DNA from: Erodium maritimum
Taxonomy: Eukaryota > Streptophyta > Magnoliopsida > Geraniales > Geraniaceae
Assembly (NCBI GenBank): GCA_963921825.1
Contig: OY997589.1
Coordinates: forward strand, 17,319,735-17,383,734
Direction of reading: 5' to 3'
DNA length: 64,000 nucleotides
Positions 1-64,000 of the stretch are shown in pieces (positions within the stretch are counted from its first letter, which is position 1; each line of letters starts with the position of its first letter). The notes below the pieces were generated by a model. That model saw only the letters and a list, made by a program, of their open reading frames with translations, had not been told where the DNA came from and searched no databases. The position numbers and the translations under genes were made by a program.

Positions 1-445
1 AATTTCTGCAAAACTGAAGTGTATGTACCATCACGATTCGACTATAGGGGCCACTGTAGTCGAACGTGACGGGGGGATGTCAAGTGGTTACAACGTAATT
101 CGGGGACGCCTGAACCGGGTTGTAACGACATGATGTCGACATGAATGTTATGTTAGAAGGAGGAAGTGTTAAGAACTTGAAACTAAGTTGATGTTTGTAC
201 ATTGTGGAATTGCGGTGTGATACGAACTGTGGACTGTGAGACTTGTGCGTGAAATTGCTGATTGGTGTGTTTGACTTTTGTGACGCATTAGTGTGCGGGC
301 TTCTCTGGTTGTGTGAAACCTGTATGACTACACTATACGAAGTATATATTAGTTCGAGTGCGACTTTTATGAAACGTGTGTGAACGCTAGTTATTTAAGC
401 GCGTCGCTTTATGCGAAGTTAAGAAACTGAACATGTGCGTTATCC
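1..445 (+). other. Gypsy element 1 untranslated leader
   Basis: Non-coding sequence before gag. Bases 4-39 match 63607-63647, which lies about 500 bases behind the primer site of another gypsy copy. Bases 380-470 match 13850-13930 in front of the second gag copy. This places the stretch in the region between primer site and gag start. No LTR or primer site of this copy lies within the window. Confidence 0.6.
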
Positions 446-1746
446 GTGCAGCGGATATACGACATGACGCCTACCTACGTACCACGAGGCACCAGGAGCC
501 GTCCAGCTGGAGGCCGAGGGCAGCCACCTGCCATTGAGTCGGCAGGGGCAACAAGTGCCAAGGTGCACCCGCTGAGGAGCACGAGAGAGTTGATGCTAGA
601 CCATTGGGTCTTCTGCCCAGGGTTCCGCCGGTCACCGAGCCGAGCCAGGCGACAGTCCTGGAGGAGTTGTTCCGTACCGTTCAGGGCTTATCGGCGGTTA
701 TCGCCCAGAAGGAGGCTACGGCCCCGGCACCAGAGGTTGTGCCTGCTGCCACTACAGCCGCCACTTTGAGGCCTAGCTAGTTTGGTAGATACATACCCGG
801 GGCGCTGAGAGATTTTCCCAGGCTGGGCACACATGTCTTCATCGGGGAACCAAACCCCGAGGCAGCCGAGAGATGGCTGGAGCGGATTACCCGCAACTTG
901 GATACGTCGGGGATCGTAGATGATCGCCTGAGAGTATCCTTTGCAGCGTTCCAGCTGGAGGGCGATGCATACCATTGGTGGCAGCGCGAGGAGGCTCGAG
1001 TCGGGGATGACTTTCAGCCGTTTGGACAACGGTTCTTGGAGCAGTACTTCCCACAGTCAGCACAGGAGGACAGGCACCAGCAGTTCCTAGAACTGCGTTA
1101 GGAGGGGATGACGGTGTCTGAGTACGAGGCGAGGTTCACCTGCTTGTCTCTCTTTGCCCTGGAGATGGTGTTGACCAAGGCTCACCGCTGCAGACGGTTT
1201 GAGGGAGGGCTTCGCCCCGCGATTGTGGATCGGGTCACCGCACTAAGGACCCAGGTGTACTCGGATCTAGTGGATCATGCACTGGCAGTGGAGCGACACT
1301 TCCAAGAGACAGCTAGAGCCCGGGAGAGCAGTTCGAGACCGAGCGGCTTCTTAAGGCCATCTGAGTCCCGTGATCCGAGGAGACAGAGGACCTTGGGATC
1401 CTTCCGGCCCCAGACACAGCCGAGCGTGACGCGACAGGTCGTATCAGTGGCATCCGTGGGACCTGCCTCGTCAGTGCGGGCGTGTTTCCAGTGCGGGCAG
1501 TCGGGCCACATTGCTCAGGACTGTCCGAGGAGCAATGGGCCAACAGATCGTCTAGCGGGCAGACATGAGGGGAGGTCGAGTGTCGGGCTGCCATTGTGCC
1601 ACCAGTGCGGACAACCATTACAATTCTCTGCTAGGTGCCCCGATCGGTTTGGAGAGATGTCGGCCCCGCGACCGCAACAGTCGCAGACTGGGCAGTCGCC
1701 TCAGTTCCATCAGCGTCAGGCTCAGACGCCGAGAGCTCCACGATAG
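446..1746 (+). pseudogene. Gypsy gag (capsid/nucleocapsid) remnant
   Basis: Structural polyprotein of a Ty3/gypsy retrotransposon, which packages element RNA in virus-like particles. The capsid part is readable around 840-1100, with the usual gag signature AYHWWQ and a downstream run ending in FLELR, where a TAG at 1099-1101 interrupts it. The frame resumes immediately with MTVSEYEARF and runs to a stop at 1744-1746. Near 1486-1530 is a CCHC zinc knuckle, CFQCGQSGHIAQDC (C-x2-C-x4-H-x4-C); a second degenerate knuckle starts CHQCGQ near 1600. The first part (446-770) is in another frame and ends early, so at least one frameshift and one or more stops separate the pieces. The copy is not functional. 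The same gag family recurs at 13926. Confidence 0.85.
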
Positions 1747-1788
1747 GTAGCGAGCGCGCCAGCGCCGAGGCAGAGAGCTGCACAACAG

Positions 1789-2218
1789 GTGGCCCTTCCA
1801 CCACCCCCGAGAAGCAGACCTCAGGCACCACATGGCCGGTTGTACGCGGTCGCCGACTCTCGAGCTGAGGGACGTCACTTCGGTCATGAGACCACACATG
1901 GTACGTGCTTCCTTTACAATTCCTGGGCGTCTTTCTTACTTGATATTGGGGCATCACATTCCTTCATCTCTTCTACTTTCGCTGATATGTTGGGGTTAAG
2001 GGTAGAGCCGTTGAGTCGACCCTTATGTCTTGACACCCCGGTTACGGGGGATGTGGTCCTGAGTAGCGTATGTCGTACATGTGAGATTAGAGTGGTTGAT
2101 TTCCCTTTTCCTGGTGATTTGCTTGTGTTGAACATGACGTGATTCGATATGATCTTGGGAATGGACTGGCTGGCGAGGTACCGAGCGTCGATCGACTGTA
2201 ATCGGTTGTAGTGATAGC
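1789..2218 (+). pseudogene. Gypsy retropepsin (aspartic protease) remnant
   Basis: Aspartic protease domain that would process the gag-pol polyprotein. The active-site region reads LLDIGASHSFIS, where the family has D-[ST]-G-A-S; here the Ser/Thr is Ile, which should disable catalysis. The downstream conserved stretch MILGMDWLARYRASIDC follows at about 2149-2205 after an in-frame stop. The sequence then meets LARD sequence at about 2219, which explains the abrupt end. It follows gag directly, as expected for this lineage. Confidence 0.8.
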
Positions 2219-3743
2219 AATCGATTGTTGCGATGTCGATTTATTTTAGAGCCAACGAGTTGTCTCGACTCTAGTCCTAACTTCTTTCGAACGATTCGGA
2301 CCCTAATGAAATCTAACCACCGAGTTCTTTCGAATCACGATGTAGGAAGACCTAAAGCGTTTAGTTCTATGACAACTTCTAACTTTCGACCAAACAAGTC
2401 TATAGCTATTGCAATTGTATTAACCCCGCTAGTTCTAGCTAGGGTTTAAATCCAATTTACGATCGATTTTAGACCAATTAGAATTCTCCTTTTTCAAGCG
2501 TTAAATTCTAATTCAAAGCAATTATCAAGCCTACACGGGAGATAAAGCATTAAGCACAAATCGATCATAAACACTAAAACAACTCAACAATCACCACAAT
2601 CGAAGCATCCAATTTATAGAAATCACTACTCTAATCCCCCATAACCCTAGAAATTGGGGGTTTAGGTGTTCATGGTGAGAAAATACAAAGATGAAAAGAA
2701 GCAAACAATTGAACTCATAATCAAGATGAAAGTTGAGATATAATCACCGAATTAGTCGTCTAATGTTGCTCTTCCTCTTCTTCGATCTCTCTCCTTGATG
2801 ATCTTGAAAATCCACCAAAAGAAATCCACTTGTGTAGCTAACAATGAAGCTTCTCTCCAAACATCAACACCCAAATAAATCTCAAATGATGCTCTACTCA
2901 CAAAATATAGATCCTCAACAAACAAATTCAAAATAATAAACTCTCTCTTTAATTCAAAAGAAAAGAAAAGAAAATATACAAAAAATGGTGCTTCTCCGTT
3001 CTGTGTTTCGTGCTCTATGTTCTCTGTGTGCTAAAAAAATTCAAATGAAGAAGATGTCGTTCCCCTTTTGGTTGCGGTGCAGCAAAGTAGAGAATAGGGT
3101 TGAGCTCCTGCCCTATACACGTGTCGACAGAGGAGTGGAGGAGCTGAGAGGACAGTTGTCGCGCACAGGAGGAAGGGTGGCTGGCGTGGGCCAGGCTTGG
3201 ACACGTGTCGCGCGGGCAGAGGTGGAGCGGCTAGAGGATGAGTGGCGTCTGGACCCGTCAGGTGTCGCTATGAGAGAACGCCACGCGGACGTAGGGAGCC
3301 GGCTCGACACGTGTTGGCCTGAGGGGACCTGCGGCTGGTGGCGGCGGCGCCAGGTGGCAGAGGAAGGACGAATGGCGGCTGGCTGGCATCGCCACGTGTC
3401 AGATTCTGATGGGACTCCTTCTTTTTGTCCTTTTTCGCTATTTTGCTCGTTCCGGCTTCGTTAGAACTCCGATTGGTCTCGTTCTTGCTCCATAATTTTT
3501 ATCTTTTTAATACCTCCAAAACAAGACCAGTCATGAATATATTTCAGAGCGAACAAAATCGACCCTTTGACGGTCCACAAGCACGAAAACACTCAAAATC
3601 CATCGGTTTTCATCAAACACCGAACACACCGAGAAAAACAATTATTTATACTAAATCTAAATATATGATAGAAAATCGGGACCAAAAGCCTATATAACTC
3701 GATATAAAGTGGCCCTTTTATGTGTTAAAATGCACCCGCATCA
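2219..3743 (-). repeat. LARD-1 3' LTR (truncated)
   Basis: Its own-strand start TGATGCGGGTGC lies at 3743. It aligns by eye with the LTR at 26061-27824, including the region containing repeated G-box-like motifs (here 3119-3400). The segment 2225-3000 is nearly identical to 7040-7810 in the partner LTR of the same element. The 3' end is missing at the junction with the gypsy protease. Confidence 0.8.
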
Positions 3744-3760
3744 ACACCCCACACTTAGAC

Positions 3761-3779
3761 TTTTCTCGCCACGAGAAAA
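3761..3779 (-). promoter_or_regulatory. Hairpin next to LARD-1 3' LTR / polypurine region
   Basis: Perfect inverted repeat, arms TTTTCTCG and CGAGAAAA with a 3-base loop, 18 bases outside the 3' LTR start. The same arms occur at 26025-26043 in the second copy with a different loop. The position is where a plus-strand primer (polypurine tract) is expected; a purine-rich GTGGGGTGT lies between hairpin and LTR. Confidence 0.45.
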
Positions 3780-5524
3780 CTAAACATAAATAAATATATA
3801 CTAACTAAGATAAATGCCAAGATAAACCCCGCGATACTATCTCCGTAGGCGGAGCTTGGCAACTCCGGGTTATTGAAAGCAGTAAATATGCATATGCTGA
3901 CTCGACTAGAAAAAAAAAACCGTGCAAATGCACAAGCAAATTAAAGACCAAAAATTTAAGACTCAAAGAAGGTGTGTACTTACACTTGGATTTTATCGAC
4001 AATTTGACCTAGAGCATGCATAAGGAATAAGATCTCGCATCATTCTTCTCTACTTTTCACCAACCAATTTCTACATGTTGTAGATTAAGAGTGTATGTGT
4101 AGTGGATTACAAGATGAAGTGCAATAACCAAAAAGATTTCAAGCATAACTATTGTCATTTAGCCTTTTGCTCTCTCGATTCTACATAACATAGTACTAAT
4201 CAAGAGAATAACGTAATCTCATTCACAAATCTTATGAGTGGGCGTTGTCATGCAATTACGTTGCCTTGGGACTACGAGAATGGTAAACCTATCTAGTTCC
4301 TTTACGAGTCAAGTGGTAGATCAAAGTTTTGCTTGGTTTTTTCGATTACCTGTCGAAACTTTGGATCATTAAGATAGGCTGGGGGGGTTCACCTTTTATT
4401 ACGCTATGATTAACTCGGGACATGAGGGTCTCACTCTGCATAGCGATCCGCCGCAGCCCCTCAAGCCTTTGTTAATACACAGATTTTATTGGATCCCCTT
4501 TCCCCGGGACCTATACTTAATTCCCCGTGCATAGTGTGTCTGATTTTGAAAAATTGGTACCACAAACGCACAATGGGACTAACCACTTGAACTCGACTAG
4601 ATCTCTAATCTACCGCAACGCATAGTTCGATCCCAAGACAACAAGCATGTGGGCTCAACCTCATCTACATGCAACAAGTGAAATAAGACTAGTATCCCTT
4701 AACTAGGGCCACTATATGCAGAAATCAAGATACAATCAGGCCGGTGACAATAAAAAGAATTGAAACCTAACCACACCTAACATTTGGTGTGACCGCCTTT
4801 TCGTGTCTAAGGTATCTAGCATCACAAAATCATCATGAACCCAATAAGCAATATAGCACAAACATAAAATACAGCTTATTAATACTACCAACAGTAAATC
4901 ATCCAAACATTCCTCAAAAATCCTCAATGATGAAAATCTACTCCCGACTTGCTCAAGTTGTCCTAAATTGCACATCCAAGGTTTACACACAAAATAAAGA
5001 CCCAAAAAAAATTACACCAAAAATGCATGAAGCACAGCATAGAATGCAAACATATAAATGCAAAGCATCTCACCCCACACTTTAAACCTAAGCATTGTCC
5101 CCAGTGTGACTCTAAACATATATTTACACATATTTACACATGCACCCGATAGATGATAACAATAAACACCCCACACTCAGAATCAGGCAACAAACAAGTC
5201 AGGAAATCATATATGCATGGTCTATCAGCACAACAATTCGGGTGCTCAGCACCCACCAGATAGCATATAAGAAATACAATAGCGGTAAGCACTTGAAAAT
5301 AGGAAGGGAAGAGATACTGCCCCTCGAAGAACCGCTACTCGATTTGTAAGCCGTCGTGGGAGTCCAAATGTGCATGGATGGATGGAAAGCTTGTCTCCCG
5401 AGTGAACTTCCATGAAGCTCGGCGCCATGGCATGTGACTAAAACGCTCATACTCTCCATCCATTGTTGGGGTGCCTCCCAACTAGCGCATTTGTTTAACG
5501 TCGTTAGCTCGACGGGTAGGAGAC

Positions 5525-6661
5525 TCAATCAGGAGGCCTCCCAAGAACCTCATACTTCCATTGCGTCCTCCTCTTCAAATATGGATGTGTATGCGGGAGA
5601 AGGAATACAATGTAGCAAATGAACCTCTTCCTTGAGTTCTGCACAAACTCCAAACTCAAGGCCAACATCATCAAGCTTGCCTTAATAGAATAATCATGAT
5701 CTAACTCATCTTGGCATAGCTTGGGAGGGATAAGAATCCCATGAATCGGAAAATACATATGCCCGAAAGGGTCAATAGCATCCACCGAAATAGAATAATA
5801 GCTCACAAACGGGGAATGAGAACTAGCAAATGAATCAAAAACTTTATGCTCAACATTAAATTTATAAATCAACGGTATAGGTTGAACATAAAGAATTGAT
5901 TTGCTAGAATCTAAAAATGAATCTCCCACACTAAATGGAATTTCGACATCATGCTCAATGTCTAACAACATAAAATCAATAGGAGATTCAAACATAACCC
6001 CTCTCTTGAGAGCATCTTCCATAGTACCCCTTGGATATCTAATAGATCTGTCAGCCAACTCTATGGATACTATGAGAAGATTTGGCTCAACAAGAGTTTG
6101 TGAACTATATTCTACAACTATACACTCAGTATTTACATCTACAGAATCCAATGCATCAACACTACATAGAGAATCAATTGTCATAATAGAAGTGGGATAA
6201 GAACTTGATACCTCACATTCCGCACTTACCTCTAAACTCATGGTTGAATCACAAGTTTCTTCTTCTGTTGTGTCACATAAGTGCTCAGAATGATCATCCT
6301 CAATGTGGACTGCTTGATCATCAAAGTTTGTCACATTAATCAATTGCATGAGATCATCCATTTGACCTTGAAGCTCTTGGACCATGGACGCTTGTTCCTC
6401 TTGTTTCCTCATCATCTCGTCCATCTTGTCCATCTCATCATGTCGCTTTTCCTCCTCCTCAAATCGGTTTGGGAAAGCTAGACAAAAATCCTCTTCACTA
6501 GACAATTCAAAAGTGGAAGCGTCCCCCCAATTTTTACTATAGGCCCTTGAATGCAAAATAACCTCACAATTGTAAAAATAATGATCATTAGCTCCACATA
6601 TATCACAATTCCCATTATTAGGGAACCAATTCTCCATAAAAGCTACGATGAAAAGAATCAA
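5525..6661 (-). CDS. LARD-1 conserved ORF: zinc knuckle, coiled coil and retropepsin C-terminal half
   Basis: Uninterrupted 378-codon ORF in the internal region, just downstream of the primer site. The likely working start is the second Met (MENWFPNN, at 6637). Residues 19-32 form a CCHC zinc knuckle, CDICGANDHYFYNC (C-x2-C-x4-H-x4-C). Residues 66-105 are Glu/Lys/Met-rich and should form a coiled coil. Around residues 200-260 the text ELADRSIRYPRGTMEDAL and SPIDFMLLDIEHDVEIPF follows the C-terminal half of the Athila/Tat retropepsin, but the preceding catalytic D-x-G-A-S segment is absent. It is therefore probably a gag-PR relic that kept an RNA-binding knuckle, not a protease. The copy at 23167 is also open and about 87% identical by eye. 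Function is unknown. Confidence 0.7.
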   Translation of the reverse strand: MILFIVAFMENWFPNNGNCDICGANDHYFYNCEVILHSRAYSKNWGDASTFELSSEEDFCLAFPNRFEEEEKRHDEMDKMDEMMRKQEEQASMVQELQGQMDDLMQLINVTNFDDQAVHIEDDHSEHLCDTTEEETCDSTMSLEVSAECEVSSSYPTSIMTIDSLCSVDALDSVDVNTECIVVEYSSQTLVEPNLLIVSIELADRSIRYPRGTMEDALKRGVMFESPIDFMLLDIEHDVEIPFSVGDSFLDSSKSILYVQPIPLIYKFNVEHKVFDSFASSHSPFVSYYSISVDAIDPFGHMYFPIHGILIPPKLCQDELDHDYSIKASLMMLALSLEFVQNSRKRFICYIVFLLPHTHPYLKRRTQWKYEVLGRPPD

Positions 6662-6727
6662 CTAGAAAATATATATAAGAATGAAACAGACGTAGCACAA
6701 ACTAAATAGCAAGGGTCGCCTAATTGC

Positions 6728-6745
6728 TCCCCGGCAACGGTGCCA
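6728..6745 (-). other. LARD-1 primer-binding site
   Basis: On the minus strand this reads TGGCACCGTTGCCGGGGA, 15 bases inside the 5' LTR end. The other copy has TGGCGCC at the start, so this one carries one substitution. The sequence is of the type used by Athila/Tat elements (tRNA-Asp class, from memory). It supports the Athila/Tat affinity of the internal ORF. Confidence 0.6.
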
Positions 6746-6760
6746 TAAAACTTGACGCCC

Positions 6761-8118
6761 TGCGGGTTTAAACGCAAACTTGAGCACGGCAAGTGCACCG
6801 GCCGTCAAGTAGTAATCGGATTTGAAGTCCGGAATATCGAGCCCAAAGGAGCAATAGACAATCACTCACTATTTAAAGCTTGTAGCTAAGCTATTTCTAT
6901 AAAAATCGAGTTTTTATGTTTTGAAAATAAACCTATAACGAATAAAAAAAACAGAATTTAACAGAGAGTTTTCTTATCTTAAATCAAGTGAAGAGAGATC
7001 AAGGGCATGGGTTCATCGAGTTCATTCCATAAAATTGAACACGTTCGATTGTAGCGATGTCGATTTATTTTAGAGCCAACGAGTTGTCTCGACTCTAGTC
7101 CTAACTTCTTTCGAACGATTCGGACCCTAATGAAATCTAACCACCGAGTTCTTTCGAATCACGATGTAGGAAGACCCAAAGCGTTTAGTTCTATGACAAC
7201 TTCTAACTTTCGACCAAACAAGTCTATAGCAATTGCAATTGTATTAACCCCGCTAGTTCTAGCTAGGGTTTAAATCCAATTTACGATCGATTTTAGACCA
7301 ATTAGAATTCTCCTTTTTCAAGCGTTAAATTCTAATTCAAAGCAATCATCAAGCCTACACGGGAGATAAAGCATTAAGCACAAATCGATCATAAACACTA
7401 AAACAACTCAACAATCACCACAATCGAAGCATCCAATTTATAGAAATCACTACTCTAATCCCCCATAACCCTAGAAATTGGGGGTTTAGGTGTTCATGGT
7501 GAGAAAATGCAAATATGAAAAGAAGCAAACAATTGAACTCATAATCAAGATGAAAGTTGAGATATAATCACCGAATTATTCGTCTAATGTTGCTCTTCCT
7601 CTTCTTCGATCTCTCTCCTTGATGCTCTTGAAAATCCACCAAAAGAAATCCACTTGTGTAGCTAACAATGAAGCTTCTCTCCAAAAATCAACACCCAAAT
7701 AAATCTCAAATGATGCTCTACTCACAAAATATAGATCCTCAACAAACAAATTCAAAATAATAAACTCTCTCTTTAATTCAAAAGAAAAGAAAATAAACTA
7801 TACAAAAAATGGTGCTTCTCCGTTCTGTGTTTCGTGCTCTCTGTTCTCTGTGTGCTAAAAAAATTCAAATGAAGAAGATGTCGTTCCCCTTTTGGTTGCG
7901 ACGCAGCAAAGTAGAGAATAGGGTTGAGCTCCTGCACTATACACGTTTCGGCAGAGGAGTGGAGGAGCTGAAAGGACAGCTGTCGCGCACAGGAGGAAGG
8001 GAGGCTGGAGTGGGCCAGGCTTGGACACGTGTCGCGCGGGCAGAGGTGGAGTGGCTGGGATGAGTGGCGGCTGGACCCGCCAGGTGTCGCCATGAGAGAA
8101 CGCCACATGAGTGGCGGC
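6761..8118 (-). repeat. LARD-1 5' LTR (truncated at its start)
   Basis: The own-strand end AAACCCGCA lies at 6761. It aligns with 2219-3320 and with the solo LTR at 8774-10685. It stops within about 8105-8128, where gypsy RT coding sequence resumes. Confidence 0.75.
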
Positions 8119-8127
8119 TCCTCGAGT

Positions 8128-8773
8128 TGTCGGGATTACCGCCTGTGGGCGAGGTGAAGTTCAGGATTGACCTGATACCGGGGACGGCACCGATATCGAT
8201 GGCTCCGTACCGGTTTGCACCAGCCGAGTTGGTCGAGCTGAAGCGACAACTCGAGGAGCTTCGAGAGAATGGATTTATCCGTCCGAGCACTTCGTCGTGG
8301 GGAGCGCCCGCACTCTTTGTGAAGAAGAAGGGTGGAGCGCTGAGGATGTGTATCGACTACCGGAAGTTGAACCGTGTCACGGTGAAGAACCTTTACCCGA
8401 TGCCGAGGATCGATGGCCTGTTCGATCAACTGAGAGGACCGAAGTGCTTCTCGAAGATTGATCTACGATCCGGGTATTATCAGTTGAGGGTTTAGGAGGA
8501 GGATGTGGCGAAGACCGCATTTCGGACTAGGTATGGGCACTACGAGTTCCTGGTGATGCCGTTCGGGCTGACGAATGCGCCTGCAGCGTTCATGGACCTG
8601 ATGAACGGTATGTTCCGACCCTACTTGGACCAGTTTGTCGTGGTATTCGTAGACGATATTCTGATTTATTATCCGAGTGAGGAGGCGCACGTGGAGCATC
8701 TCAGGACAATTTTGACGTTGTTGCGCACTCATCAGTTGTACGACAACCTGGAGAAGTGCGAGTTTTGGCTCGC
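8128..8773 (+). pseudogene. Gypsy reverse transcriptase, first part
   Basis: RNA-dependent DNA polymerase domain of gypsy element 1. Readable motifs in order are [84 protein letters not shown] and the catalytic FVDDILIY box (the F-V-D-D form of Y-x-D-D). A TAG at 8493-8495 follows QLRV, so the copy is broken. At 8769-8773 (CTCGC) the frame is cut by a solo LTR and resumes after it at 10686 with AEVKFLGHVVS, the normal continuation. Confidence 0.9.
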
Positions 8774-10685
8774 GGGTTTAAATCGCAAACTTGAGCACGG
8801 CAAGTGCACCGGCCGTCAAGTAGTAACGGATTTGAAGTTCGGAATATCGAGCCCAAAGGAGCAATAAACAAACACTTACTATTTAAAGCTTGGAGCTAAG
8901 CTATTTCTATAAAAAGTTGGTTTTTATGCTTCTAAAATAAACTAACAAGTAATGCAAATCAAGTAGAGCACTCGTAGCACGAAACCGAGAATTCTTAACT
9001 TCTTGAATCAAATGATGAAATTTCTAGGATATCGGGTTCATAGAGTTCATTCCATAAAGTCAAAAATACTCGATTGTTGTGATGAAGACTTGATTTAGAG
9101 GCAACGAGTCATCTCAACTCTAGTCCTAACTTCTTTCGAACGATTCGGACCCTAATGGAATCTAACCACCGAGTTCTTTCGAACCTCGATGTAGGAAGAC
9201 CCAAAGCGTTTAGCTCTATGACAACTTCTAACTTTCGACCAACCAAGCCTATAGCTATTGCAATTGTATTAACCCGCTAGTTCTAGCTAGAGTTTAAATC
9301 CAATTTATGATCGACTTTAGACTAATTAGAATTCTCCTCTTTCAAGCGTTAAATTCTAATTCAAATCAATTATCAAGCCTACCTGGGAGATAAAGCGTTA
9401 AGCACAAATCGATCATAAACACTAAAACAATTCAACGATCACAACAATTTAAAGCATTTAAAACATGGAAATCCCTACTCTAATCATCCAAAACCCTAGA
9501 AATTTGGGGGTTTAGTTGTTCATGATAATCAATGACATAGGTTTGAACCAACAAGTAAATGATTTCATAATGAGAATTAGAGAGAAGGTTTAGATACAAT
9601 CACCACAATTAATTGACAAAATGGTTGCTCTTCCCCTTCCTCCAAACCCTAGCTTTGATCTTCTTGTGTTGACAACAAATCCAAGTGTAGAAGCACCAAG
9701 AGACTCTCCTAAAGATGAATTTTCTCCAAGAACAATGACACCCTTGGCTCAAATCCCTCTCAAATCAATGAAGCTTCCTCTTGTGTTCCCCAAAATCTCT
9801 CCAAATAAAATCAGAAAATAAATAACTCTTTCTATAAAATCTCCTCTCAAATTAACTCTATAGGATGTATGTATCTTTGTTTGTGTGTAGAGAGAAAAAG
9901 AAAAAAAATAAAAATAAATGCTCAAGAATTGATCTCCTATTGCTCTGGTTCGGCGTTCCCCTTCCTCGCCTCTCTGTCTCAAAAAATTGAATAGCAGATG
10001 ATGATCTGGTGAGATGCGGCTGAGCAACCAAAGGGAGAGTGCTGCCCTAGACACGTGTTGGCAGAGGAGAGGAGAGCTGGAAGGGGACAGGTGTCGCGAG
10101 ATGGGGAGGTGGCGGCTGGAGTGTGCCGGCTAGGACAGGGGGCGGCAGCTGGGGCGGACAGGTGGCGGGGAAATGGGTGTTTGGCGGCTGGCGGCGGACA
10201 CGTGGCGGACGCAGGAGAGAAGGCGGTGCCACGTGGGTCAGGCAGGGACAGGTGTCGCGCAGGGGTGGAGTGGCGGCGCCAGTGCGCCACGTGGCGCGTC
10301 CTGGGAGCTCTGGCGGCTGGGCTGGTCGGCGCCATGTGTCAGTCTCTGATGGCCTGCTGCATTTTTGTTCCTTTTCCGCTATTTCGCTCGCTCCGGCTTC
10401 GTTTGGGCTCCGATCGATCTCGTTCTTGCGCCAAAAAATTCCTTTTTCCAAGACCTACAAAACAAGACCATTCATGAGTATATTTCGAAGCGACCAAAAT
10501 CAACCCTCTTAACGGTCCACAAGCACAAAACACCCAAAATACGCCGGAAATCCATCAAAACACCGAACATATCGATAAAATCAATTATTCATGCTAAATC
10601 TAAATATATGATAGAAAACCGGGACCAAAAACCTGTAAACTCGATATAAAGTGGCCCAATTATGTGTTAAAATGCACCCGCATCA
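8774..10685 (-). mobile_element. Solo LARD LTR inserted in gypsy RT
   Basis: Complete LTR of the LARD family on the minus strand, from TGATGCGGG at 10685 to TTTAAACCC at 8774. It is flanked by a 5-bp target duplication CTCGC (8769-8773 and 10686-10690), and the RT reading frame is restored exactly by removing one copy plus the LTR. No internal region is present, so this is a solo LTR left by LTR-LTR recombination. It carries the family's GC-rich region with G-box-like motifs (about 10050-10345). Short ORFs in it are not conserved between LTR copies. Confidence 0.85.
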
Positions 10686-11518
10686 CTCGCCGAGGTGAAG
10701 TTCCTCGGGCATGTTGTGTCCCGAGAGGGTATACTGGTCGATCCGGAGAAGATCGACGCGGTCTCGAAGTGGGCATGACTCACGAACGTCTTTGAGATCC
10801 GAAACTTCCCGGCTTGGCATGATACTATCGATGGTTTGTCCAGGACTTCTCATGCCTGGCCGCGCCGATGACTTCCCTGACATGCAAGGGAGCCGAGTTT
10901 GTGTGGACTGATGAGTGTGAGCACCTCTTTTACCGAGCTGAAGGCTCGTCTGACTACCGCTCCAATGTTGATAGTGCTGGAGCGCGGTGTCGGATATAAG
11001 GTGTATTCTGATGCGTCCATAAGGGACTGGGGTGTGTGTTGATGTAGTCCGGGAAGGTAGTTGCTTATGGCTCCAGACAGTTGAAGACACATGAGCGCAA
11101 CTACCCTACCCATGATCTAGAGTTGGCAGCAGTCGTCTTTGCGCTGAAGAGCTGGCGACACTACTTGTATGGAGAGAGATTCCGGGTGTTCTCGGATCAC
11201 AAGAGTCTCAAGTACATCTTCTCCCAGCGCGATTTGAACATGCGTCAGAGGCGGTGGATGGAGCTACTTGAGGAGTACGACTTCGAGCTACTCTACCATC
11301 CGGGCAAGGCGAACGTTGTCGCCGATGCTCTGAGTAGGAAGTCGACTCATTGCCTTGCCGGGATATCAGTCCGAGAGTGGGACATGATGGAGGAGTTGAG
11401 CACATTCGAGCTCGAGCTTTATGAGATCACCGATGGCGTGGCCATGTGTTCGCTGGTGGCTCAGCCCACACTAGTTGCTCGTGTGCTGGAGGCAAGGCCG
11501 AGGATGCTGAGACGGTAG
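10686..11518 (+). pseudogene. Gypsy RT end and RNase H
   Basis: Starts with the RT continuation AEVKFLGHVVSREG, then several stops and frame changes (10780-11045). The RNase H part is clear: VYSDAS near 11000, [45 protein letters not shown] and VADALSRK near 11320. This domain degrades the RNA strand of the RNA-DNA hybrid during replication. The frame stays open from 11081 to a TAG at 11516-11518. Confidence 0.85.
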
Positions 11519-12222
11519 AGATCTGGGAGAGGATTATCAACGGTGTTGACACCGAGGGTTGGGAGCAGGGTACTGATCTGGGTCTACGTTACCGAGGAGG
11601 GTTGTTTGTGCCGCGCGGTTGTAGAGATGATGTGTTGAGAGAATCTCATCACTCCCGTCTTGCTGTGCACCCGGGTGGCACCAAGATGTATCGGGATATC
11701 AGACGACAGTTCTGGTGGAGTGGGATGCGGAGAGCAGTTGCAGAGTTCGTTTCGAGATGCCTCCCCGGTCAGCAAGTGAAGGTCGAGCATCAGCGTCCCA
11801 CCAGTTTACTACAGCCATTGCCGATTGCACAGTGGAAGTGGGAGCACGTCACGATGAACTTCGTGTGTGGATTACCGAGGTCGCCGAGAGGGCACGACGC
11901 AATTTGGGTAGTGGTCGACCGACTGACCAAGTCGGCACACTTCTTAGCCATGAGGATGACTGATGCGGTTGACATTCAGAGTCGGTTGTACGTTTGGGAG
12001 ATCATACGTCTTCACGGGGTTCCGGTGTCGGTTGTGTCCGATAGAGATCCTTGATTCACCTCCCGGTTTTGGGAGAGCTTGTAGAGAGCGTTGGGGACCG
12101 AGGTCTTGCTTGGTACAACGTATCACCCACAGACCGACGGTCAATCAGAGCGCACGATTCAGATACTAGAGGATACGCTGTGAACATGTGTGTTGGACTT
12201 CCGAGGGTCATGAGAGGACCAC
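11446..12222 (+). pseudogene. Gypsy integrase
   Basis: DDE integrase of element 1. The N-terminal HHCC zinc domain is seen as HHSRLAVHPGGTKMY then FVSRCLPGQQVKVEHQ, where the second Cys of the usual C-x2-C is Gly. In the catalytic core the first acidic residue, normally in MDFV, is Asn (MNFVCGLP). The second lies in VVSDRDP at about 12037-12054, followed by TGA, and the QSER box lies near 12140. Coding similarity ends at about 12222 (LDFRGS...EDH), where LTR-like sequence begins, so the C-terminal domain is missing. Inactive. Confidence 0.85.
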
Positions 12223-13845
12223 ACGTCACAGTTCCGTGACGTCACCCGTGACGGGGAACCTCACGGTTCTGTGACCCGAACCATCACGAAGTCTATCAAG
12301 GCTCCGTGACATACCTGAGTTGGGCCTTTTGGGCCCATTTCATTGGATTTCGAGTAATTGGGACGATTATCTATAACCGAGTCCTTTTGGGGTTAATTGG
12401 GAATGCTTTCCTTTTTGAACCAATTGTGAATTACTCTTAATTCTAGTATTTAATTGTGATCCTAGACTTTGGACCCGAGCTCGGCGGAGGAGGATACTTT
12501 TGGACCTCGTGAAGTGACTAAGCGTTCGAAAAGCGTTCGATGTAGGGAAAGTAGCGAATACCGGTTTAATTGCGGAAAGTTACTAGTATGCATATAAGTT
12601 GCGAATACTTGATTTAATTGTTAGAATTGCATGATTAGGATGTGAGGAACGAGTGAAATGAGGGATAGCTTACGAGCCATGTCGAGCCGTAAGTTTGGGA
12701 ATTGTCGTGTTGTAGAAATGCATGCAGGCCATGTCGATCCCTTAGGCCATATGTTGATTGTGATGCCATGATCTATGATCTATGATTATCATGCATGATG
12801 TGTGGTTTATACGTTGTTAGGTTGAGAATCATGATATGGTATACTCGGTGTAGTATGTTGTTGCTATATGATCGGGTGCTTGATAGACCGATGTGAGGTG
12901 TTGCTGTAAGTTGGCTCCGTTGGTATACCGTGGTCGAACTATGGCATTGTGATGCGTCAGACTTTCTTGATGTATGTTCCAAGAGGATTTGTATTCCGGT
13001 ATGGTACCTACACCGAGGGGGTACGCCGGTGTAAGGTAGTACCTAGGCCACCGATGTAGGGTATGCGCGGTACCCCGGTGTGTGGTTCCGGTATGATACC
13101 TACATCGAGGGGGTATGCCGGTGTAGGGTATCTAGGCCGACGATTACTTGATCAGTGTTGTGATTGTGCCCCAACGGATTCCCGGGAAGACATCTAGGCC
13201 GATGCTGAGTGGTCATGTATGATGTATCGTGTTTGTGCCCCGATGTGGTTCCAGGAAGATATCTAGGCCGATGTTGTGTGGTCCGGTACGATATGGTTGA
13301 GTCGGGTTGTGGACAACCGGCGGGTTCGGGGACTGCGATACGGGACGTGTGATTGCTTTACTATGTATTGTATGTTTGATGATTGGGTAAGTGATGTGAG
13401 TACAGTGTGATAGTGTTCATGTGAGTGTGGTTGTGATGTTGTGTTCTCCGTGGAGGTCATTAGTGTTGTGCTTTGCTAGTATGCCCTAATTGGACGGTTA
13501 CTCGTGGTGACGAGCGGACACTCATCACCTTAACTACTTTTTCCTACTGAGCGAAAGCTCACCCCTTTACTTTATTGTTTCACAGATTTTGAGCGGGACG
13601 TGGCCTAGCAGGATTCTCGATGCTTGGGAGCTAGCGAGGGTCTTAGGCTAGCATTGTCTAGAGATGTACTGTTTATTTGCCATTAAACTCATTTATTACT
13701 TGGTTTTATCGAGCTGTGACTCATACCGTTATTGGGATCTTTTAAACTATTATTTGAGACCCATTTTGGTATTAAAATTGCTTTATTATTTATTATTTTA
13801 AATTCACGTCTCGAGTCCGGTCGAAACCGGATTTGGGGCGTGACA
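12223..13845 (+). repeat. Gypsy LTR fragment (5' part missing)
   Basis: Ends in the family terminus CCGGATTTGGGGCGTGACA at 13845 and contains the conserved stem-loop TGAGC-GAAA-GCTCA at 13548-13561. The first 1.2-1.5 kb of a typical LTR of this family is absent at the integrase junction. Subrepeats with CCGGTATGATACC and CCGATG motifs fill 12990-13290. It is either the 3' LTR of element 1 or the 5' LTR of element 2; deletions on both sides prevent a choice. Confidence 0.7.
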
Positions 13846-13925
13846 GTTAGTGACTTAAGTGTGTCGCTTTATGCGAATTTAAGAACTGAACATGTGCGTT
13901 TATCCGTGCAGCGGATATATACGAC

Positions 13926-15340
13926 ATGACGCCTACCTATGTACCACGAGGCACTAGGAGTCGGCCAGCTGGGGGCCGAGGGAAGCCGCCTACCATTGAG
14001 TCGGTAGGGGAAGCGAGTGCCCAAGGTACGTCCACTGAGGAGCACGTGAAAGATGAGGTCGGACCATCAGGGCTTCTGCCTAGTGTTCCGCCGGTCATGG
14101 AGCAGACCCATTCGACCACTCTAGAGGAGCCGGTACGCACTGTGCAGAGTCTAGTGGTGATCATCGCCCACAGAGAGGCTGCGGCCTCGGCACCCGAGAC
14201 TATGCCTGCTGCCACTACAGCTGCTGTCGTGAGGCCTGGTCAGGAAGCAGGCTACACCACCCAGATGCTGAGGGACTTTCTGAGGTTGGGTACGCCCACC
14301 TTTGCCGGGGAGCCATACCATGATGTAGCCGAGAGATGGATGGAGCAGATCACGAGGAACCTGGACACCTCAGAGATCGTGGATGATCACACGAGGGTGT
14401 CCTTCGCAGCGTTCCAATTGAAGGACGATGCTTACCACTAGTGGCGGCGTGAGCAGGGCAGAGTCGAAGATGACTTCCAACTGTTCGGAGAGCTGTTCCT
14501 GGAGCAGTATTTTTCGCAGTCAGCCCAGGAGGACAGGCATCAACACTTCCTGGAACTGCATCAGGGAGGGATGACGGTGTCGGAGTATGAGGCGAGGTTC
14601 ACCTCACTATCCCGCTTTGCACCGGAGATGGTGCAGACTGAGGCGCGTTGATGCAGGCGGTTTAAAGGGAGGACTTCATCCCTCGATTGTGGACCGAGTC
14701 ACAGCCCTGAGGACTCAGGTGTACTCGGAGATAGTAGATCAAGCACTAGCAGTGGAGCGACACTTTCGGGAGACCGCCAGGACCCAGGAGAGTAGGAAAA
14801 GGCCGAGTGACTTCTTGAGGCCGTCTGAGGTCCGTGACTAGAGGAGGAAGAGGACCTCAGGATCTTTCCGGCCGCAGACATAGTCTGACGGGATGCGACA
14901 GGTCGGATCCGTGGCATCCGTTGGACCTGCCTCATCAGAGCAGCTGTGTCACCTGTGCAGACAGCCGGGACATATAGCCCGAGATTGTTCGAGGAGCAGT
15001 GGGCCCGTAGCTCGCCCAGCGAGCGGTCAGACGAGATATGAGGAGAGGCCGAGTGACAAACAGCCGAGATGCTACCAGTGCGGACGACTAGGCACATCTT
15101 TGCTGGATGCCCCGAATGGGTTGGAGGTATGTCGGCACTGCGATCGCAACAGTCGCAGACCGGCCAGTCGCCTCAGTTCTCTCAGCATCAGGCTCAGGCG
15201 CCGAGAGCTCCCCAGTAGGCAGCGAGCGTGCCAGCGCCGAGACAACAGCAGGGAGCTACACAGCAGGTGGCCCTTCCACCACCCCCGAGGAGAAGACCTC
15301 AGGCACCGCATGGCAGAGTGTATGCGGTCACCGACTTCCG
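13926..15340 (+). pseudogene. Gypsy gag remnant, element 2
   Basis: Same gag family as 446-1746 and starting with the same MTPTYVPRGTRSR. Capsid signature near 14430 reads AYH followed by TAG in place of the usual WW. The frame continues with FLEQYFSQSAQEDRH, a frameshift near 14640, and a stop at 14839-14841. A CCHC knuckle CHLCRQPGHIARDC is readable at about 14947-14988, and a second one begins CYQCGR near 15070. At least three disablements are visible. Confidence 0.85.
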
Positions 15341-15394
15341 AGCTGAGGGACATGATTTCGATCATGAGATCGCTCAGGATAGGTGCTTCCCATT

Positions 15395-15806
15395 TAAATT
15401 TTGAGTGTCGTTGTTTTTGATACTGGAGTGTCACGTTCATTTACTTCTTCGTGTGCGCTGAATGTTGGGACTGAACTTAGAACCGTTGAACCCACCCCGT
15501 GCCTTGGCACGCCTGTTAGGGGTGTAGTAGTGTCAATTGTGAGTGTGAAATTAGAATAGCAGACCGTTGTTCCCTCGACGACCTTTCCGTACTCGACTTT
15601 TTCCTTCGAGTGTGATGAGAGAGTGTGAGAGCCAGATGGTGAAGTATCAAGCGTTCATCGATTGTTATCAGCAACGAGTGTCGGTGTTAGCAAGCCACAC
15701 GACGATCTCGCACGTACTGACGGCGAAACAGAGTTTGCCGACCAGCGTTGGCCGCAGAAGAGAAAGTACCGACCGTGCGGAGCCGAGGATGGTGCGAATT
15801 CCCTGA
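15395..15806 (+). pseudogene. Gypsy protease remnant, element 2
   Basis: Active-site text FDTGVSRSFTSS near 15410-15450 retains D-T-G. A later stretch YQAFIDCYQQRVSVLASH (about 15640-15705) corresponds to the segment after GMDWL in the intact family. Frames change between the two. No RT follows. Confidence 0.65.
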
Positions 15807-15839
15807 AATCATGTCCGAGGAATTGACCATAGGTGGCAG

Positions 15840-16532
15840 TGATTGCTAATGATATTACTCTGAGTGTTGATCTGTGTTGGCTGCTGTGATTACTTATGCT
15901 TGCTATGTGATCTTCTGTGATTTGAAATACAGTTATACATGAGTTTAGTGTATTGCCGTGCGAGTTCGCAAATGTGGTCGGTTGTGAGATAACCGTGATC
16001 GTTTTCTATTGAGAATTGTTAGGTGACGGGTGCTGAGAGCATAGTTGAGAAGAAATGTATGAGTTCGGTTCAGTGTTGAGTTTGATTTACGTGTTGCACC
16101 CGAGTGGGGATCAAGCGTTGTCTTGGGTTACTTGTTGAATTGATTCGTAGCTATTGTGCTTACTAGTATGCCCTAATTGGACGGTTACCCGTGGTGGTGA
16201 GCGGATAGCTCATCCCCTTAACTACTTTTTCCTACTGAGCGAAAGCTCACCCCCTTCATTATTGTTTTACAGGTTTCGATCGGGAGTTGGTTTAGAGGAC
16301 GCCTCAGAGCTGGGGAGCATGGCGAGAGTCCTTATTTTTGGGTTGTTTAGTGACGTACCTTCTTTGTATTAAACTTTGTTTTATTGTGGTACTCGAGCAT
16401 TTGACTCTTATTATCGGGATTTATGAGTTTGAACCATTGTTGGAGCTTATTTCATTTAAACTTACTTTATTTATGATTATTGTTTTTAGTTCACGTCTCG
16501 AGTCTGGTCAAAACCGGATTTGGGGCGTGACA
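15840..16532 (+). repeat. Gypsy LTR fragment (3' end)
   Basis: Last 700 bases of a Del-like LTR, ending GGATTTGGGGCGTGACA at 16532. It contains the twin stem-loops at 16197-16215 (GTGAGCGGATAGCTCAT) and 16236-16249 (TGAGC-GAAA-GCTCA) and a following TTTTACAG. It matches 62400-63098 by eye. The left boundary is approximate. Confidence 0.75.
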
Positions 16533-16540
16533 GACGGCCA

Positions 16541-17205
16541 CCGTCGAACCCATTCTATGGTCACCAGAAGAAGAAATGGTGTTGGTCATTGTGTGGCTTG
16601 AACATGCTCGGCTAGGGCAAAACATCTGTTACTGATCGGATATTTACAACTTCTATGTCTAATCGGCCTCTGATGCCGCCCCATTACGAACCGAGAAGCA
16701 GATTAAGGACCACTAGAAAAGGACGTCCATCAAATTAAGGCAATTCAATTTAATCTACCATGAAAAATTTCATGCTCGCTTGTTAGGGAAAAGTTGCATG
16801 TTTGGGTGTCGTGGAACAATAACCCATCTTATTGTCCCACCCCTCGGATCCCAAACCTTCTGACTGTGTTGCTTCAAGGCCTTCTTCAATCGGATCGTAT
16901 GTGTGTTCGATTGATAGAACTTTATCTTCTATCGGTTTTTGTCCGAAACCAAACCTCGATAATTCCAAGTCATAAACTTGGCCATCCAAACCTCCGAAAA
17001 ATAGTGCACAACAATACGAGGATACAAAGCGTGGCGACAGTATCGGGTACTTGAAGATCGATAGCAGTTGGATAATATTGGGGAACGGATATGTTAGAAG
17101 AGGATGTATCAATGTCACTCTCTTAGAGGAAAACAATTCTCGTCTACTATAAAGAGATCTAGCCTTAGAGGCTCAAAACTTAGCCTTGATAGCTCTGTAA
17201 CCTAA
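16541..17205 (+). pseudogene. Harbinger-type Myb/SANT (ORF1-like) remnant
   Basis: One frame read through three stops shows EPILWSPEEEMVLVIVWLEH, then LRTEKQIKDH and KLRQFNLIYHE. This is the pattern of the plant PIF/Harbinger accessory Myb/trihelix protein (WTPEED...W, ...K-QLK-HW...). A later segment in a shifted frame gives LLEENNSRLL and LALEAQNLALIAL, like the C-terminal coiled part of such proteins. In the element this protein helps the transposase bind DNA. The stops replace, among others, a Trp (DH-stop). The left side abuts an LTR fragment, so the N-terminus is lost. No functional product is expected. Confidence 0.5.
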
Positions 17206-17950
17206 TTGAAGATATTATTAGTTAAGAGTCATGAGAATGAATACCCGCAATGATAATAGATTTATTTAGGATATAAATGTTCCAAAATTATCTTATTTTT
17301 CTGTTCTTCCCTCGAAATTTGGGATTAATAGTATATGTTTTACCTTGACTATAGACTACTTCAGAATGGACAGAAATTATCACAAAATCAGTTTCCAAAT
17401 GTAATTTATTGATTGAAATAACACAACGATATTTCAGAACAAAATTTGACCAACATATGAGAATAGGAAGTACATTGAAATTCAACGAAGACGATCCTCA
17501 GAAAATTCATAGTTACGACACCACTTTGAATTGTCTCTCATAATAACTTTCCATCCGTGTTTGACGAATGAAACTCGATGTTTGTTTTTGTATCGATCGT
17601 TGGTCGCTTTGATAACATGGGCTTCGATTGTATTGACTGACTCCACCTTTTAGTTCGACTTCTACTAGTGATTTATGACTTATTTGGGATTTGGGGATAG
17701 AGATTTTCTAGAGATATAGTGCAGAAATTGATATACACCTTGTGCTAGTATTTGGCCTTGTTCTCGTGTGGAAAAGTCATGTCCACCCTATACAATTATC
17801 CTCTTCCGTCACATCTCATAGTGGACGGTTGTCAGGCCAAAGTCGTAATGGGACGAAACCATCGAAAATGATAAATATAGAGAAGTGAGAATATTATTTG
17901 GAAAAGTGATGAAAAAGACGTGGAGTGCAAATAATATTGTTTAAGGGGTA
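17206..17950. other. Unassigned AT-rich sequence
   Basis: Contains only short ORFs, no RNA gene and no repeat recognised by eye. It ends at the TTATACGGTA target copy of the following element. Confidence 0.4.
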
Positions 17951-17960
17951 TTATACGGTA

Positions 17961-19319
17961 GAGGAGAAATCTGGTGAGAACCATGTTTTAACGTAGGAAC
18001 CGCGAGAACCAATCTAAGTCATCCATTTTAGGAATGGATGGATGAGATGCAATTGAGTAGTTGACTGCAAAAAAACAACACTTTTTAGTAAGTGGTAAGG
18101 GCTTTTTAGTAAAACTATCATATTATTTTTTTTAACCAATTCACTAATTTAATTTTTCCCGCTTCGTTTGAACTCCGATTGGCTTCAAACTTGCGCCATT
18201 AGTTTTGTTTTTTTAAGGGCTTTCAATCAAGATCAGTCATGAATATATTATGAAGCACGAAAAAAAAAATTATTTTGGGGTTGATTTTTTTTTTTTATAA
18301 AAAATCTGGGTAATTTTTATCAACACTTTGCTCTGGATTTATCAACACTTTTACACTGGTTTTCTCAACACTTTACACTGGTTTTATCACCTCATTTTCC
18401 AAAACTGATCATAATTTTATCACCTCATCGCGTGCTTTTTATGAACACTAGTTTTATCAACACTAAACACTAGGTTTATCATTCAAATTACGTGTGTTTT
18501 ATCACCCCCATCACATGTTTTTTTGAAGCACAAATTTTTTTTTTATTTCGGGGCTAGTTTTTAAAGGAATTATATATGGGTAATTTTTATCAACACTTTG
18601 CTCTGGGTTTATCAACACTTTACCCTGTTTTTATCAACACTTTACACTGGTTTTATCACCCCATTCTCAAAAACTGATCATGATTTTTATCATCTCATCA
18701 CGTGCTTTTTATGAACACCAGTTTTATCAACATTAAACACTAGATTTATCATTGAACTACGTCTTTTTTATCACCTCATCACAAGTTTTTTTTATCAACG
18801 TTAAACTCTACTTATTATCAAAATTGAAAATGGTTTTTATCATCTCATTATTTGTTTCTTATCACCTCATTACATGTTTTTTTATCAACATTTAGCACTA
18901 GTTTGGTACTCCGATATAAAACATTTATTAGTGAAGATTTATCAACGCTCAACATTATTTTTATCACATTGATATAAATTTTTATTTTCGTGCTTCAAAA
19001 TATATTCATGACTGATCTTGATTTAAAGCCCTTGAAAAAAGAAAAATGTTGGCGCAAGTTTGAAGTTAATCGGAGTTCAAACGAATCGGGAAATATTAAA
19101 TTAGTGAATTGGTGAAAAAAAATAGACAATTGTCCACATGGCACCATGCTATTACAATTATATCCTTGCTTGTGTGAGAATGGTTGAAAGTGGCGTGAAT
19201 TTGGCTTGGATTGGGGTGATGATGTGGCATTTTGATGAGTGTTGGATCATAGATAAGTGTGGCTAGGATTGGTTCTCGCGGTTCCTATGTTAAGAGTGGT
19301 TCTCAATAGATTTCTCCCC
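17961..19319. mobile_element. MULE-like non-autonomous DNA transposon
   Basis: Bounded by a 10-bp direct repeat TTATACGGTA (17951-17960 and 19320-19329). Termini are inverted: GAGGAGAAATCT at the left and, on the other strand, GGGGAGAAATCT at the right, followed on both sides by GAGAACC and then a CCGCGAGAACCAAT block. A second inner inverted pair lies at about 18155-18265 and 18985-19105 (CGTTTGAACTCCGATTGG, GATCAGTCATGAATATAT). Target duplications of 9-11 bp with long inverted ends are typical of Mutator-like elements. There is no transposase; the centre is a repeat region. Confidence 0.65.
18290..18985. repeat. Degenerate TTTATCAACACT repeat array with a 285-bp duplication
   Basis: The core of the MULE-like element is built from variants of TTTATCAACACT and TTTATCACCTCAT. 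A segment beginning GGTAATTTTTATCAACACTT at about 18309 recurs at about 18590, so a unit near 285 bases is present about twice, with a third degraded part after it. No coding potential. Confidence 0.65.
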
Positions 19320-19540
19320 TTATACGGTAAGAGTAACACTATTTTTCTGATATATAGTATTTAAAAGATTTTCCAATGCATTTGGCCAATTCTTTTTGGC
19401 GGGCCAAACAGAATTATTGTCGAATCGTCCGTAAAATCCGTATGGGTCGTTAAATTCTTGTACCCTCGTAAATGGACCTATGGAATCGGGCATGTACTCG
19501 GTGTTGATCTTAAGTCACCTCCATTGCAGGTGTTTCAAGT

Positions 19541-20154
19541 AGGGTTGACAAAACGCATCGACCCCAACTGGAACCTGACATCCCCACCCCGTGTAAGGTG
19601 AGTTCGGGGCATAGATTTTTTAAGCAGACGGTAAACGAGGATTTTGGCGGGATGGGGGTGGGGTAAGCACTCCCCTCCTCCTCACATAATATCTTGTTTT
19701 AACATATGATATTTATTTATTTATATTTTATATCTAAAGATAGAAAAGTTGATTTGAATATGTCAAATAGTGATTTTTACTTATATCACCAACATATGAA
19801 TATAATATTTGTTTAAGGATTTTGCAAAGTATCGTGATTAAGGAAGCTGCTCGAAGTTCAAGATGAAAAATTACATGTTGTACCATAATAAAGTCGAGTT
19901 GGGGAAATCTAACTTCTATGTTATAAGACATTTCTTCAAAAATTTTCTATTATGTGTAAACTGTTATGAGACACAGATGTCATGTGATGTTTGTTTTATA
20001 TACATTGAGAATTGTGTGATGTCAAAATGTATCTTTTTTTCCAAAACTGATAATTCCTGTTCCCCACGAGATGAGAACAGAATGGAGTCAACATGAGGAA
20101 CATAACGAAGTCGAAATGCGGGATCCCCTCCCCAAACCCGCCTCATTGTCATCC
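19541..20154. mobile_element. Possible hAT-like MITE
   Basis: Left end AGGGTTGACAA and right end TTGTCATCCTT are inverted copies of one another with mismatches, and G-runs such as GGGGGTGGGG lie inside. This resembles a common plant family of short G-rich miniature elements. No clear target duplication was found. The Harbinger element starts directly next to it. Low confidence. Confidence 0.3.
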
Positions 20155-20157
20155 TTA

Positions 20158-21234
20158 GAGCATCTCCAATGGTTTGACATGACTAGTGTCAAGAAGTCAT
20201 GTTAAGAGGTGCTTTTTGGCTCCCTGACATGGCTTCTCCAATGGTCTGACATGACTAGTGTCAGGGGTCATGGTAGCACACTTTCAATAATTAAAAAAGG
20301 ACCCCAAATATTTTTAATATTTTGATTTGAAGTCAAATATAAAATGCATAATTATTATTTTTATTTAAAGCCGCATATAAAATACATTAAAATTCACAAT
20401 TAATATTTAATTGCGGCCACCATCTCCATATCTAGCCCAAATGTGTTCGATGAGATCAGCGTGGAGTTGGTGATGAACATCCCGATCCCGAATCCTTGTT
20501 CTCTGGCTCATGATACTTTCCCTGGTCACCGCCGGTAATGGTCCTCTACGGACGTTTGGGTCCGGGACACCAATATCTGCAAACGGATCAGTGGGTCACG
20601 ACATCCGTTCATCCTCAACGATCATGTTGTGCAGGATAACACAAGCAGTCATGATCACTGAGAGTGAACTCATATCCCACATTCGGCTCGGGCGAGTGAC
20701 GATGTGAAACCGGGCCTGTAGAACTCCAAACGCTCATTCGATATCCTTCCTACACGCCTCTTGGTATCTAGCAAAGCACCTTTGCTTCGGCGTTTGTGGA
20801 GCAGGTACTGACTTCACAAATGTTGCCCAAGCAGGATAAATTTCATCTGTCAAGTAATACGAGATTTCATATTCTCTACCGTTGACCTTGAACTTCACAT
20901 ATGGAGCGAAGCTTCGAAATGCATGGGAGAACAAGGTAGACCTATTGAGCACGTTGATGTCGTTGTTGGAGCCCGGTATCCCGAAAAAAGAGTGCCAAAT
21001 CCAAAGGTCTTGGGATGCAACGACTTCTAGCATGATTGATGGGACGTTCCTGTGGTCCATACTTGCGAACTATGCAGACCATGACACATGACAGTTCTTC
21101 CAATCCCAATGCATGCAGTCAAGACTCCATATCATCCGTGGGAAGCCACACTCTTCGTTGATTCGCAACAAACGTCTTGTATCTTCCACGGTCGGGCGTC
21201 GTAGATATGTCCGCCCATAAACCTTGATGACGCT
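20158..21234 (-). mobile_element. PIF/Harbinger element A, truncated
   Basis: The end at 20158 reads GAGCATCTCCAATGG, a terminal inverted repeat typical of plant PIF/Harbinger elements, preceded by the trinucleotide TTA (20155-20157), the family's target site. The other end is missing: the sequence breaks at 21234 where a LARD LTR starts. Confidence 0.75.
20607..21234 (-). pseudogene. Harbinger (HARBI1-like) transposase, C-terminal part, copy A
   Basis: DDE nuclease of PIF/Harbinger elements. Read on the minus strand from 21234: VYGRTYLRRPTVEDTRRLL, SLDCMHWDWKNCHV (first catalytic Asp), then a TAG, MDHRNVPSIMLEVVASQDLW (second Asp), FFGIPGSNNDINVLNRS, YYLTDEIYPAW, and the third acidic position in DIE followed by TGA where the family has Arg. 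It then continues [19 protein letters not shown] and [14 protein letters not shown] to a stop near 20607. Two premature stops make it inactive. The N-terminal half lies beyond the LARD insertion and is not present here. Confidence 0.85.
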
Positions 21235-23062
21235 TGATGCGGGTGCATTTTAACACATAAAAGGGCCACATTTTATCGAGTTATATAGGCTTTTAGTCCT
21301 GTTTCCTATCATATAGTTAGGTTTATCATGAATAATTGTGTTTCTCTGTTTTTTCGGTGTTTCAATGGAAAACCGATGTATTTTGGGTGTTTCGTTCTTG
21401 AGGATCGTCGAGAGGGTCGATTTAGTTTGCTCTGAAATATATTCATGACTGGTCTTGTTTTGCAGGTCTCGAGAAGAGGAATTTTTTGGCGCAACAACGA
21501 GATCGATCGGAGTTCAAACGAAGCTGGAGCGAGAAAAATAGCAAAAAAGGATGAAAAATGGAGCAACAAACCAGGAGATGACACGTGTCCCAGGCCCAGC
21601 CGCCGCTCACCCCAGCTCGCGACACGTGGCACCACCATCCCAACCGTCATTTCGCCCTATGCCGACAAGTGTCCAAGTCGGCTCTGCCCCTGCCTGCGTG
21701 GCTCGCCCACGTGACGCCATATGTCCCAGCCTGGCCCACGCTAGCCGCCCTCTCTCCTCAGCCCGCCACCTGTCCAAACACAGCCTCTCTCCCCTGCCGA
21801 CACCTGTCCACCCAGCAGCTGCCCTCTCACGCGTGGTCCATTCCTCGCGCGACACCTGTCCCGACTGTCTCCTCTCTTGTGTTGACGCTTGTTAGGGCAG
21901 CTTCTCTTCCCTCTTCATTTATGCTCAGCCGCAACTCGAAGGGGACTTTATGTACACCATTTCTACAGAGCACGGAGCACGAAGGAGAAACACCATTTTT
22001 TGTACAACATCTTTATTTCTTTTTTTTTATTTCTAGAGTTTGTAAGAGAGTTTATTATATTGAATCAATATTTGAGGATCTATTTTTTTGTGGGTAGAGA
22101 ACCATTTTGAGATTTATTTGGGTGTTGATTTTTGGAGACAAACTCCATTGTTGGCTACACAAGGGAATTTCTTTTGGTGGATCTTCAAGAGCTTCAAGGA
22201 GAGAGATCGAAGAAGAGGAAGAGCAACATTAGACGACTAATTTGGTGATTGTATCTCAACTTTTATCTTGATTATGAATTTAATTGTTTTCTCCTTTTCA
22301 TCTTTGCATTTTCTCACATGAACAACTAAACCCCCAATTTCTAGGGTTATGGGGGATTAGAGTAGTGATTTCATATAAATTGGATGCTTCGATTGTGGTG
22401 ATTGATGATTTGTATTAGTGTCTATGATTGATTTGTGCGTAATGCTTTACCTCCCGTGTAGGCTTGGTAATTGTTTCGAATTAGGATCTGTTGCTCGAAA
22501 GAGGAGGATTCTAGTTAAGTCAAAAATCGATCATAGGTTGGATTTAAATCCTTAGCTAGAACTAGCGGGATTAATACAATTGCAATAGCTATAGACTTGT
22601 TTGGTCGAAAGTTAGAAGTTTTCATAGAGATTAACGCTTTGGGTCTTCCTACATCGTGATTCAAAAGAACTCGGTGGTTAGATTCCATTAGGGCCCGAAT
22701 CGTTCGAAAGAAGTTAGGACTAGAGTCGAGACAACTCGTTGCCTCTAATATAAGTCGACATCGCAACAATCGAACGTGTTCAATTTTATGGAATGAACTC
22801 GATGAACCCATGCCCTTGATCTCTCTTCACTTGATTCAAGATAAGAAAACTCTCTGTTAAATTCTGTATTTTCTTTTTAGTCGTTATAGGTTTATTTTCA
22901 AAACATAAAAACTCGGTTTTTACCGAAACAGTTTAGTTACAAACTTTGAATAGAGAGTGATTGTCTATTGCTCCTTTGGGCTCGATATTCCGGACTTCAA
23001 ATCCGATTACTACTTGACGACCGGTGCACTTGTTGTGTCCTGTTTTCGCGTTTAAACCCGCA
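21235..23062 (+). repeat. LARD-2 5' LTR
   Basis: 1828 bases. The GC-rich part (21575-21900) holds a run of degenerate ACACGTGTCC-like motifs: GACACGTGTCC, GACACGTGGC, AAGTGTCC, CCCACGTGAC and GACACCTGTCC. The AT-rich 3' half carries the block shared with the other LARD LTRs. Confidence 0.85.
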
Positions 23063-23077
23063 GAGCATCAAGTTTTA

Positions 23078-23095
23078 TGGCGCCGTTGCCGGGGA
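23078..23095 (+). other. LARD-2 primer-binding site
   Basis: TGGCGCCGTTGCCGGGGA begins 15 bases after the LTR end, the same spacing as in copy 1. It would prime minus-strand synthesis; the type matches Athila/Tat elements. Confidence 0.65.
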
Positions 23096-23166
23096 GCAAT
23101 TAGGCAACCCTTGCTATATAGTTTGTGTTACGACTGTTTCATTTCTTTTTGTATATATTCTTTTAG

Positions 23167-24303
23167 TTGATTCTTTGCATCGTAGCTTTTATGGAGAATT
23201 GGTTCCCTAATAATGAGAATTGTGATATATGTAGAGCTAATGATAATTATTTTTACAATTGTGAGGTTATTTTGTGTTCAAGGGCCTATAGTCAAAATTG
23301 GGGGGACGCTTCCACTTTTGAATTGTCTAGTGAAGAGGATTTTTGTCTAGCTTTCCCAAACCGATTTGAAGAGGAGGAAAAGCGACATGATGAGATGGAC
23401 AAGATGGACGAGATGATGAGGAAACAAGAGGAACAAGCGTCCATGGTCCAAGGGCTTCAAGGTCAAATGAATGATCTCATGCAATTGATTAATGAGACAA
23501 ACTTTGATGATCAAGTAGTCCACATTGAGGATGATCATTCCGAACACTTATGTAACACAACAGAAGAAGAAACTCATGCTTCAACCATGAGTTTGGAGGT
23601 AAGTGCGGAATGTGAGGTATCAAGTTTTCATCCATCTTCTATTATGCCAATTCAATCTCCATGTAGTGTTGATGCATTGGATTATATAGATGTAAATAAT
23701 GAGTGTATAGTTGTAGAAAATAGTTCACAAACTCTTGTTGAGCCAAATCTTCCCATAGTATACATAGAGTTGACTGACAGATCTATTAGATATCCAAGGG
23801 GTACTATGGAAGATGCTCTCAAGAGAGGGGTTATGTTTGAATCTCCTATTGATTTTATTTTGCTAGACATCGAACATGATGTCGAAATTCCATTTAGTGT
23901 GGGAGATTCATTTTTAGATTCTTGCAAATCAATTCTTTATGTTCAACCTATACCGTTGATTTATAAATTTAATGTTGAACATAAAGTTTTTGATTCATTT
24001 ACTAGTTCTCATTCCCTGTTTGTGACTTATTATTCTATTTCGGTAGATGCTATTAACCCTTGTTGGCAGGTGCATTTTCCGATTCATGGGATTCATATCC
24101 CTCCCAAGCTATGCCAAGATGAGTTTGATCATAATTGTTCTGATAAGGCAAGCTTGATGATGTTGGCCTTGAGTTTGGAGTTCCCACAAAACTCAAGGAA
24201 GAGATTCGTTTATTGCATTGTGCTCCTTCTCCCACCTTCACATCCATACTTGAAGAGGAGGACGCAATGGAAGTATGAGGTTCCTGGGAGGCCTCCTGAT
24301 TGA
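23167..24303 (+). CDS. LARD-2 conserved ORF: altered zinc knuckle, coiled coil, retropepsin C-terminal half
   Basis: Second copy of the 378-codon ORF, open from end to end. The likely working start is MENWFPNN at 23191. The knuckle reads CDICRANDNYFYNC, so the His of the CCHC pattern is Asn here and zinc binding is probably weakened. The stretch YPRGTMEDALKRGVMFESPI to DIEHDVEIPFSVGDSFLDS is essentially identical to copy 1, and this is the part that matches Athila/Tat retropepsins. About 50 of 378 residues differ between the copies with no stop or frameshift, more consistent with selection on source copies than with drift. The catalytic D-x-G motif is absent. Role unknown; an RNA-binding gag-like relic is the simplest reading. 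Confidence 0.7.
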   Translation: MILCIVAFMENWFPNNENCDICRANDNYFYNCEVILCSRAYSQNWGDASTFELSSEEDFCLAFPNRFEEEEKRHDEMDKMDEMMRKQEEQASMVQGLQGQMNDLMQLINETNFDDQVVHIEDDHSEHLCNTTEEETHASTMSLEVSAECEVSSFHPSSIMPIQSPCSVDALDYIDVNNECIVVENSSQTLVEPNLPIVYIELTDRSIRYPRGTMEDALKRGVMFESPIDFILLDIEHDVEIPFSVGDSFLDSCKSILYVQPIPLIYKFNVEHKVFDSFTSSHSLFVTYYSISVDAINPCWQVHFPIHGIHIPPKLCQDEFDHNCSDKASLMMLALSLEFPQNSRKRFVYCIVLLLPPSHPYLKRRTQWKYEVPGRPPD

Positions 24304-26024
24304 GCCTCTTACCCGTCGAGCTAACGACATTAAACAAATGCGCTAGTTGGGAGGCACCCCAACAATGGGTGGAGAGTAGGAGCGGTTTAGTCACATGCCA
24401 TGTCGCCGAGCTTCTGAGAAGTTCTCACGGACGAGGAGCTTTCCATCCATCCATGCACGTTAGGACTCCCACAACGGCTTACAAGTCGAGTAGCGGTTCT
24501 TCGAGGGGCAGTATCTCTTCCCTTCTTGTTTTATATTGTTTACCGCTATTATATCTCATATATGCTATCTGGGGGTGTTGAGAACCCGAATTGCTGTGCT
24601 GATAGACCATGCATATAAGATTTCTTGACTTGTATGTTGCCTGACTCTGAGTTTGAGGTGTTTATTGTTATCATCTATCGGGTGCATGTGTATATTTATA
24701 AATATGTGTTTAGATTCGCACCGGGGACAGTGCTTAGGTTTAATGTGTGGGGTGTGGGATGCTTTGCATTTATATGTTTGCATTCTATGCTGTGCTTCAT
24801 GCATTTTTGGTGTAATCTTTTTTGGGGTCTTTATTTTGTGTGTAAACCTTGGATGTGCAATTTAGGACAACTTGAGCAAGTCGGGAGTAGATTTTCATCA
24901 TTGAGTATTTTTGAGGAATGTTTGGATGTTTTACTGTTGATAGTATTAATGAGCTGTATTTGTGTTTGTGCTATATTGCTTATTGGGTTCATGATGATTT
25001 TGTGATGCTAGATGCCTTAGACACGAAAAGGCGGTCACACCAAATGTTAGGTGTGGTTAGATTTCAATTCTTTTTATTGTCACCGACCTGATTCTATCTT
25101 GATTTCTGCATGTAGTGGCCCTAGTTAAGGGATACTAGTCTTGTTTCACTTGTTGCATGTAGGGAGGTTGAGCCCACATGCTTGATGTCTTGGGATCAAA
25201 CTATGTGTTTCGGTAGATTAGAAATCTAGTCGAGTTCAAATGGTTAGTCCCATTGTGCGTTTGTGGTATCAAATTTTCAAAATCACACACACTGTGCACG
25301 GGGAATTGAGTATAGGTCCCGGGGAAAGGGGATCCAATAAAATCTGTGTATTAACAAAGGCTTGAGGGGCTGCGGCGGATTGCTATGCAGAGTGAGACCC
25401 TCATGTCCTGAGTTAATCATAGCGTAATAAAAGGTGAACCCCCAGCCTATCTTAATGATCCAAAGTTTCAACACGTAATTGAAAAAAAAAACAAGCAAAA
25501 CTTTGATCTACCACTTGACTCGTAAAGGAACTAGATAGGTTTACCATTCGCATAGTCCCAAGGCAGCGTAATTGCATGACAACGCCCACTCATAAGATTT
25601 GTGAATGAGATTACGTTATACTCTTGATTAGTACTATGTTATGTAGCATCGAGAGAGCAAAGGGCTAAATGACAATAATTAGGCTTAAAATCTTTCTAGT
25701 TATTGCACTTTATCCTGTAATCCACTACACATACACTCTTTAACTACAACATGTAAAAGTTGGTTGGTGAAAAGTAGAGAAGAATGATGCGAGATCTTAT
25801 TCCTTATGTAAATCCAAGTGTAAGCACACACCTTATTTGAGTCTTAATTTTTTTGGTCTTTAATTTGCTTGTGCATTTGCACGAGAATTTTTGTCTAGTC
25901 GAGTCAGCATATGCATATTTACTGCTTTCAATAACCCGGAGTTTCCAAGCTCCGCCTACGAAGACAGTATCGCGGGGTTTATCTTTGCATTTATTTTAGT
26001 TAGTTTATATTAATTTATGTTTAG
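24304..26024 (+). other. LARD-2 non-coding internal region
   Basis: Matches 3780-5524 of copy 1 in reverse orientation over its full length, but its reading frames are not conserved. It contains no domain I recognise. Confidence 0.6.
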
Positions 26025-26043
26025 TTTTCTCGGGGCGAGAAAA
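26025..26043 (+). promoter_or_regulatory. Hairpin next to LARD-2 3' LTR
   Basis: Arms TTTTCTCG and CGAGAAAA with loop GGG, followed by a purine-rich stretch and the LTR at 26061. Counterpart of 3761-3779. Confidence 0.45.
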
Positions 26044-26060
26044 GTCTAAGTGTGTGGTGT

Positions 26061-27824
26061 TGATGCGGGTGCATTTTAACACATAAAAGGGCCACATTTT
26101 ATCGAGTTATATAGGCTTTTAGTCATGTTTCCTATCATATAGTTAGGTTTATCATGAATAATTGTGTTTCTCTGTTTTTTCGGTGTTTCAATGGAAAACC
26201 GATGTATTTTGGGTGTTTCGTGCTTGAGGATCGTCGAGAGGGTCGATTTAGTTCGCTCCGAAATATATTCATGACTGGTCTTGTTTTGTAGGTCTCGAGA
26301 AGAGGAATTTTTTGGGCGCAAGAACGAGATCGATCTGAGTTCAAATGAAGCCGGAGCGAGCAAAACAGCGAAAAAGGATGAAAAATGGAGCAACAAACCA
26401 GGAGATGACACGTGTCCCAGGCCCAGCCGCCGCTCACCCCAGCTCGCGACACGTGGCGCCACCATCCCAACCGTCATTTCGCCCTATGCCGACAAGTGTC
26501 CAAGTCGGCTCTGCCCCTGCCTGCGTGGCTCGCCCACGTGACGCCATATGTCCCAGCCTGGCCCACGCCAGCCGCCCTCTCTCCTCAGCCCGCCACTTGT
26601 CCAAGCTCAGCCTCTCTCCCTTGCCGACACCTGTCCACCCAGCAGCTGCCCTCTCACGCGTGGTCCATTCCTCGCGCGACACTTGTCCCGGCTGTCTCCT
26701 CTCTTTTGTTGACGCGTGTTAGGGCAGCTTCTCTTCCCTCTTCATTTATGCTCAGCCGCAACTCGAAGGGGACTTTATCTACACCATTTCTACAGAGCAC
26801 AGAGCATGAAGGAGAAACACCATTTTTTGTACATCATCTTTATTTCTTTTTTTTATTATTTCTAGAGTTTGTAAGAGAGTTTATTATATTGAATCAATAT
26901 TTGAGGATCTATTTTTTTGTGGGTAGAGAACCATTTTGAGATTTATTTGGGTGTTGATTTTTGGAGACAAACTCCATTATTGGGTACACGACTAATTTGG
27001 TGATTGTAACTCAACTTTTATCTTGATTATGAATTTAATTGTTTGCCCCTTTTCATCTTTGCATTTTCTCACCATGAACAACTAAACCCCCAATTTCTAG
27101 GGTTATGGGGGATTAGAATAGTGATTTCTATAAATTGGATGCTTCGATTGTGGTGATTGATGATTTGTATTAGTGTCTATGATTGATTTGTGCGTAATGC
27201 TTTACCTCCCGTGTAGGCTTGGTAATTGTTTCGAATTAGGATCTGTCGCTCGAAAGAGGAGGATTCTAGTTAAGTCAAAAATCGATCATAGGTTGGATTT
27301 AAATCCTTAGCTAGAACTAGCGGGATTAATACAATTGCAATAGGAAATAGCTATAGACTTGTTTGGTCGAAAGTTAGAAGTTGTAATAGAGATTAACGCT
27401 TTGGGTCTTCCTACATCGTGATTCGAAAGAACTCGGTGGTTAGATTCCATTAGGGTCCGAATCGTTCGAAAGAAGTTAGGACTAGAGTCGAGACAACTCG
27501 TTGCCTCTAAAATAAGTCGACATCGCAACAATCGAACGTGTTCAATTTTATGGAATGAACTCGATGAACCCATGCCCTTGATCTCTCTTCACTTGATTCA
27601 AGATAAGAAAATTCTCTGTGAAATTCTGTATTTTCTTTTTAGTCGTTATAGGTTTATTTTCAAAACATAAAAACTCGATTTTTACCGAAACGGTTTAGTT
27701 ACAAACTTTGAATAGCGAGTGATTGTCTATTGCTCCTTTGGGCTCGATATTTCGGACTTCAAATCCGATTACTATTTGACGACCGGTGTATTTTCCGTGT
27801 CCCGTTTTTGCGTTTAAACCCGCA
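26061..27824 (+). repeat. LARD-2 3' LTR
   Basis: 1764 bases, very close to the 5' LTR. It is followed by GAGCGTCAAGTTTTA, the spacer that normally separates a 5' LTR from the primer site, and then TGTGGAGCAAT, which looks like a collapsed primer region. This implies a deletion from within a further internal region. Confidence 0.8.
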
Positions 27825-27912
27825 GAGCGTCAAGTTTTATGTGGAGCAATGACTTCTAGCATGATTGTAGGAACGTTCTTGTGGTCCATACTTGCAAACT
27901 ATGCAGACCATG

Positions 27913-30026
27913 TGTCACGCCCCAATTTCAGTAAACCGAACTCAGGACGCGAACGTTTAAAACAATAAAACATTTTGAAACCTTTTACATAAACACTTTG
28001 AAATCACCATTTGTTCATCAAAAAGAATCATTTACAACTTAAAGGTACGTCCCAACAAATGGACAAAATGCGAGGTATACGTCGCTAGACTCAAAATAAA
28101 CCCAGAATCCCGCTCCTAGCTCTTCAAGCTTCAGAAGCTCACTTAGTCCAACCTGCGACCGGTACCTGTAGGAAAAGCAGCTAGAGGTGAGCGTTCGCTC
28201 ACCACCACGGATAACAGACTGACTACGACATACTTAGTAGACAATGCCGGTAACACCAAACCAAACCCAACACCGGGAATACAATCCCCAAACTCAAGTA
28301 CTCAACTGACACACGACCCGTCACTTTCCTCAACAGACCCAACACTCATACTCGTAAGGTAGACCCGACATAACTATCGACGACCTCCTCCAAGACACGA
28401 CAGAAAACTACGCAACACCAAGCAAGATCACAAAGGATCGCACACCAAACAAGATCACAACGGATCGCATACCAGCTGCTCAGTAACCTTCCTCACGCCC
28501 TTTACCGATCTCATCAGGTCAGGCGGTCGACCTGTCGCATTTCCTCGACACAAAGTCGGATCAGGCTGTCGACCTATCACACTCACAACCCCGAACCACA
28601 CACGCGCGGCCAGGAACCCTTTACTGACGGGCATGCCACAAAGCGCACAATTAAGCTCCGGCGTGATCTCGGTCACTCGTCTAGCTTTCCCTTTCCTCGG
28701 TCTGCAGCACGATCTATCAAGAACACAATTTTAAACTCTTTTAAGCTTGCAGGCATAAACTGAATTTTAATAAACCCGACGCCCAAAAGTAACCCCGAAA
28801 ATGTCGATCACTCCCAAACTCCTCAATTACTCGACATTGTCGATATTGGACCCGGAAAGGCCCGATTCGCCCGGCTCGTCGAATCTGCCCGGGTTTTGGA
28901 AACGCCCTTCCGGGACTCCGAAAATTCCCGTTTTCGTTTCTACGATCTTAGAATAATCCAAGGGTTCCTAGGCACTCGACGGAATCGAATTCCAACTTCC
29001 GAGTCATTTAATTTGCGTTTCAAGTTTCTAAAACCCGTTAATTACAAACTTTACAATTTAATTCCAAAATTCGTTCCGGTGTGAATTAACGACTTGGGGA
29101 TCGTCCTAAACCACCCGAACACGAAAAAGCCGAGGCCCGAAAACTTGGGCCCCACACGGCCACAACGGAAAACATTTCTTTTCGCCCCAAAACGTTCCTA
29201 ACGAACTCCAAACCTCAACCCAACCTTAATCAAACCATTTAAACTCAAACCCTAAAATTCAAACGTCCCAAAATGAAAATCGGTTAGGTTCTCACCGTAG
29301 GGAATGACGGTGGGAGCTCGATTCCTTGATCGTTGAGACGATCCACCGGTTTGATCGTCGGGAAATCGACAAAAACCCAAGCTTTCTTCTCCTTTTTCTC
29401 TCCACCTTCTCTCCTCTTTCTAGCTCATTTCTCTCTCTTCAAACTCTCCCTTTTTCTATTTTGTGGCCGAGACACACACTTGCTTCCCTTTTAATTTGTT
29501 TCAAAAAAACATCAACTTTCTTTATTTACAAAACTAACACAATTTAGTCTTCTTTTGTTTTGTCCAATAAACCTAACACCACCACATTGGTGACATGTGG
29601 TAAGGTGGGTCCCACACCTTTTGGAAAATATCTCCTAGATATTTTCCAATCAGATTCGCGAAAATCGGACGTTTCGGGCCCCGACGGGCACTTTTTCCAA
29701 GAAATTACGTAACTTCACGGGCTACAAGGAAACGACTCAACTAAGACCGCTGCGACGACGGCTAAGCTTTTTGGATCCAAAACGGTACTCGAATGGACCA
29801 AAACGTCGCTCGGTTGACTTTTCCAGCGAAAAGTCAACATTTCCCAAATTGGTCAGAAAGTTGCCATGAGTCCCCCGGAACTCACTTTGGTCGATATCGG
29901 GGTCAACTTAAGTCCGGTATGACCCTCGGGGTCAATTTTAGGTTTAATCAAGTGTCTGCTGATTTTTTTTTAAATTTTCCTGTTTTTCGCAGATTTGATT
30001 GGCGTTGACCGGGAGTGGTTATTACA
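27913..30026 (-). mobile_element. Solo Del-like LTR in Harbinger copy B
   Basis: Minus-strand LTR of 2114 bases with ends TGTCACGCC and GGTTATTACA, flanked by exact 5-bp duplications CCATG (27908-27912 and 30027-30031). It belongs to the same subfamily as 44490-47734 but lacks most of that copy's tandem repeats. The stem-loop TGAGC-GTTC-GCTCA is at 28188-28201. A pyrimidine-rich block (29370-29460) lies before a splice-donor-like CTCACCGTAGGG (minus strand). Confidence 0.85.
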
Positions 30027-30250
30027 CCATGCCACATGTAAAGACCTGAATCGTTATTTCGATAATTTATCGTTGAGAACATCGTCAAGTTGGGGAGCGA
30101 GTCGATTATTGGATCGATTGCAAAAAAAAAAGGAACCGGACTAGACCCAGTATGCCTTTAGTGGGCCGTGAGGCTTGCCACTCGCCAGAAGCCCACGACT
30201 GCGTCTGCAGCCCATTAGCCTGAGGCCCAAGCCCGTTTGGAGGCTGTGGG

Positions 30251-30257
30251 TATAAAG
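30251..30257 (+). promoter_or_regulatory. LTR TATA box
   Basis: GGGTATAAAGGG about 215 bases into the LTR, followed by a pyrimidine-rich transcribed-leader-like stretch and a donor-like site. Good candidate for the element's promoter. Confidence 0.5.
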
Positions 30258-32232
30258 GGAGAAATTAGGGACTGAAACCCTAATTTCGCAGCCTCCCTCA
30301 TCGATTCCCTCTCTCCCCCTCCAGCTCTTCTTCTCCGTCACGACGTCGACCACCAACTCCGGCCTTCCTCCCTTCCCGTTTCCTTTCAGATCGCACCAAC
30401 ACCACCCTCTCCCGGCTCCCTCTCACCAGGTCCGACCAACTCCTGCGTCCTCTCTTTTCGCCGGACACCCGCGTCTCATACCTCCCTCTCCCAACCTCGG
30501 CAGCCAACCTCCCCTTCCTTCTTCTCCAGATCGAACCGCCGCCCTCTCTCCTCCCACCGTCTTCCCCTTCTGCGTTGAAACCCAACCCCGCCGGTACCAT
30601 CCTCGTCTTTGACATCGCCGGCGCTCGCCAGATCCGGTGAGTCTCGCCGCTCCCGTCCGTTCCTGAAGCGTCGATCTTCGCTGTACTTCCCCTACGGTGA
30701 GAACCTCTATCACCGCGAGGGTTCGGCCGGTACTGTCACGCCGGTAACCGGCCGGGCACAAACCCGAAACCCCCTTTTTCCTCTTCCCTTTATTTTCTCC
30801 GTGCGTCTTTGGTTCTGTGTAGTGGGGAAAGCGAAGTGTTTTTTATTGGTTATTGACTATTCGAAGCAAAATCAAAGGAAAATTGAAAAGAAATTCAAAT
30901 TGAAATCTTGTGGATCTGAACTGGTTGGAAGCGAAATCATTTGAAACTGAAGAAAATCCATTTTGAAACGAAAAGCAGTTTTAAACGAAAAAAAAGGGAA
31001 AAGATATCAATTTTAGGATTTAAGGAAAATCAGATCTAAAACATTAAGGGATTAAATCAATTTGGTTTTAAAAAAAACGGTTTTGAACGGTTGAACGTTT
31101 GGGTTTGGACTGGTAAACGGACTTAGAACGGGATATAAAAGTGGAAACGCTGAATCGGGCACCTCGGGATCCGTGCCTCGAAGCCCGGCCCTGGGATATG
31201 TGCTTCGAGAACCGTGTCTCGGAAAACGTGCATTGGGTTCTGTGCTCGGGGTTCGGGTGCTCGAACCCGATTCGTCGTAATCCCGCGTTTATCCCGTTCG
31301 AGTTTAAAAAGGCAACGTGTTGATCTTATTTTGTACTGCACCTGTTCTGATTGTAAGTTTGAAAACCCAGAGCTTGGACTTCGCCCGAGAGGACGAAGAT
31401 CACGCCAGAACCCGTGTGAAGAACGGAGAAGAGGTTACTGAGTTTGACAACAGAGTTTTAGAGGAAGACCACGAGGTAGGGAAAGTCTTAATTTCTTAAT
31501 TAACGCTTAATATGCATGTTAGGTTAATAAAATCGGAAAGGTACTAGAATGACATATAGGATGCGAATAACAATAATAATCGTCTTTCAATTATTAATAA
31601 CCGGAATGTCTAAAATGCATGCTTAGGATGAGGTTAACTAGTGTAACTCGTATTCGATACTGGTAGAGAAGCTATGTTGAACTCTCGGATTAGTTGTGTG
31701 GTAGGTTCACATGCTTGGTTGCTAATTTCTCGGTTAACTTAAGAGTCTAATGAAACTAGATTAGCTCGTATGATTGAATGCTAATTGGTTTGTTCACTTG
31801 ATGATTGATTGGTTGAATGTATACTTAGTTGATTTAGTATTTATGTTGATATAATTGTTGATTGAACGGATGATCGAGTATGACTGGTTGTGCCAAGGGG
31901 TACAATCAGGTGATCGATGTACCGATGGTTCGTGACAGGTAAGTATGACGGTAAGGGTAATTGTGGGTATGAATCCCGTGTGGCCTGTATTGATGAACGT
32001 GTGTACTGCTAAGATTGAGGATTAAGTGAACGTCTTTGTGTGTTGTGGTGAAAGTGTGTTTCGATGAGTGTTGATTGATGGATGAATGTTTATGCTCGTT
32101 CTTTTATTCTTATTCTTGCATGTACGTATGTATGCTTGTTTGCATGCTTGTTAATTGCTCGGTTTGGTACTACACCGGGGGGGGGGGTAATCCGGTGCCG
32201 TTGTGATGGTTGGAGTTGGACAGATACCGTGG

Positions 32233-32547
32233 TTATTGAGTGATGTGAGGAGCTACGGCTCGGCAGATCCTATGGGATATTGAGTGATGTGAGGAGCTAC
32301 GGCTCGGTAGATCCTACGGGATATTGAGTGATGTGAGGAGCTACGGCTCGGCAGATCCTACGGGATATTGAGTGATGTGAGGAGCTACGGCTCGGCAGAT
32401 CCTACGGGATATTGAGTGATGTGAGGAGCTACGGCTCGGCAGATCCTACGGGATATTGAGTGATGTGAGGAGCTACGGCTCGGCAGATCCTACAGGATAT
32501 TGAGTGACGAGAGGAGCCTATGGCTCGGCAGATCCTGCGGGATATTG
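32233..32547 (+). repeat. 44-bp tandem repeat in LTR
   Basis: About seven units of 44 bases, each containing GTGAGGAGCTACGGCTCGG and CAGATCCTACGGGATATTG. Units are nearly identical, so the array expanded recently. Each unit holds the short palindrome GAGCtacgGCTC. Confidence 0.85.
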
Positions 32548-33800
32548 ATTCTGGTTACTTATTGATCGGAGGCTTGAGAAAGCAAGTGGTTGGCAAGATA
32601 CTGTTATTTCCCAGTTTACTCTTATTGAGGCTTTAAATTATTTATTATGAATTTCTTTATGTTATGGTTACCTTGATACTACTGCGTAGTTGTAATCGTT
32701 TCCTTTTCCTTATTACTTCTTATTTATCTTATTGCATTGTTGTTCGAGTTACATTTGTAAGCAGTTTATATTTGACTTAAGGGTTGAGTTATTAAGGTTT
32801 TTCCTACTGAGCGTAAGCTCATCCCCTTTGATTTCTAACTGTTTTACAGGCGTACCAGATGTCTAGGGAGGTCGAGGCTCGGGAGCTTTTGGACTTCTTT
32901 GGGTTTTAATAGGGTTATGTTGGTCTCATGTATTGAACACCCTTTATTTGACTATTTATGTTGAGCTGTGACTCACAAGGCTTTTAAACTATTTACTTAT
33001 ATGTCGATTTTGATGGAGCTTGTATGAGATTTTGGAGCTTTTATCTATCATTTATGATTTCTATTTATTTCAACTCAGGTCACGTCTCGAGTCCGGCCAA
33101 AACCGGATTTAGGGCGTGACACCACATGACAGTTCTTCCAATCCCAATGCATGCAGTCCAGACTCAATATCATCTGTGGGAAGCCGCACTCTTCGTTGAG
33201 TCGCAACAAACGTCTTGTATCTTCCACGGTCGGGCGTCGTAGATATGTCCGCCCATAAACCTTGATGACGCCCAAGCAAAACTTCTTGAGGCAATCCAAC
33301 GAAGTGCTCTCCGACATTCGCAAATACTCGTCGCAAGCATCCGCAGGACCTCCATAACAGAGCTGACGAAGTGCTACCATGCACTTCTGGTGTGGAGAGA
33401 AAGAGGGCCTCCCAGTAGCATCATTTTGGTTACGGAAGTAGGCGTACCGGTCACTCAAACCATTCATGATATGTATGAACATTTCCCTCGACATCCGGAA
33501 ATGTCGCCGAAACTGTTGGCCGCTATACACCGGTCTAGACGAGAAGTAGTCACAGATCAACCCTTCGTGTGCATCTTCTCGATTGCGCTCAATCACTCTC
33601 CACTTTGGTCGCGGCGCCGACCCTGAGCCCTCGGCCTCATCATCATCCCGAGCCCTTGGCAGTATCCCTGACATCAATTTATCGCGAATTGTTTTTACTG
33701 TTGTCGCAACAAGCCTACTCATCGCTTCGTCTATTTGTTTGGGAGTCATTTGCTTCATTTCCCCTACCGTTGGAAAATTCTCCACCGAAAAAAAATACAC

Positions 33801-34322
33801 AACTAGGATAAAAAACGAGAGAATTTGGAGAGGAATAGAGGAAAGGGAGCTTGAAACTAGTGAGGGAGTGAATTTTTGCTTGGGGTGAATATGAATTTAT
33901 AGAAAAGTGTAGTTTTTTTTAATCGTGGCCGGCACGTGTCGGCTTGTCACTGGGTTGCCGACTAGCCGTTGAGGCTGAGACGACGCGATGTGTTGTTGCA
34001 GGATTCTGCAACGACCGACTGACACGCCCCCCGACAAGACTCTTTGACACGATCAGTCGTGCCAGTTCGTCGTGCCAGCGCCTGCAACGACCCGCTCGAG
34101 GTGCACTTTGCACCAAAGCTTTTACCAAATATGCTATTTGAAAAACATAATCATATGTCATAAGTGTTGTCTAGTGTAAGTGAGAGGCATAATCATCACA
34201 TATCGCCCAAAACCACTACCGGACACGAGACAACAAGACAAGAGGTTTCTATTGAGAACTAGTTTTACCGAATAACGATTTCTTGGAAAATTACAAGAGT
34301 ACCCACAACTACTCCATGGATG
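33801..34322. other. Harbinger B flank and NPH3 downstream region
   Basis: The GC-rich part 33920-34115 with repeated CGTGCCAG and CAACGACC words is probably the subterminal region of Harbinger copy B, but no matching terminal inverted repeat was found. The rest is the 3' flank of the NPH3 gene; no clear polyadenylation signal was chosen. Confidence 0.35.
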
Positions 34323-36263
34323 CTATGATTGGTGATGGTGGTATCGTCCTCCCCGAGTATCCACCACTGCCGCCTCCTGCGAATCGCACACCTGCGTCTT
34401 CAACTTGCAACCCAACTTCCTGCCTAGCGACCCCCTCCACCCTCTCTTTGGTCCCGCCTTCTCAATCCCCTCCACCACCTTCTTCATCGTCAAACACTCC
34501 CTCTCCAGCTCTTTCACCCGCGTCCTCATGCTGTCCATGTCCAGCCGCAGCACCTCATTCTCCCTCGCAGCCGCCCTCCACGTCATCGTGCTCTCCTCCT
34601 CCACCACGGAAGGCCTCACCGTCTCCGCGGCGATGGCGTGCCGGAGCTGCAGCTGCTCGAAGAAGAGGACCTGAACCACCGCCCGCAGCGGAAGCCGCTC
34701 GTTCTGCGCCGCGTGCGTGCACGCTTCCAGCGTCAGCTTCTGGCAGTCCAGTGCGCCGCTAATCCTCTCGCGCTCTGCTTCCGAAATCCACGGATGCGCC
34801 TGCTCGTAACAGAAAATTTGACCGTCAACGATCGCACTTAATAACGGAATTGGAATTTGGAATCAATTTGAGGATTCCTACTTTGAGATAAACGTCCACG
34901 GATCTGTAGAGACCGTCGTCGAAGATTCTGGCTTCTTCTGGTAGAGCAATTGCAAGACTGTAAAACTTTTCGGATTTCAGATTCGTGTCCGAAGCTATCT
35001 CGGAAAGGTAACCGTCAATTAATTTTCCGACTCGAGTCAGTGACTGAGAGCTGGCTTCATTCTCACCGCCATCTCTCGTCTCCTCCAAGAAGTAACCTAA
35101 GATCCTCTCGACGCAATCGACATCGTATAGAGTTTCATTGAGGTACGAGTAGCTCGGGATCAGGAGATCGTCGAGCGTGGCTTCATCAAGCAGCGATCCT
35201 ATCTTCTTCTCCAGAGCGGCCTTGTAGGGTTCCCCTGCCTTCAGTATATTCGCCGTCCTCAGCAAACCAAACAGAATTTTTGTGGACCTCGAGCTTTTCT
35301 GCAATGGCAGATTGGTAATTATAGTTTCCAATAGCTCCCGCTGCTCGCTCTCTGAAGCTATGGAGGAAGACGACGATAGCTTCCGGCTGGACCTGAGAAC
35401 ACCTGGAATGTGCTTCTTCGCGTAACACATTAAACAAGTCTCGACAATCTCTGGACTCAGATCTCCAGCTCTCATCGCTAGAATCAACCGCTCGAACAAC
35501 GGTAAGCTCAAATGCGCTATACCTTCAAACAAGGAGCCCTTTCTCCGGCCACCGGTTTCTAACCCGGAGAGCGCCGGATCAGCGGATGAGGCGATGGAAT
35601 CGATGCAGCGCTGAGCAATGCCTAGAGTCTCCGCGAGAGGCATCAATCGCTCGCACGATTTGAGGGCTTTTATCGATTCCTCGAGGCTCTTGAGAACAGA
35701 CTCGGAGAGGAATTTCTCCGTCCTGGAGACGAGATTGCCCTCGCAATAATCATCGGTCATCTCGAGAAACTCGCCGGCGCAGCGCAGCGGAGCCGCGTTC
35801 AAGGCGGTGAAGTCCATGTTGACGCCGTAGCAGAATTTGGCCGCCATCTCGAACGCCTGGGATCCACCCGGGAAATCCGGGAGCGATACGTGGCACGGCT
35901 CCACTTCCTCGATCCCAGCGCCATCGTCTTCCGTCGATTCCTTGGCGGGAATTGTTGTTTCATAGTCCGCGATGAGTCGATGAAGCTTCCGACTTTTGGA
36001 CATTAGCGGAAACTGTAACAGAATAGAATCAGAACCAGTAATGGGTATGAACAGAGAGAGAGAAGGAGTTGAACCTTGTGGAGATGGAAGGTCATGTCCA
36101 CGACCTGGACAACAATGTCACTGGGCAAGCCAGTGGTGCAGAACCTGAATAAACGACAATCAAAATCAATTTAGACGTCTGGGCACCAAAAATAGATTTT
36201 TTTTGTAATTTAGGCTCACCATGCTTGACCTGTGGAGCTAGGCTGGTTCTGATCAGCTGCCAT
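34323..36263 (-). CDS. NPH3/RPT2-like (NRL) family BTB protein, four exons, 573 aa
   Basis: The only intact host gene. Exons on the minus strand are 36263-36220, 36144-36075, 36012-34882 and 34799-34323, with GT-AG introns throughout, and together give 573 residues. Exon 1 starts [18 protein letters not shown] fold follows at residues 15-140 ([44 protein letters not shown]). The NPH3 domain spans about 195-470, with [17 protein letters not shown] and, across the last junction, [26 protein letters not shown]-terminal coiled coil lies near 494-527. Family members are plant CUL3 adaptors and phototropin-signalling or auxin-transport partners at the plasma membrane. The start of the NPH3 domain reads GSLFEG where many relatives have a DWWFED-like motif. 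It resembles the Arabidopsis At5g66560 type, from memory; the exact orthologue is unverified. Confidence 0.92.
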
Positions 36264-36390
36264 AATATTTTCCCGAGAACTTATTTCTCGAGAAACAAAC
36301 AAGATTTTCCAGTGACAGAGGAGAGCAAGCACCGAATGGAAATATTGATTTTTTTTCTTCTCCCTCTTTCGTAGTAGTTGTGTGATGAAT

Positions 36391-36402
36391 CTTTATAAAT
36401 AG
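36391..36402 (-). promoter_or_regulatory. Possible TATA box of the NPH3 gene
   Basis: CTATTTATAAAG on the minus strand about 130 bases before the start codon, with a purine/pyrimidine-rich leader (36340-36375) between. Spacing fits a plant core promoter. Confidence 0.4.
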
Positions 36403-37104
36403 GAAAAAGGAGAGAAAATTAAATTAAAAGAAAATGGAATCTAAAAAACAAACAAGAGACAAGGAAAGTTACAACGAAAATCGAAAAAGGGGTCTTCACA
36501 ACATTATTGTATTGAGTCTGGATAAGATTGTGAAGATCGTACCCACTACATGTAATGTATTGCATCAATATTCAAGCACAGTGCATAAGAAAAGAATACA
36601 GAGATGATTCGAGTACATTCTCTAGCACAGCTCGTGCAGGGTTCAACACATATGGAACAAAATCATTCGAATTGGACAATTCCTGATCTGGTCAAGGAAT
36701 TCAACATCTCATTATATTTTTTTTTGAATTTTTGTTTGGTCACGGGCGCGATACTTAGAACATTTTAGTCGTCGGCGGTTTGTTGACGGTTCATCCTGAT
36801 AAAGATGAAACGGTAGCGGTTCGTAGATGATTTGTTTACGGTTCGTTAACGTTTAGGTGACGGTAGAAAGAGCCGTTGGTGAGGATAACGCCAGCAGCAT
36901 GCGCCGGCGTCAACATGTACTTCCTTGTTGACCAATGATCGACTTTTGAAAAAACAAGTTTTTTATTTTGAAGAATACAAAATTGCTGGCTAATTTCATT
37001 CAAATTGTGTATAAATTCATGTGTTTTTCATCCAAAAATTTCACATTCTTCATTACGAATTCCTCCCAACTTTGAAACCTTATTTTCTCTATTTTGTGAT
37101 CGAA
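36403..37104. other. NPH3 upstream region and Harbinger C 5' flank
   Basis: No gene found. Bases 36750-36900 contain repeated GGCGGTT, GACGGTT and GCGGTTCG words, perhaps the subterminal part of Harbinger copy C. Confidence 0.3.
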
Positions 37105-37857
37105 ATGGTGAACAATTCTGCTGCCAACGAGCAAAGGCTTGAGCAAATGTTGGAAGAAGCACTCCAAGATTGTATGTCCAGTGGGGTCGTTCAAACTTTT
37201 TTAGACGAAGCCATGGTCGCAGTATAACAACGGAAGAAAAATTACATCAAGCGAGACTGGGAAGTTATGAACGAACCTTTAATGCGTGACTACTTCAATA
37301 GGAACCATGTGTACAAGGAGGTGTATTTTTTCTTCGTTTCCGAATGCCAAAAGATTTGTTCATCCGCATTCTCCGTGAGTTGGAGGATTACGATGCGTAC
37401 TTCAGGCAACGATACGACGCTTGCGATTAGGTATCGTTATCTCCGCATGAAAAATGTATTGCGCCATTAGGCAATTGTGTTATGGAATTGCAGCCAATGG
37501 CCTGGGCGAGTACCTAAAAATTGACGAGAGCACGGTTATGGAGTGTGTGGTCAACTTTTGCAGGGGAGTTATTACTATCTTTGGGCCGACGTATCAACTA
37601 ACGTAGACCAACACAAGCTGAAAGAATGTGGAACGAGCATTTGGGGCCCTTCAATCTCGGTTTCACATTATCACTCGACCGAGTCGAATGTGGATGCATT
37701 CTTCCCTCAGTTTAGTCCTGAATGCATGTGTTATCATGCAAAATATGATTGTCGAGGAAAAACGTCATACATATGATGGCTACGTTGAACCAATAGATGA
37801 GGGTGGGCCTAGCGAACCAACATTCACGAGAGGCAGCTTCGTCTCGCCTAATATCAT
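37105..37857 (+). pseudogene. Harbinger transposase copy C, deletion derivative
   Basis: Plus-strand remnant. N-terminal text includes MNEPLMRDYFNRNHVYKE (37267), then a frameshift, then LFIRILRELEDYDAYF. After a deletion of the catalytic centre comes RAFGALQSRFHIITRPSRMW and NACVIMQNMIVEEKR (37634-37770), the conserved C-terminus. It comes from a different lineage than copies A and B, judged by many replacements. It ends where a minus-strand LTR begins. Confidence 0.75.
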
Positions 37858-38479
37858 AGTAGCAAACACTCAAATGATGGTTTGGCCGAACTCGAGGTGT
37901 GAACTAAAATAAAATAAAAACAATAATAAAAATAAATTGAATAACTTAAAATCCCAAGTAGTTCATAATCAAAAACCATTATAACTCCGAAAAATAGTTC
38001 CAAATCAACAGTAAAATACTGAGAGTCAACGCTCCAATACAGATAAATAAAATACAGTTTAGTTCAAAAACAGGAAGTACGTCGCTACTAGAATATAAAC
38101 CCCCGGACTCTCGATGAGCTACCGAGCTCTGAGACGTCCTCTACACCGACTCACCATCGAAACCTGTAAAACAGTAAAAACAGAGGGGGTGAGCTTTTGC
38201 TCAGTAGGAAAAAGTAGTAAAGAGAATGGACTCCCGCTCCGTTCCCAGAAATACTCAAACAGTAACTCTTACTAAAACTAATAACGTAAATAGAAATCGG
38301 CTGGAACACAACAATATCGATAATAGCACCAAATTTGATAAACAAACGAGCAACGGGACATTATACTGCTAAGACCACTACGAACGTTACTCAGATTCGA
38401 TAACACACAACATAAGATAAATACCCATGACAATCCGATCACTACGCACAACTCAACAAATACATCATACCAGAATATA

Positions 38480-38850
38480 CCCTCGGTGTAAATGTCTTCC
38501 CGGACACACAACATCGGGGTGAAGCAAATATATCATACCGGAATACTCATCGGTCTAGATGTCTTCCCAGACACACAACATCGGGGTGAAACGCTACATC
38601 ATACCGGAATGTCCATCGGTCTAGATGTCTTCCCGGACACACAACATCAGGGTGAAACACTACATCATACCAGAATGTCTATCGGTCTAGATGTCTTCCC
38701 GGACACACAACATCGGGGTGAAACACTACATCATACCGGAATGTCCATCGGTCTAGATGTCTTCCCGGACACACAACATCGGGGTAAGCAACAATACATC
38801 ATACCGGAAACGCACATCGGCCTAGATGTCTTCCCGGAACGCACATCGGG
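38480..38850 (-). repeat. 66-bp tandem repeat in LTR
   Basis: Five to six units of about 66 bases containing CGGTCTAGATGTCTTCCCGG and ACAACATCGGGGTGAAAC. An apparent 120-codon ORF here is only the repeat read in one frame. Similar words occur in LTRs at 13000-13290, 58050-58700 and 61750-62320. Confidence 0.8.
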
Positions 38851-39347
38851 GTAAATATCATCACATACATACCGGACCGACACACACCTCGGTCGGGTAT
38901 CTTCTCTTCGCTTGGGGTACAAGTCACACCACACAATACCACACAAAACACACTACACCGAACTTATCATACCAACGAAGTCTATCGTCACAACTTACCA
39001 AGCACACAGTATCGGTCTATCACTCACTCGATCATATCACAAGACAATATTCATATCACATTCATCTCATTCATTCAACCAATCATATCACGAAACAACA
39101 TTCATTTTGCATTCATCATAATTCATATGACATAATATGATTCTTAAATTAACCAAAGAGTTTACTATACATCGACATTCAAGGACGATTAACCACAATC
39201 AAACATAATCAACACACAATCCTAAGGCCGACATGGCCACATGTGATTCTACAGCACGACAATTCCCAAAATTGAAAGTGGTTATTCTAGTTAATCACAT
39301 CCTATATGCAAACTAAGACTTTACTGGTTATTAACGTCCTATATGCA

Positions 39348-41677
39348 AAAAGCGATAAGAGCCGGCCCTAGGGGAACACGCTCTCTCACGCGCCCCCATC
39401 TTCGGCTTCGTCGGCGTGCTTCAGGCCAACGTCGAAGCGTCTCCTCACGTTCCAATCCGTAGATCGGTTTCTGATCGAGGTGTTGGAGTCGCCGTGTTTC
39501 ACAGCGGGGGTTTGGACGTTGGGTTCGTCGCGCCTAATTTAGTCTCCGGCCGTATGCCTTTCACGGCCTCTCTCCGGCCTGTTGGCGTGAGTTGTGCGTC
39601 AGGTGTTAGTCTGTGGTTGTTGACGCTGGCTGTGGTACGGCGTGCGCGGTTGGGGTTGTCTGGTGTGCTTTGCAGGTTTCATCGCCGGAGTTCACAGGTG
39701 TGTTTCTGATTTAGGCATTCAGCAACATATACATCAATACTGGACTCCGCTTCTGGTGTTGTATAAATGCTATTGACATAGCTGTTAAGGAACTTATTGC
39801 CATTGCAACACCTGGAGAAGAGGTTGTTGTTCAAGGATTGGTTCATCTTAGTTGAAGATCGAGATACAGGTACACCTTTTCTAGCTTCTGCAAGTTTTAG
39901 ATTGGTGGGTTGTCATGCCTTCTCTCTCGACACCACGTCTTCGCCGGAGAACCAATGTTTCCACCCATGGGTTGCTGGCGGAGGTCACTGTTGTTTTAGG
40001 ATCGGTCGTGATAGTGTTGAATCGCGTGTTAACGATTTCGGACGGTTCGCGGTATGCTTCCAACCGGAAAGTTTCGACAAAGGAGAACGTAGTTTTTGGT
40101 CGAAATACCAAACGGAGGAGGAGGCGATCGTCCGGTGGGGGTTCTACTCGGGTTGCAGCTTCTCCTATTGTCACTGCTTCTGATCCTGTTGCCAATGCTT
40201 CTGTTCGGGTTGCAACATCTCCTATTGTCACTGCTTCTGATCATGTTGCCAATGCTTCTGTTCGAGTTGCAACATCTGTTGCAGCACTTGTTGCTCCACG
40301 ATCGGATGAGACGGAATCAAGAAGAACTCGTACCGAGACACAGGCGGTCGTTGCTCCACAGGTTCGTCGTAGGCCTAGGAGGAACGGTAAATTCATAGAA
40401 CAAAAGGATGAGGTTTTTGTTAATGGTTTGCCTTTCGAAGCGTCAGAAGAATGGACTCGTAATGTCTTCAGTCCATTCGGTAATATTGTTTTCGTTAAAG
40501 TTCCCAAGCGTCCGAGCCGAAGTCGTCGATACTTTGGTTTTGTTCGCTTTGATTCAGAGGGTGCAGCGGCTAAGGCAGTTGAGGTTTTGAACGGGTTTAA
40601 AGTGGACGGGTACGTGTTATTTGTTGCCACGGCTTGGCATCGTCAGACATCAACAGCTCCGGCGACGGATTCTGGTATGCCAAGGGGGTGCTCTGTCCAA
40701 GGTTTGCCTTTAGTTCTGGGCTCTCTGAAGACGCAGGTATCTGGTGGGGCGGTGTTGGGTGTGCGAGACTCGTCGGAGAAGCTCGTTCACAGTGTGGATC
40801 GCCGGCCAGTTATGGAGCTGCACTCAAACCAGAATATCGAGCTCGTTTCGGAGGAGGAGAAAGGTACTGAGGAGGACGAAGGGGTAGGTCAGTCCGGGGA
40901 CTCGTCGGATGTTGTCGAGATTGCGGATGATGTCGCCGTTTCAACTACTCTGGTTGCCGACGTTAAAGCGGATTCAATTCCTATGGGATTCGATCCTGTT
41001 CAGCGTGATGATCATGATACGATTTCGCCCATGGAAATCGCGATGGTTGACTCCGACGATGACGGGGTATTGAGTAGGGATCGTGTTGAAATTATCAGCG
41101 ATGATGCTGAAGCTGCTGGGCCTGAAAACAATGCAGTTGGTTCTGGACCGGTTGTGGTGTCAGGTGGGCTTGTGTCTGGGCTCACTCAAGTCCAGCCTTT
41201 TTTTGGTGCGATTGGAGGACAACCTCCACAGCAGGAACATTCCCCGTGGAAGGACGCTCTAGTCAAGAAGCGGGTGAGTCGTCCTCCTAAGCATCTAACA
41301 AACTTTTACACTTTGCCGTGTAAACAAAATATATATGACCGGGAAAGATATGTTCGACCGTTGATATTGGGAAACAGGTTGAGCAAATCGGCAAAGGCAC
41401 AATTCAAGTCGCAGCTTCGTCTCAGGGTACTGATGCATGGACTGCAATTCGTGATTTGGCTGCCAAGAAGAAGAATATGTCGACTCTTCGTTGATGGGGT
41501 TTCTTTTCTTTTTCTAGTTTGCTCCTTGTTTTTCTTTTAGACAAGGTTTAGCCTTTGGCTCCCTTTGCTGGAACCCCTTTGTTATCGTTGGTTGCTGCTA
41601 TGTTTCTTCATGATTCAGGGCTCTCTGATTCTTCCTTGGAATCAGTTTAATAAAATTTTCGAGCTTATCAAAAAAAA
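39348..41677 (+). mobile_element. ORF1-only LINE (L1-type) derivative
   Basis: 2330-base insertion with a 17-bp target duplication, TTAACGTCCTATATGCA at 39331-39347 and the same with one mismatch at 41678-41694. It ends in TTATCAAAAAAAA after AATAAAATTTT. The 5' part is GC-rich like a LINE leader, followed by a long RRM ORF, then a 3' region of the kind seen in plant L1 elements. No endonuclease or reverse transcriptase (ORF2) is present between ORF1 and the tail. It could be an internal deletion or an element class that moves with ORF2 from relatives. Confidence 0.75.
39915..41540 (+). CDS. LINE ORF1-type RRM protein
   Basis: Open frame of 541 codons. The N-terminal 160 residues are basic and low in complexity, with an internal repeat of ASDHVANASVRVATS at 40180-40275. 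An RRM lies at residues about 166-243: VFVNGLPFEASEEWTRNVFS (RNP2 region), YFGFVRFDSEGAAAKAVEVL (RNP1 region, G-F-V-R-F). The C-terminal half is acidic, then PWKDALVKKRVSRPPKHLTN, rich in basic residues. RRM-bearing ORF1 proteins occur in one branch of plant L1 LINEs, where they bind element RNA. The last 40 residues (FVIWLPRRRICRLFVDGV) may read across a deletion point. The start codon is the first Met of the open frame. Confidence 0.7.
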   Translation: MPSLSTPRLRRRTNVSTHGLLAEVTVVLGSVVIVLNRVLTISDGSRYASNRKVSTKENVVFGRNTKRRRRRSSGGGSTRVAASPIVTASDPVANASVRVATSPIVTASDHVANASVRVATSVAALVAPRSDETESRRTRTETQAVVAPQVRRRPRRNGKFIEQKDEVFVNGLPFEASEEWTRNVFSPFGNIVFVKVPKRPSRSRRYFGFVRFDSEGAAAKAVEVLNGFKVDGYVLFVATAWHRQTSTAPATDSGMPRGCSVQGLPLVLGSLKTQVSGGAVLGVRDSSEKLVHSVDRRPVMELHSNQNIELVSEEEKGTEEDEGVGQSGDSSDVVEIADDVAVSTTLVADVKADSIPMGFDPVQRDDHDTISPMEIAMVDSDDDGVLSRDRVEIISDDAEAAGPENNAVGSGPVVVSGGLVSGLTQVQPFFGAIGGQPPQQEHSPWKDALVKKRVSRPPKHLTNFYTLPCKQNIYDRERYVRPLILGNRLSKSAKAQFKSQLRLRVLMHGLQFVIWLPRRRICRLFVDGVSFLFLVCSLFFF

Positions 41678-41984
41678 TTAGCGTCCTATATGCATACTAT
41701 TAACATTCTTTAATTAAAAGCGGTAATTACTACTCTTCCCTACCTCAAGTGCCTTCCAAACGTTTAGTCAACGAGCGCCTAGTAGTCTCCTCCTCCGAAC
41801 TCGAGAATAAAGTCTAGAATCATAAACTAATACGAGAATTAATAAACGTTCAAGGTTGGTTTTAAAGTGAAATACCTAAATTTCCCATAACGATAAAACT
41901 TGGGCCAAAAGGTAAATTTGGGCCCTAACAAGGCCCACTTCGGGCAGCCCACATATCCAGCACCCGGCCCGGATCGTGCACCTT

Positions 41985-42215
41985 AGAGGCCCGGCACCAG
42001 GCCCAGACCGTGTCCCTTAGAGTCCCGGCACCAGGCCTGGACCGTGCCTCTCTGAGGGCCGGTCTGGGACCCGGACCGTGCCCCTCAGAGGGCCGATACC
42101 AAGCCCAGACCGTGCCCCTCAGAAGGCCGGTACCAAGCCCGGACTGTACCGCTCAGAGGGCCGGTACCAGGCACGGACCGTGCCGCTCAGAGGGCCGGCC
42201 AAAGGCCCTTTCCGT
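41985..42215 (-). repeat. 34-36 bp GC-rich tandem repeat in LTR
   Basis: About seven imperfect units with GACCGTGCCCCTCAGAGGGC and CGGTACCAAGCCC words. It lies in the 5' half of the LTR, near the expected promoter. Confidence 0.75.
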
Positions 42216-43058
42216 GCCAAATCTGGGCAGACCCAAACTCCTTCTACCCCAACTTCGTTTCCATGAAAAACTACTTCAAAAACTCCATTTCTAACCTCAT
42301 CAAACTCCAAAATCAGTCATCAAAGCCCTCAAACTTCAACACTCATAATGGGTTTCCTCCAAACATCAACAATCAAAAGATTTCTAACCCAAATCTTCAC
42401 TAATCTTCATCAAAACAACCATCTACCAACCCAACAAGTTCATGCAATTTCAATGAAAACCCATAACTCCATGTAGATTGAAAGTAGGATTTAAGAGGTT
42501 ACTTACCTTGAGAATGGAAAGGGGATGAAGATTGAGTGAATTTGGAGATGATTTGAGAAGAAATCCACCAAAAACCTTCCCTTTTTCCACTTTGCTTGTG
42601 ATTTTCGGCCAACACAAAGAGTATGGCTGAAAAGTGGCCCAAAATGGGGTCTTAAACCTAAGGGAGAAAAGTCTAAAATGCCCTATAGTCTTCCTTCTTC
42701 TATTTTGGCACACATGAGGGTAAATGGGTCATTAGAGACCTATTTCTTCTCCTCCAAGCCACTATGGACAAGTGGCCTAGTGGGGGCCACCTTACCCTTA
42801 ATAAATTCCAGCACCTTTAATTTAAATAGGTTTAGTCGTTAATTAGCCTTAGTTTGACCCGAGTTTGACTTTTCCGCAAAGACAGACATTTGAAAGGAAA
42901 CGACCCAACAAAGCTAACCGTGACGACGGCTAAGCTTTTTGGGTCCCGGAAAGGTCCCGAATGACTCCCGAAGTCATCGGTTGACTTTTCCGGTCGAAGG
43001 TCAACTTTCGCCAAAAAATCACCGGTTCGACCGGGATCGACCGGGGGCGGTTCTTACA

Positions 43059-44489
43059 ATCAACATGCTCATAATGCATTAAAAGAAGACTTCATCAAAC
43101 ACATTTGGAATAAATTTGGCGACACATAATTGTATTTCATTCTAGTTATTTCGATCTCAATATTACAATTTAAATTATTTTCAATGAAAAGTTATTTTCT
43201 TTTGTATTTCATTCTAGTTATCTCGATCTCGATATGAGTTGTTATAAAAGATACATTTCCGTATGAACGTCAAAAATTAGAAGAGGTATTAGTGTGAGTT
43301 GTTGGATAAAATATAAATTTATTTCAACAATGAACAACCAACAAAAAAAATACTACTCGACGTTGTTGACTGTTCGTGTTGATTGATAAAAGAAAGAATA
43401 GATTTAATATTTTTTTATCCGAACAAACAACCCAAACAACTAACAATTTTGTCAAGAACCAAAAAATGCTCTTAGTTCCATTTGTAATCACATTTCAAAT
43501 AAACCAAATTATTTTATCCCTACAAGGTAGAGTCAAGAGTCCACACTTTCACTATCTCTTAATTATTTATCTCCATAACCCCACAACGACCCCTTTAACA
43601 TGGTGGAGCACATCCACGGCATTTTCTCGACAGCCATAATTAAATGGGATCTTAATAGAACATCACTGGTATATTAGCAACAAGTCCACATCATAAGACA
43701 TTGTAGGGTCATGTCTTTTGAACTACAATTGGATTATACACTGTCCTTGCTCTTGTCCCTTTTTAGGTTTAACTTTATGATTAGATTCTCCTTCTTTTTA
43801 AAATCTTTCCTAGATATTTTATATTTTCTGCTAGACAAAGGAAGCTGCCCAAGAATATGTTCTTCTCGGTGTTTTCAAGAACCTTATGCTAGCTAGGGCA
43901 TGCTCCTACATGTCCAGAATGTATGCCATCATCAATTAACAATTAATTAATATGTTTTTCATTAAATTAATGAACAAAAAAAAATACTCGTACTAGGGTT
44001 TGTAACAAAAATGAATTCCTCTTCTCCTTTGACGACGATAGCGACCACATCAACAGGTACGACTCCTCCCTTTCCTCTTCTTGTACAGGGTTGCCACTTA
44101 TTGGGTGTAGACGGGGTGGAAATATTTTTCACAACAAGGGCCGGCTCTTCGTAAGCTTTGCCTTGTTTCGGGTGGTCGGGGGTCAGATAAGGGCTCCTGA
44201 TGGGGGCTTGTTAGGGAATAGTGCGTTGGACGGCGACGATGGAGTCGAGGCCGTGAGGAGCAAGGGTTTCTTCGACGGTGCCAGGCGTGTAGATCCGTCC
44301 TGGTATGGGGGCGGAGTCAGTGCACCCGAGTGTCCTAGGGCCGACCGTGGTCGTGCATGGCGACGGCGGGTACTGGGGATGGTTCCCGAGGACGAGCACC
44401 ATGGTACTCTCCAAGGAGCATGCCTCGGAAGGCAGGATCGAGTCTCTTTCGGTGGAGGAGTTCTCGGGTCAGAGTATTGGAGGACGCCT
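43059..44489. other. Unassigned spacer between two LTRs
   Basis: 43059-44020 is AT-rich with no recognisable gene. 44020-44489 is GC-rich and has long frames on both strands, but none matches a family I know; it continues past the LTR at 47740. It may be a decayed host gene or an old element. Confidence 0.35.
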
Positions 44490-46183
44490 TGTAATAACCA
44501 CTCCCGGTCAACGCCAGTCAAACCTGCAAAAAACAGGAAAATTTAAAAATTTTGGTCAGGCACTTAATTAAACCTAAAATTGACTCCGAGGGTCATACCG
44601 GACGTAAGTTGACCCCGATATCGACCAAAGTGAGTTCCTGGGGACTAAGGGCAACTTTCTGACCAATTTGGGAAATGTTGACTTTTCGCTAGAAAAGTCA
44701 ACCGAGCGACGTTTTGGTCCATTCGAGGACCGTTTTGGATCCAAAAAGCTTAGCCGTCGTCGCAGCGGTCTTAGTTGAGCTGTTTCCTTGTAGCCCGTGA
44801 AGTTTCGTAATTTCTTGGAAAAAGTGCCCGTTCGGGGCCCGAAACGTCCGAATTTCGCGAATCTGATTGGAAAATATTTAGAAGATATCTTCAAAAAGGG
44901 ATGGGACCCACTTGCCACATGTCACCAATGTGGTGGTGTTAGGTTTGTTGGACAAAACAAGACATGACTACTTGAGGGTTAGTTTGCTTTTTAAGTATTA
45001 TTTTATTACTTTTTGAAACAAAACAAAAGGGAAGCAATAAGGGGGGTTCGGCCATTTCAATCAAAAAAGAGAAAAAGGGGTGTTTTTAGAGAGAGAAAAG
45101 AAGAGAGAAGGAAGAGAGAAAAAGAGAAGAGGTTGGGGAAGTTGTGACGTTTCTCGTTCATCTAGCCCTTGGATCGTCTGAAAGTTAGGAGAATCGAACT
45201 CTCCTCGACGTTCTCTACGGTGAGCATCTAACTTTTTTTTCGTTTTGTTAAGTTTGAAATTTAGGTTTTGGTTTAAAACTAGTATTTTAGGGTTGTATTA
45301 GGAGTGGGGTTCGTTAGGAACATTTTGGGGCGAAAAGGAAATTTTCCTATTGTGGCCGTGTGGGGCCAACTTGCTCGGGTATCTGGTTTTCGTGTTCAGG
45401 TGGTTTAGAACGTTCCCCGGACCATTTATCCACAACCGAATCGAAATTTGGAATTAAAATTCGAAAGTTGTAATTATCGGGTTCAGAAACTTTAAACGTT
45501 AATTAATTGACTCGGAAGTCGGAATTCGATTCCGTCGAGTGCCTAGGTACCCTTGAATTATTCTAAGACCGTAGAAACGAAAACGGGAATTTTCGGAGCC
45601 CCGGAAGGGCGTTTCCAAAACCCAGGCAGATTCGCCATGTCGGGCGAATCGGGCCTTTACGGGTCCTTTATCGACAATGTCGAGTAATTGGGAAGTTTGG
45701 GAGTGATCGACATTGTCGGGGTTAAGTTTGGGCGTTAAGTTTATCGAATTTCAGTTTATTCCTGCGAGTTTAAGAGTGCCTTAAATTTGTGTTCTTTTAG
45801 ATCGTGATGCGGACCGAGGCAAAGGAAAGCTAGGCGAGTGACTGAGATCACGCCGGGGCTTATTTGGGCACTTTTGGAGAACATTTACGAGGTAGGGAAA
45901 AATAGCCGGATCTCGGCCCTGACTAGGGAAAGTTAACAGTAGAATTGCATGTGACACCGGGGTGTCGTGGGTTAAGTAGGTTTATCGAATATTAGAAAAG
46001 CATGATACGGGAACGTAGTGAATATTAGAAAAGCATGTGACGCTTAGTAGTGTTGTAGGAGCTGTGAACTTATCGACATTAGGAATACTGGAGGCATATG
46101 ACCATGCCCGGAGGTTGATTGTGAAACTGTTGATATTAGAACTGCTGGAGGCACTATTATGCCCGGAGGTTGATTGTTACATT

Positions 46184-46885
46184 ATTGTTGGTGTCTTGGG
46201 AGGCCATGAGTGCCCGTTGGGTTGTTGAACCCGTGTTACTTTATTGTTGGTGCCTTGGGAGGCCATGAGTGCCCGTTGGGTTGTTGAACCCGTGTTACTT
46301 TATTGTTGGTGTCTTGGGTGGCCGTGAGTGCCGTTGGGTTGTTGAACCCGTGTTACTTTATTGTTGGTGTCTTGGGAGGCCATGAGTGCCCGTTGGGTTG
46401 TTGAACCCATGTTACTTTATTGTTGGTGTCTTGGGTGGTCGTGAGTGCCGTTGGGTTGTTGAACCCGTGTCTTAACCGTGGGTGTGTCCTGGGTGGCCAT
46501 GAGTGCCCGTGGGGTTGTTGAGCCCGTGATTTACTGTTTGGTCTATCTTGGGAAGCCGTGAGTGCCCGTGGGGTTGTTGAGCCCGTGAGTTACTGTTGGT
46601 GTGTCTTGGGAGGCCGTGAGTGCCCGTGGGGTTGTTGAGCCCGTGAGTTACTATTGGTGTGTCTTGGGAGGTCGTCAGTTCCCGTGGGGTTGTTGAGCCC
46701 GTGAGTTACTGTTGGTGTGTCTTGGGAGGCCGTGAGTGCCCGTGGGGTTGTTGAGCTCGTGAGTTACTATTGGTGTGTCTTGGGAGGCCGTGAGTGCCCG
46801 TGGGGCTGTTGAGTCCATGTTTTACTGTTGGTGTCTTGTGTGGCCATGAGTGCCTGTGGAGTGTTGAACCTGTGTTGTTGCTGTT
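46184..46885 (+). repeat. 59-60 bp tandem repeat array 1
   Basis: About twelve units with CTTGGGAGGCCATGAGTGCC and GTTGTTGAACCCGTG. Later units share GTGGGGTTGTTGAGCCC and drift together, so the array has sub-families. Nearly absent from the sister LTR at 27913. Confidence 0.85.
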
Positions 46886-46923
46886 TGTTGAACTTGCTTG
46901 TGATTGTAATTGTGGTTACCTGA

Positions 46924-47186
46924 GTGAGAGAGGTTACTGAGACAGGTCGACCGCCTGGCCCGACTTTGTGTCGGGGAAGCGTGTGAGTGAGAGAGGTTAC
47001 TGAGACAGGTCGACCGCCTGGCCTGAGTGGTTCGGCAAAGCGCGAGAGTGAGAGAGGTTACTAAGACAGGTCGACCGCTTGCTTGATTGGTTCGGCAAAG
47101 CGCGCGAGTGAGAGAGGTTACTGAGGCAGGTCGACCGCCTGGCCTGAGTGGTTCGGCAAAGCGCGTGAGTGAGGGAGGTTACTGAG
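46924..47186 (+). repeat. 59-60 bp tandem repeat array 2
   Basis: Four to five units containing GAGAGAGGTTACTGAGACAG and GTCGACCGCCTGGCC. The sister LTR has one or two units (28480-28600, reverse orientation). Confidence 0.85.
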
Positions 47187-47739
47187 CAGCTAGTATGCGA
47201 TCCTTTGTGATCTTGTTTGGTGTGCGATTCTTTGTGATCTTGGGTGTTGCGTGGTGGTCTTTTGAGTCCTTGGAAGAGGTCGTGATCGTGGTGTTGGGTC
47301 TGCTTTACGTGTCAGAGTGTTGAGTCAGTGTGTGTGTTAGTCGGAGTACTTGGGTTGGGGATAGTGTTCCCCGATGTTGAGTTTGTTGTTGGTGTTACCG
47401 ACATTGTCTGCTAATTATGCCGTAGTCAGTTTGTTATCCGTGGTGGTGAGCGAACGCTCACCCCTAGCTGCTTTTCCTACAGGTACCGGTTGCAGGTTGG
47501 ACTAGGTGAGCTTCTGAAGCTTGAAGAGCTAGGAGCGGGATTCTGGGTTTTACTTTTGAGTCTAGTGACAGATACCTTGTTTTGTCCACTTGTTGGGACT
47601 TATTTTGAGTTGTAAATATTATTTTGGTGAACAAAGGGTGATTTTAAAGTGATTTATGTAAAAGATTTTCAATTGGTTTATTGTTTCAAAACGTTCGCGT
47701 CCCGAGTTCGGTTTACTGAAATTGGGGCGTGACACGCCT

Positions 47740-49423
47740 GGTGTTGGGGAGATCAGACATGCCATATGTTGGGGCGAGTGGTTCATGGCGGCGGAGGCAT
47801 GGTCCGACATGAGTAAGGAGGACACTGAGGGGACAATTGGGGCTCGCCTGAAACTGGGTTAGGAATACCAGGGATGTACCTTACAAGTTCGGGATGGATA
47901 CCACAGTGGTTAGGGATGGGTGTTCGGTTATTATTGGTTTTTATAACCTAAAAAAATTTATCGATTATCAAATTGTACTGACGTAATTGATTTTTTTTTT
48001 CATTTTACTAACATAATCGAATTAACTAAAATTATTTTGATTCGGTTAGATTATTAATCGAACTAACCGCTTTAAATTTCATGACTACACATCATATAAA
48101 ATATACATGCGTTTCTGGAAAAAACTACAAACAATATCATTTAAAGATATTATATAATAAGTGAAAAAGAAAATTTTAATATAATATCCTGCCAAACATT
48201 TATTTTGAAAATGATACCATGTACAATATAATCCCTTGACAAAACATTTACCAATAGTTTAGTACCTAACGTTAACATTCCGTCTAAAAATGGACGGAAA
48301 ATGATCATGTGCAAAGCACATATCCTTGTATTTTATTTAAAAAATTATTGGTTACATTTACGTTTAAATAAAGCCAAATAATTGAACTAGTTTCATTCGT
48401 GAAATTAAGAAAAGGAAAACTAGAAGAACTCCTCTTATTCTAGGTCTGTTAGTTATATGACACCATGTGTCAGTTAAATAGAAAGTGAAATGACGATTTT
48501 CTTTTATCCATTTGAATCTACGAATTTTAAAGGGAAAATTACCATTCTACCACCCTTTAATAAATTGTTAAAAACAACTAAATAAAGAAAATATTTAGAA
48601 ACGTAATCATTTAATCTAATCCTTAATCATCTAACCTAATCAAATCTAATCCATAATCATTATATCTCGTCTGTATCGAACTCATCTAAACTATACATGT
48701 ATAATTTATAACTTTAACTCAGATGGTTCATCGTACACATTAGGTCACCTGAACCGATTCTATCAATTAATCAGTAAATTCTTAGCCACATATACGATCC
48801 AGTTAGTATTGGTTCGAAGAAGTCCAAATCTGGTACTTTATGGTAAACGTTCATGTTGTCCAACATCTCCATCTCATCTTCCACAATAACAGCTAGTGTT
48901 TAAAAAATCTTCATAGGCGGGAATTTTTATAACACCTACCCGATTATAACAAATCGGGCGGCTCAAGGCAGATTAGGAAAAATCAAGTCAGTATTGTAAA
49001 AATCTCTACCTAGGCGAGGATTTTGCAACACGGATCATATTTTTATATATTTTTTATCTTAAATAGTTATTATTAATCGTTTTATATATTCATTACTATT
49101 ATTATTAAAATATATCTTATATATATAATTTTTATTTCTAAAGTTAATTATTTACTAATAATCATTCATGATATATACTTACATCTTAAATACTTGTTGA
49201 TGTTAATGTTGTTTACTTATTTATTAACATTTTTCTTATCGTTTAAAGATAACATCACATTAACTTTCATCAACAAGTATTTAAGAATAATGGTTATGTT
49301 TTAAATCCTCGATTTAGTTATGAGAAACAAACAACAAATGACGAGGAAGAAGTTGTGAACAAATGGCGAGGATGAAATCCCAAAACCCCACACCCACACC
49401 CACACCCACACCCACGACCAAAT
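47740..49423. other. Unassigned spacer, AT-rich
   Basis: 47740-47910 continues the GC-rich host sequence broken by the solo LTR. The rest is AT-rich with only short ORFs. A CCCACA-type microsatellite of about 30 bases lies at 49386-49416. No gene or RNA feature seen. Confidence 0.4.
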
Positions 49424-50931
49424 TGTTGGGTCTCGAGGTAGGGTTGAAGATGAACCAACTCGCAGCGGAAAATCAATGAAAACAAAGAGACGATTAAAAC
49501 CATGAAACAACTAACAAAGAATGATTCACAAGAGAAAAATTCAGTACTATTTCTTACCAAAACAAGAACACCGGTTAACGAATGATTGGCTTGAGTCTCC
49601 AAGACGCCTACGTAACCACATGGGAATCAAAGCCACATAGTTCTTCTCTTTGAGGACTCAAGAACACAAAAATGGAGGCGAGAGCTTACCAAACCCGAAA
49701 TTGTAGGGAGAGAGGGAGAGAAGTTGTGTTTTCTATTCTTGTCTTGTGTTTGTTATGTTGAAAAAAGATGACTTAAACATAACAAACTTCATACTTGTCC
49801 AACTAAAGGCATGAGACAAACATGGTGACAAGTAAGGTGTAAATAGGACAAAGTATGGCTAGATAAGACGGGGTTAGGTGGTGAATCACCAACACCTTAA
49901 TCCTTGTCATTGTTACTTAGTACTAATTAATCAAGACTTGATTAATTAGTTCCATGAGCCACTTGGAACATGGCCCGTGGCCATTTCCAACGAGGTCCCG
50001 TGATTCGCTCATCGCTTACAAGCCTTCCATGATGGAAATGTCCAACATTATCCGACACGATCAATCCCAAGACTCCAACCCTTGTCTCGATCCGTAAAGT
50101 CCTATTCACTTACGGGCACATGACCCAAAACCCAGTTTTGGTCATGTCCCGAGACAACTCCCTTTTGGTCATTCTCCATAAATGTGTCAATGAGTTACAC
50201 CCTCCGGTGTGACCCTTAGGTTTATGCATGTCAATAGATCAACGTAAAATCCCATTTTACTTGATCCTATTTAAGTGGCAACTAACGAGACTTTAGTATT
50301 GCCTGACACTGCATAACGAATCGACCCTGTCGATTCTAACCTTTCCGTCGTCTATGTCACTATCCTTTTATCTTCGATATCCTGATTGAGATAAGGCATA
50401 GAGCCGTCATCCTTATTATTCTCAATCACTGTTCCTTGATATGTGAGATGACTGAATATATGATACCCAGTATCATGTGCATGGCCATGCTATTCTTTCA
50501 GTCACTCTCGATCAAGCGGCCAAGAACCGATATTTTTCCATACGTCAGTATGAGGGATAAATCCCTTAGCCATCTTTCGTGTCACTCATGTAGCCCGTCC
50601 CCAAGCCAATCCTGGCCGTTATGGAAGCCCTGTTACGGGCAACGTCAGGCTCAGGTCAAACTCAATTGTTGACTACATAGCGATCACAAAGACTCATTGG
50701 TCTAAGGATACATGACAAACTACGACATTGAATATGTTCATGACTTAATCTATGACACATATTCAGGGCGGGTCGTCCAATATCATGTCCCACATGATAT
50801 CTATGATCAGACTCCGGAATCTCATTCCAATGACTAACATAACGTAAGCCATAAAGAACCATCTTTCATACTAGTCTCTTTTAGTGAAGCTTTGTTGACT
50901 AGAGACTCATTGAGTGTGATCTATCTCGATA

Positions 50932-52971
50932 TGTCACACTCCAAATCCGGTATAACCGAACCTGGGACGTGAACGGAAAAACAAGTTTAAAAGAAAATTT
51001 AAAATGACTAAACAATTGAGACAACATTTAAAATCCACGATTCAAGTATTAAACAAAACTAATAAACGTGCACTCTGAGTTTTACACTCAAGTTCGAATA
51101 AAACAAACTAGAACAAAGTGTGTACGTCACTAGACAACCCAGAAACCCGGACTCTCGCTCCCCAGCTCTTCAAGCTTCGAGACGTCCTCCTAGTCAGACT
51201 CAAGATCCATACCTATAGGAAAAGTAGCAGGGGGGTGAGCATTTCGCTCACCGCCACGGATACATACCCGACTGACCACGACATACGAGTAAAAATACCA
51301 GGAATACAATAACATAAATTTAGGGAAAACATTTATAGTTCACGCATGATATCAAACTGCCGCACGGGCTAACGGTCAAACACACCAACACCTCTACCGG
51401 CATACGAGTAAAAATACCATGCAACATCAACACACACACTGCACAATTTCCGGTAGCAAACCGGTTGGGCCTGGCGTTGCCCCGCAATACTTTTTCCGAC
51501 CGCCAATCGGAAAGGAAAGCCGACTTCTTCGCGGCACAAATCGCAACACTTTACCGATTGCTAGTCGGAAGGTGGGCTCACCTCATCGCGGAACCACGAC
51601 ACCCTTCGTCGATGGCGAATCGACAGGCGGGCCATACCTCAACCACCCATCACCACATAGATTACCAACACTCAATCAATTATCACAACACACTATCAAT
51701 TATCGCATTTAACATACCAAGGAATTACCAACTATCAATTCACACGAGTCGTTCAATGCACACACAGGTTCAACACTCCTAGCGCACAACTAGTCAAACA
51801 TACAAGCACAACACACGCTAATAGGTATAACACGACAATTTATGGAGTATACCCAACCTACAGGCACAACCAGGTGCCCTCATGCTTTTCTACAAACATG
51901 CCAAGTATAATCAACCTACGGCACAACCAGGTACCCTCATGCATTTCTACTAGTAACTTTCCCTAGTCAAACCGATATCTGGCTAATTTTCCGTACCTCG
52001 TGATGCCATCCAAATCTCCAAACGTAAGCTCCAGAAGTGCTCGCGACAAACCGTCTAAAGCTCCCCCCTTCCGCGATCAGTGGCAAAATCTAAAGTGACG
52101 AGACAACACACTTAATAATACGCAAGCCAACTTCGATTTTTATGAAATTAACGCCCAAATGCAACCCCGACAAGTACCGATCACTCCCAAACTTCCCAAT
52201 TACTTGACATTGTCAAAATGGGCCCGGAATGGCCCATTTCGCCCGGCTTGGCGAATCTGCCCGGGATCGGGAAAACGTCCCTCGGGGCTCCGAAAATGTC
52301 CATTTTTGTTTCTACAATTCCTAATTAAATTCATGTGTTCCAACGCAATTGGCGGAATCAATTTCCTATGCCCGAGCTTTCTAATTCCACCTTTAAATTT
52401 TCTAACCACAATTTCCGAATTCTCACGAATTACTTCCATAATTCATTCCGGGTGTGAATTATCAACTCGGGGTTCATCCAAGACCACCCGAACAGGACAA
52501 ACTCGAACCCCGGCCAAGTGGGCCCCACGACCACACTTGAGCCGTGAGTGGCCGGACTGGACCGCCACCGTTGTGGACGGTCACGGCTCCGTGGCCCTCC
52601 CTCCAGCCATGACCGGTCATGCCACACGGTGGCCGGAGCTCCGATGACCAGCCGGAGCTCCGGCGAACTTCCGGTCGCCGGAAAAATCTCCATTTCCCCC
52701 CAAAACACTCCTAACAACCCTTAGACTCTCATCCATCCATATTTCATCCATTTCTACCTAAACCCACAAAATCAAACTTGTCAAATGGAGAAAAGAAGGA
52801 GTGCCTACCGTAGCAAATCTTGAGAGGATCACGAATATGCAAAAATCAACACGATCCCGTGGTTGGATCGTCGAGAAATCGCCTCCCTTCTTCTCTTTCT
52901 CTTCTTCTTCTTCTTCTTCTTCTTCTTCTTCTTCTTCTTCTTCTTCTTCTTCTTCTTCTTCTTCTTCTTCC

Positions 52972-53005
<34 letters not shown>

Positions 53006-53583
53006 AGTGTGGCCGACCATCCCCCTCTCTTTATCCCCTTTGTAGATTCAAATTTGAATTAAAAGACCCACATGTCTCTCCCTTTTTGTCTTTTAGCTTT
53101 TAAGTCAAGGGTAAATAGGTCATCTCTCATTCACTCACACCAACAAGTTGACATCTGGCAAGGTGGGTCTCAATACTTACCAAAATATCTTTTTAGATAA
53201 TTTTCAGTCAGATTTGTCAAAATCGGACGTTTTGGGCCCTGCTTGGTCCGTTTTTCGAGATATTTATGAAATCTCGCGTTGTACAAGGAAATGACCCAAC
53301 TAAGACCGCTACGATGACGACTAACATTTTTGGGCCCCGCTCGGGCCTCGAACGGACCGCACGTCGTTCGGTTGACTTTTTCGGCAAAAAGTCAACTTTT
53401 CCCGAATTGGTCACAAAGTTGCCCTGAGTCACCCAGAATTCATTTTGGTCGATATCGGGGTCAACTTAGGTCCGATATGACTCTCGGGGTCAAGTTTAGG
53501 TCTATTTAGGTGGATGCCCAAGATTTAAAACATTTCGTGTTTTCCGCCGGCTTGACCGGCGTTGACCCGGAGCGGTCCTTACA
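50932..53583 (-). mobile_element. Solo Del-like LTR nested in the copia-type LTR
   Basis: Minus strand, 2652 bases. The plus-strand view starts TGTCACACTCC and ends GCGGTCCTTACA. Flanks CGATA and CGATC form a 4-of-5 target duplication. The stem-loop TGAGC-ATTTC-GCTCA is at 51236-51250. It carries an expanded trinucleotide run before the donor-like CTACCGTAG (minus strand, 52804). Confidence 0.8.
52900..53007. repeat. (CTT)n and (CT)n microsatellites
   Basis: About 24 CTT/TTC units (52900-52971), then about 14 CT units (52980-53007). On the LTR's own strand this is GA/GAA-rich, at the place where sister LTRs have purine-rich leaders. Frames through it give only poly-Ser, poly-Leu or poly-Lys. 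Confidence 0.9.
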
Positions 53584-53745
53584 CGATCTATGGTTCTATT
53601 CGCATTGTGGGCATAGATCAGATCACACATTGATATATTACTCCAACACATAAGTAATATAAAGCCACTTTAATTTTATTGCTAACGATGATATAAACAT
53701 TTGGACATTTTGGATTGGACTACGGGCACTAAGACTAACACAAAC

Positions 53746-54309
53746 ACCATTCCTCAACCCCAAACCCTATACAGATTCACTGTCATATCAAGGGAATAAA
53801 TTTCCTTCTTGCATGAGCATTGAATTACCGTTTGTAGACATATTGTGAGAACAGCTTTCGGAGACTGGCCCTTCAGGGTTATCGTCCTTCACAACTAACG
53901 GGGTCTATACTAATCCCTTGTGTAACCGGTCATAGTGAATTCACCCATGGTGTTGGAGGTGGAGGTGACCGTGTGGAATTCACATGTGGCCTTGGAGATG
54001 ATCGAGCTGCATTTGGAGGTGACCTAGCTGGAAGTGGATGTGTCCGATGTGGAGGATTGAGGATGCGTTGGAAAAACAAAGAATCTTTACGCCTAGTTGC
54101 TTGTTGGTTACACAACTTACTCCAATCATTTAGAGGAAAAACGAAACTAGGCACAACATTTGTCAACAAATAGCACATGAATACAACAATAACTCAGGTT
54201 TGCTATTCCGCGATGATAAGCAGTTGAAGGACCGTTGGTCAAAACATAACTCCAAGGGTGAGGCGATTCAAGTGGCAAGATAGCTCCGAGATATAGCTCT
54301 GAGATGGCA
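53746..54309. other. Unassigned sequence
   Basis: Short frames only. 53935-54175 is a G/T-rich stretch with a 66-codon frame that matches nothing I know. Confidence 0.35.
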
Positions 54310-54690
54310 TGCGCCCTCGATTGGAGGTTTGAAACTAAATGTGGATGTCTGGGTTCCGCCATGAGGGATTAGTTTGGGTGTGGTGGTCAGGAATTATCTT
54401 GGGGAAGTCCTTGGAGCGAGAGTTTATTTTCAAATAAGAGTTTTCTCCCCTCATTTGACGTCATGTTTGGCTGTGAGAAAGGGCTTGGAGTGGCTTTTGG
54501 GAAAAGGGTGGCAAGTCTTGGATGTGGAATTGGATGTTTCATATGTGATTGAGGTGGTCCTTAGGTTGTTTGATGTTGAATAAGAGCCCATTCTAGAGGA
54601 TATTTAGTCCTCTTTTGACGTTTTAAAGGATGTGGCGGTTCTTTATGTGCCTCTAGGTTGTAATGAAATTGACTATAACCTAAGTTAGTT
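54310..54690 (+). pseudogene. RNase H-like (RVT_3) domain remnant
   Basis: Reads GGLKLNVDVWVPP, stop, GISLGVVVRNYLGEVLGARV, FSPHLTSCLAVRKGLEWLL, VLDVELDVSYVIEVV, then two further stops and VAVLYVPLGCNEID. This is the order of the RNase H-like domain found alone or at the end of plant non-LTR elements (K-L-N-V-D; E/C-A-L; D-x-x-x-V; N-x-x-A-D), with the acidic residue in the E-A-L position replaced. Three in-frame stops make it a pseudogene. Upstream it may extend to 54180. Confidence 0.6.
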
Positions 54691-55899
54691 AGTTTTTCAT
54701 AATTCGATGGTTCAAGAATAGGATTTCGTTGATCCCTATTTTATTTCTTGTGCTGTAAAATTGATGTTTCTTCTTCATCATGTTCGCTTGCCCTTAAATA
54801 ATTATTGCTACATATGCACCAAAAAAGACTATTAGTTCAAAATAATTAAACAGTAGACATATTTAATATTACCCTTTACACATGACTGTTTTTTTTTTGA
54901 ACAAATACATATGGCATGTGAATTCTTCTTTATCAAATATCAATTAATTCATGAAGAGGATTTTTCGAGAGTAGCTCGCATTTTTTGCATACCGTATTAC
55001 CAAAAAAAATGCGTAAATTATTATGTAACTAATAGTATATCCTTAAAAAGGGGGAGGATCCAATACAGACACCTCTTAAAATAAATTACGAACAATACTA
55101 ATGACATGTATCTTTTTGTCCTCTCTACACAAACAAGCTCGACATGAAGGTGGTAGTTGATCTCTCATATTGGACGACTGACTAATGGCGCAACATGACG
55201 ATCAGTGCCCGACCTAACGGATCTTTTCGGAGGCTCGATGATCCAGATCGCGGCGATGCACCCCACTAGAGCTTGCCGTGGTTCTCTCCACCGCAAGGCC
55301 CTTTCCCTTGCCCCCCCTTCGTGTTCACGACCAGAGCTTCGGTCTCGACAACTCGGATAGTGGTTGCAGAATGCTCCTACCATCGTAATTCGACGAAAAA
55401 ACGAGAGGCCTCTCTAGTCATAAGGTTGATAGGTCTATCACGGTGGTTCCCGTCTTGGGTTCCACCGGTAGTGGACGACTCCACATCCTCCTGATGTGTC
55501 TAGCCGAATTTCGACATCGATGGTCCTTCTTCGCATACGACATCGGTGGTCGTTCTTCGGGTTCCTCTGGTAGTGGCCGACTCCTCCTACTCGTGAGGGG
55601 TCCAATCCAAAATCGGTGCGACATCTTGACTGCACCCTTCCCTTCTGGTAATTTGACCCCCTCCCTAAGGACGAATTCCTTCTCATTGGACATAAACTCG
55701 CCACCCCTAAGGTTCTGAAGGCAGAGAAAGACCTCGATAGTCTCTTTTTCAATCGGCTCTCTGCCACATCAACAATATAAGAAATGGCCAACAGGGCCAG
55801 GAAGGATTGATGACCTCAGAGATAGGATGAATAAATTCTCGATTCGAGAGGTATGGTCTCATCAATAGATATCGAGGGTCGTGGCGTGAGCTTTGCTTA
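54691..55899. other. Unassigned sequence, possibly upstream of the DUF4283 pseudogene
   Basis: AT-rich to 55130, then GC-richer with long frames on both strands (for example 55438-55791 minus) but no recognised domain. Its position before the DUF4283 remnant suggests it belongs to the same decayed LINE-like element. Confidence 0.3.
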
Positions 55900-56064
55900 C
55901 CGTTGGTTCATGGCTTGTCCCTGAAGCATCTCTATTGGCAGGGGCTAGACGATAGTATGACGAACCTATGAAAGGTCTATAATCTGGAAGCCTGACCTTT
56001 GGGTTACATAATTGTGGGCTTCTTTTTCAGGTCAGCATCATAGCGCAATTGAGTATTACAAGAC

Positions 56065-59000
56065 TGTAAGAACCGCCCCCGGTCGATACCGGTCGAACCG
56101 GTGAAATTTGGGAAAAGTTTATTTTCCGCTAGAAAAGTCAACCGATGACTCCGGGAGTCATTCAGGACCTTCCCGGGATCCAAAAAGCTTATCCGTCGTT
56201 ACAGTTAGCTTAGTTGGGTCATTTCTTTTCAAATGGCTACTTTTGTGAAAAAGTCAAACCCGGGTCAAACTAGGTCGAACTAGGGGTCTTAACGAATTAA
56301 TTTAATTTGAGCTGAGATATTTTGGGTAGAGGTGGACCCCACATGGACACATGTACATGATGGCTTGGAGGGGAAGAAAATGGTGAGAAAAGACCATTTG
56401 GTCCCCACTTGTGGACAAAAGAGAGATAAGGGGGCTAAAGGACGAAAGAGGCATTTCTACCTTTAGAATAAGGACCACTTGTGAGCAACAAATTCAACAT
56501 TTTCTCCTTGTTGGACGAAATTTTAGAGATAGAGAGAGAGTGTGTGAAGCCTCCATAACTTGAAGAAGAAGAAAGGAGAAGAAGAGAAGAAAAGTGTCTC
56601 CTTTCACTTGATTTCTACCCCAAAACCCTCATTTTCTTCCATTTTCTTCATCATCTACCCATTCCCTAAGGTAATCTTGCACTTAACTTCCCTTTTGTTA
56701 AATTTCTAGTTGTGGGTTTTGGTTGAAATTGCTTGAACAAGACTTGGGTGTTATGGGTTTGGGGTTTTGATGGTTAAATAGATGATTGTGGAGAGAAAGT
56801 GGAAGAGTTTGATGGAAATCAATTGGGTTTGTTATTATTTGGATGAAACCCACTTTGGGTTGAAGTTTTTAAAGTTGTTGAGGTTAATCTTAAGGTTTTA
56901 GAACCTAACAATGGAGTTTTGGAGAATCTAGAGCTTTTAGGAACTTTTTAGAGAAATGGGGTATTTTTCCGGTGACCGGAGGTTCGTCGGAGCTCCGGCC
57001 GGTCACCGGAGTTCCGATCACCGGGGGGTATAACTGGCCATGGCCGGAGGGAGGGCACGGAACCGTGACTGGCCACATGGTGGCGGTCCGGTCTTACCAC
57101 CCACGGTCCACGTGTGGCCGTGAGGCCCACTCGGCCGAGGAGCGGGTGGGTCGTTTTCAGGTGGTCTTGGGTGATCCTCGGATCGATAATTCACACCCGG
57201 AACGAATTATGGAAGTGATTCGTGGAAATTCGGAAATTGTAGTTTAGAAACTTTAATTGCGGTTTTAGAACGCTCGGACATCGGAATTTGATTCCGTCAA
57301 GTACGTTGGAACAAGTAAATTTAACTAGAAATGATAGAAACAAAAAGGGAAATTTTCAGAGGCCCGAGGGACGTTTTCCATATTCCCGACAAAATGGGCC
57401 TTCCGGGCCCATTTTGACAAGATTAAGTAATTGGGGGTTAGTTTGGTTATTTCTCTCTTTGAACCACCCTTGAGTTATTATTAATTATCGTATTACTTGT
57501 AATCTTAGACGTTTTTCCCGAGCACGGCGGACGAGGCTACTAGGCGACTCGTGATCGTTCGCGTTTGGATAGCGGTTGAGGTAGGGAAAAGTAGCAAATA
57601 GCGGTTTAAATGCGGAAAGTTACTAGAATTGCATATAGGATTTAAGTAACCGGAATATTGTAGAATCACATGTAGGATGTGAATAACTAGGGTAGTCGTT
57701 GATAACATGGAACCACCTGCGGGTTAGGTCGTGCCCGTAGGTGTGAGAATTGATGTGCTGTAGAATTGCATGTGGGTCCCTGGTTGGGTGCGTAGGATTG
57801 TGTGATGATTGCTCTTGGTTGTGATTAGTAGATTTTGTATGATTAATCTGTGGTATGTTCCGTTGTTAATTAATGATCATGGTATGATATGCTCGGTATG
57901 ATATGTTGGTATGATATGTTCGGTATGAAGGGAACTACTGCCTTGTGATATGATCGGGTGAGTGATAGACCGATGTGGTGTGTTCAATAAGATATATTGT
58001 GGTGAATATTGGTGTGCATTATTGCTTGTGATGTGTTTGAGACCCTGTATGTGTGTACCCCGTTGGGATGTCTAGGCCGAGGATGGTGTGCCGGTCCGAT
58101 ATTGTGCCTGATGCTGTGTGTTCCGGCACGATATGTTCCGTGGCGGTGTGTTCCGGTATGATACCTATATCGAAGGAGGATTCCGATATAGGATATCTAG
58201 ACCGAGGCTTCCGGTATGATATCTATACCGAATGAGGATTCCGGTATAGGATATCTAGATCGAGGCTAGGTGTTCCGGTATGATACCTATACCGAATGAG
58301 GATTCCGGTATAGGATATCTAGGCCGAGGGTGGTGTGGCGGGACGATATCTAGGCCGATGCTATGTGCCGGGTAGATAAGTTCCGAGGCTAGGTGTTCCG
58401 GTATGATATCCCGACCAATACCGTGTGTTCAGGTATACATATATCCTGACCGATACTGTGTGTTCCGGTATGATACATATATCGAAGGAGGATTCCGATA
58501 TAGTATATCTAGACCGAGGCTACGTGTTCCAGTGTGATACCTATACCGAAGGAGGATTCCGGTATAGGATATCCTGACCGAGGCTATGTGTTCTGATATA
58601 CGTATATCAATATTGTGTGTTCTGGTATGATACATATACCGAAGGAGGATTCTGGTATAGGATATCTAGACCGATGATGTGTTCTAGTGTGTATTGGTAA
58701 TCATTTACTGTGTGTATTTACTCGATGACTCATGAGATATGGTTTGGGTGTGAACTTTGAGAAATTATTAATTGTTGAGCAGGGTTGATTTCACACGCTA
58801 AGTGTGGTGTTTGGGTAAGTGATGTGATCACACGATGTTAAGGTCATGTGAGGTTGATTATGATTGTGGTTGTAGTTACTGATCGTTTCGTTAGTTATCG
58901 TGCTCTACTAGTATGCCATATTTGGACGGTTACCCGTGGTGGTGAGCGGATAGCTCATCACCTTTACTACTTTTTCCTACTGAGCGAAAGCTCACCCCCT

Positions 59001-59274
59001 TCATTACTGTTTTTACAGGTTTCGACCGTGAGTTGGTTTAGAGGACGTCTCAGAGCTGGGGAGCTTAGCGAGAGTCCTAGTGTTGGATGGTCTAGAGACG
59101 TACTTTCTTTTTCGTACTAAACTTCTTAAATTGAATTCCGAGTTTTTGACTCGTGGTATCGGAATTATTGATTTTAATCTATTATTGGAGGATTATTTCG
59201 CTTAAACTTGCATTTATTGTATTCATTTTAGTTCACATCTCAAGTCCGGTCAAAACCGGATTTGGGGTGTGACA
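56065..59274 (+). mobile_element. Solo Del-like LTR inside the DUF4283 remnant
   Basis: 3210 bases, from TGTAAGAACCGCCCCCGGTC to GGATTTGGGGTGTGACA. Flanks AAGAC (56060-56064) and GAGAC (59275-59279) form a 4-of-5 duplication. Donor-like CTAAG|GTAAT at 56671, twin stem-loops at 58942-58958 and 58981-58994, TTTTACAG ending at 59018. Confidence 0.85.
58050..58700 (+). repeat. Degenerate CCGGTATGATA repeat block in LTR
   Basis: About ten irregular units with GTTCCGGTATGATACCTATA and GAGGATTCCGGTATAGGATA, each close to an imperfect palindrome around CCGGTAT. The same words recur at 61740-62320 and 12990-13290. Confidence 0.75.
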
Positions 59275-59640
59275 GAGACCAACCATGGGATTTTGGGGGT
59301 AACCCGATGGTTTTGGCAGAACTCAGATAGCTACAGAGGACATAGTACATCCCGTTTAGACACATCTCAGTGTGGGTTGGGATGATGAACCTCCCAATAT
59401 ATGCTTGGAACCGGCGGGTGGCGTACATGATTGGTAACACTCTGGGGATGTGCGTGAAGGTGGATGATGACGTTCATGGCATAGCTAGGGAGAATATGTA
59501 CGCATCTTGGTCGAAGTGAACATCGGACAACCACTCGAGAGGAGGTTGCTACTCCAAATTTCGGAATATGAGGGTCATACTTTGTTGTATTTATCGTACG
59601 AGCACTTAGCTAACCACTGTTGTGACTATGAAAGACTGGG

Positions 59641-59992
59641 ACGTCAAGTCAAGGAATGGTCGTTCCCCGTCACAAGGTCGTCCTTGTTGGGGTCACTATG
59701 AGGGTCTATCAGGAACCATGGGAAAACAAGTACATGAAGAGGTGCGGGAAAGACAGAATAGATCCCAAGTAAGATAACCAAGACATTTTCCTCACGCTGT
59801 TTGAGGCTAGTAATCTCTTGCCTGACGAGGCAAGACCTACACAAAGAGTACTGCACACTTCACAAACCGACCCGAGTAAGGGCCCGAAACCACCAAGACT
59901 GGGATCCTACAATAACCAAGGCCAAGATCGGATATTAGGACCTAATATAGGTTTATTGGGAGAAACTCCCCTCTTTCTGGCATGATCATGCC
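59641..59992. other. Unassigned sequence after the DUF4283 remnant
   Basis: Probably a continuation of the same decayed element; frames are interrupted and no motif is seen. Confidence 0.35.
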
Positions 59993-62900
59993 TGTAAGAA
60001 CCACGTCCGGTCAACGTCGGTCAAACCGACAGGAAACGAAATTAAAGTCAAATTCTGCTATTTATTCAAATAAGCACAGGCTTGACCCCGAGGGTCATTT
60101 CGAACCTTAAGAGAACCCTAAAGCGATCAAGTTAGGTTCGGGAAAACTTATGGCAACTTTGGGACGAAATCGGGAAAAGTTGACTTTTCGTCAAAAAAGT
60201 CAACCATCGACTCCGGGAGTCATTCGGGACTCATCCAGAACCCAAAAATCTTAGCCCTCGTTACAGTTAGCTTAGTTAGGTCATTTCCTTACAAATATGT
60301 GTTTTTACGAAAAAGTCAATTTTGGGTCAAACTGTGTCAAAATAGTGTTTTTATCAAATTAATTAAATTGGGTTGGGATATTTGGGAGTAGAGATGGACC
60401 CACATAGACACTTGACATAAACTAGGTAGAGGAGAGAAAAAAGAGTGAAAAAAACACATTTGATCTTACTTTTTCTCAAAATGGTGAGATAAGGAGAAAG
60501 AGGCTTTTGGACTTTTCCTCTTTAGGTTAAAGGCCACATGTGACACCAAAATTCAGCATTCTTCTTGCCTTGGCTGAATTTTAGAGAGAGAAAAGAAAGT
60601 GAGCCTCCATTGTTGAAGAAGAAAGACAAGAAGAAAAAGATCATTTCCTTTTGATTCCACCATCAAAACTTCTCAATTTTTCCATATTCCTCTTCATCTC
60701 TTCATTTCCTACGGTAATAACCCATTTCTTTTCACTTTTGATGAACTTTAGGTTATGAGTCTTGTAGGATTTAGATGAAATTGGATTGGGTCTTGTTGGA
60801 AATGATCAAACCTTGTTAGAATAAAGTAGTTTTGGAAGAAAATGGGTGAAAGTAGAAGAATTTGGTGAAACCCTAACGATTGGATATGGGGGAAATGTGA
60901 AATTGGAGAAAATTGGTGATGCTTTTGGTTAGAACTGGATGGATTGAGCACCTAGGACTCGTTTAGGACGTTTTGGGAGGAAGTTGGAAATTTTCCGGTG
61001 ACCGGAGGCTCGCCGGAGCTCCGGCCATGGTGGTGAGTGGTCAGTACTTCGAGATTCGTGCCTCGGGATTCGAGCCGAGACCGGTCCTTTGTGGGTCCGG
61101 TCCGGCACACCCACGGCCAAGTGGGGCCCACTTGGCCAGGTGCCGTTGTACGTATCGCCCGGTTAATTTAATACTTTTCCAAATCATTGTCCTGGAACCG
61201 TTTTAATTAATTAGGCGTCTTGGCGGGGGTATTTTGGGTGTCCTTCCGCTTTGATCGACTTTGGACTAGTATTGAGTTTTTTGTGTTACGTTGTTAACTT
61301 AGAGTCCGGCTTGGTCGTGGAGAAGGAGGAAGCTAACCAGGTCGTCACTGCTAGATTGGATTTCTTTTGAGGTAGGGAAAAGTAGCGAATACCAGTTAAA
61401 ATGCGGAAAGTTACTAGAATTGCATATAGGATATAAGTAACCGGAATAATTGTAGAATCACATGTAGGATGTGAATAACTAGTGTAGTCGTTTAAAATGT
61501 GGAATAACTTGCGGGCCATGTCGTGCTCGTAGGTTTCGGACTTGCCGTGCTGTAGAATTGTATGTGGGCCATGTCGCGCCCGTAGGATTGTGTGATGATT
61601 GTGTCCGTTTGTGATTAGTAGCTTTGTAATGTTTGGTATGTGGTATGTTCCGTTGTTAAATTAATGGTTGTGATATGCTATGAGAATGTGGTGAATGTTA
61701 GTGTGAACTATTGCCTTGTGACATGTTTGAGACCCTATATGCGTGTACCCCAGTAGGATATTTAGGCCGAGGATGGTGTTCCGGTCCGATATCTAGGCCG
61801 ATGCTGTGTGTTCCGGCTTATGTTCCGAGACTAGGTGTTCTGGTATGGTATCTATACCGACGCTGTGTGTTCCGGTATAGGATATCTAGGCCGAAGATGG
61901 TGTTATGACGTACGTTGTACCCCGAGGCTAGGTGTTACGGTATGATGTCTATACCGATGCGGTGTGTTCTGGTATAGGACTTCTAGGCCGAGGCTGGTGT
62001 TCCTGGACGATATCTAGACCGATGTTGTGTGTTCCAGTACGATATGTCCCGAAGCTAGGTGTTCCGGTATGATATCCTGGCCATTGTTGTGTGTTCCGAT
62101 ATACGTTGTACCCCGTGCTACGAGAAGATATCTAAGCCGATGCTGTTTGTTCCAGTATGATATGTGTGGTATGATTTGTACCCCGTGCTACGGGAAGATA
62201 TCCAGGTCGATGTTGTGTGTTCCGGTCCGATATGTTTAGGATGATGTGTACCCCGACGCTGAGTGTTCCGGGATGATATCTAGGCCGATGATGTGTGTTC
62301 CGGTACGATATGGTTAAGTCGTGATGTGTGATCCGGCATGTTATTGGATACTTAATATGTGTGTGTTTGCTAATGATTATTCTGCGTGTTGATTTGTTTT
62401 GGTTCGTTGTGGTTACTTATGCCTGTTATGTGATCCTTGTGTGATTTGGGTGATAAGGCTCCAGATTGAGCAGCAGGTATGTGATCCTTTGTGATCTGAA
62501 ATACATTCATATCTGGGTTCAGTGTATTGTTGTGTGCATTCGCACGCGTGGTTAGTGGTGATATAACCGTGTTCGTGTTCAAGTGTGAATTATTTGGGTT
62601 ACGAGTGCTAAGTGTATAGTTGAAGAGAAGTGTCTGAGTGATGGTTCAGTATCAAGTTTGATTTACAGTTTGCCCCCGGATGGGTTCAAGCGTTGTCTTT
62701 GGCTTACTTCGTTTAAATTGTCTTGTTATTGCTTTACTACTATGCCTTATTTGGACGGGTATCCGTGGTAGTGAGCGAATTGCTCATTCCCTTTACTACT
62801 TTTTCCTACTGAGCGAAAGCTCATCCCCTTCTCTACTGTTCTACAGGTTTTGATCGTGATTTGTTTTAGAGGACGTCTCGGTGCCTGGGAGCTTAGCGAG

Positions 62901-63098
62901 AGTCCTAGTTTTGGATGGTCTAGAGACGTATTTCCTTTTCGTACCAAACTTATTATTTTGGATTTCGAGCATTTGACTCTTGTTGTCGGAATTACTGAAC
63001 TATATTTTTGAAGTTTCATATCGTTTAAAATTACCTTCTTTATTATTAATTTCGGTTCACGTCTCGAGTCCGGTCAAAACCGGATTTGGGGCATGACA
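59993..63098 (+). repeat. Gypsy 5' LTR (element 3)
   Basis: 3106 bases, from TGTAAGAACCACGTCCGGTC to CGGATTTGGGGCATGACA. Unlike the other long LTRs it is followed by a primer site, so it is a true 5' LTR. Donor-like CTACG|GTAAT at 60714, stem-loops at 62771-62788 and 62810-62823, and CTACAG ending at 62846. Confidence 0.85.
61740..62320 (+). repeat. Degenerate CCGGTATGATA repeat block in 5' LTR
   Basis: Irregular units with GATATCTAGGCCGATG and GTGTGTTCCGGTA words, same class as 58050-58700. Confidence 0.7.
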
Positions 63099-63101
63099 AT
63101 T

Positions 63102-63119
63102 TGGTATCAGAACCTGGTT
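63102..63119 (+). other. Primer-binding site of gypsy element 3
   Basis: TGGTATCAGAACCTGG begins three bases after the LTR. It matches the initiator tRNA-Met primer type (TGGTATCAGAGC) with one difference. This supports the chromovirus-like assignment of this LTR family. Confidence 0.8.
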
Positions 63120-63647
63120 TTTCAAAACTTTGGACCGTACGTCAGTTAGGTGGGTAGTGGGTCACTAAGTTTCCGTAGTGTGTCGGTTACGCAAGTCGGA
63201 AATGTCTTGCGCGTAGATCCGAGACGAAGAGAGTCTCGGGTAGTGAAGTGCTTTGTTTATGATTTGCCTTGTCCTGTGTTGTGTTGTGTGCCTTGGTTGA
63301 GCTGTTGTGCCGATCGATTGAGATCGAGGTTAACTTAGCAAGTGATGCTCGAGCTGTGTGATGACTTGCTTGTCTTGGTTGAATGATCGTTTTAGTGGGT
63401 TTGCTGCCTTGTTCGGCCGTTGATCGATCGATTGAGTTTGAAGTGTTGACTTTTTCGGGTGGTGCTCGTGTATTTAACGAGACCCCGAGGGGGTGTTGAT
63501 GCGATGACTTGCTGTGTGCTATGATTATGTACTTAGTGCTGTGCAGGGTGTGAATTGAATGTCCCACAATTACAGATGGTTTGTAAGTTTTTCAAACGGG
63601 TCATGCCCAAATTTCTGCAAAACTAAAGTGTTTGTGCTATCACGATT
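63120..63647 (+). other. Gypsy element 3 leader, interrupted
   Basis: Leader sequence whose last 40 bases match the first 40 of the window. It is cut at 63648 by another LTR. No coding sequence of the element is reached. Confidence 0.7.
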
Positions 63648-64000
63648 TGTAAGAACCGCCCCGGTCGATCCCGGTCGAACCGGTAAATTTTGGCGAAGTT
63701 TGACTTTCAACCGGAAAAGTCAACCGATGACTCCGGGAGTCATTCGGTACCTTTCCGGGGCCCAAAAAGCTTAGCCGTCATCACGGTTAGCTTAATTGGG
63801 CCATTTCCTTTCAAACGACTATAATATTGGAAATGTCAATTTTCGGTCAATCGGGGACTTTTTATCGACTAAAACGAATTAATTTGGAGCTGATGGTTTT
63901 TCCTAAGAAGTAAGTGGTCCCCACTAGGACACATGTCCTTAGTGGCTTGAAGGAGAAGAAATGTGTCTCAAAGGGCCCATTTACCCTCACCTAAGACAAA
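63648..64000 (+). repeat. Start of a nested Del-like LTR (runs off the window)
   Basis: Starts TGTAAGAACCGCCCCGGTCG at 63648 inside the element 3 leader and matches the first 350 bases of 56065-59274 and (reversed) the end of 37860-43058. The last 5 bases before it, CGATT, are the expected target copy; the other copy lies outside. Confidence 0.75.

Follow-up and report, generated by a model that had tools for sequence, protein, structure and literature searches.

The window analyzed here, a 64,000-nt stretch of Erodium maritimum DNA (GCA_963921825.1, contig OY997589.1, positions 17,319,735–17,383,734, forward strand), carries two copies of a plant non-autonomous Athila-like LTR retrotransposon of the LARD type, copy A on the minus strand and copy B on the plus strand (Table 1), and the reading frame within this element has stayed open in the lineages that transposed. 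Read from its sequence, the LARD family is predicted to encode one protein of ~370–400 residues, which combines a zinc knuckle and a probable coiled coil with a loose linker and a catalytically empty retropepsin C-terminal part. As the best explanation overall, we consider it fairly likely that this is a LARD of the semi-autonomous type, with a maintained nucleocapsid-like RNA-binding adaptor that would be used with the particles of a gag-pol partner.

Two LARD copies and their predicted protein

The element has the two LTRs, primer binding site (PBS) and polypurine-like tract of a LARD, and its internal region lacks reverse transcriptase (RT) and integrase. Between the LTRs of copy B, the 378-codon ORF stands alone, with no other ORF of at least 150 aa; the lack of coding capacity that would also be expected of a LARD does not hold here, the ORF being maintained. 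The PBS of copy B, which we take to be of the tRNA-Asp type, is found exactly in 16 of the 20 LARD stretches searched. In the passages covered of one source, the PBS of wheat relatives of the element is assigned to tRNA-Asp (PMC9744471). Among all copies with both borders testable, no exact 5-base match indicating a target-site duplication was detected at the assumed borders. The LTRs of copy B differ by a K2P distance of 0.034 and those of the youngest LARD insertions by as little as 0.001; LTR dating is limited by the several pairs that are cut or nested, and the values of 0.125–0.21 for L009, L019 and L021, which are mixed or short pieces, were left unused.

Table 1. Features of the two LARD copies, in positions of the window
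Feature	Position	Strand	Description and basis
Copy B 5′ LTR	21235..23077	+	starts TGATGCGG; 3′ border ~23077; self-BLAST against right LTR, sequence
Copy B primer binding site	23078..23095	+	TGGCGCCGTTGCCGGGGA; sequence
Copy B ORF	23167..24303	+	378 codons from TTG, ATG at 23191; knuckle His27 to Asn
Copy B protease-like segment	23740..24057	+	residues 192–297; alignment with partner protease
Copy B 3′ internal region (INT3)	24304..26060	+	non-coding; ~92% identity to gag-pol partner from 24315
Copy B 3′ LTR	26061..27839	+	self-BLAST, sequence
Copy A 5′ LTR	6746..8106	-	outer end truncated; self-BLAST
Copy A primer binding site	6728..6745	-	one substitution relative to copy B
Copy A ORF	5525..6661	-	378 codons from TTG, ATG at 6637; intact knuckle
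Copy A CX2CX4HX4C knuckle	6566..6607	-	residues 19–32; sequence
Copy A protease-like segment	5771..6088	-	residues 192–297; alignment with partner protease behind D-L-G
Copy A 3′ internal region (INT3)	3744..5524	-	self-BLAST
Copy A 3′ LTR	2221..3743	-	outer end truncated; self-BLAST

Both frames read through all 378 codons, as a preliminary description of this DNA had reported. Between them, 75 of 1137 nt are substituted and 50 residues changed, the latter the approximate number that this description gave. Conservation was followed in 67 aligned ORFs, comprising 27 DNA-selected copies and 40 picked by protein similarity, which lean toward intact copies. As listed, the ORF starts with TTG; all 67 have an in-frame ATG at codon 9, and the protein is therefore probably ~370 aa long. 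The CCHC knuckle, described at the outset as intact in one copy and changed from His to Asn in the other, is indeed intact in copy A, and the His27Asn of copy B is an exception: the four ligands are kept, by position, in 66, 67, 65 (the His) and 67 of the 67 copies, and all four together (CX2CX4HX4C) in 64. A coiled coil is probable. A helix lies at residues 57–110 in a weak structure model on which we place no weight (AlphaFold, 5-row alignment, poor mean pLDDT of 34.8; block pLDDT 59–74 across residues 71–110).

By alignment, the ORF is clearly akin to the protease part of an Athila-like gag-pol. Residues 192–297 match the protease of the partner element described below (37% over 106 aa, E = 1e-18), and the homology starts behind the partner's D-L-G. 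No D-x-G precedes the YPRG segment in the window ORFs, in agreement with the earlier reading, so that this part is a retropepsin by homology and not by its catalytic motif. Searched against Pfam, the whole LARD ORF matched no gag, protease or knuckle model above cut-off, and the protease-like piece on its own had no match; the partner's own protease piece reached Asp_protease_2 at 2.7e-4 (22 bits, below the cut-off of 24.3). Short knuckle pieces matched zf-CCHC_3 (E 0.035–0.091) and CLIP1_ZNF (0.0017), all below cut-off. Thus, the profile similarity on which the preliminary description staked its gag-protease hybrid is missing above cut-off for retropepsin and CCHC, whereas direct alignment with the partner protease is clear; kinship to the nucleocapsid part is suggested by the motif and by a weak alignment of the N-terminal half with the partner Gag (shuffle P of 0.001 with the long form and 0.12 with copy A). 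The ORF had zero matches in the viral_contigs database, and the best hit of the protease-like piece among solved structures had an E of 1.4.

Maintenance of the reading frame

The preliminary description regarded the ORF as maintained on the strength of the two window copies. This pair alone is insufficient to prove selection: substitutions fall 27/25/23 by codon position, the NG dN/dS of 0.65 is non-significant, the 50 amino-acid changes compare with a neutral expectation of 53.5 ± 3.5, and P(no stop) is 0.07. The wider genome sample, however, shows maintenance. The genome searches scored the best candidates only (40 of 1266, 109 of 1491 and 95 of 4340), and old, decayed copies are thus under-represented. 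Of the best 40 of 1266 matches to the non-coding flank, one tandem duplicate and three partial ones were excluded; the 36 places examined comprise 28 of LARD type and 8 of gag-pol type. From the ATG onward, the frame is intact throughout in 19 of the 28 LARD copies, broken in eight and 5′-truncated in one, so that among these best candidates most copies are not interrupted by the stops that would have spoken against the earlier proposal. Removed from the rows were L022 (the same copy as L002), L010 (5′-truncated), L001 (copy A itself), the duplicates L046 and L075, and L006 and L007, which repeat L005 in tandem; L045, broken and diverged, was left unaligned.

Variants are called shared or private by counts of copies, not by events on a tree. 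The length of a shared gap run is a multiple of three for all 6 runs in the ORF and for 1 of the 13 in the flank (Fisher 2.6e-4, a value that is too small because the flank runs are clustered, with 7 of 13 at two neighboring places; the 13 runs represent ~8 places and the 6 ORF runs 5). Across the 67 copies, 8 of 8 shared ORF gap runs but only 4 of 9 private ones are multiples of three. Shared stop variants are absent in frame from the 27 DNA-selected copies (0/175), whereas the two remaining forward frames have 26/348 (Fisher 2.2e-5); the corresponding figures for all 67 are 3/304 and 38/607, and two C-terminal stop variants are each common to 2 of the 67 copies. These controls bear on the possibility of a passive relic, an ORF that is open by chance in young copies. 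The non-significant test of the window pair, the presence of young insertions and the preference of the search for well-preserved copies would all suit a relic, yet the shared gap runs and shared stops, set against the out-of-frame and flank controls, lead us to reject it as highly improbable.

Amino-acid constraint across the whole ORF is weak (0.64–0.71). Over codons 9–378 in the 67 copies, N/S relative to neutral expectation is 1.00 for private and 0.64 for shared variants (p = 5e-4), and in the 27 DNA-selected copies 1.09 and 0.68, respectively. Private variants therefore look neutral and shared ones constrained, and the dN/dS below 1 anticipated by the preliminary description is found for shared variants only. 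Shared-variant N/S is 0.96–1.10 in the other forward frames, 0.76 in one reverse-strand frame and 0.66–0.74 in two flank frames; because the reverse-strand and flank values are also low, N/S over the whole ORF does not decide the matter by itself. The constraint lies mainly in the protease-like part, with low shared N/S in residues 195–278, and the linker and C-terminus are near neutral. Within the protease-like part, variants shared by at least two copies (N33:S23) differ from private ones (N67:S18; Fisher 0.014), as do those shared by at least five (N6:S10; Fisher 0.0016). Compared with the linker, the difference is borderline at the two-copy threshold (Fisher 0.052) and 0.012 at five copies, the threshold and region borders having been picked post hoc.

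This uneven constraint also helps to weigh the idea that the frame is open for an RNA-level reason, such as avoidance of nonsense-mediated decay or packaging in cis coupled to translation, while the protein itself is inert. Stops and frameshifts would then be purged even though the linker and C-terminus are near neutral in amino acids, as is seen; the same idea, however, predicts neutral N/S throughout, whereas it is the protease-like part and the knuckle that are constrained, and the frame is not an arbitrary one but belongs to a diverged relative of gag-pol. We regard it as unlikely.

The gag-pol partner and a candidate packaging role

The same genome holds an element whose pieces encode gag, protease, RT, RNase H and integrase, and which appears Athila-like from its DLGAS-type protease, its PBS type and the fact that no chromodomain is listed for its integrase pieces; a Pfam ATHILA (PF03078) search listed 44 places, none of them at the partner gag places listed by the genome search. 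Of two partner copies inspected for the active site, one has D-L-G and the other lacks that stretch. At the sequence level, this partner shares the PBS, LTR start and 3′ internal region with LARD: the 18-base PBS recurs unchanged in both partner leaders searched, the partner LTR likewise begins with TGATGCGG, and similarity is 83% and 80% over the LTR tail plus leader and 82–84% over the LTR head. INT3 identity is 0.930 between LARD and partner and 0.937 among LARD copies. The INT3 tree (from which L029, a tandem copy of L028, was excluded) requires three changes of element type, with a single change in 0% of 200 bootstrap trees, and a single partner clade is borderline in the AU test (p = 0.055). 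Thus, LARD is matched in PBS and LTR ends by an autonomous partner, and has a selected protein that appears gag-derived, its N-terminal gag origin being read from the motif and the weak alignment; both are traits of semi-autonomous elements.

The shared LTR start and PBS and the recombining flank, in an arrangement that matches one described in passages of PMC11302176, would also fit a conventional semi-autonomous element that supplements the partner's Gag, as proposed for RLG_Quinta and RLG_Sabrina_SA. In the window ORFs (P0001 and P0002), however, no Retrotrans_gag capsid domain was matched at E up to 10 (the same holds for the L017 form, searched to an E of 1), whereas the partner Gag matches it at 4.7e-22. 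With the capsid missing, we reject a role in Gag dosage as distinctly improbable.

We instead favor the adaptor explanation, in which the partner would provide capsid, protease, RT, RNase H and integrase, and the LARD protein would serve as a nucleocapsid-like adaptor during transposition. Its knuckle may bind element RNA while the coiled coil and the dead protease half dock onto partner Gag or Gag-Pol, and LARD RNA, perhaps with partner RNA, would thereby be packaged. Co-packaged RNAs could then allow template switching by reverse transcriptase, and this would account for a non-coding 3′ flank that is near-identical between LARD and partner alongside coding parts that are far diverged.

A CCHC motif was found in none of the 17 partner Gags showing the relevant region, a sample in which 10 were drawn from those most similar to one copy, and therefore resemble one another by selection, and two form a tandem pair (L088, without a Gag region, was excluded). 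The absence of the knuckle from these Gags makes the proposal of RNA binding and packaging more specific. It also raises, as a tentative possibility, a Gag split: the autonomous element would have lost its knuckle, and LARD would supply it on a capsid-less protein docked through the dead protease half; the two elements would then depend on each other as a two-RNA retroelement in which both RNAs are packaged and recombined. In a second Athila-like family, Gag likewise lacks CCHC (6 of 6 pieces); with no LARD-type companion shown for that family, the knuckle may be dispensable.

The Ty1 p22 protein interferes with the assembly or copy number of its own element, and the LARD protein could similarly regulate or compete with the partner, as a fragment of Gag and protease that disturbs its assembly or copy number. 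It has neither capsid nor catalytic Asp and keeps parts through which it might dimerize, as such a role would allow. Nevertheless, an element that depends on its partner profits little from blocking it, and a pure blocker would not need the knuckle ligands that are kept, so that we consider this quite unlikely and retain the adaptor explanation.

Relation to known semi-autonomous elements

The comparisons below concern the covered passages of each source. A coding LARD had been put forward as unexpected, a view that is not supported in light of precedents (PMC2410132, PMC9744471, PMC11302176, PMC8704663). In Arabidopsis, non-autonomous Athila families have gag under purifying selection and, like LARD, comprise whole families without pol, with selected intact ORFs and inter-family recombination (PMC2410132). 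They keep gag (and env), whereas in LARD no capsid domain was found and part of a protease is present; the terms zinc, CCHC and protease are absent from the main text of that source.

Wheat and barley RLG_Sabrina (with RLG_WHAM; proposed partner RLG_Wilma/BAGY2) is likewise non-autonomous, of the Athila clade, and carries the PBS and LTR termini of its partner (PMC9744471, PMC5738225). It has gag-pro in one form and replaced coding segments in others, so that its forms encode Gag with protease, unrelated short proteins or, in one variant, a partial proteinase (PMC9744471). A capsid-less combination of knuckle, coiled coil and dead protease half alongside a knuckle-less partner Gag is absent from the RLG_Sabrina passages covered. 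Einkorn RLG_Cereba and RLG_Quinta form an autonomous/non-autonomous pair in which the non-autonomous member contributes a Gag-type protein, and their diverged coding segment and flanks more than 90% identical, attributed to template switching, resemble what we see in LARD; RLG_Quinta differs in its recognizable Gag, its centromeric partner with a CR domain and its proposed role in Gag dosage (PMC11302176). TR-GAG elements are also single-ORF LTR elements, one of which transposed in ddm1, but their class is defined by a GAG capsid domain that Pfam does not detect in the LARD ORF (PMC8704663). In soybean Diaspora, an Athila-like gag has a CX2CX4HX4C finger spaced as in the LARD ORF, and the DLGAS protease motif is of the same active-site kind as in the LARD's partner; there, however, one autonomous polyprotein holds both knuckle and protease (PMC1142308).

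Plant non-autonomous elements are numerous and usually classed as non-coding parasites. With an in-frame nucleocapsid-like protein in LARD and a sampled partner that lacks the knuckle, whether such an element is parasite or mutualist becomes a testable question of RNA packaging. A capsid-less gag remnant can be selected, and searches for GAG domains miss such a class. In the open-access literature searched, to the extent covered, no capsid-less knuckle protein was found in a non-autonomous element. Semi-autonomous LTR elements are thus known, and the capsid-less, knuckle-complementing form predicted here from sequence would be a new one among them.

Structure of the two LARD copies and their surroundings

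Both copies of the 378-codon ORF of the non-autonomous, Athila-like element (LARD) are open over their whole length, as the preliminary description had it. Copy B is a full element with both LTRs, PBS, ORF and 3' internal region, and in copy A the outer ends of both LTRs are cut off; LTR-LTR distances are 0.025 (copy A) and 0.034 (copy B). An in-frame ATG is present at codon 9 in 67/67 aligned LARD copies from the 763 Mb of host genome searched and is the likely translation start.

Coordinates of features in the window
Feature	Position	Strand	Basis or content
Gag piece 1	380-2057		Pfam zf-CCHC
Copy A ORF	5525-6661	-	378 codons
Third LTR of LARD kind	8772-10685	-	about 75-84% to copies A and B
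Gag piece 2	13840-15531		Pfam zf-CCHC
Copy B left flank	21085-21233		97% copy of 33123-33271
Copy B 5' LTR	from 21235	+	self-comparison, sequence
Copy B PBS	at 23078	+	sequence
Copy B ORF	23167-24303	+	378 codons
Copy B non-coding 3' internal region	to 26060	+	sequence
Copy B 3' LTR	26061-27839	+	self-comparison, sequence
Transposase-like gene, including 33123-33271	33075-33800		Plant_tran (PF04827)
Piece of NPH3-family gene	34825-36003	-	E 4.5e-69
541-codon frame	39915-41540	+	RRM
Repeat within the 541-codon frame	40148-40277		57 bp, multiple of three
Tandem arrays	46175-47186		units about 58-61 bp; periods 117-121 bp also seen

The third, more diverged LTR is apparently a solo LTR without internal region, lying within the remnant of another element. 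Copy B sits in a rearranged or nested site, because its right flank does not continue the Plant_tran piece on its left.

Maintenance of the reading frame and constraint on the protein

Copies A and B by themselves prove little about selection on the ORF. Their 75 differing sites are evenly spread over codon positions (27/25/23), and zero stops would arise by chance with probability 0.07. Between these two copies dN/dS is 0.65 (NG), and the 50 amino-acid changes match the 53.5 +/- 3.5 expected when the same kinds of change are placed at random. The only hint is the missing indels (0 in the ORF, 10 in the 3' internal region).

So as not to favour intact ORFs, we queried the genome with non-coding sequence lying 3' of the ORF (window 24310-25700), scored the best 40 places of 1266 candidates and examined 36 of these 40. 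Whole or partial LARD ORFs were found at 28 places and partner sequence at 8. Among the 28 LARD copies, 19 have a whole frame, 8 are broken and one is 5'-truncated, so in this sample of best-scoring places it is not the case that most copies carry stops. Across the 27 copies that could be aligned, gap runs present in at least two of them have a length divisible by three in 6/6 cases in the ORF vs 1/13 in a 600-bp flank control (Fisher 2.6e-4, a value that is too small because the flank runs are clustered at about 8 positions); for private ORF gaps the count is 4/9. Shared single-base variants create no in-frame stop (0/175) vs 13/171 and 13/177 in the other two forward frames of the same columns (Fisher 2.2e-5), and private in-frame variants create stops at the neutral rate (10/258).

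In an enlarged set of 67 copies (27 flank-selected, 40 protein-selected), shared stops number 3/304 in frame vs 38/607 in the other forward frames; two stop variants, each present in two copies, fall in the C-terminal part. Over codons 9-378 the ratio of amino-acid-changing to silent variants (N/S), divided by its neutral expectation, falls from 1.00 in private variants to 0.64 in shared ones (p=5e-4); read in the other forward frames, the shared ones give 0.96-1.10. The dN/dS check proposed in the preliminary description gave a mixed answer, with values below 1 for shared variants only. The whole-ORF value of 0.64 is supportive, not decisive, because one reverse frame (0.76) and two flank frames (0.66-0.74) read similarly. 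The simplest reading is neutral decay after insertion, with the frame kept in lineages that transposed; that it is kept open for some RNA-level reason seems to us improbable.

The protein consists, in order, of a CX2CX4HX4C knuckle (residues 19-32), a charged stretch (57-110, drawn as a helix by a structure model of poor quality), a linker and the segment around YPRG. Knuckle ligands are kept in 66 (C19), 67 (C22), 65 (H27) and 67 (C32) of 67 copies, and the set is complete in 64/67; copy B is indeed one of two copies with an altered His. The knuckle has one shared amino-acid alternative vs a mean of 9.2 per 14-codon window, and 10/357 windows are equally low, part of them overlapping it. Profile searches qualify its assignment as a CCHC knuckle, as all of its Pfam matches lie below the cut-off. 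Two other gag pieces of the window, 76% alike and from a different element, do reach zf-CCHC, unlike the LARD knuckle. In the protease-like part (195-278), variants in at least two copies (N33:S23) differ from private ones (N67:S18; Fisher 0.014), as do those in at least five (N6:S10; Fisher 0.0016). Compared with the linker, Fisher is 0.052 for the two-copy threshold and 0.012 for the five-copy one; the latter threshold and the region borders were picked post hoc with the data in view. In the linker and the C-terminus, amino-acid changes accumulate almost neutrally.

The gag-pol partner and its relation to LARD

In the remaining 8 flank matches, Athila-like pol is joined to the LARD 3' internal region from the window equivalent of 24315 on. 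For two of these partners we read some 3.4 kb each; the other six match them at 97-98% identity along 1300 bp. Partner pieces encode RT, RNase H, integrase and Retrotrans_gag (4.7e-22); of the two copies read in the protease part, one has a protease with D-L-G-A-S and the other is without that stretch. LARD and partner share an exact 18-base PBS (2/2 partner leaders), the LTR start and the 3' internal region, with identities of 83% and 80% in LTR tail plus leader and 82-84% in the LTR head. The proposed retropepsin relationship is borne out: LARD residues 192-297 match the partner protease (37% over 106 aa, E=1e-18), the alignment beginning immediately behind the active-site segment. Similarity of the N-terminal half to partner Gag is weak (shuffle P 0.001 for L017, a LARD copy with the long-form ORF, and 0.12 for copy A).

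Pairs of LARDs average 0.937 identity across some 585 bp of the 3' internal region, pairs of partners 0.942 and mixed pairs 0.930. A tree built from 35 copies requires three changes of element type, 0/200 bootstrap trees have only one, and a single partner clade receives a borderline value in the AU test (0.055). Thus, LARDs and partners have a nearly common 3' flank but very different coding parts. Co-packaging of LARD and partner RNA is a natural but unproven explanation. LARD ORFs fall into length classes of about 378, 392, 400 and 414 aa (L009, L011, L017 and others) with differing in-frame inserts; these classes do not separate in the tree, which suggests that LARDs also recombine with one another. 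Both LARD and partner units occur in head-to-tail arrays (L005-L007, C1:149634170-149644998; C2:81260076-81266029; L043/L089 on C6) with equal scores or identity and regular spacing, as expected from unequal LTR recombination.

We detected no CCHC motif, in any frame, in the fetched pieces of 17 partner copies showing the relevant Gag region, of which 7 came from the flank sample (two being a tandem pair) and 10 from the top of the Gag match list, the latter selected for similarity and hence alike; two longer partner pol pieces had none either. A second Athila-like family (L090-L095; G000 places), about 56% identical in the Gag search, likewise lacks CCHC in 6/6 aligned Gag pieces. This family may do without a knuckle-bearing companion, which qualifies the knuckle argument.

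Proposed mechanism and comparison with known elements

To the maintained frame, the homology, the common cis ends and the knuckle-less sampled partner Gags we would add the following model. The LARD protein would be translated from the codon-9 ATG; its knuckle may bind RNA, and its putative coiled coil and dead protease half may dock on partner Gag or Gag-Pol. LARD would then be packaged into partner particles, with partner enzymes carrying out reverse transcription and integration. That the product is instead an interfering protein we regard as slightly less probable still than the RNA-level alternative.

The preliminary description took a maintained gag-PR hybrid protein in a LARD to be unexpected, a view that published precedents for coding LARDs do not support. 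Non-autonomous Athila families have gag under purifying selection (PMC2410132), and RLG_Sabrina occurs both as a gag-pro form and as a variant carrying a partial proteinase (PMC9744471, PMC5738225); with Quinta (PMC11302176) and TR-GAG (PMC8704663), these make a LARD with a maintained ORF a known kind. RLG_Quinta A and B also show the same pattern of a near-common flank and diverged coding parts, ascribed to template switching (PMC11302176). As far as our searches of open-access literature show, a capsid-less knuckle/dead-protease protein facing a knuckle-less partner Gag is new. One CCHC array is usual in Athila/Tat Gags (PMC2577118) and Diaspora has CX2CX4HX4C (PMC1142308); the LARD ORF retains exactly this Diaspora-type knuckle.
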